Of a DNA stretch of 64,000 nucleotides, positions 1 to 64,000 are shown piece by piece (positions within the stretch are counted from its first letter, which is position 1; each line of letters opens with the position of its first letter). Source of the DNA: Pseudomonadota bacterium (GTDB taxonomy: Bacteria; Desulfobacterota; Desulfobulbia; Desulfobulbales; Desulfocapsaceae). The notes under the pieces were generated by a model, which was not told the DNA's origin, searched no databases, and was given only the letters and a program-made list of their open reading frames with translations. The stretch lies in NCBI GenBank assembly GCA_018821985.1, contig JAHJKP010000012.1, positions 1 through 64,000 of the forward strand, read 5' to 3'. A program made the position numbers and the translations under genes.

Positions 1-145
1 ATAAAAAATAATATAAAAAAACCCCATCTCTTCACTTTTTTTCAAAAAAATACGATTTTTTCATCAAAAAACCTTACATGGCCGGAAAGAGATAATAGGA
101 GAGAAATTTTAAGAAAAATAAAAAAACAATCCAATATGGAAAAAC

Positions 146-379
146 ATGGAACAGGTTACAGCATTTAAGGCAAGTGATGGCACCCTTTTTTTTACAACCA
201 ATGAATGTCAATTACATGAAATCTCTCTTGTGTGGCGCGGTCGTATAAATGAATTTTTAGATTCAGAGATAAATCCATTCCCAGCAAAGGGAAATGCGGG
301 GACACATAAAAAAGTAATTATCGCCTGGGAACAGTTCAAGTCTGGCATAATAAACAACAGCGATGCAGACCCAATATAA
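146..379 (+). CDS. Small hypothetical protein of the conjugation module
   Basis: A 77-residue protein that I do not recognise. It is soluble-looking, with no membrane segment, and has a charged middle containing one Cys and a His (around residues 21-24). Its last codons overlap the next gene by 17 bases, so the two are probably translated together. A GGAAAA stretch sits just upstream of the ATG. The 145 bases before it are very AT-rich and hold no gene I can support. It heads a run of plus-strand genes leading to a TraD-like ATPase, so a role in the conjugative element is likely from context only. Confidence 0.5.
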   Translation: MEQVTAFKASDGTLFFTTNECQLHEISLVWRGRINEFLDSEINPFPAKGNAGTHKKVIIAWEQFKSGIINNSDADPI

Positions 380-1100
380 TGAGATCATCAATTCCTTTGT
401 CGATAAATACGGCTTGAGCCGAGATCAGGTTGTGGCCGAGATCGAGAAAGTCTTTTCATCGATGCTCTCTCGGTGGCACGGGACGAATACGATTGTCCTG
501 TTTGGCTTAGATCACCTTCAGGCCATACGCTATATCAATGGCGTTGGTGTTACCTGTCAAGATCAGCTTGAACTTGTCTCCATGAATGGCTGGAACACTA
601 TCCGCAGGATGATCGACAAGAATCTCAGCCGGGCCGCTTGTCTGCACGAAGTGAACCACTATAAACGTCATGAGCATGAAATGCGGTGGGGTGAGATCAT
701 TCGCAAGAATAATGATGGTTTGCTGGTGGAGTTGGAACTCGAAAAGGACACCCCCGTTCTTGCCCAATGTCCCTGGAATCGTATCGGGGTGCATGAACTG
801 AAAGACCTTTCGGTGGGGCAGAACAGGGCATTTCATCTCCGCAGGATAGAACCTATACTATTGCGTGGTATTTCACGGTTTCATGTGGTGATCGACAGGG
901 TTTCAAAAAACTTGGTGACTGGCCTGTTGCGAGATAAGCTTGAATGCCAAGCTGATATCCGACTTTATTGCCCCAAACGGTATGTCGGCCATAAAAGTTT
1001 TATCGTTGCCAGCGGATTTCTGCCAAAAAATATCATTAAGGCAGTTTCGCAAGAATTGCGGGAGCATATTCAGGTAACAGTCGAAATGCAGCCGAGCTGA
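363..1100 (+). CDS. Hypothetical protein of the conjugation module, 245 aa
   Basis: A 245-residue soluble protein of unknown function. It is rich in charged residues and has no signal peptide or membrane segment. The middle and C-terminal parts have short beta-rich stretches followed by a Lys/Arg-rich helix, which faintly recalls RNA- or DNA-binding S1/KH-like layouts; I cannot support that beyond impression. It starts inside the end of the previous gene and is followed after 20 bases by the next, so it is part of one plus-strand transcription unit ending in the TraD-like and HD-domain genes. Length and codon use look like a real gene. Confidence 0.55.
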   Translation: MQTQYNEIINSFVDKYGLSRDQVVAEIEKVFSSMLSRWHGTNTIVLFGLDHLQAIRYINGVGVTCQDQLELVSMNGWNTIRRMIDKNLSRAACLHEVNHYKRHEHEMRWGEIIRKNNDGLLVELELEKDTPVLAQCPWNRIGVHELKDLSVGQNRAFHLRRIEPILLRGISRFHVVIDRVSKNLVTGLLRDKLECQADIRLYCPKRYVGHKSFIVASGFLPKNIIKAVSQELREHIQVTVEMQPS

Positions 1101-1120
1101 AAAACTAAATAGTTGATGAC

Positions 1121-1438
1121 ATGAGTAAATTTGAAGTTCTTGTCGGTGATTCTGGAAGAGGTTTTTTCGAGCATGACGCTACTGTGCATAGCGATTTGCA
1201 GGTAGTTGAAAAGATTGCCGAAGCATACAAAGAAGCAATTAAGAGAGCAGCAAATAGCGCAAGGCTTGCCGTCCAATGTGGACGTATGGAGGATATGGCC
1301 GAAGCTCAATGGGACGAAGCAGTTTGTCAAACGCTGGAACAGGTTTTGTGTCTGTTCGACATTACCGATTGTGCCAGCGACGGCCATTGGAGTGGCGAAT
1401 CGTTCAACCGTCCAATGCCTCCAAAGTACAACTCCTAA
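1121..1438 (+). CDS. Small hypothetical protein, 105 aa
   Basis: A 105-residue protein of unknown function, predicted largely helical in its middle (about residues 25-85). It has no convincing Shine-Dalgarno sequence before the ATG, and two other frames are open over the same stretch, which lowers certainty. It lies in the short gap between the 245-aa gene and the TraD-like gene, with the same orientation and short spacings, so translation from the operon message is plausible. Confidence 0.4.
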   Translation: MSKFEVLVGDSGRGFFEHDATVHSDLQVVEKIAEAYKEAIKRAANSARLAVQCGRMEDMAEAQWDEAVCQTLEQVLCLFDITDCASDGHWSGESFNRPMPPKYNS

Positions 1439-1471
1439 CAGTCGAAAAATCGAAAATGTTGGAGAAAAAGA

Positions 1472-2836
1472 GTGATCTGGCGGAAAAAAAAGAATCAGCC
1501 CTTTACCTGTATCGGTGAAGGCATTCACTTAGATCATCCAGACAAGATACTCTCCCTTGGATTCCCCGATAGCGACCGTAAAGGACATTTCTGGTGTTTC
1601 GGGACAACCAGGGTAGGCAAGACTCGTTGCATGGAAGGCATCATTGAGCAGGACATCCGCAAAGGCTATTCTGTGGTGGCTATTGACCCCAAGGGCGATA
1701 ACGATCTTTTCTCCAAGATAGTGCAGGTCGCGCTCGATACAGGCCGGGAAAAAGATTTAATACTTATCACCCCTGTTTTTCCACAATACAGCGCAACCAT
1801 TGACCCCCTATCCCACTACTACATGGTGGAGGAGCTGGTGGCTCATATCACTGCCGGCATTACTGTCGGAAAAGAGCCGTTTTTCTTCTCGGTAGCCTAT
1901 GAGATCAGCCTGGTAGTGGTGCAAGCCCTTATAATGTTGGCAGAGGCAAACGATAATAGGCCGTCTTTCAATCTCAACGATATTAAAAACCAGATTGGCT
2001 ACTATGAGTTGGTGAAGCTCAAAGAGAAGATCGAACACATTGGCACTCCCCCGGCTCAACAGTTGGCTATGGATATACAGAAAGTCATTGCTACTCAGCC
2101 GGATTACTACTCCAAGGTTTCAAGTTCCCTACGAGTGGCCTTGACCGAGCTTACTTCTGGCAATGTAGGCCAGATTATCGGCCAGGCTAATGAAAATCGT
2201 TTTATTGACCGCCTTGAGCAAAACAAGGGCCTCATTATGGTGGTGCAGCTTGGTTCACTGCTGACCAAACGGGCAGCTTACACCGCTGGAAAAGTCATTG
2301 CTTCTATGATTCAAGCCTTTGTTGGCCGCAGGTTTTCCAGTGACAAGCAGATCACCCCGCCGCTGACCCTGCATATTGATGAGGCCCAATCAGTTTTATA
2401 TGAAGGAATTGAAGAACTCTTTGCAAAAGCTGGTGGGGCGGGGGTTTATATCCACGGCTATTGCCAGTCGGTGAGTCAGCTTTATGCCGAGATTGGCCAA
2501 GATCGGGCCAATACTATCCTGGATAACTGCAATACCAAGATTTTCATGCGGGTGCCGGATGCCAAAACCGCTACCTACATTTCAGATCATCTTGGAGAAA
2601 AACGGGTTTTCAGTCCAGTTATTTCTATGGGTGGCGGCTTGGCTATCAGGGAGACCGAGGATGTGCGGGTCAAACACACCGAAGTGCTGAATATGGCTCC
2701 CCGTCAGTTTTTCATGACCACTTACTCAGGTCTTTATCGGGGAATAACGTCTGATGTTTCCGACGCAAGGCTCAAGATAATCTTTCCTGAAATAAGGCCA
2801 CAGTGGACGACAGAGGAAGCCGAAGAAGTCACATGA
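1472..2836 (+). CDS. traD: TraD/VirD4-like type IV coupling ATPase
   Basis: Predicted coupling protein that would link the relaxase-DNA complex to a type IV secretion channel using ATP at the inner membrane. The 454-residue protein has a Walker A motif near residues 44-51 (GTTRVGKT), a 'DPKGD' segment shortly after, and a Walker B near residue 305 (LHIDEAQSV), as in the TraG/TraD AAA-like core. The start is GTG with GGAG about 8 bases upstream. No membrane helices precede the core, unlike full-length TraD proteins of SXT/R391-type elements, so the membrane anchor may be absent or supplied by a neighbour. The next gene, an HD-domain MobH-like protein, overlaps by 4 bases (ATGA), which is the coupling-relaxase pairing expected of integrative conjugative elements. 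Confidence 0.8.
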   Translation: MIWRKKKNQPFTCIGEGIHLDHPDKILSLGFPDSDRKGHFWCFGTTRVGKTRCMEGIIEQDIRKGYSVVAIDPKGDNDLFSKIVQVALDTGREKDLILITPVFPQYSATIDPLSHYYMVEELVAHITAGITVGKEPFFFSVAYEISLVVVQALIMLAEANDNRPSFNLNDIKNQIGYYELVKLKEKIEHIGTPPAQQLAMDIQKVIATQPDYYSKVSSSLRVALTELTSGNVGQIIGQANENRFIDRLEQNKGLIMVVQLGSLLTKRAAYTAGKVIASMIQAFVGRRFSSDKQITPPLTLHIDEAQSVLYEGIEELFAKAGGAGVYIHGYCQSVSQLYAEIGQDRANTILDNCNTKIFMRVPDAKTATYISDHLGEKRVFSPVISMGGGLAIRETEDVRVKHTEVLNMAPRQFFMTTYSGLYRGITSDVSDARLKIIFPEIRPQWTTEEAEEVT

Positions 2837-4230
2837 CTGGCGGCATAACCGGCATGATTGATATGACAGACATGCAGGTCAATACTGCCATGGGAGCGGG
2901 GATTTGCTTTCTGGCCGGAATAATTGGCCTGATGCTCTGGAGGTCAGGAAAGAAGCCAAAAAATACGGGCAAGCAAGAAATAGAAAAAATCCCGATAGAG
3001 AGGATTGCTGAATGGTGGATTAAGAACGGCGCAGGTCATAGCATGGCCCCCTGCGAGTTCCATATAGAGAAACTGGCTCCTCTTTGGCGGGAAGAAAAGG
3101 CGGCGCAAGATGTCAGTGAAGATCACGAATTTCAGAACGCGCGGATTCAGGAATTTTATAAACTGCATATTCAAAGGCTTCGCCATGCCAGCCAGCCCAG
3201 TCAGCATCACGCAATATGTTCTGAACTCTTGTCGTTGCTGGATAAAGAAGGGGATTGCTCGTCAGTTGTCAATGTTTCCAGGGATGTTGAAGCGTCCTGG
3301 AATTCGACCACATATACCTTGCTTGGTCAGACAAACCTGATGGACCATTCTTTGAATGTCGCTGAAGAGGCAGTTCGTCTGCTTGAAGAATCCGATGCCG
3401 GTTATATCGTCCCCGATGCCCTGATTGTGGCCCTGGCCCATGATATAGGTAAGCTGCCTTCGATTAAAGGCTATCTCTACTCTCTGGGTGAGCATCCGCT
3501 GACCGCCGGTCGGGTTTTATCTGAAATTGATGCCTTCGGCCAACTTGCCAAGAAGGATGAGCTTTTACGGGCTATCAAGCACCATCACAAAAAACCCAAC
3601 AATCTACTGGGAAAGACCTTGAAACGGGCCGACCAGATTGCAAGGCAGAAAGAACTCGAACAGGCCCAAGAACGACTCCCGCCATTAGAAGCTCCCATGA
3701 AGAGCAGTGAAAAACCAATGGATTTCCTGGCGGAAGAAGTGGAGGAAAAGAAGGCCGAGGCTCCTAAACTTCTAAATATCTCCGCATGGTTTGATGCCAA
3801 GGCCATGTTGGAACAAATGAGACCTCAGATTAACCACCTTGCAGGAAGACGGTTTGCAGCCTTTTCAATGGCGAACGGCTATGTCTATTTTCACCCCAAG
3901 ATAATAGAAGAAATTGCCAGGAAACAGGCGGAACAGGCTGGGGTGCTGGATGTGGTAAGCATAGAAGCAGAGGAAATGCGACAAGTGTTGCTATCCATCG
4001 TCCATCAACTACGGCAGGATGATGTCATTGCCGAGGGACTTCTGCAAAAGAATTATTTCGGGGCATTTTTTACCATCACCATGAAATCAGGTGTCACCAT
4101 GAAGGGCTACTACACGCCATTCCATGCCGAACCGTTTGGCTCTATCGCTGCGCTGGAAAAAACCAAGTCCGGTATGTTACTCGATTTTGTAACCGTTGAA
4201 TCATTACATGAACTCTCCGAGAAAAACTAA
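2833..4230 (+). CDS. HD-domain MobH relaxase-like (TraI_2-type) protein
   Basis: Likely relaxase-family protein of a conjugative element. The start is taken at the ATG that overlaps the traD stop; an upstream GTG at 2803 is open but would overlap more. Residues about 15-35 form one membrane-spanning helix. A central domain carries an HD signature near residue 202 (ALAHDIGKLP) with further His residues (LGEHPLTAG, KHHHKKP), as in MobH relaxases, whose metal-bound HD/His cluster cleaves oriT. The last ~130 residues resemble the TraI C-terminal region. At 465 aa it is shorter than SXT TraI (about 700 aa), so loss of part of the protein, or a processing HD phosphohydrolase instead of a nickase, is possible. 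It follows the coupling ATPase directly. Confidence 0.65.
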   Translation: MTGGITGMIDMTDMQVNTAMGAGICFLAGIIGLMLWRSGKKPKNTGKQEIEKIPIERIAEWWIKNGAGHSMAPCEFHIEKLAPLWREEKAAQDVSEDHEFQNARIQEFYKLHIQRLRHASQPSQHHAICSELLSLLDKEGDCSSVVNVSRDVEASWNSTTYTLLGQTNLMDHSLNVAEEAVRLLEESDAGYIVPDALIVALAHDIGKLPSIKGYLYSLGEHPLTAGRVLSEIDAFGQLAKKDELLRAIKHHHKKPNNLLGKTLKRADQIARQKELEQAQERLPPLEAPMKSSEKPMDFLAEEVEEKKAEAPKLLNISAWFDAKAMLEQMRPQINHLAGRRFAAFSMANGYVYFHPKIIEEIARKQAEQAGVLDVVSIEAEEMRQVLLSIVHQLRQDDVIAEGLLQKNYFGAFFTITMKSGVTMKGYYTPFHAEPFGSIAALEKTKSGMLLDFVTVESLHELSEKN

Positions 4231-4232
4231 TC

Positions 4233-5006
4233 ATGCCAAGCATCAACAGTAGTGGGATGGGTGGTTATAAAGGAGGCGGTAGCTCTGGTGGTAGCTCTTA
4301 TAGCCCCAATGCCGCTGTCATCAACACAGGTGGTTCAAGTGGCAACTCTCGCCTACAACAAGAGACCAAAGATATTCTCGATGCGATCTCTGATATTCAA
4401 CAGTTTTATGTCATCGAAGAAATGGGCCAAGAGATTCCTGGAGAATTTCTCACCCTGAAAGGCTCGCTGTCGTATTTCAAGATCGGGGCCAAAAGTGGCA
4501 TGATTGAAGGGGTGATATTGGCATTGCTTTTGCCGGTCGTCGATTTTTATTTACTGCCTTTCATCCTTAAATCTCCAGGACTGTTCTTAAAAATCATGTT
4601 TGGGTTCATCCCTTATATGCCAGTCATCATCAACACCTTTTTATGTGCTTATGTAGGTCGCTATTATGTGGGCAACATTACCAGCAAGGCCATCAATTCC
4701 CTATTTTCAGGCAGGATGATGGTACTCATTGCCAAAAGTTTCATGGTTTATGTCTTTTACAAAATCCTCACTGGCCTGAGTACACCTGAACGGATTTGGT
4801 CACTTGCTCAACATGCCGATAAAAATGCCGAGGCGATTTATGTCGGCTACATGACAATGTTGCCTCATATTATGCCGGTAGCTACTCGGTGCTCGATACT
4901 TATCCTGGTGGCCGCCATACTGCCTTACGGCTCTGTTTTTATCATAGACCAGTGGCGACGAAGTAGAATCAAGCGTAATCATGCCAGAATTTCCGGCAAA
5001 TCCTAA
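4233..5006 (+). CDS. Polytopic membrane protein of the conjugation module
   Basis: A 257-residue protein of unknown function with a Gly/Ser/Asn-rich N-terminal stretch (residues 1-35), a short soluble part, then at least four hydrophobic segments (about residues 88-112, 118-142, 165-180 and 205-235) and a basic C-terminal tail. It begins 2 bases after the stop of the HD-domain gene. The position suggests an inner-membrane partner of the coupling protein, perhaps providing the anchor the TraD-like ATPase lacks; that is inference from context only. Confidence 0.55.
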   Translation: MPSINSSGMGGYKGGGSSGGSSYSPNAAVINTGGSSGNSRLQQETKDILDAISDIQQFYVIEEMGQEIPGEFLTLKGSLSYFKIGAKSGMIEGVILALLLPVVDFYLLPFILKSPGLFLKIMFGFIPYMPVIINTFLCAYVGRYYVGNITSKAINSLFSGRMMVLIAKSFMVYVFYKILTGLSTPERIWSLAQHADKNAEAIYVGYMTMLPHIMPVATRCSILILVAAILPYGSVFIIDQWRRSRIKRNHARISGKS

Positions 5007-5036
5007 AAATTTCTAAATCTCTAAGTGGAGGGGAAA

Positions 5037-5438
5037 ATGGAACAAGCAGAAGCAAAAGGAGAAAAGCCTGTAGAAAAACCAGGAGAAAGGCCAAGAATGA
5101 CCCGTGAAGAAATCATGGAAAAAAAGATTTCTATGGCAAAGGAACGGGATTCCAGAATCATGAAGATCAGTTCGCCGATGGGCAGCATCATGTTCAATGT
5201 CCTGCGGCAGTTCGACCAGGCGTATGCCAATTTCAAGGGGCAATTAGGAGAGCCCGGGGGAGTCTCTCACGAAGAAGGTGTCGCGCTCATGGATGAGGCA
5301 CGAGAGCTCACAATGGCCTTCTCTGGGCTCACAGGCAAGTTGAGCAAAAAAGTCAAATTCAAGTATTTCGTACCACAGGAATTACAGGAAATGCAGAAGG
5401 CGGTGAGTGGGAAAAAGAATGAGCTCCCTGCCAGATAA
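5037..5438 (+). CDS. Small charged protein of the conjugation module
   Basis: A 133-residue highly charged helical protein of unknown function, with a Lys/Glu/Pro-rich N-terminus. The ATG at 5037 is preceded by a strong GGAGGGG, so I prefer it to the in-frame GTG at 5025. It is the last plus-strand gene before orientation changes. The 138 bases after it hold only the terminator of the opposing gene. Confidence 0.5.
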   Translation: MEQAEAKGEKPVEKPGERPRMTREEIMEKKISMAKERDSRIMKISSPMGSIMFNVLRQFDQAYANFKGQLGEPGGVSHEEGVALMDEARELTMAFSGLTGKLSKKVKFKYFVPQELQEMQKAVSGKKNELPAR

Positions 5439-5539
5439 TTATCACTGTACGGTTACTGCCTGACAAGTTCCTCCAACCGCCATTTAGCAAGGATCATTGG
5501 ATAATTTTTCATACTCAAGATGTCTCTCTATAAAATAAA

Positions 5540-5561
5540 GCGAGAGGATAATTCCTCTCGC
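5540..5561 (-). terminator. Intrinsic terminator of the 64-aa gene
   Basis: A perfect 8-bp stem (GCGAGAGG / CCTCTCGC) with a 6-base loop. Read on the minus strand it is followed by a T-rich tract (TTTATTTTA). It lies 17 bases past the stop of the zinc-ribbon-like gene. Between the convergent genes it may serve both directions. Confidence 0.7.
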
Positions 5562-5577
5562 TGAGAGAGTAAGATAG

Positions 5578-5772
5578 TTAGCGGCCACACTTCTTCGCAG
5601 GCTTATCCCCAACCCCTTCACAAACAGTACATAGGATATCAGGTTCAGTGCTTCGATCAATTAACTTCCAGTTACCAGTCAAAATGGATTCAATTTTTTC
5701 TTTTTTACAGGCCTCACATACCCAGATTTCCTGATTATTTTTGCTCAATATTCGGTATTTATACTTATTCAT
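5578..5772 (-). CDS. Small zinc-ribbon-like protein
   Basis: A 64-residue protein with two Cys pairs, CEAC near residue 19 and CTVC near residue 48, spaced as in a zinc ribbon, and a basic C-terminus ending in a further Cys. An AGGGA sequence precedes the ATG. Function unknown; binding of nucleic acid or protein through a zinc ribbon is the natural guess. It is followed by its own hairpin terminator and sits between the conjugation genes and the HU gene. Confidence 0.5.
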   Translation of the reverse strand: MNKYKYRILSKNNQEIWVCEACKKEKIESILTGNWKLIDRSTEPDILCTVCEGVGDKPAKKCGR

Positions 5773-5840
5773 AATCCCTATTATATAATACTACCACTAC
5801 CCCTTGAGGAATCGGCAACCTTTAATAATGCAAAACCCAT

Positions 5841-6170
5841 CTATTTCTTCTTTAACTTGTCGGTCTTGCATCCACAGCCACAACCAGCCTTTGGCTTGGC
5901 ACAGACTGACTCTTTCAGATTCTTGCCAACATTGAATTTCACAACCTTCTTCTCTGCAATTTTGATCTCTTTACCGGTTTGAGGGTTACGGCCGGTACGG
6001 GCTGCCCGCGTGGTCACTGAGAAAGATCCAAACCCAATAAGGGTCACGCTCTCATCTTTGGCTAATGCCTTAGCGATGGCCTCCAACACTGATTTCAGAG
6101 CTTTTTCTGCTTCTACCTTGGTGAGACCTGCTGATTCGGCGACCTGGCTGACGAGTTCTGACTTGTTCAT
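5841..6170 (-). CDS. hup: HU-family DNA-binding protein with Cys-rich tail
   Basis: Histone-like HU/IHF-family protein that bends and compacts DNA as a dimer. Residues 1-88 match the family closely: the MNKSELV start, the GFGSF turn at 46-50, and the RNP tip (61-63) of the beta arm that inserts into the minor groove. The ATG is preceded by AGGAG. The odd part is an added tail of about 20 residues carrying four Cys (90, 97, 99, 101) in Gly-rich and Lys-rich sequence. Standard HU ends near residue 90. The tail could bind metal, cross-link subunits or add DNA contacts. Being next to conjugation and defence genes, it may be an element-borne architectural factor rather than the main host HU. Confidence 0.9.
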   Translation of the reverse strand: MNKSELVSQVAESAGLTKVEAEKALKSVLEAIAKALAKDESVTLIGFGSFSVTTRAARTGRNPQTGKEIKIAEKKVVKFNVGKNLKESVCAKPKAGCGCGCKTDKLKKK

Positions 6171-6272
6171 GATAGTTCTCCTGTTGATTTTATGGTGATG
6201 TGGAACGGATGATCATCCTAATGACAAATTGATGACAAAAGTGCAAGCAAGAAGAGATGCACAAGGGGCGAT

Positions 6273-6452
6273 CTAACATTTCCAACTTAGAAACACTATG
6301 CTTGCCACTGGCAACAGTAACAGCACAATAATCCCAAAGCAGCCACCTTTGCCGCCCTTTCGCTCTTGATCCCGTTTTTCAAGCTCCTCGTAGATAATAA
6401 AATCAAGTGCGTCATCCTTATCAAAAATATTATCATTTTTGTCATCATTCAT
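6273..6452 (-). CDS. Small single-pass membrane protein (copy 1)
   Basis: A 59-residue protein with an acidic soluble N-terminus, a Lys/Gly-rich linker and a C-terminal hydrophobic helix (about residues 38-55). I chose the ATG at 6452, not the upstream in-frame start at 6548, because AAGGA sits 6 bases before it and because a paralogue at 42083-42253 begins at the same point. The two share most of their first 48 residues, including DNIFDKDD, LDFIIY and GCFGI. Function unknown. The copies lie at opposite ends of the large helicase/nuclease operon. Confidence 0.6.
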   Translation of the reverse strand: MNDDKNDNIFDKDDALDFIIYEELEKRDQERKGGKGGCFGIIVLLLLPVASIVFLSWKC

Positions 6453-6547
6453 ATGATATCCTTGCTGTGCTGATTTTAGCGGCGGCATTATTGAGGTGGA
6501 CGTCCCATATATAAACTTTAGCCATCTACCTTTACAAATCGGCCCCA

Positions 6548-7744
6548 CTATTTATGAAATCTGAAAAATACTTCGGACCAGGGCTTTAATTCGATAGATA
6601 ATGGGTCTTGCATATACTTTGCACTCAGGATTCTGCATTGATCGTTTTTGTTAAAAGGGCCGAGTATTTTTCGTAATGAAGGATCGTAAACGACAGCAAC
6701 TCTCTCCCCATTATTTGTTTCTGCCTCAAATCCATATTCAGTCGGTTCACAGGCAACTGACAGCTCGATATCTATTGGTGCCTTATCTTTACCATTATTA
6801 ACTTGAGGATGATTTTTCTTTTGCCAATATTTATCGCAAAACTGGCGTACGTCACAAAAAACGCAATGGGTACCGCAAGTTGTTTCTGCAGGAGAATTAA
6901 TTAACTGTGTAGACGCTGCCGATATTCTTGCCAAAAGCTCCTCTTCGATTTTTGTTAGTAACGTTTGGGAGAGAGAAATGGTTTCAACATATTGCGGATA
7001 TCGAACTTCAATTCTTGAGGGAACTACTCCTGTTTCTTTAGCCCATAGCACGGCATAATAACCAACTTGTTTTATATGATTATCGTTTTTTTTCCCGGTT
7101 TTGAAGTCTACGATTGTTACTTCTCCCCCATCTTTCCATACTAAGTCTATTATGCCGAAGAAGGAGATATCTCCATTCCCAATGCGGCATTCTGTAAGAG
7201 CATTATATTTATCAATCAGCTGGGCAGGATTTTTATCATGTCCACCATGGTTCTCGCCATTATACGCTGCGATAGTTACATCGGTTGGGAATGAATTGCC
7301 TGTCGTCACCTGGCAGTATTGGTTTTTAAATAATCTTATCACCTGATTTGTCAGTTGCTGGATTGTCGATCGAAGTCGAAAACCGTTCCCTCGTGGATGT
7401 TTGGAAATTTTATCTTCATGTTCAGCGATGAGAATCCCGACTGTTTGTTTTATATCAACTTTCTCCACACATTCTTTAAACTTTGGTGTCCCAAATTCAG
7501 GTAACCCGATTAATGAAAGTGCTTTGAATAGCTTGTCCAAGATCGAATGAACGATATTGCCTTCGACCGCAGCTGGCGTCGGTCTTTCAGGAAAAGAACG
7601 AAGGGTAGGAGTATAGCTCGAGTTGGCCAGCTGCCATTGCAGAGGGCATCGTTCGATGGCCGTCAGGGAAGAGTAGCTGAAATATTTTGGCACGCCTGCC
7701 CACTTAATTGGCCCTGTAATTCTATAAAAATCGTACCCTTGCAA
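6548..7744 (-). CDS. RecB/Cas4-like PD-(D/E)XK nuclease with Fe-S cluster
   Basis: Predicted single-strand-directed exonuclease of the RecB/AddB/Cas4 group. All family landmarks are visible in the 398 residues: H66 in GNIVH, D200 in the GIIDLVW strand, D213 and K215 in VDFKTGK, and Q226/Y230 of motif IV. Four Cys placed as in AddB and Cas4 (C33 far upstream, then C294, C297, C303, with C290 nearby) predict a 4Fe-4S cluster holding the fold. The start is TTG with GAGGA five bases upstream, inside the end of the preceding gene. It is the last gene of the long minus-strand operon, 14 bases after the 1941-aa helicase, so helicase and nuclease may act together on DNA ends. Confidence 0.8.
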   Translation of the reverse strand: MQGYDFYRITGPIKWAGVPKYFSYSSLTAIERCPLQWQLANSSYTPTLRSFPERPTPAAVEGNIVHSILDKLFKALSLIGLPEFGTPKFKECVEKVDIKQTVGILIAEHEDKISKHPRGNGFRLRSTIQQLTNQVIRLFKNQYCQVTTGNSFPTDVTIAAYNGENHGGHDKNPAQLIDKYNALTECRIGNGDISFFGIIDLVWKDGGEVTIVDFKTGKKNDNHIKQVGYYAVLWAKETGVVPSRIEVRYPQYVETISLSQTLLTKIEEELLARISAASTQLINSPAETTCGTHCVFCDVRQFCDKYWQKKNHPQVNNGKDKAPIDIELSVACEPTEYGFEAETNNGERVAVVYDPSLRKILGPFNKNDQCRILSAKYMQDPLSIELKPWSEVFFRFHK

Positions 7745-7758
7745 GACAGTCCTCGTTA

Positions 7759-10700
7759 CTAAAGTTGAAGTGCGGCAAAAGAAGAGGGCAAATCATGCAT
7801 AAGGGTAAAGGTATCCAATGTGCAATATTCCACCATTTCACGCTCTGCAAATTCCTGAACACAAGAGTTTAACGCCTCTGGATCGACGAGTGGATGGTGA
7901 ACATCTACCCATATTTCAGAATTGTCTTCTCTTTTAATAACTAAAGGTATTCTGACTCCGTTACGCTCTGGATCGCTGTAGTATTCGATCTCTTTCAATC
8001 GCAGTAACTCTTTCAAGGAATCCAATGCGTGGCTTTTGTCTTTCGTTGTTAGCTCAGGAGAACGGCCATACATAATATAAGACAGTAAAGCTAAGGCAAG
8101 TTTACGGTCGAGTGAAGAGTGATAGAAGTTGTTAGCAAAGTGGCGGAGACAGTTGTAACAAGATGTCTCGCAATCACAGGCTGATAAAAGCTTTTCTGTT
8201 TGATCTAATACTTCTGTCAGTCGTTCTTTGACCAATCGTGTGTAACCGGCTCCACCCGGTAACAAGTCGTAGAGAAAAAGTTGAGCATCATTAGTATGCG
8301 CACCCAATACTGGGCTCCAGTTTCCTGACAATTCACCTTCTTCGATCTGTAATGTTCGCGATGCTGCAAGACTGATAGCTTCGACGAGTGACGCAAGTGC
8401 TGCCCTGCCTGGCCGTCCCGATCTGAGCGGTGTGTCTGCAGTTGAACAAATGAACGGCGCGTCCATTCTGACTTGCATCAACAAGACATCCGTAGGAAAC
8501 TGGTGCCCGAGGAAATAAGGCCCCCTGGCCTGCCCGCTGCAAATCACCCCTTGTTCTAAAGGGTTATTGTGTTGTCTTTGGACTCCTCCACGGAACATGA
8601 TGGAATTCGGGTAATTCTCTCCAAACACCGGTTCTGTCCTCCCGCAATCAGGACAGACCATAAATCCACGATTATTTATCCCTTTATTGACAGTTACCAG
8701 CCGTTGTGGTCTGGCCAATAAAGCTAATCTCCCTGAGTAGAGTTGTTCATCCCAACTTGATGGGGGCTCTTGAACCTCTAATTGAGCCTTGGATGTCATT
8801 CCCGCCCAGACAGGGGCTTCACCACGATCCACCTCTGGCCGGATATTAATATCCGGCGCAAAGCCTTCAGGTGTTATGAAACTTTGTCGAGACAGGTTCT
8901 CTCCGCTACAACATGGACAGGCGATCATAGTCTCCGCTATTTCTTCCAGGCTTACATAACCACAATCAACACAAGCAGTATAAGACTGTGCTCGTTCGAG
9001 CGTGGCCTCGACGTCAGGGGCATAGGGGGAATAAATGGCAGCAGAAACAAACCGGTGTTTGTCTATTGTCAAACTGCTCCCTGGTGCAAATTCTGAAAGA
9101 GCAATTTGGAGGTCCCTCTGGGGCTCATATTCGAAGGTTCTTTTGTAAGCCGGATCACCGGGATACTTGCGCCTGGAAACATAAAAAGCCACGACATCTG
9201 TCGGGAAGGCATATCGAGGCAAAATAGCCCTACCAATTAGACATCCTAAAAGTGTCTCTTCCAATTGCCGTTCCAGAGATTCTCTGACCACACCTTCCAA
9301 CTCTTCTCTATTGGCGTAATCACCTATAGGTAGGGTTTCACGCAGTCGTTGCACAAGATGAATTACACACTCCTGAATAGTATCCCGAACATGTTCCTCG
9401 ATATTTTGGTTCAAACCATAACTGAAAACAGGCGCCCACGTGGCTATTTCTTTTTTTAGTTGTTCCCCCTTGTCTTCTAGCCAGGAAAGAAGACTCCCGA
9501 ATGAACATTCATGGGTACCTGAAAGAAACTGTTCAACAGTCCCCAGAGATTCGAACAATTGATACGTTTCTGTCCCTGTCAAAACTTTTTCATGGAAGAA
9601 GCGCTGGATAAGAAAAGCACAAATATGTCTCCGAAGTACCTGTTGGTTTTCTACATAGACTACGGGAAGTTCGACGTCACCGGAAATAATGAGACCTGGA
9701 TTATTGTAAAAATGTGCATCATGGGATGTCCCATGAGCGTAGGTGATAACCGAGGCTATTGACCTTCCTCGCCTGCCGGCACGGCCAGCCCTCTGCTGGT
9801 AATTTGACACATGAGGAGGGACATTTCTGAGTGCGACTCCTGAAAGAGATCCTATATCAATTCCCACTTCCATAGTTGTCGTACAGCTCAACACATCAAT
9901 GGGAGGCTCGTTCGCGAATGGGATGTCTTGAAAACGAAGTTCGTATTGCTCTGTTTTGTTAAAAGCCGTCTCGTCGTTTTTTCCGTTTAATTGTGCGGAA
10001 TGCTCAGCTGTCACCAGCCCGAACGGTTCGAAACTTTTTTCATCAAACGCCCTTGATATTTGTTCTCTGTAAAAACCGGTTCTTGTTTCAAGGTAATCGC
10101 CCTCAATTTGATTGACCTGTCCCAGGCAGGCAGGACAAATTCCCCGAATTACATCTGAATAAAGGCGGCCGCAATCAGAGCAACACAACCACGTCGCTTC
10201 GAGCTTTAAACTTAGGTGTAAACCAAGTGGTTGTAAAAAATACCTATTGTTCTGAAGCCGTAAAAGCTGAGAAGCCCGGACATGCTCAAGCAACCATTCA
10301 ATAACACGTTGTTCGTAATCCTTGTTTTCGAAAACAGAAGAAAGATATTGTCGGTATTGCTGAGGAACAACGTGGGTAGGATTGTTTATGTCGATACCAT
10401 CCGGTCTGTCCCAGCCTTCACCCATCTGGTAGATGTCTGCTCCCTGGGGCAGAAAACGCCTCATCTCGAGTTGAAGCCGTATCCAGCTTCTAAAGAGAAT
10501 TTCCTTCTCAGGCTGCGTCAAGCCAACTTCTGGGAATTTTCTGAATATGATAGCATTGAGTACGGGGTCTTCTTCTACTGAGGCAATTCCGAGGGCATTC
10601 AGCGAATAATACCTGTCTGTCATTTCGCTGAATAAATGCTTGGCATAGGCTAAAGTTGGCTGTAAGAATCCTTGGTTCAAGTCCTGGACTAATTGTTCTA

Positions 10701-13584
10701 AAGATTTTCCGTCTGCGTCCTGCAATTGCCTTAGAAAGATTTTATCTTCGTCGTCGGCTGGTGACGGAAATATATTGACTCCTTTATCATTACAAACTGA
10801 AAGGATGGCAGGATAAAGGAGGTTCATTCCTCTCCCTATTGCATGTTCACTTAATTTGTGTGAAGCAATTGCCAGAACCTGACGAAAGAGATCTCTCGAA
10901 TGGCTGTGCTCGAGAGCCGGTGCGAGCCGTGCGGCCTTTTGTCGACCGTCACTGAAAACGAGGACCTTTCTTCCCCTATTAGGAAGAGACTCGTCTTTGC
11001 TTTGTGGTGGCTGCTCGGAAAACTGAGCTTCGATGAGAGCCGTAAAGGGTTGTTCGCCTTTTGTCCGAAAGTTAGAGATCCTGCTTGAAGCCCGTGAGCT
11101 TGGCGACTGGCACATAGGGCAGTGAGAGAATGCAGCTTCTCTCTCATTTTCTGTATTTCTAAATAGCCACAGAGACCTGGTTTCATTTTCAGGAAAGGTG
11201 TTCTCTATGTCGACGTACCCCGTCTTCAAATGCACCCGGATCTCTTCCGCCATAGTTGCGTGTCGGGGGGGAGCAGGTAACAGCTCGACCTTTATGAGAT
11301 TACCTTGAGTCTCACCCCAGAGAAAATCCAACCCTTCAATTGAATTTGAAGGAAAGTAAGCATAAAAATAAGGACTCCCACAGCTTCGACAGGATGCCAA
11401 CTCTAGTACCCGCGAACCACAAGTGTCGCACGTCATGCGTGGATCACTGAACAGTTTTCCAACCATCGCCTGCTCGCCAGGCTTTTCCTGTCGACCCGAG
11501 CAAGTTGTATTGATGCAGCCGTAGAGGGCGTTCAAACCTCGAAACATGATATGAATCCTGGCCGGCACAATACCTGGTTCATCTCTATTTTTCCTTGCGA
11601 TGGCCCCCAAGGTTAGCAATACTTCGGTCGCTTTTACAGCCCGTGGATGTTTTAGGAATATCGCAGCAGCAAGTTTGCTGAGTGACTTTGCCTCAACAGA
11701 TGTTTCTTTAAGAAGAAGGTTCACGAATGGCTTGTCAAATAAAACTTCGTTGAGATGCCTTAAGATGCCACCATCAGTTGTTTCGGTGCATGGCATGCTG
11801 AAATATTGGAAGAGTGGCTTTAGTGCTACCAATAGTGTTTCAGGTTCTGCCGAAGCATGAAGGCTGTCCAAATCAACTGCGGCAAGTATGTCAGCCAACT
11901 TCGATTCAGCGGGGGCACATTTTTCAGGAACACTACGATCCCCGGTAATGGGAACGAAATTATCAGGACGTTTTCCTGTCAAATCGGCAGCAAACAGGCG
12001 GATGTTATCTTTTGCTTTTTCACCTTTGCCAAGGGAAGCACTGGTGCAGATTACGCGAAGCTTTTCCGGCTTATCGTTGATGCCAAGCCGTGCGCACAGC
12101 CGACGCAGGAGAAAACTAACCTCCGCACCCTTAGCCCCCCGATACATATGGGCTTCATCGAGAATCAGGATAAACTGGTTACCTTCTTTCTTAAGCCAAT
12201 CGGCTGTCTGTTTAAATATTGGCCGTTCAAAAGGGCGTAAAAGCATATATTCCAGCATGGAATAGTTGGTGATAAGTATGTCTGGAGCGTTTCCTGGATT
12301 AGACCCTGCTCCTCTCACCATCTCTTGCCGGATTAGAAGTTCACTATCGGAAGGATCCGTATGTAATCTCCTGTCCCAGTTATTTTTCTTATACGTTTGG
12401 CCGGTTTTCTTGCCGCTCCGGTAAACCCGTTCCTCCTCGAGCTCCCTGGCGTAAAAGTTATGAAGATTTTTGGCAGGATAGCGACCTCTCCTTTGTAGTT
12501 CCTTCCTTAGGTCAGCGTCCATGTTGGTGTAATATTCAAGCAGCGGCCGTACCCGTTCATTGTCTTTTCCAGATGTCCGAGGCCCAGGGTACGGCGTCCG
12601 GCCGGTGTACATGCCGAACAATGGATGGCGTGTTCCTTTGCCAGACTGATGGAACAAGTCGTGCAAGCTTGGATCTCCGAAAAGGAGTCGAAGCCTGGAT
12701 AGCTGATCGTTGACCAACGCATTCATAGGGTAAAGTATCAATACCCTTACTCCGGGCTCGGCAAAGGACTGAGGTCTGGTGCTGGCCTCGTCGTAGAGCG
12801 CGCCGAGAATAGGGAGCATAAAACATTCAGTCTTACCCGAACCAGTTCCGGTGGCGACAATTATATCTTTTCTGTTGATTAGGAATTCCTGTAGCGCTTC
12901 GGCCTGATGCTGGTACATGCCAGGATAAAGCAAGGGTTTCTGTTCTTCGGCTTCTGCCCACTGTTGATTTGTCTCTGAAAGTGTTTTGAATAATGAGCCT
13001 ATATGATCCGGTAGCCCGAGCGTATCGTAACTGCCGTCAAACCCTTTATACCTCGGGGTCGTTTCAACAAAGGCTTCTTGGGCAATCAATCGACCATGTT
13101 GCGCTTCACGAAGCAGACACCTACGGGCTTTTACGATAATCGGATCGCTCAACGGATAGGCACTCTCGATATAACTTTCCAGTTGATGACGAAGACGCGA
13201 AACGAGACGGGTAGGTGTATATTTTTCACCTTCTACGTCTTGTCTTTTATAGGTGATCTTTTTCGTTTTGCCGGTGGGGCTTACATTCTCAGGCTCGGAC
13301 TCTTTCTTTTTTTTGCTTATTTTCTCAACTGGTTTGACAAGCTGTCTTTCAATCCAGTCAGATAATTCCTTGTCGACAGTGTCTGTATGTCCAGATATGC
13401 GGCCGTCTAAAGATTCCGGGCTTTGGCCTGCAAAGAGCCGATCCAGAAAATCAGACGTAACCTTCGTCACGCCGGTAAAATCGAGAGTATTTTCATCCCC
13501 AAATTTTCTCGCGACAAAATCAGCGTCATCCAGGTCGTTGAGAACTCCGCTATCAGAGTATTTTTCCAGATTTAAAATTTTCAA
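7759..13584 (-). CDS. Giant DEAD/DEAH helicase with STAS-like N-terminus and DUF1998-like C-terminus
   Basis: A 1941-residue SF2 helicase. Residues about 30-52 (NTLDFTGVTKVTSDFLDRLF) look like the STAS-like DUF4325 motif. The helicase core follows: Walker A near 246 (GTGSGKTE), DEAH near 475, motif III CTSAS, and motif VI near 1270 (QRAGRAGRRGRS). Several Cys quartets in the middle and C-terminal parts (for example CDTCG..CRSCG and CSDCG..CPACL) look like zinc ribbons. The C-terminus near residue 1808 has the CDCETSCYNCLRHF pattern of DUF1998. This helicase-plus-DUF1998 layout recalls DruE of Druantia and the split DrmA/DrmB pair of DISARM, but neither system's other genes are present. It overlaps the upstream UvrD-type gene by 4 bases. 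Confidence 0.8.
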   Translation of the reverse strand: MKILNLEKYSDSGVLNDLDDADFVARKFGDENTLDFTGVTKVTSDFLDRLFAGQSPESLDGRISGHTDTVDKELSDWIERQLVKPVEKISKKKKESEPENVSPTGKTKKITYKRQDVEGEKYTPTRLVSRLRHQLESYIESAYPLSDPIIVKARRCLLREAQHGRLIAQEAFVETTPRYKGFDGSYDTLGLPDHIGSLFKTLSETNQQWAEAEEQKPLLYPGMYQHQAEALQEFLINRKDIIVATGTGSGKTECFMLPILGALYDEASTRPQSFAEPGVRVLILYPMNALVNDQLSRLRLLFGDPSLHDLFHQSGKGTRHPLFGMYTGRTPYPGPRTSGKDNERVRPLLEYYTNMDADLRKELQRRGRYPAKNLHNFYARELEEERVYRSGKKTGQTYKKNNWDRRLHTDPSDSELLIRQEMVRGAGSNPGNAPDILITNYSMLEYMLLRPFERPIFKQTADWLKKEGNQFILILDEAHMYRGAKGAEVSFLLRRLCARLGINDKPEKLRVICTSASLGKGEKAKDNIRLFAADLTGKRPDNFVPITGDRSVPEKCAPAESKLADILAAVDLDSLHASAEPETLLVALKPLFQYFSMPCTETTDGGILRHLNEVLFDKPFVNLLLKETSVEAKSLSKLAAAIFLKHPRAVKATEVLLTLGAIARKNRDEPGIVPARIHIMFRGLNALYGCINTTCSGRQEKPGEQAMVGKLFSDPRMTCDTCGSRVLELASCRSCGSPYFYAYFPSNSIEGLDFLWGETQGNLIKVELLPAPPRHATMAEEIRVHLKTGYVDIENTFPENETRSLWLFRNTENEREAAFSHCPMCQSPSSRASSRISNFRTKGEQPFTALIEAQFSEQPPQSKDESLPNRGRKVLVFSDGRQKAARLAPALEHSHSRDLFRQVLAIASHKLSEHAIGRGMNLLYPAILSVCNDKGVNIFPSPADDEDKIFLRQLQDADGKSLEQLVQDLNQGFLQPTLAYAKHLFSEMTDRYYSLNALGIASVEEDPVLNAIIFRKFPEVGLTQPEKEILFRSWIRLQLEMRRFLPQGADIYQMGEGWDRPDGIDINNPTHVVPQQYRQYLSSVFENKDYEQRVIEWLLEHVRASQLLRLQNNRYFLQPLGLHLSLKLEATWLCCSDCGRLYSDVIRGICPACLGQVNQIEGDYLETRTGFYREQISRAFDEKSFEPFGLVTAEHSAQLNGKNDETAFNKTEQYELRFQDIPFANEPPIDVLSCTTTMEVGIDIGSLSGVALRNVPPHVSNYQQRAGRAGRRGRSIASVITYAHGTSHDAHFYNNPGLIISGDVELPVVYVENQQVLRRHICAFLIQRFFHEKVLTGTETYQLFESLGTVEQFLSGTHECSFGSLLSWLEDKGEQLKKEIATWAPVFSYGLNQNIEEHVRDTIQECVIHLVQRLRETLPIGDYANREELEGVVRESLERQLEETLLGCLIGRAILPRYAFPTDVVAFYVSRRKYPGDPAYKRTFEYEPQRDLQIALSEFAPGSSLTIDKHRFVSAAIYSPYAPDVEATLERAQSYTACVDCGYVSLEEIAETMIACPCCSGENLSRQSFITPEGFAPDINIRPEVDRGEAPVWAGMTSKAQLEVQEPPSSWDEQLYSGRLALLARPQRLVTVNKGINNRGFMVCPDCGRTEPVFGENYPNSIMFRGGVQRQHNNPLEQGVICSGQARGPYFLGHQFPTDVLLMQVRMDAPFICSTADTPLRSGRPGRAALASLVEAISLAASRTLQIEEGELSGNWSPVLGAHTNDAQLFLYDLLPGGAGYTRLVKERLTEVLDQTEKLLSACDCETSCYNCLRHFANNFYHSSLDRKLALALLSYIMYGRSPELTTKDKSHALDSLKELLRLKEIEYYSDPERNGVRIPLVIKREDNSEIWVDVHHPLVDPEALNSCVQEFAEREMVEYCTLDTFTLMHDLPSSFAALQL

Positions 13585-15674
13585 GCCACTTCCTCCACGT
13601 GCCAGTTCTCCGTATCCAAACTCATAAGCGCCTCATGAACACAACCCTTGTTTCGGATCACCATCAAACCCCTCATTGCCCTGGACATTCCGACGTAGAG
13701 AAGTTTTCTTTCATGACGCATTCGTTCAAGATAAACTTCTTCCTCTTCAAAATCTTCTCGCACCGGATAGGTCCCGTTTTCGATGCCGCAAATAACCACG
13801 ATGGGAAATTCCAGCCCCTTAGCGGAATGAAGGGTGATAATCTTGACGATATCCTGTTTCAAGTCCAAGTCTCGGCCATTGAAGTATTGTGCTGGCACCC
13901 CAGCCGCTGATACATTTTGCGCCAACCTCGCACCTACTTCCTTGTTTGGCACGAGTATAGCTGCAGCGCTTGTTTTCATTCGGAGATGACGCGATATCTG
14001 CCGGATAAACTTGGCGGCCCATTCTCCCTGTTTGCCAACATTAATTCCGTTCAACAAAATGGGAGTCGTTCCATTATGAATGCTTTCAGAAACAACCACG
14101 TCACCATTTTCTTCCTTATCGAGAACGTCAAAAGCCGCTCGGTCTATCTCAGCTGTTGAGCGATAATTTTTTTTCAGGAGAGAGGTCCGTCCTTTGAATT
14201 GGAGTCGTGGGTGAACAGTAGACCAGCTGTAATTTCTGGAATAGATCGATTGTTTCAAGTCGGACGCAAAAAATAACCCCTGAGCTGATTTGCATATTTC
14301 TGCCATCAAACAGAGTGCTGTGGGTGTGAGATCCTGGGCCTCATCGACGACGATATAATCAAAATATTCCTTCCATTTTCCCCCACGCACCAACTCTAAA
14401 GCCTCTTGCCGAATATCCGAGAAAAGCTCGACACCTCTTTTTTTGACATCCTCGTTGAAGCTCTGATAGAGTTCCCAGACCGTCTCGCGTAATCCTGCCC
14501 GGAAAATGTGGCCTCTCCCAGTCCGAGGTGTTTCAAGGTATTCTTCCAGACAAATTATCCCGCGACCGCTGAGAATCCAATCGAACTCCTCTTTCAAATA
14601 ACGATCAGAAAGCCTATCTAAGGCCTTCTTTCGTAGACTGCGGTCAAAGGCAGTGGGGCCGGAGACTATGAAATTTGCCCGTGTCTCTTTGAATATCTGC
14701 CCTACAATACCGCCTTGTTCGACGTTTCCTAGTTTTCGTCTGCTCACAACAATTTCTCGAGCTATCTGGTCACACGTCGACACCCTTACCCTCGCATACT
14801 GGTCGGGTGTTAGAAGCTGCTTTAGAAGTTGTTCACTGGCAGAAATCAACGACCTAGTGTAGGTCGTAAAAAAAACTTTTTCTGATCCAGTAGCCCCCGG
14901 CCGTTCCAGCAAAGCCTTCACTCGATAGAGGGCTACTGTACTTTTGCCGGTTCCGGCACCACCTTTAACCAGAGTTGGCCCCTTCATCGCCCACTCAGTC
15001 AATCGTTTCTGACCCTCATCAAGCTTAAGGAGAAAGGAAATCAAGCCTCTTTCCTTGTAGTGAACGAGATCTTGGATGTCCTGAACAATTAAGTCCGGTT
15101 GATTGATAACCTCTTCTATCGGTTGCGGAAATATATTGTCGACCACGGTTTCGAGAATGTCGGGTGGGATTTGCAAACCAAGGAGCGACTCTTCACTGGT
15201 ACAGGAAACCAGCACAGGAATATACACGACAGGCACCTTCAACTCATCCAGCCATTCCGCAGTAATCGGGCGAGGAAGAGGGGTCAATGAAGGCTTTTGT
15301 TCAAAATTAAACTCCTTCTTCTCTTTCTTCTGGCCTAATATCTCGTCGAGCTCCAGTTCCTGGTTCGGTAATTTTTCAGGAAAGGCCTCGTCAGAAGTTT
15401 TTACTCCACCTTTGTATGTGTCTTCCTGTCTGCGCCGAAGACCAAGCAGGCTGACCCATTTCTCCCCAAAACTGTAGAATATCCTGTAGTCACCGACCCT
15501 TAGGCGGTACAGGTCGTCAGCTACATGGAGCTTTTTTTTCAACTTGCCGTCCGGCAAAGGATCGTCGACCAGGAAGTTGATTTTCTCCCATAACTGGGCG
15601 GACTGGGCAGCCGGGTAGGCCTGAATTTCCTTCATGCAGCTCGGCTTGATGTTTATCTCTCGAACACTTTTCAT
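13581..15674 (-). CDS. RelE-like/UvrD-type SF1 helicase fusion
   Basis: A 697-residue protein joining two parts. Residues about 10-80 resemble the RelE/ParE toxin fold (LYRLRVGDYRIFYSF, then an LGLRRRQE ending), normally an mRNA-cleaving or gyrase-acting toxin. From about residue 220 it is a UvrD/Rep-type 3'-5' DNA helicase: Walker A GGAGTGKST near 240, DEAQD near 444, NYRST, TLHSAKGLEF (motif V) and LLYVGMSRA (motif VI). The ATG at 15674 is chosen because AGGG precedes it and it begins 2 bases after the upstream stop; a longer reading to 15737 would overlap 61 bases. Whether the RelE-like part is an active RNase or a binding module cannot be told here. Its end overlaps the next gene by 4 bases. 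Confidence 0.8.
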   Translation of the reverse strand: MKSVREINIKPSCMKEIQAYPAAQSAQLWEKINFLVDDPLPDGKLKKKLHVADDLYRLRVGDYRIFYSFGEKWVSLLGLRRRQEDTYKGGVKTSDEAFPEKLPNQELELDEILGQKKEKKEFNFEQKPSLTPLPRPITAEWLDELKVPVVYIPVLVSCTSEESLLGLQIPPDILETVVDNIFPQPIEEVINQPDLIVQDIQDLVHYKERGLISFLLKLDEGQKRLTEWAMKGPTLVKGGAGTGKSTVALYRVKALLERPGATGSEKVFFTTYTRSLISASEQLLKQLLTPDQYARVRVSTCDQIAREIVVSRRKLGNVEQGGIVGQIFKETRANFIVSGPTAFDRSLRKKALDRLSDRYLKEEFDWILSGRGIICLEEYLETPRTGRGHIFRAGLRETVWELYQSFNEDVKKRGVELFSDIRQEALELVRGGKWKEYFDYIVVDEAQDLTPTALCLMAEICKSAQGLFFASDLKQSIYSRNYSWSTVHPRLQFKGRTSLLKKNYRSTAEIDRAAFDVLDKEENGDVVVSESIHNGTTPILLNGINVGKQGEWAAKFIRQISRHLRMKTSAAAILVPNKEVGARLAQNVSAAGVPAQYFNGRDLDLKQDIVKIITLHSAKGLEFPIVVICGIENGTYPVREDFEEEEVYLERMRHERKLLYVGMSRAMRGLMVIRNKGCVHEALMSLDTENWHVEEVA

Positions 15675-15676
15675 AG

Positions 15677-16705
15677 CTAACCCTGTTTCAACTTTATTCC
15701 AAGCCTGTCTTCGGTTATTTGACATGCTTTCGACCATAGATCAGACGGTATTTCAAAACAATAATAATTTCCTTGTTTACCAGTGTATTCGCCAACGGTT
15801 GACAGATACCTGTACTCTGCAACAGGGAGAAATCCAGCAATTCTAAAAAATACCCGGTCTTTTTCTCTGGTGAGGGAAACCGGCACAGGATTGCCAATTA
15901 TTCTGTCCATGGCAAACATCGTACGCCGGGCATGGTCAGAGTTTAGCTTTATACAAGGGTTCATGGACGGTGACTTCCCAGAGGTCCAAGCGAACAGATA
16001 CCAGCCCCTTTCGTGCCATGCTCGCCAGAGCCTTCCATGCTCTTCCGATCCGGATTTTTTCCAACGATCGTTTTGCGGTTTCCCTTTTGCTTCCGATTTA
16101 TAGGATTGCCAGACGTCGTTAAGCCCGTTGTCCAGACTTCCAGCAGGAATTTTCCAGCTATCGTTATCGAGCATAACATCCAAAGAAGACAGCCATTCCG
16201 TATCTGCACGAGGAGTTTTACTTAAGCCGGCCCACCGTTCTGGATTGAGTACGATACCGCCTAGTTTTGCTATTTTGTCGGAAATACTATCCTGGTCTTC
16301 ACTGCTTGAAAGGAGGCGGTTCAAGCCCAAGGAAAGCGGCATTTCAGGAAAAGTATCAATCAATTTTCGTGAGGCGACACTGCCATGCAGGCGATAACGG
16401 CCTTCACCAACTCGAATTGCTCGAAGAGGGGATGCCGCTACTTGTCCTTTTGAGCCACAAGTTACGTCACCATTTAATTCGAGTTCTGCTAAAACCTCTT
16501 TTAGCTCGTCGATACTTGTTTCCTGCACCGGTTCCAGCGTTGAGATAACTTTGTTGCATAGAGCCCGTGTGGTACAAACCAGACGGGCGGCCAGTTCGCT
16601 TCGCAAAGTTTCAGCAAGCAGATCCTTGCTGCCCAGGGCCGTGCCAATGTTTAACAGCTTCGCAGCGGAAATTTCCTGTGGATTAAATAAAGTTGCCGTC
16701 ACCAT
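15677..16705 (-). CDS. Unknown operon protein, 342 aa
   Basis: A 342-residue soluble protein I do not recognise. The first ~115 residues are helical and then beta, in an order compatible with a winged-helix domain (LKEVLAELELNGDVTC..GRYRLHG). The rest is Trp-rich and without known motifs. It starts inside a TAATG junction with the stop of the S24-domain gene, so it is translationally coupled to it, and ends 2 bases before the RelE/UvrD fusion. Tight packing implies it is a needed component of the operon rather than a passenger. A DNA- or partner-binding adaptor is a guess. Confidence 0.6.
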   Translation of the reverse strand: MVTATLFNPQEISAAKLLNIGTALGSKDLLAETLRSELAARLVCTTRALCNKVISTLEPVQETSIDELKEVLAELELNGDVTCGSKGQVAASPLRAIRVGEGRYRLHGSVASRKLIDTFPEMPLSLGLNRLLSSSEDQDSISDKIAKLGGIVLNPERWAGLSKTPRADTEWLSSLDVMLDNDSWKIPAGSLDNGLNDVWQSYKSEAKGKPQNDRWKKSGSEEHGRLWRAWHERGWYLFAWTSGKSPSMNPCIKLNSDHARRTMFAMDRIIGNPVPVSLTREKDRVFFRIAGFLPVAEYRYLSTVGEYTGKQGNYYCFEIPSDLWSKACQITEDRLGIKLKQG

Positions 16706-19404
16706 TACAATCCCCCCACTTCAGAAAGGAAGGACTCAAAATCATCTTCACCTTCTCCCTTCCGGACAACTTCAAACAAATCGGATATATGCGCTTTCAA
16801 TCTTGCCCCATGTTTATGGTGCATCCAATACCTACCGTCTGTTATCAGGGCTACTTTTATTTCATGACGTTCGCATAACCCATTCGCATATTCTCTGGCA
16901 GAGCCTTGCCCGGTAACCGGGATGGCACTCTGGTCACTTACCATGACAACAACCTTGTCTTTGGTTGATTCTATTTTCTCTTTTTTTCTGGTGGTCTTCT
17001 TAAGGAGCAAGGCAATGACACCAAGAGGGGCAGATCGAAGGTCTTCTTCCTGTAGTTCGACAATGGAAAATCCCATGGCCCGCAGGAGAGGATCGAACCA
17101 GATTCGACGAAGGATTTGAAACTGCCCTTTGAGGGTGGGAAGGCTTTCTCCTGCAGATTCAATGATCTCTATAAATTGGTGCCGGATTAAGTCAGGATCC
17201 GGAACAGGGTAGTGCCTGAGTACCACTCGCCCCAGTTCTACAAAATCGAGAACAAGATTACCCGGAGCTTGAAACTCTCTTTGTTGCTTTGAGTCCTCAA
17301 GCAGCGGATTAGAAATATAGTCACCAGTCGATTCGCAAAACCTTGTTGGGAAATCAGTAGCGTCAACGCTCTCCCATTTCGCAGAGACCGACCATAAAGG
17401 GGGAGCCTTCACCCCAAAGTCGAAATCGTCATTGCCCAGGCAACGCAAATCACCATCATAATAGATGTCTCCATCCGAGTTGGACTCCCTTTTCTTGCCC
17501 TTTATTTCCACCTCAATTATTGCTGAAATTGGTTCAGGATCCTTGTCAATAATACAGAACGGTAATTCGGCACTGCCTATTTCTGTCTTGTTGTGCATGA
17601 CAGAGATGAGTCCCCTTCCTGCAACCAGTTCCTCAAGGGCAAAAGTCCACTCGTTTCCACGAGGCAATGGGAAAGATGCCGTTTTGCTGTCATTTATAAC
17701 AAAGACACGAGCTTCCTCAGGCAGCACCGTGCTGATTCCTTTGACCGAAACGTACAAAGAGATCCCGGGTGCATAACAAGGAATTGCTTCTCCCCTGGTG
17801 GTGTACACATAAGAGTTTGGCGGCGTGATCACCCATTCTAAACGAGGAGCGGCTTTCCCCACGCTAAGATTGAATTTTTCAAATATTGCTAACAACTTAT
17901 CGTCTACTATAGATGGTATTGCTAATTCCCAGAGTTGCCAGTCACGATTGAGAAAATTCCATGTCCCGATTGGAACATCTTGAATGATGAGCTTCGGCGG
18001 GATGATGATTTTGTATTCCTGCCCAGGAGTCAGTGTGTCCCCCATCACCTGCCTGCCGACGCCCAAAGCATCTATCTTGAAAAGGGTTACAGCTGTTTCC
18101 GACAACCCGCTCAGTCTCAAGCCGACAAATTCGTCTTCGACATCATCCTCAAAGCCTGGTGCCGTCCATTGGTAGCCGTTAATGGAAGGTGGCACCTCTT
18201 GACGCCATGTCAGATTTTTCAGGTTGGCAGCAAGGACAGTCCAGCTTCTGGCATCTGCTTTGAGAACCACTTTTTTGACAAAGTTGGGGAGCCAGGCCTG
18301 AGGATCGGTTTCGACATGCAACCCTCCTGCTTCAAACTCAAGGCAAACAAGTCGTATCTGATTTGCTCTTTTCAGCTTGCCTGGTCTTTCCTCGATCTGT
18401 TTCTCAAAAATTGCCTCAACCCTCTGCAGCATTCGCGCTGCAACAAGCTCTGGGTTGAGGTTACGGCGACCTGGGGTTATGGCTGGTTTCGGTTGCCGTG
18501 CATATTGTCTCCCCGACAAGCTGGTGATGAACAGGGCCATGACTTTGACCGACTCGTCATCTTCCGGATCCAGAACAATGTCAGGATATTTCTCCTTGTC
18601 AGAATTAAGAGAGGCAAGGGTGATCCGGTGATGAATACCTTCCTGATCCCTTGGGTCAGCTGAATATTTCTTGACGGCGTAACTGCCAGTCTCAGGATCT
18701 TTGAAAGTTCCCTGGACAAGAAGAATCTTGTTCTGTCTCGTTCCTGCCGGCCACAACTCGAATACAGCGTATGAGCCATCAATAAGGCCACTTCGGCTAT
18801 CATTCATGCTATTTCCCTGGATCCTGGCCACGAACATCTTGTCGTTCAGTTTTTGCTCCGGCAGAGATACTTTTACCCATCCCAAGGTCTCAACCATCTC
18901 TTCCTGGGCATGAGGCCCCCATTCTCCGGTTGGCTCAGAAGCAGCAACCGCTTCCAGGCTGTGAACAGGAAGATGGGTCGCATATTTTTCAATTTCCGCA
19001 GCCTCTTCCATCATCATTTTGTTTGAGAGTTCGCTTTCAGCAAGACGTATATGACCGTTGTCGAGAAAAAAACGTTTGTCTGCCTTGCAAAAGGTCCAGG
19101 CTTTGTTTCCTGTTGAACCTAGTTCATAAAACGCAACATCGAGGGCGAGTGAAGATTTTGCTTTACGGTGAAAGAGGTTGTAAAGCTCGTCGTTTGCGAG
19201 TAGGCGGTCGGAGATAATCCAGCGGCCCCACGGGGTTTGACGGAAACGAAAATCCTCCCGTAGCCGTGCTTCCTCCCCCCTATCCCAAAAGCTGTGCTTA
19301 AGTGCCTCTTCTTCAGTGAAACTTGTAGGTTCTTTCGACAAGTGTTCAACCAAGGGATCAAAGGAGGAAACAGACAATCGTATTAACTGCGCAGAACCCA
19401 TCAT
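16705..19404 (-). CDS. Large protein with S24 (LexA-like) peptidase domain
   Basis: An 899-residue protein of unknown overall role. Residues about 175-295 carry an S24/LexA-type peptidase signature: the catalytic Ser would be S199 in RIQGNSM and the Lys K245 or K246 in YAVKKY, with the LIDGSYAVF strand between. S24 domains self-cleave in LexA, UmuD and phage repressors on binding RecA-ssDNA filaments. Before it (residues 35-125) is a helical region that could hold a helix-turn-helix. After it come about 500 residues of beta-rich unknown sequence and a C-terminal region with alternating strands and helices. It overlaps mcrC by 4 bases (ATGA). A damage-responsive switch or sensor for the system is an inference; the active site may also serve only as a fold. 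Confidence 0.6.
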   Translation of the reverse strand: MMGSAQLIRLSVSSFDPLVEHLSKEPTSFTEEEALKHSFWDRGEEARLREDFRFRQTPWGRWIISDRLLANDELYNLFHRKAKSSLALDVAFYELGSTGNKAWTFCKADKRFFLDNGHIRLAESELSNKMMMEEAAEIEKYATHLPVHSLEAVAASEPTGEWGPHAQEEMVETLGWVKVSLPEQKLNDKMFVARIQGNSMNDSRSGLIDGSYAVFELWPAGTRQNKILLVQGTFKDPETGSYAVKKYSADPRDQEGIHHRITLASLNSDKEKYPDIVLDPEDDESVKVMALFITSLSGRQYARQPKPAITPGRRNLNPELVAARMLQRVEAIFEKQIEERPGKLKRANQIRLVCLEFEAGGLHVETDPQAWLPNFVKKVVLKADARSWTVLAANLKNLTWRQEVPPSINGYQWTAPGFEDDVEDEFVGLRLSGLSETAVTLFKIDALGVGRQVMGDTLTPGQEYKIIIPPKLIIQDVPIGTWNFLNRDWQLWELAIPSIVDDKLLAIFEKFNLSVGKAAPRLEWVITPPNSYVYTTRGEAIPCYAPGISLYVSVKGISTVLPEEARVFVINDSKTASFPLPRGNEWTFALEELVAGRGLISVMHNKTEIGSAELPFCIIDKDPEPISAIIEVEIKGKKRESNSDGDIYYDGDLRCLGNDDFDFGVKAPPLWSVSAKWESVDATDFPTRFCESTGDYISNPLLEDSKQQREFQAPGNLVLDFVELGRVVLRHYPVPDPDLIRHQFIEIIESAGESLPTLKGQFQILRRIWFDPLLRAMGFSIVELQEEDLRSAPLGVIALLLKKTTRKKEKIESTKDKVVVMVSDQSAIPVTGQGSAREYANGLCERHEIKVALITDGRYWMHHKHGARLKAHISDLFEVVRKGEGEDDFESFLSEVGGL

Positions 19405-20762
19405 GCTGTCCCTCCTAGGCCAAGACCGATCCCCTCACGGATAAGTTGCTCGAGTTCGAAAGCCAGAACCTCTCTTTCGTTTGTCTTGTATAGGTCGCGA
19501 TGCATGTTGACGAAGCGGACACTGACCCGGCGGCCGGTCTTTTGATGTTTCTCGTCTAGCAGATAAAGGTCGCGGGTTGGAATTCCCGTTACTTGCGGGT
19601 AAAGAAGCATGCTTTGCCCGCAGCCATAGCGGTGCGTGTAGGCATGCAGTTGGTACAGATCCCCATCAGACAGGCCAGATTGGCGTAGGTTTTTCCATTT
19701 GGTATCGATGACCAGATTGCACGCGCGTTCCTTATGGCAGATGAGGATATCGGGCGAAAGGTTGAGCACCCCCTTCAGTCCTTCGTCCTGGAAGAGAGGT
19801 CGGCGGTTATGGCGTGCTTGGGGATAGAGGCGGCAATCTGGTAGCATCGGCATCACACGTTCATGAAGAAAGGCGGCGATGAACCGCTCAAACACCTTGT
19901 TCATATCAAATAGTAGGGAAAAACTCCGCGCCTCACCCGAACTCACCGTCGGCGCCCGTTCTCCCAGAATCAGACGGCAGAAGTGGAATAAATCCTCAAA
20001 ACGCTCGTTCTGGCGGGTGAAGGTCACCATTTTGAAATGGGCTGGGCCGATAATCTCGTCACTTACCTCGTCAAAAACCAAAAGACAGTGACGCAGCGCA
20101 TCCTGTGTTCCCGGTGTACTGGTGGCGTCCAACAATACTCGGCAGGCCGCTTTGAATATCCGGTTCATGGCTGTATTTTGGGAGAACTGGTCATAGCGGC
20201 AAAAGAACCGTTCGCGATGGGCAGCATTCTTAAGAAGTTGCTTGCCGACCAATAGCCGCCCCTTAAAGCTCCGCAGGTTCTCCTCGTACGACACATAACT
20301 CCGCTCACATCCCAGCAGGAGTTCACTCATCAACTGATTGGCAAATAGTGCGCTCAGCGTTTCGTTGAGCGGCGCCCGCCGGGTCGCTAGCCGCGCAACA
20401 TCGCGAGAACGGATGGGGATATCCCCGGCAACAGCAAGCATGTAGAGCAGATTGCTTCGTGATTCCCGCCACGACCCACCATTCACGCTAACGGCAGCTT
20501 CCGTCGGGTTGTCCACCTTGGGAAGAATCTCAACTTGCAGGCCCGGAACCTGGACGATCCCCACCCACTGCTGGGCTTGGACATAGTCCTTATACCAGGT
20601 GAAGACTGCCTTCCCGTCCCGGGTCAGGTACTGCTCGCTCTTCTCCAGACGGCGGTAAAGAGGCTCCTCCAGATAGACGATCCGCTCCGTCGCTTCGGGG
20701 GGCGCAGCCTTTCGAGCCCAGCGGACGATCTGTCCGTATTCGGGGATGACAATGCGTTTCAT
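19401..20762 (-). CDS. mcrC: McrC-like nuclease subunit of modification-dependent restriction
   Basis: Partner nuclease of McrB. In McrBC, McrC binds the McrB ring, stimulates its NTPase and cuts DNA when translocating complexes meet. The 453-residue protein has the long N-terminal McrB-interaction region and a C-terminal PD-(D/E)XK core: the PDILI strand near residue 337 and VIDTKWK near 354 give the Asp and Asp-x-Lys. It lies 10 bases after mcrB in the same direction. E. coli McrC is about 350 residues, so this is a longer variant. It overlaps the S24-domain gene by 4 bases. Confidence 0.88.
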   Translation of the reverse strand: MKRIVIPEYGQIVRWARKAAPPEATERIVYLEEPLYRRLEKSEQYLTRDGKAVFTWYKDYVQAQQWVGIVQVPGLQVEILPKVDNPTEAAVSVNGGSWRESRSNLLYMLAVAGDIPIRSRDVARLATRRAPLNETLSALFANQLMSELLLGCERSYVSYEENLRSFKGRLLVGKQLLKNAAHRERFFCRYDQFSQNTAMNRIFKAACRVLLDATSTPGTQDALRHCLLVFDEVSDEIIGPAHFKMVTFTRQNERFEDLFHFCRLILGERAPTVSSGEARSFSLLFDMNKVFERFIAAFLHERVMPMLPDCRLYPQARHNRRPLFQDEGLKGVLNLSPDILICHKERACNLVIDTKWKNLRQSGLSDGDLYQLHAYTHRYGCGQSMLLYPQVTGIPTRDLYLLDEKHQKTGRRVSVRFVNMHRDLYKTNEREVLAFELEQLIREGIGLGLGGTA

Positions 20763-20772
20763 CTGCTACCAA

Positions 20773-23700
20773 TCATGACACTACCTCGAACGCCGTCTTG
20801 TGCCCCTCATACTGTTTGTCTGGCAGCACTCCGAGAAAAAAAGGCACCAGGACTTCAGCATCATTCCCACGGGTAAAGCGGCTGGATATGCAGTGGTCCA
20901 GGCGGTTTTCATAATCACTGTGATCAAAGCCTATGGTTGCTTCCTCTTCAAAGGTCGTGGCGCTGATGATTGGTGCCACATACGCTTTGTCCTTGACGAC
21001 AGATCCGTTTCGCTCAGGTAAGCCCTCTTCCGTGTAAGGGCAGCCGAGCACCAGGCAGATCTTGTCCCAGGCCCCATAAAAATACTCCTGCAAGAGGGGG
21101 ATTACCCGTTCCACAAAGACCCGTCTCAAATCCTCCAGGCTGCGGACGCCGAGGAAGTAGGCATGGCCCAGTTGGTGGTCACGGTCATAGATAAAACGGA
21201 TACGTGCATTCAAGGCCTCGAAGACATCGACTATCAGATCGATAAGCGGTTTGCTGGTCACCTGTTTTTGCAGCACCTGCCTGATAATCCCGGCATCCGG
21301 CATGAGTTCTTCAAAGGTGAAGCGGCGGCGCAAAGCGACGTCCATCAAGGCAATGGAACGATCGGCGGTATTCATGGTGCCGATGACGTGCAGGTTGGGG
21401 GGTACGGCAAAGCGGTGAGTCGGTGAATAGGACAACGGCAGTTTCAGCTCGCCTGGAGTCCCGAGACGTTTGTCTGGCTCCAGAATGGTGATCAGTTCTC
21501 CCAGAATCTTACTGATATTGCCTCGGTTGATCTCATCGATGATGAGGACATACTGACGGGTATCGGCAGAGAAAGAGAAGGAAGCTCCTCCGGCACTTGG
21601 CTTGTCCAAGACCTGCTGGACTCGGGCTGCTGGAGCGACAAGGTCCAGACGGCGGCTGGCCGCGCTCATTGACAGTGTGTAAAGTTCCTTGTAGGCGATC
21701 CAGAGTGCCGTGTATTGATGGCCGCCAGCATTGCCGTATGTACGGCCAAAGAACTCGGTTGTTTTATTGGTGGTAAGTTCTTCAGGTTTCGGTCCCAGCT
21801 CATTGCGATTGTCCCAGAGCAGACGAACCAATTCCTTGCCTGCTGTCTGTCCGGAATCTCGGGTTGTGCTGATTGTTCCGTCCTCTTCTACTGTGCAAGG
21901 ATAGATCTGTAGGTTGCCGCGCGAACTTATGCGCAGCACATAATCCTTGTTGCTGATGCTTTTAGCAAGTCGCTCCTCTTCACCCTCGACATTCAGCAGC
22001 AACTGCGCCCAGAGCGTATCAAATCCCGGCGTTTCGTCCTTGAGCAGCAGTCCCTCTGCCGCAGCTCGCAAAGCAATGCGCTTGAAGACCCCATCATGCA
22101 GCTCATACTTAACTTCACCTCCCTCCTCGGCAGCGTCGAGAACTGGCCGCAAGCCTTCCACGAACTCCTCATAGCCGTAAGATTGGTGGAAGGTGACGAA
22201 CTCTGCCTGCCCCTGGGCCTGCTTCTCGCGAAAGACTCTCATGACCGTCTCGTCCGAGAGATCGTCAAGGTTCTGCTCCGGCAGAATCAGTTGCAGGGCG
22301 CGACGAGCCGTGGTGAATGTCTTTCCTGTACCCGGTGGACCGTAGAGGATGATATTCTGGGGATTGCAAGGGATCGGTGGTGGAAATGTTTTTATTTCTT
22401 CTAGTGTCTCGCCTTCCGGTTCAGTTTTTTCTACCTGCGGAGCCGACAGGATTTCGTTGTAATCCTCCTCTGAAAGGTTTTTAAGGGTACTGAACCAATC
22501 CGGCCGATTCACCTTGCGCCGTTCTTGACTCTCCCAATAAACACCAATCTGGTGGCAGTAATCCTCTCCTTCCACAAAGCTTGAGTTTGGAGCGTAAGAA
22601 TAGCCGTTCACGACAGTTCCTATACCAACTACTACTGATTTGCCATCGTTGGCAACAATCTTGTCGCCAGGTTTGATCCCTCTGAAGGTCCAGACCTGCC
22701 CCATTCCCCGCTTCTTATAACCGTCTGGAAATTTGAGCAAACACTCATTGGCACGGATATCGAACTCGGACTTGCTCAAACCGGTAAGATCGCCCAACTC
22801 TGGCCAGCCGATGGAGGCAATCCCCTTGTCACGCCACTCTGGCCAGCCGACAGCATTTCGTCCCGGTGCAATTTTCCAGTAGCGAGGGCCGGTTGTGGAC
22901 GCTCCGAATTCTTCTTGCTTCGGGACATGACTCCATATTTCCTCCCGCTCGGCAGCGGTCAGCTCCTTCACCTCGAACTGAGGCGCCACCAAAAGGCCAG
23001 ACGGGAAAGGTTCGAGGGGGATCTGATCCCAGGAGAACTCACCACCCTCAGTGCTGGTCACAGTGCCCACTGCTCTGACGTCGCCGGCGGTCATGAGGGC
23101 CAGCATTTCCCCTTCGGCCAGATCCACCGCTGACAGGATAGTGGCGAGAAAGGGGTCAACATCCTCTGGTTCAATTCTGCTTTTGGCACAGAAGGCTACC
23201 AGTTCCATCTCGTCGGCCATGTCAAGCGGGACGGCCCAGGCGCGGATTTTCAGTGACTTGCTTGCATTAAAGTCAGTCCACAGGGTTTCCCCTGTCTCGA
23301 GAATGTCCCCTAATCCTTTATGACGTTCCAGCAAGGTAGCATACATGACACTGTAAGGGGTTTTTGACTTGCTGGCCGAAGTATCGATGGCTCGATAGTG
23401 AAAGAAAAGCATTTCCTTGGTGAAGATGGGGAGAATAATGGGTTTAGCACGGTCCTGATAGAGAAAGGCTACCTTCCATTTCAGCACCGGGGCGAGATCG
23501 ATTTCATCGATACGGACTAAATTCCCTGCCTGGACTGCGTCGATAACTTCGATGAGCAGGCCTCTGATGGCGGCAAAGGCTTCTAGCTCGTTTGCGCCAT
23601 ATTTTGCATACCAAGCATACTTTTCGCCCCACATTCGACCGAGTTTAGAATCCTTGGCCTCCTGATTTCCCCGGAAGTAGATGCCAAACTTGAAGGCCGA

Positions 23701-23868
23701 CCCACCCCAGATGCTTCCCAGGACTTCCAGTTTGACTTCCAGCCAGTAGATAAAGGCATCGCTGCAGTCTGGGTTGGTATACTCCTCCAAGGTCATAGTG
23801 CGGAGGCGCTCCAGCGGCCAGGCATCAAGGAATTCGGTCCAGAGTTGTTGCTTTTCGGTGCTGGTCAT
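20773..23868 (-). CDS. mcrB: McrB-like AAA+ NTPase with EVE-like domain
   Basis: Motor subunit of a type IV (McrBC-family) restriction complex. The 1031 residues have three parts. Residues 1-~310 are a conserved-looking N-terminal region of unknown fold. Residues ~325-470 look like an EVE/PUA-like base-flipping reader, beginning YWKIAPGRNA and including GDKIVAND and VVGIGTV. From ~500 comes the McrB AAA+ core with Walker A GPPGTGKT (~509), Walker B LIIDEINRG (~776) and the McrB signature MNTADRSI (~833). Family knowledge predicts GTP or ATP hydrolysis and translocation after reading a modified base through the EVE-like domain. The ATG overlaps the methyltransferase stop by 4 bases; mcrC follows after 10 bases. 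Confidence 0.88.
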   Translation of the reverse strand: MTSTEKQQLWTEFLDAWPLERLRTMTLEEYTNPDCSDAFIYWLEVKLEVLGSIWGGSAFKFGIYFRGNQEAKDSKLGRMWGEKYAWYAKYGANELEAFAAIRGLLIEVIDAVQAGNLVRIDEIDLAPVLKWKVAFLYQDRAKPIILPIFTKEMLFFHYRAIDTSASKSKTPYSVMYATLLERHKGLGDILETGETLWTDFNASKSLKIRAWAVPLDMADEMELVAFCAKSRIEPEDVDPFLATILSAVDLAEGEMLALMTAGDVRAVGTVTSTEGGEFSWDQIPLEPFPSGLLVAPQFEVKELTAAEREEIWSHVPKQEEFGASTTGPRYWKIAPGRNAVGWPEWRDKGIASIGWPELGDLTGLSKSEFDIRANECLLKFPDGYKKRGMGQVWTFRGIKPGDKIVANDGKSVVVGIGTVVNGYSYAPNSSFVEGEDYCHQIGVYWESQERRKVNRPDWFSTLKNLSEEDYNEILSAPQVEKTEPEGETLEEIKTFPPPIPCNPQNIILYGPPGTGKTFTTARRALQLILPEQNLDDLSDETVMRVFREKQAQGQAEFVTFHQSYGYEEFVEGLRPVLDAAEEGGEVKYELHDGVFKRIALRAAAEGLLLKDETPGFDTLWAQLLLNVEGEEERLAKSISNKDYVLRISSRGNLQIYPCTVEEDGTISTTRDSGQTAGKELVRLLWDNRNELGPKPEELTTNKTTEFFGRTYGNAGGHQYTALWIAYKELYTLSMSAASRRLDLVAPAARVQQVLDKPSAGGASFSFSADTRQYVLIIDEINRGNISKILGELITILEPDKRLGTPGELKLPLSYSPTHRFAVPPNLHVIGTMNTADRSIALMDVALRRRFTFEELMPDAGIIRQVLQKQVTSKPLIDLIVDVFEALNARIRFIYDRDHQLGHAYFLGVRSLEDLRRVFVERVIPLLQEYFYGAWDKICLVLGCPYTEEGLPERNGSVVKDKAYVAPIISATTFEEEATIGFDHSDYENRLDHCISSRFTRGNDAEVLVPFFLGVLPDKQYEGHKTAFEVVS

Positions 23869-26800
23869 TTGGTTTCTCCGCTCTTGGCCTGGAAGGCAGC
23901 TGGCCAGCCTCCGTGGGCGTCAATGACTGTGTCGATCTCAGTCATCAGGCGGATGGTTTCGCTGATGGCGACGATGATCTTTTGGTAATGGTCGATGTCG
24001 TCGTCGGAAAGGAGACGGCCTTTACGGTCTTTGAGCCACTTGTGGCAGACTTGGTATCCACCGATGTGGAAGTTCCAGACTTGATCAGTGACCCCCTGGA
24101 AACCATTCTTCTGTTTCTTATCGAGCCAAACGGTTTTGTCGCTGTAAGAAATTTTTTCGACTTCGACAGAAACTGTCCCGACGACTTTTGTAATTGTTGT
24201 GTCAATAAGCATAGTTGACTCAAATAGCTGTATTGATACAAGGTTTGACCCAATTTTGCAGATTTCTCGGAAAAGTTCTAGGTCAAAGCAAATCGGGATT
24301 TTCGGGAAATCTATTTTCAAAAAATCTGCGTAGCGGCTCCGATAGATGGGGCTGTGCAAAATGGCATAAATATAATAAAAAACATCTTCTGGGAAAAAGG
24401 TTGTCTTCGCTTTTGGTTTACTTTCAGCTTCTGATACAAATTTCAGACCCAGAGACGATTCCATTTTTTTGACAAAATTTATAGCCAGGTTAGTAACTCG
24501 TCCATCTTTACCAAGAGACCATAGCTGGTGAGCAGAATTGGAATATAGATAAAGAGGGAAATACTGAATTCCTCCTCGGTAGAATAAATTTGTATCGGCA
24601 ACATGTTTTCCAACAGTGATTAAATTCCATTCCCCTTCCCCAACAGCCTGTCCCTGTCTGCCAGTTGCCATGCAAATATTGGGATGCAGGGCGTGATGAA
24701 GTTCTTTTTCTCTCGGTCGATCCATGAAATAACGACTGTAATGACAATACCTAATATCAAATGGCCGGTACAAGCAATTAACCAAGCGAATTTTCCAGTT
24801 TTTGTCCTGCTGTAACAATTTGCGAACATGCTTCAATTGCCAATCAGAAGAATCTGATATTTCATATATATTTCTTATTGACGAGTCACTAATGCTTTCA
24901 TCTATCATCTTTTTTATTAGATTCGTTATGTCATTTTTGTCAAATGACACAGCTATACGATCTCTATGAGTCTTAAACCCATTTGCACTTTCTAGAAAAA
25001 TATCTGTTATTTTATCGTAAGTGTCATAATCATTTTTCCCATAATCATCTTGTTTACAGAATAAATAATCTGGGCTAGATGGAGATAAAATATTTTTATT
25101 ATCAATTGAAAATATTGTATTTGCTGATGAAAACTTATATTTTATTTCTCTTCCACCTAAGAGACTGTAATGACTTATACTTTTATTATTACTTAATGAA
25201 TTTGAGAATATACCGATTGCAACACCCTGCTGGATATCAAAAACATTAACGTCTTTACTCCCATCGGTTGCTTTTTCTTTCTTTTTCAGGTTGCCATGCA
25301 TGTCAACAAGATAAATATAATTAAAGCTGCTTGTTAAACTCTGTCGCATACCCCTGAAGGTTGGATTATCCAAGTAACCGTGGTTAGTGATTAACGCAAG
25401 TATTCCGACTCCACTTGTATCAATGCTGTGTTGGCCAAAGCGCAAGAATTTCACATAATCATCAAGCAACCCCTTAGGGTTACGTTCACCAAGCGGTTTA
25501 CCATCAACTTGGAAGTATGCACGGATTATTGAGGAAATCCAAGCACCAGTATTTGATGAGTCATATGCATACGGCGGATTCCCAACAACTACCGTAAATC
25601 TCTGTTGTCGTTTTATCCCATTAACCTCTTCCGCCTCCCTGGCAAGAGCCGATACAAAACCTGGTAGGCCTTCTTGAATATCCGATGCCGGTTCAAGACT
25701 ATCCGTCAAATATACATGCAACCGCTCGTGATCCTTTACATGATACCCCGTCTCTCCCAACTTGAATGCTAACTTAAGATGGGCAATGGAGTAAGACGCC
25801 ATCATGAGCTCATACCCATACAGCCTAGTGAGGAGATGTTTGGGCACATACTCCCGCCAGCGGGCCACGATTTCTGGGTCATTCCATGAATCTTTCTGTA
25901 GAGCGTTGCACCATTTTTCCTTCATGGTTCGCTCGATGACCTCGATGCATTCATAAAGGAAAGTCCCGGTACCGGTAGCCGGGTCGAGGATGCAGACAAA
26001 TGGGGCGGTGGACGTTACTCCCTTTGGCAGCTTGAGGTCAGGAAAACTCCTCTGCATATCCCCCCAAGTGGCGGTAGAGGCCAGACCATCTTCTAGCCCG
26101 AACTCGGTCTGCAACAGTTCGTGCACACTACGAACGATGAAAGAGACTACCGGTCGCGGGGTAAAGTAGACCCCACGCTTGTTGCGTAGTTCGTTGTCAT
26201 AAGCTGCCAAAAATGGCTCGTAGAAATGAATGACCGGGTCGGTTGCCTGATCAGAATTTTTGTCACCAATGCCGAAGATATAAGTCACGTTAATACGGTC
26301 AAGGAGATCGGCGATATCGTCTACCAGCCAGAGGAGCCTGCCTCTATGTTCACTAAGATTCACTTCAAGTGCAGTTTTGAAGAGCTCTCCCAGGAAATTG
26401 CTTGTGGAAGGCAGATACTTAAGGGCATTCTGTCTGGTGAAGCGGTCACCACATGCGGCCAACCGTTCGTTGCCAATCCAGCGGGAGGTGAGTAGACCGT
26501 AAGTCAGTGTCTGGGCAAAAGCATCGGCAAACTCCCCCTCAGTTTGATCATGAACCAGAGTTTTCTTGAAGGTCTTGTAGAGATTACGAAGCGGCCCCTC
26601 TTTCGGTTCATCTTCTAATTCCATGAGCGCGAGCTTGCGCAAGTATCGCGCCCGGTAGGCCAGTTCCTGAGCCAATTCCATGGGATTTCGCACCTTGGCC
26701 TTGCTGACCACAAAGAAACGGGAAAGGAGACTTACCACCTCGGCCGCATCCTTGAAACCATGGTCCTTACGGAGCTTGCCGGAGAGCGTCTCCTGCCCTT

Positions 26801-27947
26801 GCCACAACTCCAGAGTGGTTTCATCGCCATCGGGAAAGACCACCAGCACATTGTGAAAGCGGTTGTGCTGCTTTAGATAGCTACGAAGCTGGGTGGCGTC
26901 CTCTTTCTTCTTGAGGGGATAAACAATGTAGCCTAGCAGGCGGCTCTTTTCGTCCCGCAGGGTGACTCCGCCAAAGGGATTCTTGCCGTCCAGTTTTTTG
27001 CTCAACTCCTCGGGGTCAATGCCGATATCGTGGTCCGAAGGCAGGGCGAAGGCCTGTAAGCGGCGGGTCTGGCCAGATTTGCACTTCAGGCCGAAGCCTT
27101 TGGCAATGGTATCAAGGAGGGTGATGACATGCTCCTGGATCTCGGTTGTCTGGGGAGATTTTTTGCTACAGACCTCCAATAGTTTTTCGGCCTGTTTACG
27201 CTCATCACTGGTAGTAAAGGCCTCTTGCCAGTTGGCGGTACCGAGCTTCTTGAACTGACGTTCGTAAAGGAGTCCAAGATGGTCTTTCGCCAGTTGCCGA
27301 TCCCAAAAGCGGGTCTGCTCGGTGAGGTGGAAGGTCTCCATGCCGCCGGTCTTTGCATTGACCGTGCCGAAACAGATCAAGCGTACCGGTTCCTGGTCCC
27401 GTTCGTCACGGATAGAGACGATGCAGAGGGTCTCTTCCTTTCTGCCTTTGCGAACATCCGCTGTGACCCCTTCGCCGCCCCGCTGAAAACCTTCCAGTGC
27501 CTCGCTTACCATGCGGGCCAGGGCATCCTCCACCATATCGAGATGGCTTATCTTGCGACTCTTGAAGGCGGGGATGGCGAGCAGATCACGATGGCTGATA
27601 TCGGCTTCGAAAAGCAGGGTCTGGTAGGGTCGTGACGGAGTCTTGGCCCAGAAGGCGGCGCGGGGAGGAAGATGGCGGGCAACGGAGTCGGTATTGCGGA
27701 TGAGGCTCGTGGTCTGCACATAGTCGGGTTTGCCAAAGGCGGAGGCCTCCAATAACCGTTGGGCAAAACTGGCGTCTGCCTCGCCCTGGGTTGTTGTTAC
27801 GGCAGGAGTTTCGAAACCGAATGACATCAAATCACTGGCCGGCGCCGAGTTTTGAGCGGCTTGCTTTTCAGACTTTGGGGATTGCTTCGGCCCTTCGAGG
27901 ATGAAGCTGATGAACTCTTCTTTTTTCAGCATTGCTTGCTCCGTCAT
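23865..27947 (-). CDS. Type ISP-like N6-adenine DNA methyltransferase
   Basis: Predicted DNA adenine methyltransferase of the Eco57I/type ISP group, 1360 residues from the ATG at 27947; a TTG at 27983 would add 12. The SAM-binding motif DPATGTGTFL is near residue 655, preceded by GVYFTPRPVVSFIVRS, and the catalytic NPPY is near 790 (VVVGNPPYAY). The C-terminal ~450 residues would be target recognition. The first ~450 residues carry no nuclease motif I can identify, and no helicase is fused, so unlike LlaGI or LlaBIII it may only modify, with cutting left to other operon products. It overlaps mcrB by 4 bases and follows the double helicase by 60 bases. Codon use in the ~24,700-25,500 part is more AT-rich, as is common for swapped recognition domains. 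Confidence 0.85.
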   Translation of the reverse strand: MTEQAMLKKEEFISFILEGPKQSPKSEKQAAQNSAPASDLMSFGFETPAVTTTQGEADASFAQRLLEASAFGKPDYVQTTSLIRNTDSVARHLPPRAAFWAKTPSRPYQTLLFEADISHRDLLAIPAFKSRKISHLDMVEDALARMVSEALEGFQRGGEGVTADVRKGRKEETLCIVSIRDERDQEPVRLICFGTVNAKTGGMETFHLTEQTRFWDRQLAKDHLGLLYERQFKKLGTANWQEAFTTSDERKQAEKLLEVCSKKSPQTTEIQEHVITLLDTIAKGFGLKCKSGQTRRLQAFALPSDHDIGIDPEELSKKLDGKNPFGGVTLRDEKSRLLGYIVYPLKKKEDATQLRSYLKQHNRFHNVLVVFPDGDETTLELWQGQETLSGKLRKDHGFKDAAEVVSLLSRFFVVSKAKVRNPMELAQELAYRARYLRKLALMELEDEPKEGPLRNLYKTFKKTLVHDQTEGEFADAFAQTLTYGLLTSRWIGNERLAACGDRFTRQNALKYLPSTSNFLGELFKTALEVNLSEHRGRLLWLVDDIADLLDRINVTYIFGIGDKNSDQATDPVIHFYEPFLAAYDNELRNKRGVYFTPRPVVSFIVRSVHELLQTEFGLEDGLASTATWGDMQRSFPDLKLPKGVTSTAPFVCILDPATGTGTFLYECIEVIERTMKEKWCNALQKDSWNDPEIVARWREYVPKHLLTRLYGYELMMASYSIAHLKLAFKLGETGYHVKDHERLHVYLTDSLEPASDIQEGLPGFVSALAREAEEVNGIKRQQRFTVVVGNPPYAYDSSNTGAWISSIIRAYFQVDGKPLGERNPKGLLDDYVKFLRFGQHSIDTSGVGILALITNHGYLDNPTFRGMRQSLTSSFNYIYLVDMHGNLKKKEKATDGSKDVNVFDIQQGVAIGIFSNSLSNNKSISHYSLLGGREIKYKFSSANTIFSIDNKNILSPSSPDYLFCKQDDYGKNDYDTYDKITDIFLESANGFKTHRDRIAVSFDKNDITNLIKKMIDESISDSSIRNIYEISDSSDWQLKHVRKLLQQDKNWKIRLVNCLYRPFDIRYCHYSRYFMDRPREKELHHALHPNICMATGRQGQAVGEGEWNLITVGKHVADTNLFYRGGIQYFPLYLYSNSAHQLWSLGKDGRVTNLAINFVKKMESSLGLKFVSEAESKPKAKTTFFPEDVFYYIYAILHSPIYRSRYADFLKIDFPKIPICFDLELFREICKIGSNLVSIQLFESTMLIDTTITKVVGTVSVEVEKISYSDKTVWLDKKQKNGFQGVTDQVWNFHIGGYQVCHKWLKDRKGRLLSDDDIDHYQKIIVAISETIRLMTEIDTVIDAHGGWPAAFQAKSGETK

Positions 27948-28007
27948 TCTGATGTCTTCCCTGGCCACGGTGCAGGGCTCCAAGTGTCTTTCGTTTCTTT
28001 CGTAGGG

Positions 28008-31000
28008 TTAAGAAATTTTACGTCCCAGCTTCTCGGGGTCGAGGACAGGCAACTGCAGGATATAAATGTCACTGAATCCGATATTCACTCGGTCCTCATC
28101 TGATCCGAGCTTTGGCGCGGCAAGGGCGGTAGCCCCCTGCATAAAGGGCTTGACGAACTCCTGAGGAACGAGAGCCCTAAGTTCAATCCCCTGTTCCAGT
28201 TGCAACGAAGCCGCCAGCAAGTGCGAAGCCTTGATCGGTGAGGCGGCCTGGGTATGGAAGTCAATCTCTCTGGTAGGTAACGGTGGAGGCCAGTGCTCGG
28301 CCTTGCCGTCCATGATCAACCAACCATCATAGAGCGACTCCCCTGGGATCTTCTCAGCCCAGCACCAACATGGTTCTCCGTCCTTCAAGGCTGGCTCCAG
28401 GTAGCGGCTAAAGCGCTCATAGCGTTCAATCGTCTCACCACGGCGCCCCAAGAGAGCACGGCCCACCAGTGGAGAAGTAGAATCGGCTGCCCCAGCGCGG
28501 AACCAGCTATTGAGGTTGGCAGCCCACTCCGGCTGTATGCCGCGCTCTTTGAAGATCCGACGGAACTTTTCATGGAATCCGGCGACCTGTTCGATGGCCC
28601 GATCCTTTTGAAAGGCATTGAGGCTTGACACCCCCTGGTAGGCGTAATCGGCCATCCAGTCGGCTTCGGCACCGGTGCCTTGGTCGAGCCCCAAGGTAAA
28701 GTCGATAGCGAGAGTCTTCATGGCAATTCGCTCTCGCAGGAGAAGCTCGGTTTCAAGTTCGTCTGGCAGGATCATATTAACGGTAAGTGTTGCCTCCTTT
28801 TCCCGGTCGTGCCAGTAGTAAGGAGTAACGGCAACTTTCATTTCCCGGGCCAGGGCCTCCAGTTCGGGAAAAGTCCGGGATTTTTCGATGCGCGGGTTCA
28901 GGCGGCGGTCGATACGGCCGGAACGCTGGATCATGCGGACTGGATTCCAGTGGATATCGAAATTGACCAGTACTGTTGCATCCTGCAGGTTGACCCCCTC
29001 GGCCAGAACATCACTGGAGAAAAGGACATGGATGGGGTGTTGCAGAGCGTTTCGCCAGGCTGTTGACCAGGCGGTGGTCACACCACCGAAGATGTTGGTC
29101 TGTACGCCATCTTCGGTCACTTCGGTGGCAGGTGGAAATGGACCGATGCGGTAGTACGGAGCAAAGGCGTTGACCACCTCATCCCGATCCTCGGTGCCTC
29201 CGGTGATGACAGCGGTGACCTTGATGAGTTCTCGAACCTCGCGGTCATTGAGGTCTGGAAGCCCCAAAGCGGGAAGTACCATCCGCCATTCTTCCATGGT
29301 AAAGGCACTGGTGGCGCGCAACACCGAGTGGGCATAGGCCAGGGTGTCGCTGAATTGACAGAAGACGATAACTTTCTGCCCCTCGCGACGCGCCAAGAGC
29401 AGGCGGGAGACGAGGGCTCGCAGCTTGGCATCGGTCACCACCCGCAGGCCCCAGGCGGGAGATTTGGGCCAGTTAACTTCCTCTCCACCCCGGGTAAAGT
29501 GATGAGGCCATTCGGTGCGGTCAAACTTGCCGAATACCACATCTGCCAGGCCAGGGGCAACGCTCAGCAGCGTGGTGAAATCCTGGAGTAGAAAGTCTTT
29601 AAGATCCCAGAGCCGGTCGAGCTGTTCTCGAGCGGTCAAGCTACTGCTGTCTTCCGACTCGAAAAGGCTAAGCTGCACGGGTGTATCATCAGCCTCGGCG
29701 GCTGGAATCTTGGCCTCGTAAGCCCTGGCAAGGTGGTCGAGAAAGTCGAAATTGCTCTGGCCCGGTGCATCAGCGGTAGCAAGGGAAATGATCTTGTCCA
29801 GATCCTTCTTATTATGGAAGGCAAGGGTTCGCTGGATTTCTTTTCTAAGAGTTGTGTTCCGCTCATGGGCCCCCACTCTGGCGCAGAGGTCGACAAGGTT
29901 TTGCAGCCGATAGGCATGGAGTACCGTGAGACGCAACAAGGTGATAAGGAATGAAACGGGTGAACTTTCCAGTCGCTTGAGCACCAGAATCCGCTGCAAG
30001 CCGACCACTGACGAGATTTCTTCCGAGCTTTTTATTCCCTCGCGTACGTCGTACCACATGTAGACTTTGAGACTCAGTGGCTGTTGTCCCGAGCTGCATC
30101 CTCCGTCATGGTCGAACAGGGGTAAGAACCCGGCTAGGATGTCGTGAGTGCCGTCGTACTCGTCACTGTAGCGCAGTTTTTCCGGCAATCCGGCATCGGC
30201 CCGGAAGAGGAGTTCGACGTCGGTGCCTTGTTGGCGCTCGATCTCTTTGCACAGATCGCGAGACCGCTGAACAACGATTCGATCAAGCAGTTCTTCGGCT
30301 ATGCGGGCTGGTTCTGCAGTTGCGCGTTGACCACTGTTTTCGGCAATGGCGCGGATTTCCTGCTGCAGGTTTTTGAGCTTCTTGTCCTGCTCTTTAAGAT
30401 AGTCACCAAGGCGCTGGACATTCGGACCGAAGTCCAGGTCATCGCGAAAATCGTTCGCCATCGAAAATCGGGCATCGGCCTGCCCGTGGATCAGGAGCGG
30501 CGCCACGTCACCCTTTGGTCCCTTAGGGCTTTTGGCCTTGACACAGCGATCACTCACCTCTTTCAGTCCTTGGCGACGGTAGCCGTCGTCGGTCACTGCG
30601 TTGCTCAGCCAAAAGGGTTTAGAGAACAGAAGGGCCGTCTCTTGTTTGAGATCGTCCAGAGTGTTGTTGATGGGCGTGGCAGTGAGGAGCAGAACCAGGC
30701 GGCGTTTTTCCCGACGAGGTTGGAGGCGGAGAAGATCACGTAAGACCACGCTGCGACGGGCATTGAGTGACCTGAAGTTGTGAGCCTCATCGACGATAAC
30801 AAGATCAGAGAGAAGGAGATGCTCCATGTCACTCAGTTCTCTTATGGATGGGGCTTCCAGAATTTCGCTCGTTTTAGTGATACGGGAAAGTCTGGAGTGT
30901 GATATAATGCGAACCGTGGCAAGGGGGAGGCCATGAGCGGCCAGAGAAGGTATTGCCTCCCGCTGCCAGGTGCTGACCACCGAATTTGGGGAGAGTACGG

Positions 31001-34000
31001 TGATACGAAAGGGATCGGCCAGCAGCTCGTCAGGGCAATCATGATGCGTGTCGCGCCAAGCATTGGCATAGTGGACCATGACCGTCGTGGCAATATAGGT
31101 CTTACCGAGACCGACGCCGTCGCAGAGCATGGCGCCGCCAAATTCTTCCATCTGGGCCAGAAGCCGCTGGGCCGCCTGGCGTTGGTAAGCCGACCGCTGG
31201 TAAGCCTCCGCACGGGGATGGAGGCGGCGGCTTTCACCAAGCATCTCACCAATCATCCGCCAAAGGCCAAGCATGGCCTTTTCTTCGGTGGTACATTCGG
31301 CAATCCCTGATCTGTAAGAACTCTTGAAAATCTCGCTAGCTTCAATGTCCCATCGTTTGAGATATCCATGACCGGTAATGGAATCGATTGTATCGGTGTG
31401 TCCATAAAAGTCCGCAGGCCTGATATGACCACAGAGCAAGTGCGCAATGGCGTGCATTACAGCTTTCTCGAGAACATCGGTAGGCTGATTGAGATCTAAC
31501 CCGATTGAGACAGTAGCTGAGCCAGGAGAGAGGATCATGACAGTCCCCTCTTGCTGGGGGACCATCAAGGGGGTGTCTGCAACTTCATCCAAAGGGGTGA
31601 TATCTACCTTGAAGGAGAAAGGTAAGTGTTCTGCAAGTAGCGCTGACAGCTTTTGAGCGTCTTGACTTTCTTGACTGCAGCATGCGGAAATTTTCTCGTT
31701 CCAGAACTCACGCTGCAGCCAGGGTTGGATTGCCTCAGACGTGGTTGCTGGATCAAACAGGGTGAACCACAACCGGTCCTTTTCTTGAGGGTTTTCGATA
31801 GTCTCCGTGAGCCAGAGACTGTTTCCCGCAAATGAATAAACCGGTGACATGGTATGGCCTGTCTCGCCCGGATCCTCAGATTGCCATGAGGCGACAGGAG
31901 TTTCTGAATCGTCCTTAATGTTCAGTTCAGCAGTGACACCTGCTCCACAAGCAAAGGCAAGACCGACGAGGGTGTGAAAGGCTTGAAAATGAAGACCATG
32001 GGCATTTCTTGCCAGGGCTATGAGGCCGACAGGAGAGAGTATTTCCGGCTGTGCCTGAAACCATTGGAAGGTTTCAACGAAAGAGAAGATAGTTGCTTGG
32101 TTCAAGGGTTGGAAGGGTGAGACAACAAGATCAATCGTATTCCCGTTATCACCGCCTACCGTTAAGGTCCAATTCTCAGCAAGACCATCTACCTTGCCTG
32201 ATGATGTAAAGTTCAATGTGATTTCAGCCCTGTCGCGAAGGAGAGCAGCGCAGTCATCGAGATTCAGATCTTTTAGCCAAGGTGCTTCAGAGGTCTTGCC
32301 GCTGACACTGCACGCAGCAGCAAAAAGGTGGCTGGTCAGGGCTCGGGCATAGAGACGGGCCGGTTTTTTTGAAGCCTCGTCTCTCCAAGTGATTCGCAGC
32401 TCTGTTTTGATGACACTTGAAGGATTGTTTTTGAGAGTCACGATCTCGGAGGGTGTGTTTTCTTCTGCTGAATCTGAAGCATCTTCCGTGGCAGTCTCTG
32501 CCGACAAATCACACTCCTGAAGCCAGGACAGAAATCCCTGAAAAGGGATTGAGCGAAAGGCCTCTTCGGCCTGCATGTCGTTACTTAGATGACTGAAGTA
32601 CCTGCTCCTATCGCAAAACTTTTGGGCATCTTTGACCGGGATGTCTTGTGACCGCATCAGAGTTTCCGTCCATGAACGGAGTTGTTGCGGGGATATATCC
32701 GTGCCGCTGGGAACACCGCTGATGCAATACTCGTCCGCGACGACATCTCTTGCGACACCGAATCGTTTTAAAACAATGGCAAAGAGTTGGTTATAGTCCG
32801 AGCCCCCCCAAGTAGTCAAACGATTCCCTTCATAAGACCAGTGATGTGGATCGTAACCACTCGTCTCGGCCAGTGCCCAGATGATTCTTCGCGACAAGCC
32901 TCTTCTCCCTCTAGTTGCCGGAAGTGCGCTCAGTTGCTGGCCAGCTCTCCCCTTTTCAAGCGAAACAGTGCCATCGACGTGGGAGGTGACCTGCTTCATT
33001 TTCCCGCCAACAAAAAGCGCACCTGATGTGACGTTTTGACCAGAAGTGGCGATCAATGTTTCACCCGAGGAACTGTCAACCATTGTCATCGTTGCAGATC
33101 CACTGATAGTCGTGTGGATTTTGCGTTTTTCACCTTGATCCATCAGGTCGATAGAAGGGATTAAGGCCCCACGGTGGTTTTCCAACGCCCCAGTTTTAAG
33201 CATGTCGTTCACCACCGGTTCATGCCCATGAACACCTGTTCTCTCTTCCAGGTTTTGCATGGTTAGGGGTTTATTGTCTCGACTGACACCGCGCCAGGCA
33301 TAACTTAGTATCTGTTGGAATCGGACTGAAGGGCGGTCGTAATCATGTACGTCGTCAAGAATACCGTTACACGCTGAATCGTGCAGTGCATGAAACAACG
33401 CGAGCTCCTGCGGGGTCGAATAGAGGGCTATGACCCGGCAGGTGTCGGTTTTGCGATTTCCGCGACCGATACGCTGTAAAAAACCGTTAATCGAATAGGG
33501 GGGATCGGCAAGAACGATTGCCTCAATGTCTCCAATGTCAATGCCGACTTCAAGGGTCGAGGTAGCGACGCAAACCCCGAAAGGATCTTTTTTCATTGCA
33601 CCTTCAACCCGTTCACGTTCACTAGCGGCAAGCACCCCGGTATGCCAATGGACGGGCCAGCGTTCGCCTTGAAGCAGCTCATGTAATTTGGCAGCTATGG
33701 TCTGGGTATTGTTTCGCGTATTACCGAAGACGAGGACTTTTGCGGTCTTTGATTTCTTGAGCCAATCGGCTATGACAGCAGCAGACTCCAACGGCTTTTC
33801 TGAACCGGCAGCAATCCCTACTGGCAAATAGGAGATGTCGATATCACGTGCTTCGCCTGCCTGTACCGTTAAGACATTGTCCCCAAGCCACAATCTGCCA
33901 ACCTCTAACATGTTCTGCAGAGTGGCAGTCATGCCGATTTTCTGGAATACGTCTTTGGGGTTCTTGGGTTTAGAGGAATTTCTTTCGATTCTGGAAATGA

Positions 34001-34487
34001 CATGCCGCAACTGTTGGCCGCGGGCGTTGCCGTGCAGTAGATGAATCTCGTCAACAACAATGGCTCTAACCCCGGCAAGGCTTTCTGGCCTGACGAGCTG
34101 AAGAGAGTCTAACGCCTCGGGAGTTGCCAGGATGAGGAAAACATCTTCAGGTTCGGTAAATTCATGACGGTCACCGGTATATCTGCGGATAGCTCCAGGG
34201 GCTCTTGTGCAGAAATAGGTGTCCAACCGGTGGAAGAGATCATTTACGAGGGCCTTTGTAGGGGCTACGTAAACTACAGAAGCCTGTTGACGTTTAAAGG
34301 AGACGTGCCGCTGATAAAGAGGAGCAACCGCCGCCTCGGTTTTCCCAGATGCGGTTGGACCGGAAAGTAAAACTGATTCACCCCGCACGAGGAGAGGCAT
34401 TGCCTGTTCCTGAATATGACGGGGCTTCCTCTTGTTGAAGAAAATAGGCCATGCCTGCGGCATTGTTTCAGAAAGGCTTTTCTTCAT
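28008..34487 (-). CDS. Double helicase: Lhr/BrxHI-like DEAD plus SNF2 domains
   Basis: A 2159-residue protein containing two complete SF2 motors. The first resembles Lhr/BrxHI helicases: Walker A SGPTASGKT (~42-50), DEIH (~149), TSTLEVGIDIGD and LQRIGRGNR. A long unknown linker (about 600-1080) follows. The second is SNF2-like: LCDGVGLGKTY (~1125), VDEAHNFRS (~1232), and a C-terminal half with LAEGVNLQDA and QRSGRIDRRLNP (~1859). SNF2-type proteins occur in DISARM (DrmD) and Dpd (DpdE) and DEAD-type ones in BREX type 2 (BrxHI), normally as separate genes. It is preceded after 7 bases by the BrxD-like gene, which fits the BrxD-BrxHI pairing. Confidence 0.85.
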   Translation of the reverse strand: MKKSLSETMPQAWPIFFNKRKPRHIQEQAMPLLVRGESVLLSGPTASGKTEAAVAPLYQRHVSFKRQQASVVYVAPTKALVNDLFHRLDTYFCTRAPGAIRRYTGDRHEFTEPEDVFLILATPEALDSLQLVRPESLAGVRAIVVDEIHLLHGNARGQQLRHVISRIERNSSKPKNPKDVFQKIGMTATLQNMLEVGRLWLGDNVLTVQAGEARDIDISYLPVGIAAGSEKPLESAAVIADWLKKSKTAKVLVFGNTRNNTQTIAAKLHELLQGERWPVHWHTGVLAASERERVEGAMKKDPFGVCVATSTLEVGIDIGDIEAIVLADPPYSINGFLQRIGRGNRKTDTCRVIALYSTPQELALFHALHDSACNGILDDVHDYDRPSVRFQQILSYAWRGVSRDNKPLTMQNLEERTGVHGHEPVVNDMLKTGALENHRGALIPSIDLMDQGEKRKIHTTISGSATMTMVDSSSGETLIATSGQNVTSGALFVGGKMKQVTSHVDGTVSLEKGRAGQQLSALPATRGRRGLSRRIIWALAETSGYDPHHWSYEGNRLTTWGGSDYNQLFAIVLKRFGVARDVVADEYCISGVPSGTDISPQQLRSWTETLMRSQDIPVKDAQKFCDRSRYFSHLSNDMQAEEAFRSIPFQGFLSWLQECDLSAETATEDASDSAEENTPSEIVTLKNNPSSVIKTELRITWRDEASKKPARLYARALTSHLFAAACSVSGKTSEAPWLKDLNLDDCAALLRDRAEITLNFTSSGKVDGLAENWTLTVGGDNGNTIDLVVSPFQPLNQATIFSFVETFQWFQAQPEILSPVGLIALARNAHGLHFQAFHTLVGLAFACGAGVTAELNIKDDSETPVASWQSEDPGETGHTMSPVYSFAGNSLWLTETIENPQEKDRLWFTLFDPATTSEAIQPWLQREFWNEKISACCSQESQDAQKLSALLAEHLPFSFKVDITPLDEVADTPLMVPQQEGTVMILSPGSATVSIGLDLNQPTDVLEKAVMHAIAHLLCGHIRPADFYGHTDTIDSITGHGYLKRWDIEASEIFKSSYRSGIAECTTEEKAMLGLWRMIGEMLGESRRLHPRAEAYQRSAYQRQAAQRLLAQMEEFGGAMLCDGVGLGKTYIATTVMVHYANAWRDTHHDCPDELLADPFRITVLSPNSVVSTWQREAIPSLAAHGLPLATVRIISHSRLSRITKTSEILEAPSIRELSDMEHLLLSDLVIVDEAHNFRSLNARRSVVLRDLLRLQPRREKRRLVLLLTATPINNTLDDLKQETALLFSKPFWLSNAVTDDGYRRQGLKEVSDRCVKAKSPKGPKGDVAPLLIHGQADARFSMANDFRDDLDFGPNVQRLGDYLKEQDKKLKNLQQEIRAIAENSGQRATAEPARIAEELLDRIVVQRSRDLCKEIERQQGTDVELLFRADAGLPEKLRYSDEYDGTHDILAGFLPLFDHDGGCSSGQQPLSLKVYMWYDVREGIKSSEEISSVVGLQRILVLKRLESSPVSFLITLLRLTVLHAYRLQNLVDLCARVGAHERNTTLRKEIQRTLAFHNKKDLDKIISLATADAPGQSNFDFLDHLARAYEAKIPAAEADDTPVQLSLFESEDSSSLTAREQLDRLWDLKDFLLQDFTTLLSVAPGLADVVFGKFDRTEWPHHFTRGGEEVNWPKSPAWGLRVVTDAKLRALVSRLLLARREGQKVIVFCQFSDTLAYAHSVLRATSAFTMEEWRMVLPALGLPDLNDREVRELIKVTAVITGGTEDRDEVVNAFAPYYRIGPFPPATEVTEDGVQTNIFGGVTTAWSTAWRNALQHPIHVLFSSDVLAEGVNLQDATVLVNFDIHWNPVRMIQRSGRIDRRLNPRIEKSRTFPELEALAREMKVAVTPYYWHDREKEATLTVNMILPDELETELLLRERIAMKTLAIDFTLGLDQGTGAEADWMADYAYQGVSSLNAFQKDRAIEQVAGFHEKFRRIFKERGIQPEWAANLNSWFRAGAADSTSPLVGRALLGRRGETIERYERFSRYLEPALKDGEPCWCWAEKIPGESLYDGWLIMDGKAEHWPPPLPTREIDFHTQAASPIKASHLLAASLQLEQGIELRALVPQEFVKPFMQGATALAAPKLGSDEDRVNIGFSDIYILQLPVLDPEKLGRKIS

Positions 34488-34494
34488 CCTTTAA

Positions 34495-35964
34495 TTATTC
34501 CCAAGGCAATAGTTCGCTGCCGGTTAACTGTCTTGCTGCTGTCTGTAGGTGTCCAATCAGATCTTCAAGGGAATCAGCATTTTCTGCTAAGACTATGGAT
34601 GGGCATAGGCAAGCTATTTTTACCCATGTGCGAACGACGCAGTCGCGTGAATCGGTGCCCTCGAATTCATTTGCAAGCGCGTTTGCCACCTTTTGGCGGG
34701 CGGTCTCGGTAGAAAGCAAGGCACTCTTTTCCGGATAATGGGTGTGGAAATCTGTTAACAGGTTCAGCGTCCATGACCGATAAGCTTCCGCAGACGGTTC
34801 TGACAGGCAGACGCGGTCCTCTGGATTGTGCAGAAAGACACACGCGTCACGTAACGACAGGCTGTCATCTGCGAAGGTCTCCCCTTCGGTAAGCCCCACA
34901 TAAAGTCCAAAATGTGGCCCAGTGGTCCAATATTCCGGTAGCTGATAACCATGATCGTTCAGTACGGGACTGCTATCCTGTAACGGGAGGTGTGCTGCGC
35001 GGGCGAGAAGGTCGAAAAAATTGTTGGCTTTTTCTCTGCGCCGTACGTTGTACCCTCGCACATGTTCTGCTTCGTCCATAATAATCAGCAGTCCTTTATA
35101 TCCTAGGGCCTTACAAATTTCGTTCACAACGACCAGGTGAAAGACGTATATCTCAGCGTTTTCTCTGGTCTTCGGCATAATTGGGATAACACGAGAGTTA
35201 ATATTAGTGCTTTTGGCAAGGTCTCTGATGCTGCCTGAGCCGGTAATAGATATGCCTTGTCCTGCCAGCCATCCGCATCCGCTTACATAGTCTGGGTCAT
35301 CATTGTGAGGGAAAAACATAAGCGTTTCCAGGCCGTAGCGAAACCAAGGAGAGGCTTTCAGCATCGGCAAATCTCTAACTTTGTCCCAATTCTTTTTTAT
35401 TTCCCTAACAAAATCGTGAAAACCTTGAGATGCAGTCCCGTCTTCACGAGCAGGGAATTTGAGTTTCGACATGATCTCTCTGTAGACCAGATGCGGTTTG
35501 GCAGGGTCTACGGCCTTGAGATCTAATTCGAGATAAGAGACAGCCCATCCTGATCTTCTGGCAATGACGCTTGTAAGATGGAGATAATGAGATTTACCCG
35601 TACCGTAATTGCCGAAAACGACTTTACATAAACCAGAATTGGATTGACTGTCGAGGCTGGAACGGACTGTTGATGCAATGTTTTCCCCACCGATACTCAT
35701 CTCTATAAGAGACGAAGAGTCTGGGGGGACCACACCGAGGTTAACTGCCTCGAAGGCCTTCCGAAAAGCGACTTTATCTTTGCTTGCAGGTATATGGCTG
35801 TCGATGACCCGAGGACCGACTTCTTCCTTGAGGGTCAATTCATTAATGTTGCAGTCGATCTGTTCCCCAAAAAAATCTACAATTGCCATAGTCCCAAGAA
35901 GTTCGGTAACCTTGCCTGGGCCGAATTCAAGATGCTCAACAGATGTGCCGACAGAAATGGTCAT
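34495..35964 (-). CDS. BrxD-like P-loop ATPase with N-terminal SH3-like module
   Basis: A 489-residue P-loop ATPase of the DUF2791/BrxD kind. Walker A is at residues 118-125 (GNYGTGKS) and Walker B near 295 (LLIIMDEAEHV). Residues 1-50 form a small beta module (GTSVEHLEFGPGKV, then VDFFG) like SH3-type CarD/DUF3553 domains; a similar module opens the helicase at 38201-40714. BrxD is an ATP-binding protein of type 2 BREX systems whose biochemical role is unclear. It overlaps the 433-aa ATPase by 4 bases (ATGA) and is followed 7 bases later by the Lhr-like/SNF2 helicase. The two ATPases may form a hetero-oligomer. Confidence 0.7.
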   Translation of the reverse strand: MTISVGTSVEHLEFGPGKVTELLGTMAIVDFFGEQIDCNINELTLKEEVGPRVIDSHIPASKDKVAFRKAFEAVNLGVVPPDSSSLIEMSIGGENIASTVRSSLDSQSNSGLCKVVFGNYGTGKSHYLHLTSVIARRSGWAVSYLELDLKAVDPAKPHLVYREIMSKLKFPAREDGTASQGFHDFVREIKKNWDKVRDLPMLKASPWFRYGLETLMFFPHNDDPDYVSGCGWLAGQGISITGSGSIRDLAKSTNINSRVIPIMPKTRENAEIYVFHLVVVNEICKALGYKGLLIIMDEAEHVRGYNVRRREKANNFFDLLARAAHLPLQDSSPVLNDHGYQLPEYWTTGPHFGLYVGLTEGETFADDSLSLRDACVFLHNPEDRVCLSEPSAEAYRSWTLNLLTDFHTHYPEKSALLSTETARQKVANALANEFEGTDSRDCVVRTWVKIACLCPSIVLAENADSLEDLIGHLQTAARQLTGSELLPWE

Positions 35965-37262
35965 TCATCGTCCTCTGTTTCTGGTAATTCATGAGTCTGT
36001 ACGAAGTTTTCTGCCTGCTCAATCGTCAATTCCGTCTGATTATTTTTTTGCTGGTCGAGAAGACTACAAAATTGAAAAACAAAATGCCGAGGAGGAACTC
36101 TATCTGTTTCGAAATATTTGACATTTTTTAAGGCCTGAATAATGGCTTGTATGTTCGCGGACTGGATTTTTAAATCCCATTCGACCCCGTCGGCTTTGCT
36201 GAAAATAGCGAGAAGCTTTTCTCCTATTTGTGCTGTGATCTTCTCAGAATTCAAAGACTCGAGGACAATCAAAGGTGTCATCGGTCGGCCTGGGAAAAAT
36301 GCAACCGATCCTATCCGATCATCCAAGGCTTGATAATTTTGGATTACTTCACTTCTGAATGTAGGAGTAGCGGCATACAAAAACATGACACCCCCAAATT
36401 CACCTTCGGCGTTCTCATTAATCATCGTCAGCATATTCTCTATGGCTTGATGCCTAGCAACTGAACCTCTTCTAAAAGACTCTGTTCTTGTGCCTTCATC
36501 GAAAGCAATAAAAAACCCCTTAAAGCCCAAGCGATTGCGCAGAAACTCTATTACCGTTTTAAGACGTTTAAAGGCTGTCTCGTCCCGGGTTGGTTCATGG
36601 AGACTATAAAGTTCTTTTAAATTTTTTGATTTGACGTTTTCGCCCCGTACCCAGGAGAATAATTCCGTATCAGTGTTCGAGGGTTGGGCGCCACTTTCTA
36701 AATCTAAAATACGTTTTCCAAGTGCAAGAAGGGCGCTAGCCATTTGAGTGTCCGGTGCTCCATACCACACCTTATTAAAAGCCTGTTCTACCTGGCGTCT
36801 AGCTAACACTGGTATTTCTTGCCCTGTAGACCAACCGAGTTCTTTCAACTTGTCTATTGCCCAAGATTTCAGAAGAACTTCTATCCCTTTCCCTTCATGA
36901 CCCGAATATTTCCCGATCGGCGGCATAAAAGACGATACGATAGCTCTGAAAATAGCGAGAGGCGATTTGAAAGGGCATTCTTGTCCAATATTGACTATTG
37001 CAGTCACAATATGGTTTCTGCGTCCACGTTCTGCCAGACTATGAATAAATTGTGTTTTCCCACTGCCATAATCACCTTCCAAATATTTGAAACATGAAAT
37101 TCCTTCCGGCAACTCTTCTTGGAAGTAATTCTCTTCAAGGATAGTCAGTATCTTTTCGGTTCCTGCATTTATAAAATGAGCGTATTCACCTGGAGCTACT
37201 GGTGCGCTCATGAGTTTTTGGCGGATACGCTTGGCATCTGCTTTTGATATATTCATGGCCAT
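35961..37262 (-). CDS. BrxD-like P-loop ATPase (DUF2791-type)
   Basis: A 433-residue P-loop ATPase, close in length to BrxD. Walker A is at residues 63-70 (GDYGSGKT) and a Walker B-like FFIAFDEG lies near 250. The N-terminus (KRIRQKLMSAPVAPGEYAHFINAGTEK) and the linker to the P-loop match the DUF2791 layout. It lacks the SH3-like module of its neighbour. A strong GGAGGAG precedes the ATG. A 44-base gap separates it from the upstream unknown gene and it overlaps the 489-aa ATPase by 4 bases. Role inferred: ATP-dependent loading or signalling partner for the operon's helicases. Confidence 0.7.
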   Translation of the reverse strand: MAMNISKADAKRIRQKLMSAPVAPGEYAHFINAGTEKILTILEENYFQEELPEGISCFKYLEGDYGSGKTQFIHSLAERGRRNHIVTAIVNIGQECPFKSPLAIFRAIVSSFMPPIGKYSGHEGKGIEVLLKSWAIDKLKELGWSTGQEIPVLARRQVEQAFNKVWYGAPDTQMASALLALGKRILDLESGAQPSNTDTELFSWVRGENVKSKNLKELYSLHEPTRDETAFKRLKTVIEFLRNRLGFKGFFIAFDEGTRTESFRRGSVARHQAIENMLTMINENAEGEFGGVMFLYAATPTFRSEVIQNYQALDDRIGSVAFFPGRPMTPLIVLESLNSEKITAQIGEKLLAIFSKADGVEWDLKIQSANIQAIIQALKNVKYFETDRVPPRHFVFQFCSLLDQQKNNQTELTIEQAENFVQTHELPETEDDE

Positions 37263-37306
37263 GTTCCCTCTCTCCTCCCCAAGTATTGTGAAGTCTTATT
37301 ATGTTT

Positions 37307-38176
37307 TCAGGTTCGCTTTTTCATATAACACACCGGCCGGGACTGTGTTCCTTCCGCATTGGTAGGCATGTAAAAGACTTTAGCATTCTTTTGCAAAGCT
37401 TGATGTACTGTCGCTTGGGAAAAATCAAACTCAGTCTTGCCTTTATTTTGAGATCTTCGCCAGTTTATTACATTAGCAATAAACGCTGCCTCAGGGAGAT
37501 CCTCAAAGTTTCCTTTTTTGGGTGCAGCCCAGAATTTTTCTTGCTGGCCAGCAATTTTGTACATATTGGCAACATCGACAATCAATACATTGTCGCTTTT
37601 AGAGAATTCACGTGCGAGCAACCAAGCAATGTTGAGACAAAAATCAAATTTTTCGGCAGGAAGTATTAATTCTTGAAGTTGTTTCTCGGCCTCATGATAA
37701 CTTTTTACGAGATAGTCATAGTCGGGAGGGATTTTCGAGATAATTGGGTAATGTTGTGTAAGACACCACGACCAGTTCATGCCTGCTTTATCATTAACTA
37801 AGATGAGGCGTCCGGCAAAAAAAAGGTTGTCTTTGTAACCGCTAGTCTCTCCCTCTAGAGTTCTAAGCGTTTGGTTGGCCAATGTTCTTTGAGTCTCACG
37901 ATTTTTTAGTGCTGCTATCTCTTTGTCTAACTCTCTTCGTGTTCGATCAATTTCAGATCTAACAGGCATGGGGATTTTGGGATCATTTTCCAGCAGTTTA
38001 AACCCTACTAGTTCCATTTTTCTCTCAATAGGAGCGGGTGCCATCTCGAATTCTTTTGATCTTGTGTTACCTTGTCCTAGTATTCGGTACAGTTGGGCTT
38101 GATTACCTTTATGTTTGTTTAACATATCTGTGTTTCTTATGTATCTTTCAACCTCTGGGAATAGCGGTGTAGTCAT
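37307..38176 (-). CDS. Unknown operon protein, 289 aa
   Basis: A 289-residue soluble protein I do not recognise. Residues about 70-110 are a charged helix that could form a coiled coil. The C-terminal half has alternating hydrophobic strands (NVLIVDVANMY) that might be a Rossmann-like or nuclease-like core, with no catalytic motif I can name. The ATG at 38176 has a strong AGGAGG. It is the second gene of the long operon, between the SF1 helicase (24 bases upstream) and the BrxD-like ATPases. Confidence 0.6.
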   Translation of the reverse strand: MTTPLFPEVERYIRNTDMLNKHKGNQAQLYRILGQGNTRSKEFEMAPAPIERKMELVGFKLLENDPKIPMPVRSEIDRTRRELDKEIAALKNRETQRTLANQTLRTLEGETSGYKDNLFFAGRLILVNDKAGMNWSWCLTQHYPIISKIPPDYDYLVKSYHEAEKQLQELILPAEKFDFCLNIAWLLAREFSKSDNVLIVDVANMYKIAGQQEKFWAAPKKGNFEDLPEAAFIANVINWRRSQNKGKTEFDFSQATVHQALQKNAKVFYMPTNAEGTQSRPVCYMKKRT

Positions 38177-38200
38177 TAAAAATCCTCCTGCCCACCAAAA

Positions 38201-40714
38201 TTATATGGAGACAATTTTAATTAAATCCCTATCAATTTTCTGCAATGATTTTGGAGTTTCTTCACATAAGATATTAAGCTGCAGAGCTGGCCTTGATAAT
38301 GCTACATAGGCCCGATTTTTAGAATGTTTCAATGTCGAGCTTCCGATATCGTCCATTCCTATAACGAAACAAGCATCATACTCGAGACCTTTAATTCTTT
38401 CCACACTCGTAGTAATTAACTCATTTGAATTTGTGTGTGCTTGCCAGATCGGTGCTAAAGAAATCCCGAGGGTTTCAAGCTGTCCCCTATATTGCGCCAG
38501 ATTTTCTTCATCTTCATTGACTTGAATGAGGGCTATGGTTTTGATGTCTGGATTTCTTTTTAAAACATTAAGGCGCCGCTTAATTAACTCTGCAAAAGAA
38601 CTGGATCTTCCTATGAAAAGTACAGGAGTAGGGCCTTCCCGCACATCGTTTTCAGAAAAAGGAGCAATTTCACCAAAAACGTTTTCATAGAAAGAACGTA
38701 AAAAAAGACCGATTTGTTTGCTCTGGCGCATATTTTTTGCGAAAGGAAAACTCGTAAAAGCACCTTTGTCTCTTAGTGAACTCCCAATTCTAAAGGCTTC
38801 CGGATTTTCCATTCCCCATACCGGGGAGACTACTTGATGAAAGTCTGCAGCCACAGTAAACGCACCGTCAGGATGGACGAAAGAGCTGAGTAATGCCGCT
38901 TCAGCAACACATAAGTCCTGAGCTTCATCAATCATAACGTGAGTCCATCTTTTGTCTTCAGAGGTCCCAGCAATGGCTAGAGGATTAGGTATTTCTCGGA
39001 ATCGTTGTTTGAAATCAATTTCCGTTGGGAGGGAGAACCTTAACAGAAAGGCTAACCAGGGTTCTTCTTCTTTCCCGTAGGTTCTATGCTGCCAGTCATC
39101 TTTTATCCCGTCAAGAACTTCATCTTCTCTGATTTTGTGGCCAATACCATTTATTATGCGTTTCGTGCCTTGATAAAGGACATCACTAAAATAAGTTACG
39201 AGACCGTCGAAAGGGTCGTAGACCCAAAAAAGCCATTGTTGGAACTCTTGGTCGAACTTTTCGATTAATCCATCTTGTTTCAATAAAGTGCGCAACTCTT
39301 CGTATTCTTTGCGCACTCCAAAATAGATTGCGTCCATGTTAAATTTGGATGTCAAAGGTGCAGATGCTGTTTTTTGGGTCGAGGCCGTGAGGAGAGAAGA
39401 AACTAATTTTTGCGCACATTTTTTTGATTGTTGAGATGTGGCAAGATCGAACCATTTTGCCTGTTCTGCCTCCTTGAAACGGTCAGAAATTTGTGATTCG
39501 AAAATGAGCCAACAATCTTTTAAATCTTTCGAACTGCAGAGTCCCCAGAATGCTTGCCGACCTCTTTCTTCATAGATAAAGAGCTTTTTCCTTCGTACTT
39601 TTGCGTTATGCTTATAAAGCCATAACTCCCCTATGTATTGAGAGATAAAGGAATCCACCAAGGCGACAACGCTCGACGGGATATGCAGATCTTCTTCCAA
39701 CATGGATTTTGAATATTCGATCAAATTGCTGTTCGCCAAAAATATCCGGGTCAACTCTGGCGAATATCTAATATTACCTTGGTAATCATCCCGCAGTTCC
39801 TGTTGGTCATATAAAAAACGAATTCTCTGCATGGCAACGGTAGTTTTCCCACTGCCCGGAGCACCGCTTACCAACATCATCCCATTCATCTTGTTCAGGA
39901 AAGCTTCAACCTGTTCCCTGGTCATCTGCAACTTGATGGCCTTCAACCCTGTGGTTGGCTTCAATTCCGTATTGGGGCGGACACTGCCGCCTGGCTCATA
40001 GAGACCGGAAATATCTGGTAAGACTTGGGAAAACTTTGCCCGCACCAGTGGGGTAACCGATCGCAAAGTTAATCCACGATTATGGATGTCAATTTTTTCC
40101 CGTAGATCGTGCGACATAGCTAACTGAATTCCTGGATGAGTCCAGGCCAGAACCTTGACCAGTTCATCCCCTTGACCAAGCGGCAAGTTTGTACGGGTAT
40201 GTTCATTAGCATAAAAAAGCTGTTTTTTAAGAGTTACTCCACCCCCTTTCTCCTGGGTTTCTGTAAGCACCTCTGCCATGGCGTGAAAAGGCTGATGAAG
40301 AATAGCCTGAAGGCTTTCATGCTCCTTTATTTTATCGTTTTTTGAATTGCGGTAATTTTCAGAAACACCTTGGGTGATATCTGGTCGTTCGCTAAACGTG
40401 GTAAATGTTCTCAATGCATGTTGAGCATATTTATGAGCAGATCGCGCATTTTTTTCATCCCGCTGCACCCGTATTATCAATGATGAAGTATTGCCAACAC
40501 CCTCAGAAGTTTCCGACAAGGCGGGAGATGTGGTGCTAATGTCTCCATCAGACTGCTCTTCTACCTGCGTCAGGAAATGGGTATGGGCAGAGTATTCACG
40601 ATTTTCGTCATTCTTTGCAAAATAAACCTTGAGATATGTCCCATCGTTTTCAATCACCTTACCGATACCCAAATCCGGATTTTTAGAATTAATCACATGC
40701 ATGCCGAGTCGCAT
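38201..40714 (-). CDS. SF1 (UvrD-like) helicase with N-terminal SH3-like module
   Basis: First gene of the 13-gene operon. The 837-residue protein is an SF1A helicase: Walker A GAPGSGKTT near 285, DEAQDL near 595, and C-terminal motifs VERIKGLEYDA and YVALSRPALQL. The first ~45 residues (LGMHVINSKNPDLGIGKV, then VYFAKND) look like an SH3-type DUF3553/CarD-like module, also present in the 489-aa BrxD-like protein. Residues ~80-270 are unknown. Many stand-alone UvrD-like proteins of this kind act in defence systems, but which nucleic acid it acts on cannot be told. A GAGGT lies ~10 bases before the ATG, and a possible promoter and inverted repeats lie in the 248-base gap upstream. Confidence 0.8.
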   Translation of the reverse strand: MRLGMHVINSKNPDLGIGKVIENDGTYLKVYFAKNDENREYSAHTHFLTQVEEQSDGDISTTSPALSETSEGVGNTSSLIIRVQRDEKNARSAHKYAQHALRTFTTFSERPDITQGVSENYRNSKNDKIKEHESLQAILHQPFHAMAEVLTETQEKGGGVTLKKQLFYANEHTRTNLPLGQGDELVKVLAWTHPGIQLAMSHDLREKIDIHNRGLTLRSVTPLVRAKFSQVLPDISGLYEPGGSVRPNTELKPTTGLKAIKLQMTREQVEAFLNKMNGMMLVSGAPGSGKTTVAMQRIRFLYDQQELRDDYQGNIRYSPELTRIFLANSNLIEYSKSMLEEDLHIPSSVVALVDSFISQYIGELWLYKHNAKVRRKKLFIYEERGRQAFWGLCSSKDLKDCWLIFESQISDRFKEAEQAKWFDLATSQQSKKCAQKLVSSLLTASTQKTASAPLTSKFNMDAIYFGVRKEYEELRTLLKQDGLIEKFDQEFQQWLFWVYDPFDGLVTYFSDVLYQGTKRIINGIGHKIREDEVLDGIKDDWQHRTYGKEEEPWLAFLLRFSLPTEIDFKQRFREIPNPLAIAGTSEDKRWTHVMIDEAQDLCVAEAALLSSFVHPDGAFTVAADFHQVVSPVWGMENPEAFRIGSSLRDKGAFTSFPFAKNMRQSKQIGLFLRSFYENVFGEIAPFSENDVREGPTPVLFIGRSSSFAELIKRRLNVLKRNPDIKTIALIQVNEDEENLAQYRGQLETLGISLAPIWQAHTNSNELITTSVERIKGLEYDACFVIGMDDIGSSTLKHSKNRAYVALSRPALQLNILCEETPKSLQKIDRDLIKIVSI

Positions 40715-40762
40715 AATGTTGCTACCTCAATTGATTAAAGGGGACTCCCACTTTCAAGACAA

Positions 40763-40815
40763 AATTCCTTTGGAATTAAGGTAGAATCCTATTCCAAAAA
40801 ATCTTAATTTGCCAA
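40763..40815 (-). promoter_or_regulatory. Candidate operon promoter with two inverted-repeat operators
   Basis: On the minus strand, TTGGCA (40815-40810) and TAGGAT (40791-40786) are spaced by 18 bases, a plausible sigma-70 promoter about 75 bases before the first operon gene. Two inverted repeats sit at and just after the -10: GAAT-CCT-ATTC (40784-40794) and AATTCC-TTT-GGAATT (40763-40777). Both contain GGAAT-type half sites. Repressor binding here, for example by the nearby WYL protein, would block transcription; that is inference. Confidence 0.35.
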
Positions 40816-40962
40816 TCTGTTTCAAGCCTTTCACTTCCTGCATATTGAGCCGAGGACAGACGATGAGGGATTACGATGGATGTTCACCGGATCGACATGC
40901 CTATTCAGTTTGTGGTTCGCCGCGGTTTAACAATCCTGTTCGTTGGCGAAACTTTCATTTAC

Positions 40963-41328
40963 CTATACTACTCCAAGCCATGGATAATATTCTTTTAAAG
41001 AATCATCTATTTTAATCAATTGAATAGTTAATAGGTCCTGTAATTCTGTGTGCTTACTAATTTCAGCAATTCCTATGTTCAGCGGTTTTGAAGAAACTGT
41101 ACAACGGATATTATTTTCTTTTTCTTCCCAAACTAGTTCTTCGCCGAATTTCTTATGAATCTTTTCTTTTTCTGTCAAAAGCTTTAAATATTTTTCTTTG
41201 TTTTCCAGTTCATCTTTGCTTTCAATGCACAGTTGAACAAAAGAATCTGACTTTCTTAAGGATGCACAAAGATGGATTTTACCTCTTGTTTGCTGGTAGT
41301 GTTTTTTTGAAACTGCTCTTTCTGACAT
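40963..41328 (-). CDS. DUF4268-like small protein
   Basis: A 121-residue protein resembling the DUF4268 domain, in particular the segment with a long charged helix followed by FGEELVWEE and a short beta strand. DUF4268 is usually the C-terminal part of larger nuclease-associated proteins, so this may be a fragment or a stand-alone version. No Shine-Dalgarno is visible; instead a 19-bp perfect palindrome covers the start codon. It lies just upstream of the long operon in the same direction, and the 248-base gap between them argues for separate transcription. Confidence 0.5.
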   Translation of the reverse strand: MSERAVSKKHYQQTRGKIHLCASLRKSDSFVQLCIESKDELENKEKYLKLLTEKEKIHKKFGEELVWEEKENNIRCTVSSKPLNIGIAEISKHTELQDLLTIQLIKIDDSLKEYYPWLGVV

Positions 41329-41338
41329 AATGTCAGAA
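41320..41338. promoter_or_regulatory. 19-bp perfect palindrome over a start codon
   Basis: TTCTGACAT, one central base, then ATGTCAGAA: 9-bp arms with no mismatch. The minus-strand start codon at 41328 lies within it. A dimeric regulator bound here would block transcription or initiation of the 121-aa gene. No other copy was seen in the nearby intergenic regions. Confidence 0.5.
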
Positions 41339-41414
41339 CGGTAAAATTAATAGGAACCTTTTGAGCACAGCAGAAAAGATTTCCTGTTTAACGTTTTGTT
41401 AACTTAACTATTTG

Positions 41415-41834
41415 TTAAAATACATTTTGTATGATACCAAACTCTTGAAGCAGTACTCGGACGGCGACATCGGGATTTTTTATTATCAAGAACGTCCTGT
41501 CCTTGTTTTTTTCTCCCTTACCGTTATGCATAACGAGGTCACTGGCAACGCATTTGTGACGATCACAAAATGTCTGAATAAGGTTATTTGCAAGATTCGG
41601 AGGACAAGCATCATTTGGAGAATTACCCCAAGTTCTAAAATGATATCCTAACACTCCATTTCTTCTCAGAACATCACTGTTTATGTATCCACATCGAGTA
41701 CCATTAAAAATCAAGTTTAAAGTCTTACCGGCGGAGGTGGTAACCTTGGCCTCTATTTTATAATTTTTCAACTTTTCAAGCATAAACAGAACAGGTGCAG
41801 GCAAATCAGAACCTTTGTATCCTCCTGGTATCAT
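41415..41834 (-). CDS. Hypothetical protein, 139 aa
   Basis: A 139-residue protein with no recognised domain, three Cys and several Asn/Gly turns. GGAG lies about 11 bases before the ATG, a rather long spacing. AT-rich like the flanking sequence. It is in the same orientation as the 121-aa gene, 86 bases upstream of it. The 248 bases before it (41835-42082) show nothing I can support. Confidence 0.4.
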   Translation of the reverse strand: MIPGGYKGSDLPAPVLFMLEKLKNYKIEAKVTTSAGKTLNLIFNGTRCGYINSDVLRRNGVLGYHFRTWGNSPNDACPPNLANNLIQTFCDRHKCVASDLVMHNGKGEKNKDRTFLIIKNPDVAVRVLLQEFGIIQNVF

Positions 41835-42082
41835 AAGAATTATAACTCCTCATCATTGTTTTTCTTTCAATTTATTATGCCGTCAAGCATTCATCCATAG
41901 AGTTTGCGGCCTTGTAAGGCATTTTTCTTTTCGCTATCAATTGAAGTGCAGTTGTCCAAAAGGCATGGTACCCCTAAGTATTGGACCACCCTTTTTATGC
42001 AATGTGTCAACTCACGTCCGCCTTCTCACATCTCAGGTACCCCCTTGTTAGGAAAGATGTACAAAGAGCTCCCTTATCATTT

Positions 42083-42253
42083 TCAATTCAAACACATCAC
42101 ACATATCGCCGGTAACAGTAACAGCGTAACAATTCCGAAACAACCACTCTTACCGACCTTTCGCTCTTGTCTCTGCTCCTCAAACTTTTTATAGATTATG
42201 AAATCCAGGGTGTCGTCTTTGTCAAAGATGTTATCATCGCCGTCGTCATGCAT
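42083..42253 (-). CDS. Small single-pass membrane protein (copy 2)
   Basis: A 56-residue paralogue of the protein at 6273-6452. It shares the acidic N-terminus (DNIFDKDD, then LDFIIY), the QERK linker and the GCFGI..LLLLP membrane helix. GGAG precedes the ATG by about 8 bases. Function unknown. With its partner it brackets the whole 34-kb helicase/nuclease operon, in direct orientation. Confidence 0.6.
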   Translation of the reverse strand: MHDDGDDNIFDKDDTLDFIIYKKFEEQRQERKVGKSGCFGIVTLLLLPAICVMCLN

Positions 42254-42705
42254 AAAAGCTCCTTCTGAGATATATTTTTAAAAGCCTATTTTTGTCCAAG
42301 CAGAAACTCAGTTTATCCACTTCTTAGATCCTTGAAAATAAGGGGGGTGATGAAGTATTTAGCTGACACTACTCCTGCAAAAGGAACCGATTGCATTTAT
42401 AGAAAATCATCATTCTCTTCGCTGAGCATTTATAGTCGATTCTGAAAATGGTGCTTTTCGGAATCGACTAATTTAGTCATTACTGCTCAAAAATATTTAT
42501 ATATATTTTATGGGAAAATGACCCCAATATTTTGATTTTGCAAGGTATGTTTTTGACAAACACCCGATACCATATGTCAATTACCAACTTTCATTTTTTC
42601 AAATTTCAAAGTGTATAATGAGATTTAGTGTCCACTCTTGATGACCGTTTTCATTCAAACACATAACTCTTTTCGCCATACCACCTTTGAGTCCAGAAAT
42701 ACTCG
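42254..42705. other. AT-rich intergenic region with one strong hairpin
   Basis: No gene is supported in these 452 bases. A near-perfect inverted repeat at 42433-42470 (16-bp arms, one mismatch, 6-base loop) is the only structure seen. It has no T-tract on either side typical of an intrinsic terminator. Confidence 0.5.
42433..42470. repeat. 16-bp inverted repeat (stem-loop)
   Basis: Arms beginning TAGTCGATTCTGAAAA and ending TTTTCGGAATCGACTA pair with one mismatch around a TGGTGC loop. Could be a structured RNA, a transcription attenuator or a mobile-element end. Not explained by flanking genes. Confidence 0.6.
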
Positions 42706-43344
42706 TTAATTGTGAGCATTCCGATTATGAGATTCGTAGCAGGTGTTTCTGTTACCCTTGGCAATCAGCAGTTGAATATCCCCGTTTTCACTTGCCTCAC
42801 ATCGTAGCTGACGGTATCTGAAACCCTCCACACGGGTATGCAGACTCAGGCAATTAGAGAGCCACTTGTTAACCTCTTGCTCCATATCTAGAATCGGCCC
42901 GTCAATCAACATGCTGGTGTTGAGCAAAGTATCCCCTTTTTCACCAAACGATCCCAAATAAAATGAGAAGTACAGAGCACGGCAAATTCCCGGGCCAAGC
43001 ATGGCCTTGAGCCAGGCACAAAACAGGGTATCGGGCTGAAATTTAAAGTTGATCCACTGGGCAGCCTTGAAAAAGACTCCGGCCTGGACAAAAGCCTCGA
43101 TACGGGCAATGACGGCAAGGCCGGAAAACTGGGATAAGGAAAGATGGGCGTGCTGGTCAGGAGTGGCTACCAAAGTTGCTTTGCCGCCAACCTCATCCAA
43201 TTCCCACTGAAAGAGGATGGCATCTTCGCCATTCAGTTCGGAGTTTTCGACGCGGCCCACCATATCAAGAAGGCCGGCATTGGTTAATTGAAACTGATAG
43301 ATTATCTCACTGAATTTACTGCTGCACTTTAATAAAAAAGCCAT
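42706..43344 (-). CDS. Hypothetical protein, 212 aa, next to WYL regulator
   Basis: A 212-residue soluble protein of unknown function with a hydrophobic, mixed alpha/beta sequence and no motif I can name. AGGAGG six bases before the ATG makes it a well-supported gene. It lies 120 bases downstream of the WYL regulator in the same direction, so the two may be co-transcribed and functionally paired. Confidence 0.6.
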   Translation of the reverse strand: MAFLLKCSSKFSEIIYQFQLTNAGLLDMVGRVENSELNGEDAILFQWELDEVGGKATLVATPDQHAHLSLSQFSGLAVIARIEAFVQAGVFFKAAQWINFKFQPDTLFCAWLKAMLGPGICRALYFSFYLGSFGEKGDTLLNTSMLIDGPILDMEQEVNKWLSNCLSLHTRVEGFRYRQLRCEASENGDIQLLIAKGNRNTCYESHNRNAHN

Positions 43345-43464
43345 GGCTGACCTCCTCTGATAATTTGTTGGGTTGAACCCTACATCGCGTAAGGTTCTCT
43401 CTTTCCTCCAACATATCAGGGGAGAGGCTCAATATATGATCTTCACAATCTTTTTTTGATTTTT

Positions 43465-44451
43465 TTATGACTGGTAATGACCCAAAGCGGCCAGGAGCTT
43501 TTCCTTGACCTCCTCTCTGAGTTCCTTGGGGCCAAGAACTTCCACGTCCGGCCCATAACGAAGAATATCAAGGACCAACTCACGCGAATCGCTGTAGGGC
43601 AGGCAAAGTTGATAAGAACCATCATCCAGCCAGCTTCCCTGCTGGTCGGGATGCCATTGCTCAGCAGCGACCCAGCGAGCACGCTCTGGGGTAAAACGGA
43701 GGGTGGCTGTTTTGTCTGCCGGACCTGCAAAGATACCAAAGGCCTGGGAGTAATAGCTGTCCAGTTGCTGATCAGCTATCTCGATGGCCTTTTCTTCGAG
43801 GATATCGAGCTGTTGAATCCGGTCGAGTGCAAAGGTGCGAAAATCATTGCTCTTATGGCACCAGGTGTTGAGATACCAGTTTTCCCGGTAATAGATGAGC
43901 CGTTGCGGGGAGACAACCCGGCTAGAAAGAGCATCATGGGCACGATCATGATACTGAAGATTCAGTTGGTATCGTTGCAAGGTGGCATTGGCTGCGGCAT
44001 GGAAATGCCCTGAAGGGCAAGGGCGAGCGCCAACGCTGTGAAACCGGAATCTGCGGACAATCTCGTTGGTGGCGAGATTCTGCTTTTCCATGATGGACTC
44101 GATGCGGTGCCGGATGAGGGCAAACTCATCTCGAAGCAGCCCCGGTTGCATCTTGCTAATGAGCTCATGGACGGTGAGCAAGGCATGCAGCTCGGAGACA
44201 GTGAACCAGAGTCCGGGTAATTCGTGGTGATTCTCTTCGGCATCACTCCCCTGAACGCGGTCGAGAATGTAGCCGTCATGCTTCTTGTCGTAGCGAACCG
44301 GCGCACCCAGCTCGTCGCGCATCTTTTTGAGAATCCGCTTGATCGTCGGCCAGGAACATTCCATTCTGGCCTCCAGCGTACTCCTGGAGATGGGATACCG
44401 ATGGGACAAAAAGAGGGCATGCAGGGTGTAAATGCGGTCAAATTGATTCAT
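43465..44451 (-). CDS. WYL-domain transcriptional regulator
   Basis: A 328-residue DNA-binding regulator. Residues 1-60 form a winged helix-turn-helix (STLEARMECSWPTIKRILKKMRD). Residues about 130-230 carry the WYL domain, with the RLIYYRENWYLNTWC strand pair. The rest is the C-terminal WCX extension. WYL proteins bind nucleotides or nucleic acid and control many defence loci (BrxR of BREX and CapW of CBASS are close functional analogues). It lies about 3 kb upstream of the long operon in the same orientation and is the only clear regulator near it. Confidence 0.85.
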   Translation of the reverse strand: MNQFDRIYTLHALFLSHRYPISRSTLEARMECSWPTIKRILKKMRDELGAPVRYDKKHDGYILDRVQGSDAEENHHELPGLWFTVSELHALLTVHELISKMQPGLLRDEFALIRHRIESIMEKQNLATNEIVRRFRFHSVGARPCPSGHFHAAANATLQRYQLNLQYHDRAHDALSSRVVSPQRLIYYRENWYLNTWCHKSNDFRTFALDRIQQLDILEEKAIEIADQQLDSYYSQAFGIFAGPADKTATLRFTPERARWVAAEQWHPDQQGSWLDDGSYQLCLPYSDSRELVLDILRYGPDVEVLGPKELREEVKEKLLAALGHYQS

Positions 44452-44598
44452 TGTTTACGGAGTCTGGCGCGATGTCGCGAAGTAAAACTAAAAAGTGGAA
44501 GCCAAATCTGATTGCAATCAGAAGACCACGCGAGGCAAATTTGATATCGCATGGTACAAGAAAATCATGGAAACACGGCATGAGCTACGTGAGGACAT

Positions 44599-44802
44599 TC
44601 ACGCTTCTTGGTCTCCATCGTCCACTTCGATCATATTCATGATCTCTGCCTGAAAATCCTCATCCTGCATGAGCTTCACTGCAATGGCCTGACAGATTGC
44701 TCCTGCAGGGCCATCTGGATCACCTGAAGCCACATTAACCGATACCCCACCGTCTTCATCAACTTCCAAAATAAGCGCTGCTTGATTATCTTTGAGTTCC
44801 AT
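44599..44802 (-). CDS. Small acidic hypothetical protein
   Basis: A 67-residue acidic protein with no known domain. I chose the ATG at 44802 (MELKDNQAAL) over the longer reading to 44913 because the extension looks unlike the rest; the ribosome site is weak in either case. It lies between the WYL gene and the GC-rich insert. Confidence 0.45.
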   Translation of the reverse strand: MELKDNQAALILEVDEDGGVSVNVASGDPDGPAGAICQAIAVKLMQDEDFQAEIMNMIEVDDGDQEA

Positions 44803-45047
44803 GTTTGATCTTTTGTAACTCTCGTGATTTATAGGAGATATCTTTACCGTCATGCTCAGAGATCCAAGCTGGCGATTAACAGTAGACGTGTCAAAATTTG
44901 AGGGAATCGGCAAATTCTTAAGATTGAGTACGGCAAGGTAAAGTCGGGTGAAACGCTCAAAAACCGCATGATTTTTTTTTGGACTTTCCTAATCCTCTGT
45001 GGGGACATCGAAGAATACCTTCTATATTTGGCCTGAACTAATCCATC

Positions 45048-48000
45048 TCATTCAAATGTTCTCAAGCGAACAGAGAACTCAGCATTTTCCATCTCTACTC
45101 GCAAACCCTCATCACTCCGCGCCCAATCGATGCTCAGAAACTCACAGTCGCTACGCTTGCCATGCTCAGCTATAACATCGCAGAGAAACCGATAAGCATC
45201 GTTAGTACGTTTATTTTGCGCATATCGTGCCGCACGGCGCACAAGCTCGTTCGCTGTCATACCAGCTTGAATCCTCCTCTCAGCCCAATAGTACGCCTCA
45301 TTACTGGAGCGTCGATCCTGGGTTAACCCTCTATCCAACCACAGAAAATCTTGTGCCTCATCGATTCTCGCAAAGTCTCGATTTTCCGGAAAGTTGAGTA
45401 ATGGATCGAGGTGCACGCGTCGCCATTCAAACCATCCACGATCATTACACGCTTCCCACAGGCTCCACTTTGCAAGGTCAGACAGGTGCTGGAAATATGG
45501 GAGTATCGCTTCGATTTGAGCTCGCCTCTTGATACCTGGTCGGTTGTACGTTTTGACGCCGATGCGACTATCAAAAAATTCCAGAAGTTTCTCTGGTTCA
45601 TCCGACTGCTTGATCGCCACATTTGCAGCCGCAAGACTTTCCGGGGTTGCGAGATAAATCAGCGCTATCAAATAGTTCTTTTTAAAATGGACCTGGTCCC
45701 AGTTCTCTAGAATTGTGTGCAGGGCAAATTCGTCATCACGGTCGCCAAGTAGTTCGGGTAAAATATCGTCAGCACGAAAATAACCTTTAGGCTCCTCCTC
45801 AAAGAACTTCCGCCGCCGTACAAAGAGTTCGCGGATAACATCCTCCAAACCGTTCGTGCCGACATACCGGGCGTATTGAAGCCAATACCAGTTGTTCTCC
45901 TCTTTGAGAACCATGTGCCCCAATTCAGCCTTTGCGCTTGCGTCTTGGTTCATTGAACGCGCACGCAATGTGCGATCCTCCAGGCCTATTGGCGGTGATG
46001 ATGCGAGTTCCTTCAGGTCCTCTTGGTTGAGTCTCGCGCTCCAGAGCTCGAACGCCCGGCGCCGCAACCAAATGTCATTGTTTTGGTTTTCCCATTCTGT
46101 CTTCAACGCAGTACGAGAGCGCTCGCTCATCTGTCTGACGCCCTGATCGCGCATGCGACCCCATTGATCCGCAAAGCTCATCCCCCATGGATTGAACATA
46201 TCCGTGCCTTCGCAGCGACGATCCACCTCAGCTACCGCCCTTGCGATATGTTTAACCGCTTCCGGATGATCTGCATTCTGCAGAATCGATGTCACAGGGT
46301 TTTTGAGTTCAGGAAATCGTTGCGGCAACTTCAGTAGATAGCCAATGATCCGATCGGAAGGATCCCGCCGTACAGCACCGCCAAGAGTGTAATAAGAAAC
46401 ATCATATCGCGGGTTCGAGTGCTCCCTCTCGTCATCCTTCTCTGGCAAGCTTGCCCAGGCCCGAACAATTTCCTCCACGAACGCATCATCTCGCCCAACG
46501 GCGCATCGAATGGCCGCGTAGAGCATGCCAGCTGTTAGAGAGCGTCCGGTGGCGACATGTGCACTCCATCGCCCTTTAAGGGGAACGATCAGTTCGGCTT
46601 CGCCGATTTCTCCCGCAAGGTAGAGCGCGCCTTGCTCCAGCTTTTCGGATCCATCAAACCCGGTCAGATAACTTCCAACTTCGCGTACCCAGGTTTCCCC
46701 CGCCGCACTGCGTAAATGAGCCAGGAGTGCATCTCGCCGCGGCGAGGTCATGTGTGGATTATGGTGATAGCAGAACGCTGCCATTGATTTGACGCATCCG
46801 TTTCGCGCCAGCCCTTCTTGCCGGTAAGAACTATGTTCTCCCGCCGCCTCCAACAAACACCGAACATCGGTGCCGTCCAACTGGGCGAGTACAGACTGAA
46901 TAGCGTACATCTGGCCCTTCGGCCCCGTTAGAAAATCGGAGGACGCCAACCGCTTCTCGCAAAGCCTGAAAATCTGCAGCCTGAGATCGCTTTTTGCACG
47001 CACGGCCCATGCGAAAGCATGGAAAACAGCCAGCGGAGAAATGGCATCGCAGAGCGTTTCAACGTTAGCGTTTGCGGCTTGAGAAAATACGGCTGCACCG
47101 ATAACTTCCGCCCAAAACGGGTCTTTCAGGATTTCCGGAATTTCGACACTGTCTCGGATGAGCGCGACTACATGTTCAACCAGGATAAAGTCGCGAACAC
47201 GGTCATGACGAAATCGTAGCTTATCGCCGCCGTCAATGCTTATGACGGCTCCGTCATGAATCAATCGCCGAAATCGTTCCTCCTGTCCATTCCGCCGCAT
47301 CACCTCCATGGCGTCATCGAAGGCAGGCGTTAAGACACGCCTGGTGAGCATGTGTGCGCTCAGCAGCATCAAGCATTGTCTGTATTCTGGCTTTCTATAT
47401 CGGCCATCTGCTGCTAATCGCGCCAAAGCATCGTCAACATAAATGCCAATGGTGTTCACCGGATCGAGCCTTTCCCAATCAGCTGTAAGCCCAATGAGCA
47501 AGGGGTCGTAATTGAGCGCTCTCGCCGCTTCAGAAGCCTGCAACCGCGTGAGTATGATCGTTTTGGCCTGGGCGCGCCTCAGAACCGCTTCCGTCGCCTC
47601 GTCCCAGCTGTAGTCCGCGACGTATAGCGACGCTCTGTCAATTTTCTCCCGTTCATTTCGCGTCATGGCCTGAATATGTTCCGGCCACACCGGGCACAAA
47701 ATCTTAAGGCGCGGATTGAGGCGCTGGCATTTTTCAGTGTCCTGGCCAGAAGCCGAGGCGGTCCATCGAAACAGTTTTCGGATCAGATCTATTGGCGCGC
47801 TCGCTCGATTGATGTCTTCAACCCAAAGAAAAACGCCTGGCGCCCCCGACACCTCCGTCACGGCATTCTGGAAACTCGTCTCGCTCAGTCCCGGCGCATA
47901 CGCCTTCAGTAGGCGCGCAAGCGCCTCCTCCAGTGAAATTGACGCCGCCAATGTCTCCTCATTGAGGATCAAACATGTACCGTCTAGGGTCTCGGCACGC

Positions 48001-48791
48001 TTCGCCAAATCATAACAAAGCACAGACTTTCCCGTTCCAGATCGTCCCTGAATGAAAACCAAATCGTCATTGCTGGCGAAGCGATGATCCAGTTGCTCGG
48101 ATAATTTCCGAGGGACATATTCAGCGGGATCACCGAGTGGCCGCGCGTCCTCGATTGTCTTTGTAGCAATCTCCCTCAACAGGTCGGACGACAAGCGCTG
48201 CTGCGGCATGCCGAGATATTGATGGCGCAGCCACTGGCCATCCGGATTAACATCGAGGACATGGGCGAGCCTGCTCCCCGACCAGAGTTGGATCGTTAGC
48301 TCATGAGCGGCCGCTGCCGCTTCGATGTCAGTGACAAGAGCGCTGTCTGGTTCGACAGAACAGGTCAGAATTAGGATGCGTTTGCGCTCTCCAACCCGCG
48401 CCGATGCAAATTTGAATAAACGGATCGCTTTCGCCACGTCGCCTTCGATCGGATTCAGCCACTTCGATCGTAGGCTGGGTTTTCGTGTGATGGTGTGATG
48501 GACGATAATCGCCAATTTCTCACCATCATGCGCCGTCGTATACAGGATCCCATCCGCGGGGTCGGCTATTGTTTGTCCACGAACATTAGTGCCTGTTTCT
48601 GCGATTCCGTGAAAAACAGGTTCCGCAATTCTAAGAACACCGGCAGCCAGACGTTCAAATAAACCTTCATCTGTGATGTCCGACAGCTTTTCTCGGGTCA
48701 GGGAGGGCGCCAAAGTCTTGGCTCTATTATCGTGTAAGTTGGCGTCGCTGTTTGCCGCCTTCGGCGAAGTCTTTGAAGCTCCCGAACTCAT
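45048..48791 (-). CDS. STAND-type NTPase with nuclease-like N-terminus (1247 aa)
   Basis: A 1247-residue protein with three parts. Residues ~15-200 resemble a restriction-endonuclease-like fold (FERLAAGVLRI, then GTNVRGQTIADPADGI and a KLAIIVHHTI strand), though the catalytic Lys is not certain. Residues ~235-480 are a STAND-like P-loop NTPase (Walker A GRSGTGKS near 252, Walker B FLWVEDIN near 322). The last ~750 residues are helical, repeat-like and suited to ligand sensing. Avs-type antiviral STAND proteins have this effector-NTPase-sensor order. The gene overlaps its upstream partner by 4 bases, is clearly GC-richer than its surroundings, and appears horizontally acquired. Confidence 0.7.
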   Translation of the reverse strand: MSSGASKTSPKAANSDANLHDNRAKTLAPSLTREKLSDITDEGLFERLAAGVLRIAEPVFHGIAETGTNVRGQTIADPADGILYTTAHDGEKLAIIVHHTITRKPSLRSKWLNPIEGDVAKAIRLFKFASARVGERKRILILTCSVEPDSALVTDIEAAAAAHELTIQLWSGSRLAHVLDVNPDGQWLRHQYLGMPQQRLSSDLLREIATKTIEDARPLGDPAEYVPRKLSEQLDHRFASNDDLVFIQGRSGTGKSVLCYDLAKRAETLDGTCLILNEETLAASISLEEALARLLKAYAPGLSETSFQNAVTEVSGAPGVFLWVEDINRASAPIDLIRKLFRWTASASGQDTEKCQRLNPRLKILCPVWPEHIQAMTRNEREKIDRASLYVADYSWDEATEAVLRRAQAKTIILTRLQASEAARALNYDPLLIGLTADWERLDPVNTIGIYVDDALARLAADGRYRKPEYRQCLMLLSAHMLTRRVLTPAFDDAMEVMRRNGQEERFRRLIHDGAVISIDGGDKLRFRHDRVRDFILVEHVVALIRDSVEIPEILKDPFWAEVIGAAVFSQAANANVETLCDAISPLAVFHAFAWAVRAKSDLRLQIFRLCEKRLASSDFLTGPKGQMYAIQSVLAQLDGTDVRCLLEAAGEHSSYRQEGLARNGCVKSMAAFCYHHNPHMTSPRRDALLAHLRSAAGETWVREVGSYLTGFDGSEKLEQGALYLAGEIGEAELIVPLKGRWSAHVATGRSLTAGMLYAAIRCAVGRDDAFVEEIVRAWASLPEKDDEREHSNPRYDVSYYTLGGAVRRDPSDRIIGYLLKLPQRFPELKNPVTSILQNADHPEAVKHIARAVAEVDRRCEGTDMFNPWGMSFADQWGRMRDQGVRQMSERSRTALKTEWENQNNDIWLRRRAFELWSARLNQEDLKELASSPPIGLEDRTLRARSMNQDASAKAELGHMVLKEENNWYWLQYARYVGTNGLEDVIRELFVRRRKFFEEEPKGYFRADDILPELLGDRDDEFALHTILENWDQVHFKKNYLIALIYLATPESLAAANVAIKQSDEPEKLLEFFDSRIGVKTYNRPGIKRRAQIEAILPYFQHLSDLAKWSLWEACNDRGWFEWRRVHLDPLLNFPENRDFARIDEAQDFLWLDRGLTQDRRSSNEAYYWAERRIQAGMTANELVRRAARYAQNKRTNDAYRFLCDVIAEHGKRSDCEFLSIDWARSDEGLRVEMENAEFSVRLRTFE

Positions 48792-51700
48792 TGGCTCGCC
48801 TCCCCGTGAAGGCGCTCTAAAAACTCGGCCTCAACCGTCACGCCCGCCGCCATGAGGGCCTCACAAATAGCATTCCATGCTGATATATCTGACAGAACCG
48901 CCGCTTTTTGTCCGATGGTGAGAACCCGGCGCCCAACGCCGAGCTCGTTCCAGAAACGATTGTTCGCTTCTTTCGCCCATCGTTCCGCCGTAACGGCGAG
49001 CGGCCCCTCAGCCGTCGATGGATCCAGGAATTCGAGGACATTCAGATACAGTTGAGCAATGGTTGGGCATGACGGTGCCTCGCCGGCGATCTCCGACAGC
49101 AGCGGCACGAACAGCGTCAGTTCAGGGTCGGACAAACCCTTTGTATAAGACTGCCCATCGCCAAACCCGTAGCTCAACCGCATGTAAAAGGCGCTGACAA
49201 GCTCTTTTAGGTGAATTTCCATGCCGTCTCTCGACGACCACAAATGGCTGCGCCAATGCCGTGTCTCCTTGAGGCGTGGCCAGAAAGCCTCACGCACCGA
49301 CAACAGATAGGCTCGATCCGTTGCATCTCCTCCAATATGATGAAGATCGCTCTGCACTATGAACACCGCTGCAGCGTCGATGAAAGCTATATCTGAGAAG
49401 GCTTTGAGCACGTCGACTACCAGTTCCTGAAACATTTCATACGACCAGTAACGGGCATGCGCCGCCGCATAGTCCATCAAGCCGCGCGTCCAGACACGCT
49501 CAATGTCGCCGTCGTCTTCTCCGTCCTCCCCTGGTCTGTTCGTCTCCAGAAGCCAGTCGCGATTGGCTCGCATCACCGCCTTCGACGTCGATCCGGCTCT
49601 TGGGCCAAGGCGTGCGAGAATCCGCAACCAGGCCGTCCCAGACCTTCCATCGTAATAATAGTCCGGCCGTTCCGGTTCGCGTGGAGCGCGTTTTCCTGCG
49701 CCACCTGCTCCTCCTATTATCAGAGGTCGTTTTCGACACCGCGGTCGCCGTGGCTGAGGCGACGGCCAGTCCGGCTCCGCACCATCTTTTTTCCGCCATT
49801 GCGACTCCGCTTCGATACCTGAGGCAAGAAGCGACTCTAAGTCGGCACGGCGTTTGGCGTAAGCCGCTTCGTCTTCCCCATAACGCGCGCGCCGTGGAAT
49901 CATACAAGCGAGAAGCGCGATGCGGCTAAGCGAGATCAAAAGCTTTTGATCGATCTTCTCGACGGCGCCTCCATGACGCAGAAATGCCGGCGCAGCGCTC
50001 GCGGGATATGCGGCCACGGCCTGCAGGAGATCTTCCGCATCCGCTTCATCTCCAGAAATGGCCGCAAGGTAAAGACGCCCGGCGATTGCCATCGCGTGAG
50101 CGTCGTACATGACATCATCGCGCGGCAGGGCTCTCGACCGATCCTGAGATTGCAGCGCCTGTTCGAAGATCGATGTAATCTCTTGCCGCCACCGCACTAC
50201 GTCTTCCAGAGACCCAACTCGGGCGAGGAACGCCGCAGCGGAAACTCGCGCAAGCCAGGAATCATTCGGATCAGGCGACGCTTCTTTTTCGCATGGGGCA
50301 GCGGCGGCAGTCTTTTCCAGAATCGCTTCCGCATCGGCGGCGCTTACATTGACGGCTTTGGTTTCGTCATCCATTGCAGCGCGGACCGCCAGCGACCGGG
50401 TGAACGATAAATTCTCCGCATTCGCCTTTGCCGAAACCTCTTCCCGCCATCTTTTTTGTCCGGGCGGCCATTTATAAATCCATCCCTTGCGTTCCTCGCC
50501 CGCCGCGTCCTTTTCCGTGACGAGTTCATAATTGTCCCAGGAGGCGAGGCGGAGCGCATGGGACGCCATGAATTGCGGCGACGTCCAGTCGACCGCGTCG
50601 TCGGTCCACAGCCCAAGCCGGCTCACCGCCGCTTCAAACTGTGCCCGCAGTGCGCCTATTTCTTCCTTGGACAGATTGAAGACAAGCTGAGGTATGACGT
50701 CATGCAGTGCGACGCTGCGAGACACGCGACCCGCCAAATCTTCCTCGACAGCTTGATCGGCTGTCGGTCCCGCCCGCCAGGCGCGTCCTACAAATCCTCC
50801 ACCCATTCGATCGATCGCGTCGAGATTGGCGCGGCCGGCGTCGAGCGCCAGCGTTTCCGGAGACGCCAAGACGTCTCGGAGAACCTCTCCGTTCAGAGAT
50901 GAATGAGACAGGACAAGATCGACAATGAGAAGCCAAAGCGCGCCAAAGATCGGCCCCTCGGCGATGATGTCTCCGATCACAGCATCAAGCGTCTCGCCCC
51001 CGTCAAGTCTCCTATGCGCCCAGTGCTCCATCGCCTCCAGCGCCTTGGTTAGCATGGCCGACGGCGCGCGCCCGCGCGACCATCCATAACTGAACAGCGC
51101 CTCAATCCTGTGCGTCTCTTCCAGGAACTGAACCGAAAATTCTGGATCACCCTCCTCGGGCGCACACGCGCTCTCGGTCAGAGTTCTGATAAACGCAACG
51201 CCCGTAGCGGGCGCCGCTTGAAGGATTTCCGTGAACACGCCGATGCCGCATCGACCAAGGACGAAAGGATCGTCAACACGAGACATCGCATAGGAGGGGC
51301 GGCGCGCCGGCTTCCTACGAAATTCGTCTTCCTCCTCATCGTCTTCGAGCGCGCTCAGAAAGGCGGCCGCGAATTCAGCAGGCGCCGCTCCCGGCAACCG
51401 TCCGGGAAATTTGAGGATCTGGCTCATCGCTGCTTCCGGCCGCTTCGAGTCCTTAACAGCATTGAGATAACGTGCCGCTGCACCAGGAGATGTCATCGCC
51501 CATAGCGCAAGATGGAGTCGGGCCGTATCAAGCGCATCGCCCGTCACGGCGTATTTGATTTCCGGAAGGGGCTCTCCATATCGCGACCAAGGTCGGTCCC
51601 TCCGTTCAATAGCCGCAACCAGAATATCGGCGTAGCGATCGAGCAAGATCGGCGTCACGGTCTTTTCGCCGAACGCTGCAAAGACAAGCCAATTCTGGAA

Positions 51701-53914
51701 AAGATCGACCGCAGCCGACAACGCTGACGCTCCCAACTGGCCAAACCGCTGCAAACACCACGAGATCAGGCGAATCCATTCCGGCCCTTTCGGAATGGTC
51801 ATCCCTTCCGGCGCGGCGACCCCTTCCGGCAGGACCTCCTTGAACAGGGGGGTCGCCGACTGCGTATGCGACGCGACAAAACGTCTGATCAACTGCGCCG
51901 CGCGGCGCCCGTCATCTTCGAGCAGAAAAGCGTCATATCGCCCGAGCAGCGCGTCTGCACGTTCGGACCGGACGAGCGCCAACAGGGCCAGCCCCGCCCA
52001 TCCGGGCGCGGCGCCTTCCGCCTCCAGGTACGTGAGTAGTTTCGGCCACGCCTCGTCCGCGCTACGTTCGGCGAGCATCCGACACGCCAGCTCGAATCCG
52101 CGCGCCATCCAGAAGGGTGGCGGGGCGCCCAGCCCCAGCCTGTCAATCACGCCAGGATCATCGAATAGTACGCAGGCGACCGCCCAGTCTGTAAACAGAT
52201 CATGCCGGAATCGGACCCGATCCGGATGGATCTCCACAAGCACCTCGTCAGCGATCAATTCTGCAACAGCCTGCGCGTCCTGTCTGGAGACATCGACAAG
52301 CCCTGCATTTTCGATGAGGCCGTTGGCGACAGCGTTGAGCACCCGCTTGCGGGAGTGTATCTCACCTCTCGCTCGCTCGCCCATCCCCCCGCCGGATGCC
52401 TGCCAGTCTCTCGCCAGCGCAGCTTCGCTGATCGTCTCCGTTTTATTGAGGTGCGTGCTGACCAACAGTCGCAATTTCATCAAATTGCGGGCGAGCAGTT
52501 TCGCCGAGTGGTCGGGCCTCAGCAGGGGTGCGAGTTGCGGGGCGGCCTTGGCGAGCGCTTCGGCTTCGTCATCGTCGAGCCCTTCCACGATCATGCGCCC
52601 GCGCGCAGACAAGTGCGCGAACACCTCTTCGCCAAGCCAGAGGGCGCCCTCATCCTCCCATCCGAGCTGCGCGGTGAACAGCACCGTCACGCCTGGACAA
52701 TTCAGCGCCGCCCGGAAGAGGTCAATGACCGTTTTTCGTTGCGCGCTGTCGCGAAACCGGTCGAGGCCGTCAATGCAAAGATAGCCTCCGCCGTCGCAGG
52801 CGAGATCGCTCAGTAATTCGTCAGCCGCGGCTTCGATGCCGAAAACGGCGCGCATCGCTGGCCAGCCGCCCGGTGGCGTCCGGTCCGGAGCCAACACCAA
52901 AATGCGCGAGACCGCTTCGCGCGCCTCGATAGCGGATCTCAGCAAGCCGGATTTACCGACGCCACTGGGTCCCGATATTTCAACCACGCCACCCTGTGTT
53001 TCCGCCGCTTGAAGCAGCTCCTCCAATTCGCGCCGGGGCTTTTCCCGCGCGAGCCGGCAATCCTTAACCGTAAGACCGATGTCTTGGAGCGCGTGGCGAC
53101 TCAATTCCTCGATATGGCGGCGCACGACGGCAAGCCCTGGCGCAGCCCCGACGCTTACGCCGAGGTCGTTCAGTTTTCGAACCAATTCCTCCCGATTCAA
53201 TTCACCGCCAATGGCGTTGGCGCGAAGGACGAGTCCAAATAATGAGTCATAGAGATCAGCGCCGCTTTTCTCAGACGCCAAATGCCGCGCACGCAGTCGG
53301 TCATGATGCTCCGCCATAGAGTTCGGACGTGCATAGTCGAAAGTTAGCACCGAAAATGACCGAAGGATATCATAGAGAACGTCGTCCCCCGTTTCGTCCT
53401 TCGCCGCGAGGAGCGATCTGAATGCGGCAACGAACGACCGCATATCTTTGTTGCTGCGCCCAGGCGTCTCCAGAAGCTTTAGGAACGACGCGGCGTCGAT
53501 CGTTTGCTGTGCCAATTCCAGCGCTTCCTGCACGCCATTCTCGATCACGCCCGTCGTCCGCTCAATTGCGACGGCGAAGCGTCGATCCGGCTCGATCTTT
53601 CGCGCCCTGACGATTCCGTCCACGACAGACTGGAAATTTGCGTCGTTTTCCGTAAACGCCATCGATCGTTTGGCCTGGACCTCAAGACACCGATCCTCGC
53701 CATGAGGCGTCGCGCCCCGCACGATGACGTCATCAAGCGGATGACCCTGGCCGCCTCTCTGGAACTCAAGCCGATCGACGATCGCGCCCGGCAGTCCGAG
53801 CGGCTCAGTGTTCGCCAGCAAGGCAAGCGCATAATGCGTCCCGACTTTCGTCTCGAACTGGCCTCCTGCTGGTCCAGTAGATCGAGGACTGGAGTCTTTT
53901 TCAGCAGGACGCAT
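48788..53914 (-). CDS. Giant STAND-type NTPase with DUF4297/Cap4-like nuclease N-terminus (1708 aa)
   Basis: A 1708-residue protein. Residues ~20-110 match the DUF4297/Cap4-like dsDNA endonuclease pattern: GGQFETKVGTHYA, then LDDVIV near 62 and LEVQAKRS near 80, giving the Asp and Glu-x-Lys of a PD-(D/E)XK site. A P-loop NTPase follows: Walker A SGPSGVGKS near 318 and Walker B YLCIDGLDRF near 380. The remaining ~1200 residues are helical repeats. This is the plan of antiviral STAND nucleases. I start at the ATG at 53914; an in-frame TTG at 53938 is possible and neither has a strong ribosome site. GC content and codon use differ from the neighbours. It overlaps the 1247-aa gene by 4 bases (ATGA), so the pair forms one unit. 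Confidence 0.75.
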   Translation of the reverse strand: MRPAEKDSSPRSTGPAGGQFETKVGTHYALALLANTEPLGLPGAIVDRLEFQRGGQGHPLDDVIVRGATPHGEDRCLEVQAKRSMAFTENDANFQSVVDGIVRARKIEPDRRFAVAIERTTGVIENGVQEALELAQQTIDAASFLKLLETPGRSNKDMRSFVAAFRSLLAAKDETGDDVLYDILRSFSVLTFDYARPNSMAEHHDRLRARHLASEKSGADLYDSLFGLVLRANAIGGELNREELVRKLNDLGVSVGAAPGLAVVRRHIEELSRHALQDIGLTVKDCRLAREKPRRELEELLQAAETQGGVVEISGPSGVGKSGLLRSAIEAREAVSRILVLAPDRTPPGGWPAMRAVFGIEAAADELLSDLACDGGGYLCIDGLDRFRDSAQRKTVIDLFRAALNCPGVTVLFTAQLGWEDEGALWLGEEVFAHLSARGRMIVEGLDDDEAEALAKAAPQLAPLLRPDHSAKLLARNLMKLRLLVSTHLNKTETISEAALARDWQASGGGMGERARGEIHSRKRVLNAVANGLIENAGLVDVSRQDAQAVAELIADEVLVEIHPDRVRFRHDLFTDWAVACVLFDDPGVIDRLGLGAPPPFWMARGFELACRMLAERSADEAWPKLLTYLEAEGAAPGWAGLALLALVRSERADALLGRYDAFLLEDDGRRAAQLIRRFVASHTQSATPLFKEVLPEGVAAPEGMTIPKGPEWIRLISWCLQRFGQLGASALSAAVDLFQNWLVFAAFGEKTVTPILLDRYADILVAAIERRDRPWSRYGEPLPEIKYAVTGDALDTARLHLALWAMTSPGAAARYLNAVKDSKRPEAAMSQILKFPGRLPGAAPAEFAAAFLSALEDDEEEDEFRRKPARRPSYAMSRVDDPFVLGRCGIGVFTEILQAAPATGVAFIRTLTESACAPEEGDPEFSVQFLEETHRIEALFSYGWSRGRAPSAMLTKALEAMEHWAHRRLDGGETLDAVIGDIIAEGPIFGALWLLIVDLVLSHSSLNGEVLRDVLASPETLALDAGRANLDAIDRMGGGFVGRAWRAGPTADQAVEEDLAGRVSRSVALHDVIPQLVFNLSKEEIGALRAQFEAAVSRLGLWTDDAVDWTSPQFMASHALRLASWDNYELVTEKDAAGEERKGWIYKWPPGQKRWREEVSAKANAENLSFTRSLAVRAAMDDETKAVNVSAADAEAILEKTAAAAPCEKEASPDPNDSWLARVSAAAFLARVGSLEDVVRWRQEITSIFEQALQSQDRSRALPRDDVMYDAHAMAIAGRLYLAAISGDEADAEDLLQAVAAYPASAAPAFLRHGGAVEKIDQKLLISLSRIALLACMIPRRARYGEDEAAYAKRRADLESLLASGIEAESQWRKKDGAEPDWPSPQPRRPRCRKRPLIIGGAGGAGKRAPREPERPDYYYDGRSGTAWLRILARLGPRAGSTSKAVMRANRDWLLETNRPGEDGEDDGDIERVWTRGLMDYAAAHARYWSYEMFQELVVDVLKAFSDIAFIDAAAVFIVQSDLHHIGGDATDRAYLLSVREAFWPRLKETRHWRSHLWSSRDGMEIHLKELVSAFYMRLSYGFGDGQSYTKGLSDPELTLFVPLLSEIAGEAPSCPTIAQLYLNVLEFLDPSTAEGPLAVTAERWAKEANNRFWNELGVGRRVLTIGQKAAVLSDISAWNAICEALMAAGVTVEAEFLERLHGEASQ

Positions 53915-53944
53915 AGTCAGAGCACCAAATCCAAACAAAAAACT

Positions 53945-54052
53945 TCATTTCATAATTTCCTCAAAAGCATCTATCGTGAAACCGGAACATTCACAAGTGA
54001 CATTGATGTCTTTGACCGTCAAGACGAAGTGGTCAATCGCTTCAATAATCAC
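53945..54052 (-). pseudogene. Truncated 5' end of a glyoxalase/VOC-family gene
   Basis: A 35-codon open frame from a GTG start. The first ~21 residues (IIEAIDHFVLTVKDINVTCE) match the typical N-terminus of vicinal-oxygen-chelate/glyoxalase proteins, including the His metal ligand, but the expected FYSRVLGM-type continuation is absent and the frame closes soon after. The join near 53990 is next to the GC-rich STAND pair, so the gene was probably cut by that insertion. The rest of 53915-54307 contains no gene I can support. Confidence 0.55.
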
Positions 54053-54307
54053 GAATCTGTCCCTTTTTTTGAAAAAAAGTAACTCTGCAGTTCCGTAAAT
54101 CTAATCATGTAGTGTTACGGAAAGATTGTCTTTTAAGCAATTTGAAAGATATCAAAGCAGTGTTGTGAACTCAAAATTAAAGGATTTGAAATGCCAACAT
54201 CAAGAAAACTATAAATGCAGTTGATTTGAGATGTTTCCTGATAAGGTTGCTGGCCAATATACGTAACAAATTTCACTCGGCCAAAAGTCAAGATTTTTCC
54301 AAACATA

Positions 54308-55591
54308 CTAACCCGCTGCCGTGGCCACAGGCAGCTCTTGCCAATTAGTGGTGTAAGCAGGTGATTTACGCCTCTGTTGCATTGACCATGGCTTATCTTC
54401 AGCTGTCGTCATACCATACTGAATTGTATTTCGTCCCCATTTACTGTTGATCCTGTCCAATGCGGTCATCAACAGTTTATCCTCCTTTACTGTTGGCTGT
54501 AAGAACGAAAACACATCCCGCTGCCTGTATCCATGACTTGTGATACCGGTGAGCATGACACCAGCCTTTCGATATCGATAGCCAGGTCTGTACAACGATT
54601 TGAGGCTCTGCAAGGCTGCGGTTATGAGCTCTGTAGTTGAAGAGGTGGGCTGATGCAGAGTAATCGTCTGATTATTGGAATAACTGGCCTGTTCGTCAAA
54701 CGGTCCGGTTGTAATAAAGATACTCAGAGTGTCGGCCTCCACCCCTTGCTTCCGCAGCTTTTCCCCTGCTATCGAGACATAACTGATGACTGCCTCTCTT
54801 AGGTTATCAATGTCGGTAACCGGATGTCCGAATGATCTTGACGTAATGATTGATTTTGGACACGAAGGAGCATTTTCAAGCGAAATACATGAAATCCCGT
54901 TTAGCTCCATGACGGTCCGCGCTCCAACGACGGTCAGATGCTTGCGGACCCATGTTTCATCAGCCCGTTTGAGATCAAGGACAGTATAGATAGCTCGGTT
55001 GTTCAGCTTTTCGGTAGACCGTCTGCCGATCCCCCAAACATCATTCACCTCAATCTTCCCCAAAACCTGGTCAATTTGACTGTTGCTGGCAAGATCGAAG
55101 ATGCCATTGAATTGTGCCTCTTTCTTGGCAACTCGATTAGCTATCTTGGCAAGCGTTTTGGTTGTGGCAATACCGATGGATACAGGAATGCCAACCTGTT
55201 TTCTTATTCTCTCTCGGAGTTCTGCTGCATATTTGACCCGGTTCCACTCTTTTGTTACCGGTAGTGATATAAATGCCTCATCAATTGAATACACCTCAAC
55301 ATCTGGTTCCATTTGCCTCAGGACATCCATTACTCGATGTGAAAGATCCCCGTATAATGCATAATTTGATGAAAAAACATGCACTTTATGCTTGGCAACC
55401 AAACCCTTGACCTTGAACAAAGGCTCTCCCATTGGAATACCAAGTGCCTTGGCTTCGTTTGATCGGGCAACAACACAACCATCGTTATTGGAAAGGACGA
55501 TAACAGGCTTGCCATTCAGGTCTGGCCGAAACAGTCGCTCACATGAAGCGTAAAAGTTGTTACAATCAACAAGAGCGAAGACTTTTTTCAT
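54308..55591 (-). CDS. umuC: UmuC, translesion DNA polymerase V catalytic subunit
   Basis: Y-family polymerase, normally active with two UmuD' subunits to copy past lesions at the cost of mutations. The 427 residues (E. coli UmuC is 422) start with the DCNNFYASCERLF block holding the first catalytic Asp (D9), then YSIDEAF with the other acidic residues, and the helix-hairpin-helix region DVWGIGRRS. It follows umuD by 12 bases. It sits inside the accessory region; SXT/R391 elements likewise carry rumAB, a umuDC homologue. Confidence 0.95.
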   Translation of the reverse strand: MKKVFALVDCNNFYASCERLFRPDLNGKPVIVLSNNDGCVVARSNEAKALGIPMGEPLFKVKGLVAKHKVHVFSSNYALYGDLSHRVMDVLRQMEPDVEVYSIDEAFISLPVTKEWNRVKYAAELRERIRKQVGIPVSIGIATTKTLAKIANRVAKKEAQFNGIFDLASNSQIDQVLGKIEVNDVWGIGRRSTEKLNNRAIYTVLDLKRADETWVRKHLTVVGARTVMELNGISCISLENAPSCPKSIITSRSFGHPVTDIDNLREAVISYVSIAGEKLRKQGVEADTLSIFITTGPFDEQASYSNNQTITLHQPTSSTTELITAALQSLKSLYRPGYRYRKAGVMLTGITSHGYRQRDVFSFLQPTVKEDKLLMTALDRINSKWGRNTIQYGMTTAEDKPWSMQQRRKSPAYTTNWQELPVATAAG

Positions 55592-55603
55592 CGAACAGGC
55601 CCG

Positions 55604-56041
55604 TTAAAATTGATGGATAACGCTGGTGACCACTCCCCAGACACTGAAATCGGTATCTTCGGTGATCTCGACAGGAGGGTAATTGGAGTTTGCCGCAACC
55701 AACTGACAGGATGTGTGATTTTGTACGAATCTCTTCACTGTCAGTTCTCCATTAACGATAGCAATGACAATTTTTCCACTCACAGCTTCAAGGGATCGGT
55801 CAACAACCAGGATGTCTCCATGATTTATCCCGGCATCTTTCATTGACTCGCCAGCTACCCTTACAAAAAACGTGGCAACCGGATGCTGAATCAACAATTC
55901 ATTCAAATCAAGCTTTCGATCAATATGGTCTTCGGCTGGTGATGGGAACCCGGCAGAAACGCCGCAGGTAAAGAGAGGGCATACAACCTTGGTCTTTTGT
56001 TCAACTTCAAAAATGGTATTTATTGAGGAATCTGTTTTCAT
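55604..56041 (-). CDS. umuD: UmuD, self-cleaving S24 subunit of polymerase V
   Basis: A 145-residue S24-family protein that cleaves itself on RecA filaments to give active UmuD'. The cleavage region GVSAGFPSP has an Ala30-Gly31 bond (LexA-like) where E. coli UmuD has Cys-Gly. Catalytic Ser66 lies in AGESM and Lys103 in GELTVKRF. It precedes umuC. I looked for a LexA box in the ~150 bases upstream and found no convincing one of the E. coli type; the host may use another motif. No strong Shine-Dalgarno is visible. Confidence 0.95.
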   Translation of the reverse strand: MKTDSSINTIFEVEQKTKVVCPLFTCGVSAGFPSPAEDHIDRKLDLNELLIQHPVATFFVRVAGESMKDAGINHGDILVVDRSLEAVSGKIVIAIVNGELTVKRFVQNHTSCQLVAANSNYPPVEITEDTDFSVWGVVTSVIHQF

Positions 56042-56625
56042 GCAGGTAAGAATATCACATAATCCAGAAAAGATAATGTCTAAATCCTACGATTAGTCCG
56101 CACACCCTAAATAGTGAACAGTTGCAGATTTTAGATAATACAAGAAATTGTCCTATAAAAATCAATACCAGTTTGGACAGGTGTAGATTATCGACACCCA
56201 AAATGCTATCAGATATTTTTTAATTCCGGCCAACTGTGATTTTTAAAACTAACGGGCAATCATTTTGATCTTCACTGGAGTTGCAACGAGGAGGTAGTAA
56301 TGGTACCCTTGGAGAAGTCTATAAGACTCAGATACTTTTAAGCGAAGAAGTGACATGTTTCTCAGCAGATTGAATAAAAATCACATCGTTCGTTGATTTT
56401 ATCGCTGACCGTGAATCATATGCTTAAAAGAAATACGGGATTTTGTCTTTAGAGGAGATAATGGGGGGGGACAGGCGTTGATGTTAAAGAGTTTTACAGA
56501 TGATGTTAAACAGACGATTAAGATAATAAAAAAAAGAACTTAACACATATTGGATAGCATGTCGCTAATTGTCGCTAATTGTCGCCAATTTTCAACAATC
56601 CAAAATGCGCTAAGTCCTTGATTTA
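56042..56625. other. Intergenic border region, island to tRNA
   Basis: No sizeable gene in 584 bases. A strong GAGGAGG precedes a 13-codon frame (56300-56341), and a 20-codon frame starts at 56481; both may be remnants. Three tandem 10-bp repeats lie at 56560-56589, 37 bases from the tRNA-Pro 3' end. This is the likely junction between accessory region and chromosome. Confidence 0.4.
56560..56589. repeat. Three tandem 10-bp repeats (TGTCGCTAAT)
   Basis: TGTCGCTAAT occurs twice and TGTCGCCAAT once, head to tail. The position beside a tRNA 3' end suggests recombinase arm sites or a short expansion; no function is shown. Confidence 0.7.
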
Positions 56626-56703
56626 TGGTCGGGGCGGCAGGATTCGAACCTGCGGCCTCCTGCTCCCAAGGCAGGCGCGCTAACCAGGCTGCGCTACGCC
56701 CCG
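56626..56703 (-). tRNA. tRNA-Pro (anticodon TGG)
   Basis: A complete 78-base cloverleaf including an encoded CCA. The acceptor stem CGGGGCG pairs with CGCCCCG, the T-loop is TTCGAAT, and the anticodon TGG is at 56666-56668. The 3' end faces the accessory region on the left. It follows tRNA-Asn by 49 bases and is probably co-transcribed with it. Confidence 0.95.
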
Positions 56704-56752
56704 ACACAAAAATTAAGAGAAAGTCCAATTTAAAAATCAGACTTGAGAATTC

Positions 56753-56828
56753 TGGCTCCCCGGGACGGATTCGAACCGCCGACAGGGTGATTAACAGTCA
56801 CCTGCTCTACCAGCTGAGCTACCGGGGA
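56753..56828 (-). tRNA. tRNA-Asn (anticodon GTT)
   Basis: A complete 76-base cloverleaf with encoded CCA. The acceptor stem is TCCCCGG/CCGGGGA and the anticodon GTT is at 56793-56795. It is first of the two-tRNA minus-strand unit. Confidence 0.95.
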
Positions 56829-56841
56829 ATAATTGTGAGCA

Positions 56842-56871
56842 CCTATAGCATACTCACAAGAACTTCGTCAA
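56842..56871 (-). promoter_or_regulatory. Candidate promoter of the tRNA-Asn/tRNA-Pro unit
   Basis: On the minus strand, TTGACG (56871-56866) and TATAGG (56847-56842) are spaced 18 bases, just upstream of tRNA-Asn. A 7-bp inverted repeat TTGTGAG/CTCACAA (56833-56859) overlaps the -10 region. Confidence 0.5.
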
Positions 56872-56934
56872 CACTTTTACACATTTTTTATACGAAAACA
56901 AGAAACAAACGGAGCAGCCGACAACAAAAAATTG

Positions 56935-56954
56935 AATATTCTTCAATATTCTTC
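56935..56954. repeat. Tandem 10-bp repeat upstream of pyk
   Basis: AATATTCTTC occurs twice in a row about 60 bases before the pyruvate kinase start. AT-rich; it may lie in the pyk promoter region, but I cannot assign -35 and -10 boxes with confidence. Confidence 0.5.
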
Positions 56955-57010
56955 ATTTGCCCCTCTACATTTCTTGTTCTCTACAGACCACAACCTTTTA
57001 CAGCTAACTA

Positions 57011-58456
57011 ATGAAACTCCCCACAAACAAAACAAAAATTATCGCCACCATAGGACCAGCCTCTGACAATGTGGAGACCTTGAGCCAAATGATCAAGGCA
57101 GGAATGAACATTGCCCGACTCAATTTCTCCCATGGTGCATTCTCATCACACCGCAAAACCATTGCCAAGATACGGGAAGCAGCCAGGATATGCGGCTGCC
57201 CTATAGCCATTATGGCAGACCTCCCAGGCCCCAAAATGCGTATCGGCACCATTGAAGCCGAACCCGTCCTGCTGGCGATCGGGGAGATCTTTACTCTGAC
57301 CACCGAAGAGATCACCGGCAATAACTGCCGGGCCTCAGTAAGCTACCAGGGACTTCCGCAGGCAGTCAAAATAGGTGACATCCTTTATCTCGACGATGGT
57401 TTTATTCAGCTTAGTGTTGATTCAGTGCAAGGCCAGGAGGTGAACTGCATTGTCCAGGTCGGAGGAAAATTACGCTCACACAAAGGACTCAATCTGCCGG
57501 GCATTGACCTTGGCATCTCGGCCTTTACTGCCCACGACCGGAAGTGCCTGAAGTTTGCCCTCAGACATGGCGTAGATGCGGTCAGTCAATCCTTTGTCGC
57601 AACCGAGGCCGACCTCAAAGAGGTTAGAGAGACAGCCAAAGAATGGGGCTATTCCCCATTTATCATTGCCAAGATCGAACGCTCTGCCGCCCTCAATCAT
57701 CTCGACGCCATCCTGCAGGCTGCCGACGGTGTGATGATTGCGCGTGGTGATCTGGGAGTAGAAATCCCCATAGAGGAAATAGCTATCACTCAGAAGACGA
57801 TCATGGCCCAGGCCCAAAAGGCCGGCAAGCCCGTGATCACTGCTACCCAGATGCTTGAATCGATGATCACCAACCGTAGACCTACACGCGCCGAGGCCAC
57901 GGATGTGGCCAATGCCATCCTGGATGGTACAGACTGCATAATGCTTTCCGGAGAATCCGCCATGGGGACCTATCCTGTGGAGGCAGTGGCCATGCTGGCC
58001 TCCATCGGCACCTCGATCGAGAACTTTCGGCCCGACTGTCCGCTCAAAAGGCAACTTGCACTCGACAGCGACTGGAAAAAGGCCGCCACAGGCCTCATTG
58101 CCCTGGCCGTGGATTCCACCATCGTACGCATGGATCCGGCATTCCTGATCATCCCCACCCAATCAGGAGCCACAGCCCGGAACATCGCCCGTTTCCGCCA
58201 TAAGGTGTGGACCTTTGCCATTTCCAGCTCAGAAAAAACCTGCCAGGAGCTCCTGTTCTCCTACGGGGTGCATCCACTGACAACCGTTCCCATGCCCGAA
58301 AACTGGAACCGATATGCCAATGAACTCCAAGACCACTTTCAGCTTCCAGGCGAGTTTTCCATCCTGACCGAAGGGCCGTCCCCTCTTCACCCGGATACAA
58401 ATCACCGTATGGAGCTCATCCCTTTAAATACTGACACAAACGACCTCCGCGGTTAG
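57011..58456 (+). CDS. pyk: Pyruvate kinase
   Basis: Converts phosphoenolpyruvate and ADP to pyruvate and ATP, the last step of glycolysis, in the cytoplasm. The 481 residues (typical 470-500) show the family blocks in order: TIGPAS, MNIARLNFSHG, ADLPGPKMR, IIAKIER with the catalytic Lys, MIARGDLGVEIP with the metal ligands, and TATQMLESMITNRRPTRAE. The C-terminal regulatory domain is present. Orientation is opposite to the tRNAs. It is ordinary chromosomal sequence and marks the end of the island. Confidence 0.97.
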   Translation: MKLPTNKTKIIATIGPASDNVETLSQMIKAGMNIARLNFSHGAFSSHRKTIAKIREAARICGCPIAIMADLPGPKMRIGTIEAEPVLLAIGEIFTLTTEEITGNNCRASVSYQGLPQAVKIGDILYLDDGFIQLSVDSVQGQEVNCIVQVGGKLRSHKGLNLPGIDLGISAFTAHDRKCLKFALRHGVDAVSQSFVATEADLKEVRETAKEWGYSPFIIAKIERSAALNHLDAILQAADGVMIARGDLGVEIPIEEIAITQKTIMAQAQKAGKPVITATQMLESMITNRRPTRAEATDVANAILDGTDCIMLSGESAMGTYPVEAVAMLASIGTSIENFRPDCPLKRQLALDSDWKKAATGLIALAVDSTIVRMDPAFLIIPTQSGATARNIARFRHKVWTFAISSSEKTCQELLFSYGVHPLTTVPMPENWNRYANELQDHFQLPGEFSILTEGPSPLHPDTNHRMELIPLNTDTNDLRG

Positions 58457-58592
58457 ACTGCTGCTCGCCTAACCACTCTTGTGACTCTGTCATCCGCATG
58501 ACGATACTATTTTGTTCCAAAGACCCGTGTTTCATCAGAAATCCCACCTCAGCCATGCTGAAAGTATCGTTAGCCAGATCAACATATTAGCG

Positions 58593-58621
58593 TTGACAGT
58601 AAACACTATTCAGAATACAAC
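58593..58621 (+). promoter_or_regulatory. Candidate sigma-70 promoter of the GGDEF gene
   Basis: TTGACA (58593-58598), 17-base spacer, TACAAC (58616-58621). A perfect -35 and good -10 lie 120 bases before the ATG at 58741. The rest of the 284-base gap after pyk holds nothing further I recognise. Confidence 0.55.
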
Positions 58622-58740
58622 TCTGACTGTTAAGGTTACAATGCAGCCAGGGAGAGCATCGCCTCGTTTTGGGCATACGCACACCATTTTCAACATATAA
58701 AGCCACAACTCACTATTCTGATCCATTAGCATTCAACACT

Positions 58741-60873
58741 ATGCATCCCAACCATCCCAAAACGTGGTCGTTTCGAAAGCAACTCAAGACCATCATCCTT
58801 ATTGCCATATTCTTTATTATGGTCTGTGGACTCTTTGGCGCATGGCGTCTCCTGCAGTTCAGCTCCAGCCAAGGCTCGATTCAGCAATCATCTCAAGCTC
58901 TCCATCAGATTTTCTCTACCAACTTCGATAAAACCCGGCTCATTGGTGAAATTCATACCCAGCTACGTCTCTACTTGCAGTCCGGTAAGGCCGACAATCT
59001 TTATTTAATTCAAAAATATTCAGAAGATCTACGACGCAAACTCTCAACTGAGGAACAAAAAACCCTGGGGCAGTTTCTTGAGATGATTGATACCCTGGAA
59101 ATTCGGATGAATAGCCTGAGAGAAAACACCAAGAAAATTCCCCAGACCGAAAAGGCGCTCATCGACATCAGCGGACAACTCCTAGACATATCAAACCGGG
59201 AAGAAGGCACAATCATACGGTCTTTAGTCGTGGGCAGCTGCCTGCGACATCACCAGCTCTATGTGGCCGCCATTGTTACCAGCCAGATAGATGCCCTGAC
59301 CCGTATCCAACTTGATGCGGCAGATATCTTCACGTCTCTGGATGCCAAGCTCACAGCTCTCAGCAAAAAACTCAACTCCGACCAACAGCTACTCATCGAA
59401 AGGTTAAAAACAGCCAACTACGAGCTTGACGAAACCGTCCATACCATCACATCCATCCGCATCACAACCCTGGAGACTCAGCAGAAAGTTGAGCACTTCC
59501 TTGAGATCCTCAATGCTGGGGTAATAGAAGAGTCCCTGACCAAAAACACCGAAGCCTCCGCGCTGATGAACAGCAGTCTGCAAATGGCCCGCACCAATCT
59601 CCTCTTTATGTCTGCCAGTCTCATTGGCTCAGCATTCATGTTCGCCATGATCGCCTTCTTACTGAATCAAAGAATGATCAGGCCACTGGTTGGTTTTGTT
59701 GAACTGCTCCGCAGGATGACACAACTGCTGGCTGGATTACGCGGACAACAGGTGGCAGAAGATGAAAATCTCATCCAACTCTCAGAGATGGCCATTAGCC
59801 GACATGATGAACTGGGAGAGGCGGCTCAGGCGGTAAAAATGCTTATCACTCGCCTACGTGAGCTCTCTCTTTTTCGTCAAACCATTGAGGCCGACGAATC
59901 AACAGAAGAGATCTATGCCAGACTGGCACAGATATTTGAATATAAACTGGGGCTGGAACGATTTGTCATTCTGGAGCAATCCGACGAGAACTCCTCAGCG
60001 ATGGCACCCGTTTATTGCAACCCTCCAGAGCTGTCTCCAGAACTCCCGGAATTTGCCATTGCCGAGCACTGCCGCGCCAAACGGACCGGGCTCATGATCA
60101 CCTCTCTGGAAACCCCATTTATCTGCAAGCAATATCCCTTTTCAGACACCATGGATCATATCTGCATCCCTATGCTGGTAGGAGGTCATGTTATCGGGGT
60201 TGTCCAGTTTCTCTTTTCACTATCACTACCTGAGAAGGTACAACACATCAAGAACAAGGCCGTCGAAGAGGCACGCTACTACATTGCCGAGGCTCTCCCT
60301 ATTCTTCAGGCCAAGCATCTTGCGCAACAGCTGAAGGATATGGCCACCAAAGACCCCCTTACCGGACTTTACAACCGCCGTTATCTGGACTCGATCATCG
60401 AGCAATTTGTCGAAGGAACAATTCGCAGAAAAAGCAAAATAGGGGTTTTGATGTGCGACATCGACCATTTCAAAAGGGTCAATGATCTCTTTGGCCATGA
60501 CACCGGTGATTTCGTATTGATGCAGCTAGCACAAATATGTCTGAGCTGCGCCAGGAAATCAGATCTGGTGATCCGTTTTGGCGGAGAAGAATTTCTGCTC
60601 CTGCTTCCCGACTGCGATGAGTCTTGTGCGGCTACGCTGGCAGAACGAATCAGGGCCATGATAGCAGCCCACAAAGTGCAGACACCAAGCAGAACGCTCC
60701 AGCAAACAGTCAGTATAGGGGTGGCCGAATTTTCTTACGCCTCAACCAAAACGATCTGGGAAATAATCAAACTTGCCGACATTGCCCTCTACCAGGCAAA
60801 GGAGAATGGTCGAAATCAAGTTCTCATCTGCCAGGATGATTCAGTAGACAAGAAGCTGAAAAACATTCCCTGA
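58741..60873 (+). CDS. Membrane diguanylate cyclase (GGDEF) with HAMP- and GAF-like regions
   Basis: A 710-residue inner-membrane sensor predicted to make cyclic di-GMP from two GTP. An N-terminal membrane helix (about residues 18-40) is followed by a ~260-residue helical periplasmic sensor, a second helix (~285-310), a HAMP-like linker (RPLVGFVELLRRM), a GAF-like domain (~380-520) and a C-terminal GGDEF domain. The active-site GGEEF is intact, and an RKSD I-site for product inhibition lies five residues before it. I use the ATG at 58741; the upstream TTG at 58669 has no ribosome site. The signal sensed is unknown. Confidence 0.92.
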   Translation: MHPNHPKTWSFRKQLKTIILIAIFFIMVCGLFGAWRLLQFSSSQGSIQQSSQALHQIFSTNFDKTRLIGEIHTQLRLYLQSGKADNLYLIQKYSEDLRRKLSTEEQKTLGQFLEMIDTLEIRMNSLRENTKKIPQTEKALIDISGQLLDISNREEGTIIRSLVVGSCLRHHQLYVAAIVTSQIDALTRIQLDAADIFTSLDAKLTALSKKLNSDQQLLIERLKTANYELDETVHTITSIRITTLETQQKVEHFLEILNAGVIEESLTKNTEASALMNSSLQMARTNLLFMSASLIGSAFMFAMIAFLLNQRMIRPLVGFVELLRRMTQLLAGLRGQQVAEDENLIQLSEMAISRHDELGEAAQAVKMLITRLRELSLFRQTIEADESTEEIYARLAQIFEYKLGLERFVILEQSDENSSAMAPVYCNPPELSPELPEFAIAEHCRAKRTGLMITSLETPFICKQYPFSDTMDHICIPMLVGGHVIGVVQFLFSLSLPEKVQHIKNKAVEEARYYIAEALPILQAKHLAQQLKDMATKDPLTGLYNRRYLDSIIEQFVEGTIRRKSKIGVLMCDIDHFKRVNDLFGHDTGDFVLMQLAQICLSCARKSDLVIRFGGEEFLLLLPDCDESCAATLAERIRAMIAAHKVQTPSRTLQQTVSIGVAEFSYASTKTIWEIIKLADIALYQAKENGRNQVLICQDDSVDKKLKNIP

Positions 60874-61087
60874 CAAGCATGCCGCCCGCACAACTTTATC
60901 CTTGGGAATAACCAGGCATACAGTTGCACTGCAATTCACCCAATTCACTCTCAAGCAGTTGTCGTATCCTCCAGCCGCCCACCACATCAGGCCAAGCAAA
61001 GAGCTGCAATATTGACATTCACAGCCACAAAGGGGAGAGCTCGTCCCGACATCAACATTCAACCCATCCCTTCTTTGACAGAAACAA

Positions 61088-61942
61088 CTACTTCTGGTTT
61101 CCCATCATCCCCTTCAACATCTGCATGGCCTGCTCCATCTCCTGTTGTTCGGCTGGCGACATCTGCTGCTGACCGCTACCCTGGGGCACCATGGGATTCG
61201 TTGGAGTTTGCTCCTGCATTTTTCTGGCACCATCCGGCGCTTTCAACGTGGCCAGAGTCTGCTGGGCCAGGGAGCGGGCCATGGCATCCGCCTGCGGGTC
61301 TACTACTGCCACAATCCCTGGAGGTGGCTCAAAATATTTCTGACTCACAGCTCCCTCATTCACAGCCGTGGCCTCCTGCCTCATTGTCATACCCATCATA
61401 TTCGATTCAATCTTGAGAGGAACACCAGCTCCATGGAGAGCATACACTGTTGTCCCCATCATCTGCGTCCGGTCACAATCATAGCCAAGGATCTTCGCAA
61501 CCTTCTGTTCTACCGCACCCCCCATGGCCTCTGTCATCGGCAGACCGATTTTCTGAACATTTTCATTCACCTGTTTTTGTTCAGCCACAGATAGACGATG
61601 ATATTCTTCAATCATGTATTTTTGAGGATTCACAGACTTTGTGCCGGTACGATTAATCAGATCAAAATGATACACCCACTCTGGAAACTCGATCACAATG
61701 GTCTCGTTCGTCATGGTTGTCCCCATCATGCTCGTCTTGCCGACCCGATAGGTTGCAGTCTCCCGACCATGATCCCGTATATAGAGCGTTTCACTGCCGG
61801 TTTCCATACCACTGAGCACATAATGAATAGTAGCCTCTTTAAACGGCAACTTTCTGTCCCAGGGGTTAAAATCAACCGCCATTGCCAGGGTTGACAACAG
61901 AAGTACCAGGGCAACAGCCACTCCCCATCTTTTTGTTTGCAT
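61088..61942 (-). CDS. Secreted DUF4412-like protein
   Basis: A 284-residue exported protein. Residues 1-22 are a signal peptide (KR, hydrophobic core, AMA cleavage site) and GGAGGAGG precedes the ATG at 61942, which rules out the longer reading. The body resembles DUF4412, a beta-rich periplasmic domain of unknown function. The motif MMGTT or MMGMT recurs three times. The C-terminus is Gln/Met/Pro-rich and probably disordered. It sits between the GGDEF gene and the ABC-F gene. The 214-base gap to the GGDEF gene shows nothing recognisable. Confidence 0.7.
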   Translation of the reverse strand: MQTKRWGVAVALVLLLSTLAMAVDFNPWDRKLPFKEATIHYVLSGMETGSETLYIRDHGRETATYRVGKTSMMGTTMTNETIVIEFPEWVYHFDLINRTGTKSVNPQKYMIEEYHRLSVAEQKQVNENVQKIGLPMTEAMGGAVEQKVAKILGYDCDRTQMMGTTVYALHGAGVPLKIESNMMGMTMRQEATAVNEGAVSQKYFEPPPGIVAVVDPQADAMARSLAQQTLATLKAPDGARKMQEQTPTNPMVPQGSGQQQMSPAEQQEMEQAMQMLKGMMGNQK

Positions 61943-62026
61943 GCCCCATCCTCCTCCTTTATTTTTAGAACTGAAAACCAATGCAGGAAACCTTTAGCCC
62001 TTACCACAAAACATATCGCCCCGTTC

Positions 62027-63640
62027 TCAGGAAAACTGTTCCCGCAACTGGGCCACACCTTCATCTTCCAGATAATCATCAAAGGGCATCATTTTATCAA
62101 TAACACCACCGGGCAGGATCTCCATAATCCGGTTGGCGATGGTGGCTACAAACTGATGATCATGGGAGGCAAAAAGGAGCACCTCAGGAAAGGCAATGAG
62201 CGCGTCATTTAAGGCAGTGATCGATTCCAGATCAAGATGATTGGTAGGTTCATCAAGGATCAGGGCATTGGCATCAGAAAGCATCATCTTCGAGAGCATA
62301 CAGCGCACGCGCTCTCCCCCTGAGAGGACACTGATCTTTTTCAGGGCCTCATCGCCTGAAAAGAGCATCTTGCCGAGAAAGCCCCGGGCAAAGGTCTCAC
62401 CCTCGGTAATGGGGGTATACTGCCCCAGCCAATCAACCAGGGTCATATCCTGGGTAAAATAAGAGCTGTTATCCATAGGAAAATAGGAAGTGCTCATGGT
62501 CACACCCCAACGAAAGGTGCCGCTGTCCGGCTCAATCTCTCCAACCAGTATCTGGAACAAGGTGGTCTTGGCCACACTGTTGGTGCCGACAAAGGCAACC
62601 TTATCACCCGGCCGCAGGGTGAAATCCAGGTCTTTAAAAAGAAGAACACCATCAACCGTCTTGGACAGCCCCTTGACCTCAAGGATAATATCGCCACAGG
62701 GACGTCCCGCCTTGAATGAGACAAAGGGGTACTTTCGGGAAGAAACCGGCATATCCTCAATCTGCAGCTTATCAAGCAGTTTTTTCCGGGAGGTGGCCTG
62801 CTTGGACTTGGAGGCATTGGCGGAAAAGCGCAAGATAAACTCCTTGAGTTCCTTGGCCTTGTCGGTCACCTTTTTATTGTCGCTCTGCCGCTGTTTCAGG
62901 CTGAGCTGGCTGGCCTGATACCAGAAGTCATAGTTGCCCACATAGACCTGAATCTTGCCAAAATCAATGTCAGCCACGTGGGTACAGACCTGATTGAGAA
63001 AATGACGATCATGGGAGACGATGATCACCGTATTCTGGAAACGGGCAAGAAAGTCTTCAAGCCAGGTGATCGACTGGAGATCCAGATGGTTGGTCGGTTC
63101 ATCCAGCAGCAGGATATCCGGATTACCGAACAGGGCCTGGGCCAGCAGCACCCGCACCTTTTCTCCGCCCTCCAGCTCCTTCATCTTTTTATGCAGGAGT
63201 TCTTCTGTAATCCCCAGACCGCTAAGGAGCACAGAGGCCTCAGACTCGGCCTCATAACCATTCATCTCGCCAAACTCTGCCTCCAGTTCACCGCTACGGA
63301 TACCATCTTCTTCAGTAAAATCGGCCTTGGCATAAAGGGCCTCACGCTCGGCCATCAACTGGTACAGTCTGGCATGCCCCATGATCACCGTATTGAGCAC
63401 GGTCTCTTCGTCAAAGGCAAAATGATCCTGCCTGAGCATGGCGATCCGTTCCCGGGGACTCACAGAGATTTCCCCTTTATCCGGTTGAAAATCTCCGGCC
63501 AGGATCTTCAGAAAGGTGGACTTTCCCGCCCCATTGGCGCCGATCAGACCATAGCAGTTACCTGGGGTGAACTTAATATTGACATCTTGAAAAATAACCC
63601 TCTTGCCATAGGAGAGGGCCACGTTGGAAGCATTGATCAT
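62027..63640 (-). CDS. ybiT: ABC-F ATPase, YbiT-type
   Basis: Cytoplasmic ABC-F protein of the ribosome-binding class that modulates translation elongation. The 537 residues have two ABC domains joined by a charged helical linker containing the YbiT-like RFSANASKSKQATSR block. The first Walker A (GANGAGKS, residue ~35) and DEPTNHLD motifs are normal. The second Walker A reads GTNSVAKT (about residue 354), with Ala in place of the usual Gly before the Lys. E. coli YbiT has GTNGVGKS there. ATP binding at that site may be altered; related families also show degenerate second sites. Confidence 0.92.
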   Translation of the reverse strand: MINASNVALSYGKRVIFQDVNIKFTPGNCYGLIGANGAGKSTFLKILAGDFQPDKGEISVSPRERIAMLRQDHFAFDEETVLNTVIMGHARLYQLMAEREALYAKADFTEEDGIRSGELEAEFGEMNGYEAESEASVLLSGLGITEELLHKKMKELEGGEKVRVLLAQALFGNPDILLLDEPTNHLDLQSITWLEDFLARFQNTVIIVSHDRHFLNQVCTHVADIDFGKIQVYVGNYDFWYQASQLSLKQRQSDNKKVTDKAKELKEFILRFSANASKSKQATSRKKLLDKLQIEDMPVSSRKYPFVSFKAGRPCGDIILEVKGLSKTVDGVLLFKDLDFTLRPGDKVAFVGTNSVAKTTLFQILVGEIEPDSGTFRWGVTMSTSYFPMDNSSYFTQDMTLVDWLGQYTPITEGETFARGFLGKMLFSGDEALKKISVLSGGERVRCMLSKMMLSDANALILDEPTNHLDLESITALNDALIAFPEVLLFASHDHQFVATIANRIMEILPGGVIDKMMPFDDYLEDEGVAQLREQFS

Positions 63641-64000
63641 AATAAAATCTCTTTTTACGTAATAGTATGGTGATTCTGAGTGGTTACGGCTCAGGCAACT
63701 CTTTGCACTGAGTGGAGAAAAACCTAAATTTTAGCACGAGGAGAGACAGAGGCGCAAGCTTAATCTGGGAGAACTATATTCATCACTCAACGGAAAGCAA
63801 GAAATCGTTCTGCAAAACCTATCACATCGACTCCTTAAGGAAGCCCGTCCCACTGATGAGAAAGATGGAATTCTTGTTTTTTAAAATAAAATGATTATTC
63901 TTTTATTAAATTTGTATTCCAAAAGAATGTTGTTATCTGGATGGCAAAATCGGGAGATGGTCAGGAGGAGAATGCTTCTTGGAAAGCGAGATCTTCAACA
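63641..64000. other. Intergenic end of window, possible partial gene
   Basis: No complete gene. At the very end GGAGG (63964-63968) lies just before an ATG at 63972 whose frame stays open to the window edge (MLLGKRDLQ). It could be the start of a plus-strand gene; the spacing is short and too little is visible to name it. Confidence 0.3.

Follow-up and report, generated by a model that had tools for sequence, protein, structure and literature searches.

Druantia type I is composed of DruA, DruB, DruC, DruD and DruE, and the DruE of Druantia III is described as a helicase-nuclease (PMC13192584) that engages ssDNA-containing intermediates. BREX type 2 contains a BrxD-BrxHI dyad, in which PMC12839542 proposes BrxD as a possible loader of BrxHI, and Shango joins TerB, SngB and SngC. 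ARMADA type II comprises ArmA to ArmD, with a RelE domain stated for ArmD (PMC12458937). According to two papers (PMC12458937; PMC11090510), YprA-family systems have parts in common with BREX, a DISARM-like cassette often adjoins McrBC, and ARMADA II and Druantia III are synergistic against some phages.

We analysed one 64,000-nt stretch of DNA (the whole of which we call the window) that carries thirteen closely packed genes (g1 to g13, numbered from the 5' end; Table 1). They combine parts of several known anti-phage systems, mainly a Druantia-type helicase, a nuclease of the McrBC kind and a BREX-like helicase accompanied by ATPases, in what seems to be a single, very large defence operon. 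Our preferred reading, to which we give slightly better than an even chance, is that the genes are expressed together as one operon, built by module capture, that defends in layers against phages (foreign DNA) by degrading DNA.

Gene order and junctions

Table 1. Positions in the window of the thirteen genes and of features at their borders
Feature	Position	Strand	Description
g1	38201-40714	minus	837 aa, first gene (5' end) of thirteen
g2	37307-38176	minus	289 aa
g3	35961-37262	minus	433 aa
g4	34495-35964	minus	489 aa
g5	28008-34487	minus	2159 aa
g6	23865-27983	minus	1372 aa
g7	20773-23868	minus	1031 aa
g8	19401-20762	minus	453 aa
g9	16705-19404	minus	899 aa
g10	15677-16705	minus	342 aa
g11	13581-15737	minus	718 aa
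g12	7759-13584	minus	1941 aa
g13	6548-7744	minus	398 aa, last of thirteen
Possible 14th gene	6273-6548	minus	91 aa, hydrophobic C-terminus, 1-base overlap with g13 end
Upstream gap of g1	40715-40962	minus	248 bp
Promoter-like site	40815-40786	minus	in 248-bp gap before g1, consensus match only
Terminator-like hairpin	5539-5562	minus	T-rich tail, 3' of HU gene, consensus match only
HU gene	5841-6170		minus-strand hairpin downstream of gene

The initial annotation had placed thirteen same-strand genes across 6548-40714, with six overlapping junctions and gaps of at most 60 bases at the rest, and the list of open reading frames bears this out. The overlaps measure 4 nt at g3/g4, g6/g7, g8/g9 and g11/g12, 1 nt at g9/g10 and 61 nt at g10/g11, and the gaps at the other six junctions are, from 5' to 3', 24, 44, 7, 24, 10 and 14 nt. 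Alignment places the true start of g11 perhaps 21 codons downstream (MKSVREIN, residue 22), in which case the 61-nt overlap becomes a 2-nt gap. The 91-aa frame that follows g13 had no family match in Pfam, PADLOC and NCBIfam searches.

No minus-strand terminator-like site lies inside any of the six intergenic gaps, and the hairpin beyond the HU gene, with the longest stem of both terminator scans (10 pairs), is a possible transcript end; the thirteen genes are presumably read as a single transcript. When compared with shuffled sequences, promoter-like sites were no more numerous than expected by chance in two scans (19 vs 18.9; 17 vs 21.7), and the corresponding counts for terminator-like sites were 29 vs 19.6 (sd 4.5) and 17 vs 20.3.

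GC3 ranges from 0.36 to 0.63 between genes, which indicates separate gene origins, and steps in GC3 fall near the borders of three blocks, g1-g5, g6-g8 and g9-g13. These steps favour an alternative in which several independent defence systems lie head to tail in one orientation in a defence island and each act alone, with only the promoter in common: g1-g5 would be a BrxD-BrxHI system, g6-g8 a methylase plus McrBC, and g9-g13 a relative of Druantia I. Published superoperons that combine separate systems (PMC11090510) favour it as well. Against it, 4-nt overlaps join the second block to the third (g8/g9) and the methylase to McrB (g6/g7). We regard this alternative as a real contender, if one that falls short of probable. 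The 4-nt overlaps across module borders, at these two junctions and at g11/g12, favour joint action, whereas the finding of the whole set only once speaks against it; we infer that the thirteen genes work together.

BREX-like genes, methylase and McrBC

The g1 protein begins with a RapA-type Tudor-like stretch (Pfam Tudor_1_RapA, 5.9e-5, slightly under the curated cut-off), followed by an SF1 UvrD/HelD-like helicase (Pfam UvrD-helicase, 3.3e-9; Walker A at 284). It is GajB-like by PADLOC, and its HelD-like match (8e-17) falls well under that model's cut-off. Among 257 genomes of the host's order (the class set is equally large), a homologue of g1 was found in one, its own. The g2 protein, for which Pfam, PADLOC and NCBIfam searches returned no family match, occupies the place of a protein of 281-305 aa that precedes BrxD pairs elsewhere; homology with those proteins was rejected (hhalign probability 0.1), and an alignment-free AlphaFold model of g2 was unusable (pLDDT 38.9).

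Both g3 and g4 encode BrxD-like ATPases. The former is a BrxD/SngB-type AAA+ protein (Pfam BrxC_BrxD, 6.6e-40; PADLOC SngB 4e-23, BrxD 3e-20) with Walker A at 63 and no match to the Walker B pattern used; the latter (Pfam BrxC_BrxD, 3.2e-16) has Walker A at 118 and IMDEAE at 295, and no protein match among plasmids. By eye, the first ~50 residues of g4, which match no family, resemble the Tudor-like stretch of g1. The g5 protein is a BrxHI/SngC-type DEAD helicase (Pfam DEAD, 1.2e-37; PADLOC BrxHI, 7e-61) fused to a RapA/SNF2-type helicase (Pfam SNF2-rel_dom, 8.8e-9), with DExH-type motifs at 144 and 1231. A unit made of a BrxD pair and a large BrxHI-type helicase recurs elsewhere.

A complete BREX system was rejected: queries from a Deinococcus type 1 system for PglZ, BrxC, PglX/BrxX and BrxL gave no tblastn match at 1e-3 on the 176,761-bp contig, in agreement with the earlier statement that PglZ, BrxC and BrxL are missing. 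A complete Shango system was likewise rejected, with no TerB-type SngA beside the SngB- and SngC-like proteins; TerB was found neither by Pfam in the thirteen genes nor on the contig with one TerB query.

The g6 protein is an m6A-type methyltransferase with a type ISP specificity domain (Pfam Type_ISP_C, 1.7e-73; DPATGTGTF at 667, NPPY at 802). Type ISP enzymes join nuclease, SF2 motor, methylase and specificity parts in a single chain, whereas only the last two were found in g6, in which Pfam detected neither an SF2 motor nor a nuclease domain. Of 291 matching plasmid records, the 15 listed share 34-42% identity with g6 over approximately residues 430-1361, and 11 of these 15 are annotated as type ISP; codons 901-1200 have a GC3 of 0.27. 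The g7 and g8 proteins together have what defines type IV McrBC, an McrB NTPase with an NxxD motif and McrC: g7 is an McrB-type NTPase (GPPGTGKT and NTAD motifs; Pfam AAA_5, 4.5e-13) whose long N-terminal part shows weak PADLOC likeness to PD-T4-1 and PDC-S02 (7-138, 329-452), and g8 is McrC (Pfam McrBC PF10117, 4e-76) with a nuclease-type VIDTK motif.

Druantia-type genes and recurrence of the parts

A Ser-Lys dyad S24 domain inside an operon of defence genes was unexpected. This LexA/UmuD-type, autoprotease-like domain spans approximately residues 138-300 of g9, the rest of which is without family assignment, and its Pfam match is weak (0.006, under the cut-off); the Ser of GNSM (motif from 197) and the Lys of VKKY (from 244) are kept in all 11 relatives, and both are also present in the UmuD encoded within the window. 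In the seven relatives scanned, the domain stands at the C-terminus of a helicase. The position in g9 that matches the Ala-Gly pair of the relatives reads Ala-Ser, and self-cleavage of g9 is therefore doubtful. An alignment-free AlphaFold model was unusable (pLDDT 34.2), and searches of the genome contig collection returned no relative of g9 or g12. Also of note is that g9 stands where DruA, DruB and DruC are missing; its kinship with DruB or DruC was not supported, the hhalign match with the fused protein, best of 17 pairs, being not significant (E 0.011, 81 residues).

The initial annotation had correctly named McrBC, an ISP-like methylase, BrxD-like ATPases, several helicases and a Cas4-like nuclease, but it had missed the DruD likeness of g10, and its statement that DruA-D and DruH are all missing does not hold. 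The g10 protein is DruD-like, PADLOC DruD1 (6.4e-13 across residues 22-340) being the sole support; no Pfam or NCBIfam match, no tblastn match to one DruD query and no protein match among plasmids was obtained. The g12 protein, previously recognized as a DUF1998 helicase with its Druantia type I DruE identity overlooked, is a YprA-family helicase (DUF1998/MZB; Pfam MZB, 3.3e-13; PADLOC DruE1, 1582 bits) that groups with the DruA-linked DruEs of Druantia type I in a tree of 19 proteins (UFBoot 100), and keeps its place in the Druantia I clade in a tree of 21 to which the E. coli ATCC 8739 proteins ArmC and DruE-III had been added (FastTree 1.0). The g13 protein is a Cas4/DruK-like PD-(D/E)XK nuclease (IVDFK motif; Pfam PDDEXK_1, 1.9e-17; PADLOC DruK, 6e-12), and a Cas4-like nuclease lies directly 3' of DruE in Druantia I-type loci as well (G134, Meiothermus L101, L140, L141). 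The Pfam family of DruA (DUF4338) is missing from the thirteen proteins, and neither four DruA queries (tblastn, 1e-3) nor one DruB, one DruC and one fused-protein query matched the contig.

Between the DruD-like gene and DruE, g11 encodes an ArmD-type fusion of a ParE/RelE-like domain (Pfam ParE_toxin, 5.9e-4, under the cut-off, which relatives of g11 exceed) to a UvrD helicase (UvrD_C, 8.7e-24). It is 34% identical over 703 aa to a Pseudanabaena protein (L102), 32% over 703 aa to the UvrD of a Deinococcus BREX operon, and 26% to the E. coli ATCC 8739 ArmD, there in the helicase part only (residues 159-693); in that ArmD Pfam detects no ParE domain. Such fusions also occur in ARMADA-like and BREX operons, and a search of viral contigs with a RelE-UvrD alignment gave mostly short UvrD-core matches among the matches listed (at least 80 loci).

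The operon shares with the published McrBC-associated ARMADA type II systems the ArmD-type g11, helicases of the SNF2 and YprA kinds, a methylase and McrBC, and a DISARM-like cassette is reported beside McrBC (PMC11090510; PMC12458937); on these grounds it might be taken for one of them. This we consider highly improbable: both trees contradict it, g12 clustering with Druantia I and apart from the E. coli ATCC 8739 ArmC; blastp at 1e-3 matched g6 to neither of two ArmB proteins, and ArmB queries had no tblastn match at 1e-3 on the contig; and g5 matches two ArmA SNF2/RapA helicases over 46-47 residues of the helicase core only. E. coli genomes searched with a Druantia III stretch yielded a different locus, not the ARMADA island. 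A complete DISARM, defined by separate DrmA and DrmB and the PLD nuclease DrmC, was rejected, since DUF1998/MZB is fused within g12 and no PLD family is among the Pfam matches of the thirteen proteins; weak DrmA/DrmD helicase-core matches are among the PADLOC matches listed.

The full set of thirteen genes was found once only, and from one genome conservation of the set, or selection for it, cannot be shown. The g11-g12 pair recurs in one other genome (G031) with an identical TTGA overlap; of the genes sought there, no convincing g1, g5, g6, g7, g9, g10 or g13 was found. This suggests that the pair needs no g1, g5-g7, g9, g10 or g13 as partners, though the genome is in about 350 contigs and the pair lies on one of 4.9 kb. 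Overall, the operon is put together, mosaic-like, from units that are each met separately elsewhere. The initial annotation had held that homologues occurring only as separate known systems would speak against one composite system, and the recurrence of parts within known systems goes halfway to that outcome.

BrxD-BrxD-helicase units, Druantia I with its Cas4-like nuclease and RelE-UvrD in other systems recur apart from the remaining blocks, which favours the stacking of independent systems; against stacking, the Druantia block lacks detectable DruA, DruB and DruC, and g11 is wedged within it. That the set was found once and DruA-C were not found on the contig could also fit the remnant of an island, decaying or chimeric, that plays no part in defence, but all thirteen frames are open across 34 kb and the motif scan shows apparently intact catalytic motifs where it found them (two motif patterns had no match), and we give this reading very little weight.

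The upstream 21 kb had no near DNA match among plasmids, and a flank in common with a Pseudomonas putida Druantia plasmid was unsupported, HU alone of 11 flank proteins being matched (1e-5; L126, L088). For an att site, no exact copy of at least 14 bases of the tRNA-Pro or tRNA-Asn 3' regions was found elsewhere on the contig, on either strand.

Proposed layering and comparison with known systems

In the layered operon that we favour, the ISP-like methyltransferase g6 would mark host DNA with m6A, and the BrxD-like ATPases g3 and g4 would help g5, the BrxHI-SNF2 fusion motor, to load on DNA that is unmarked or abnormal. McrBC (g7, g8) would translocate and cut DNA carrying modified bases, so that phages evading the first layer by base modification would meet a second. 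The DruD-like g10 and the DruE g12, with the RelE-UvrD protein g11, may act on the resulting ssDNA or on replication intermediates, and the Cas4-like g13 may degrade the strands. The likeliest sensor or switch would be g9, with RecA-coated ssDNA or DNA cutting as its trigger, and the RelE-like domain of g11 could serve as a last-resort RNase. It is conceivable, if unlikely, that the thirteen genes form one integrated machine and a new Druantia type, in which McrBC and a sensor of the S24 self-cleaving-protease type replace the DruA-B-C front end, the two BrxD proteins act as loader and the BrxHI-SNF2 fusion serves as a double motor; a single operon would then link restriction, attack on replication forks and a switch resembling the SOS response.

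The locus shows several of the main helicase-centred defence families exchanging whole modules within a single operon of tightly overlapping genes; its Druantia DruE, if it functions at all, does so without the usual partners. It allows tests of which components Druantia I cannot do without, of whether defences that target DNA generally take up RelE-UvrD as an extra, and of whether phage defence can be triggered by a protease domain of the S24 type.

As had been proposed for BREX, DISARM and Druantia, the operon contains, by the tests applied, the complete gene set of none of these systems, and the same holds for ARMADA II and Shango. It shares an m6A-type methylase and specificity domain with type ISP/IIG restriction-modification enzymes, but has no detected SF2 motor or nuclease domain in g6. 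With type IV McrBC it shares the McrB motifs and an McrC with a nuclease-type motif; here, however, the McrBC genes overlap a methylase gene upstream and the S24-protein gene downstream. A BrxD/SngB-like ATPase and a BrxHI/SngC-like helicase are common to the operon, the BREX type 2 dyad and Shango, whereas the operon has two such ATPases, a helicase fused to SNF2, and no detected TerB, PglZ, BrxC or PglX. ARMADA type II (PMC12458937) likewise has an ArmD-type UvrD beside a YprA helicase, an SNF2-type helicase and a methylase, but in the operon the YprA helicase belongs with those of Druantia I, the methylase is ISP-type with no detectable ArmB similarity, the SNF2 part is fused to a BrxHI-type helicase, and g11 precedes g12 where ArmD follows ArmC in E. 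coli. With Druantia type I the operon has in common a helicase of the DruE clade, a DruD-like gene 5' of it and a Cas4-like nuclease after it; it differs in having no detected DruA, DruB or DruC, in the RelE-UvrD gene set between the DruD-like gene and DruE, and in the nine further genes upstream.

Layout and setting of the operon

The close packing of 13 same-strand genes proposed in the initial annotation was borne out: g1 to g13, numbered 5' to 3', are consecutive on the minus strand, with overlaps at six junctions (g3/g4, g6/g7, g8/g9, g9/g10, g10/g11 and g11/g12) and, at the remaining six, gaps of 24, 44, 7, 24, 10 and 14 nt. Alignment suggests that the true start of g11 probably lies downstream of the called one, in which case one of the six overlaps becomes a 2-nt gap. 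A consensus scan found no minus-strand terminator-like site inside any intergenic gap of the operon, and the longest stem in the scans, a strong terminator-like hairpin by consensus match only, lies past the HU gene.

Features of the operon and its surroundings, with families assigned by Pfam, PADLOC and NCBIfam
Feature	Position	Assignment or remark
g1-g13	40714-6548	operon, minus strand
g1		Tudor-like + UvrD/HelD-type helicase
g2		no family assigned
g3, g4		BrxD-like ATPases
g5		BrxHI-type DEAD helicase fused with SNF2/RapA-type helicase
g6	23865-27983	m6A-type methylase + type ISP specificity domain (residues 994-1348)
g7, g8		McrBC
g9		no family assigned apart from weak S24 match
g10		DruD-like
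g11		ParE/RelE-like domain (weak) + UvrD helicase
g12		YprA-family helicase, DruE1 score 1582 bits
g13		Cas4/DruK-like nuclease
Small 14th ORF	6273-6548	1-base overlap with g13
HU-family DNA-binding protein gene	5841-6170	downstream of operon, Pfam 2.7e-34
Terminator-like hairpin	5562-5539	past HU gene
TraG/TraD-type coupling protein, HD-domain protein		left of operon
DUF4268 protein, two small proteins without assigned family, WYL-domain regulator	40963-44451	upstream of operon, same strand
Two large genes (1247 and 1716 aa)	45048-53938	4-nt overlap, mostly high G+C, weak P-loop matches each
UmuDC genes	54308-56828	adjoin tRNA-Pro and tRNA-Asn at island's right edge
UmuD	55604-56041	aligned with g9

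The family searches recovered the McrBC, ISP-like methylase, BrxD-like ATPases, several helicases and Cas4-like nuclease that had been read from the sequence alone. Catalytic motifs were found by pattern search in g1, g3-g9 and g11-g13; the pattern for SF2 motif I failed in g12, where the motif by eye reads ATGTGSGKT, and the Walker B pattern gave no match in g3. GC3 is 0.36-0.40 in g1-g3 and g13, 0.44-0.52 in g4, g6 and g9-g12, and 0.57-0.63 in g5, g7 and g8. Within g6 it falls to 0.27 over codons 901-1200, a stretch that runs into the beginning of the specificity domain; the drop suggests that the specificity part may have been exchanged.

The surroundings fit a location within a mobile or genomic island. 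Ordinary chromosomal genes lie beyond UmuDC and the two tRNA genes, and no att-like island-end repeat was found on the contig. The two large upstream genes are possibly another defence pair.

An alignment of the S24 stretch of g9 with the UmuD of the window and 11 relatives shows the catalytic Ser (GNSM) and Lys (VKKY) kept in every sequence. In all seven relatives scanned, S24 stands at the C-terminal end of a helicase, either SLFN-g3 (L087, L089, L091 and L094) or ResIII (L084, L086 and L095), and these seven are possible damage-responsive self-cleaving helicases. Ten of the 11 relatives carry an Ala-Gly pair at the position where LexA-type proteins are cut, the eleventh (L088) being a fragment; g9 reads Ala-Ser there, and its self-cleavage is therefore uncertain.

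Assignment of g12 and the search for its partners

In an IQ-TREE phylogeny of 19 YprA-family proteins, g12 and a fragment from a second genome of the order (G031) fell within a clade of DruEs with DruA neighbours (UFBoot 100), separate from the ARMADA-like helicases, and this placement was kept when E. coli ATCC 8739 ArmC and a type III DruE were added (FastTree support 1.0). On this phylogenetic placement g12 is a DruE of the Druantia I type; a position as sister to all DruA-linked DruEs in the clade has weak support (53 and 0.475). The DruA neighbours were identified by annotation (L096, L097, L098, L100 and the outer L101), by Pfam and PADLOC (G134) or by similarity (L099).

The initial annotation had reported no DruA-D or DruH, which fails for DruD, g10 being DruD-like. 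Queries for DruA (four), DruB, DruC, a fused DruB/C-type protein, DruD and DruH had no match on the window's own 176,761-bp contig (tblastn, 1e-3), a test that is not very sensitive since the DruD query missed g10 too. PglZ, BrxC and BrxL, also reported as absent, likewise gave no match there, nor did BrxX, BrxB, an ArmB and a TerB query.

Occurrence of the full set

In the searches with g1, g5, g11 and g12, no more than the top two to four first-look candidates of each genome were scored, so weak relatives may be missed; among 257 genomes of the order, these searches placed g1 in the window's own genome only, g11 in two (1e-60), g5 in 250 as a generic helicase whose best foreign matches stop near residue 398, and g12 in 159 (1e-3), mostly by the helicase core. 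Foreign g12 matches with E < 1e-60 came only from G134 (36%, residues 129-1915) and G031 (69%, residues 1-997). Thirteen of the 257 genomes matched g9: the own genome at full length, 11 others only in the S24 region (about residues 122-315), and the last over residues 44-122. Across 345 genomes sampled from the phylum, g12 had one match (1e-90) and g11 two (1e-50), the own genome counted in both. Among 72,556 plasmids there were 157 records for g12, 140 for g11, 1043 for g5, 291 for g6 and 178 for g8, one weak record apiece for g1 and g9, and none for g4 or g10.

By these counts the complete set was found once, and parts of it recur separately elsewhere. The titles and abstract openings that the literature searches listed, with subscription journals mostly outside coverage, did not describe the 13-gene set.

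We rank first, at somewhat better than even, a co-expressed layered operon, for which the strongest case is that 4-nt overlaps span module borders and that g11 is wedged between the DruD-like and DruE genes. That the genes are merely stacked defence systems is ranked second and held tentatively; the best argument against joint function is the single occurrence of the set and the separate life of its modules.

Modules in other genomes

A Cas4-like nuclease gene directly follows DruE in Druantia I-type loci: in G134, with DruA and DruD upstream (L076/L077), in Meiothermus (L101, an unannotated frame at 23373-24554), and in two of 16 DruE-bearing viral-collection loci (L140 and L141). Scored by best match per frame, these 16 loci, several of them short or cut, contained relatives of DruA in four, DruB/C-type in four, DruD in five and of g1-g4 or g6-g9 in none; one (L152) has an ArmD-like protein together with an SNF2 protein. 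In G031 both g11 and g12 are present, about 68% identical to those of the window and joined by the same TTGA overlap. Of the seven other genes sought in this genome, g1, g6, g7, g9 and g13 gave no match, g5 gave only a generic helicase, and g10 gave a single match that contains stops and looks spurious; this is not proof that the partners are absent, as both genes are truncated on the 4.9-kb contig and the assembly is split into about 350 contigs. The contig could be a contaminant.

In two Pseudanabaena loci with an ARMADA-like gene content, the RelE/ParE-UvrD protein adjoins a YprA helicase that the tree places next to E. coli ArmC. In a BREX operon of Deinococcus its gene (L117:17842-19863) is flanked by brxC and a methylase gene, and McrBC and a WYL regulator gene lie nearby. 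In Thermomicrobium there was no defence gene on the one flank seen, and around a putative homologue in G378 no relatives of other window genes lay in 40 kb. Pfam confirmed the ParE domain in the proteins from Pseudanabaena, Deinococcus and Thermomicrobium and found none in E. coli ArmD; a RelE-like domain in E. coli ArmD is reported in the YprA-family/ARMADA paper (PMC12458937).

Six genomes combine BrxD with another BrxD-like ATPase and a large helicase of BrxHI type, whose frames span 1111-2075 aa and are in some cases interrupted or cut: G083 (L080), G078 (L081), G250 (L083), G081 (L121), G077 (L123) and G076 (L124). Between the ATPases and the helicase, G078, G081, G077 and G076 carry variable cargo genes, which G083 and G250 lack; the second ATPase is interrupted in G250 and the helicase in G077 and G076. 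A protein of 281-305 aa precedes BrxD in four of the six, the remaining two stretches being cut. In the two helicases scanned, from G083 and G081, the C-terminal half is of SF1 type, in contrast to the SNF2 of g5. This BrxD-BrxD-BrxHI unit looks like an unnamed relative of Shango and BREX type 2.
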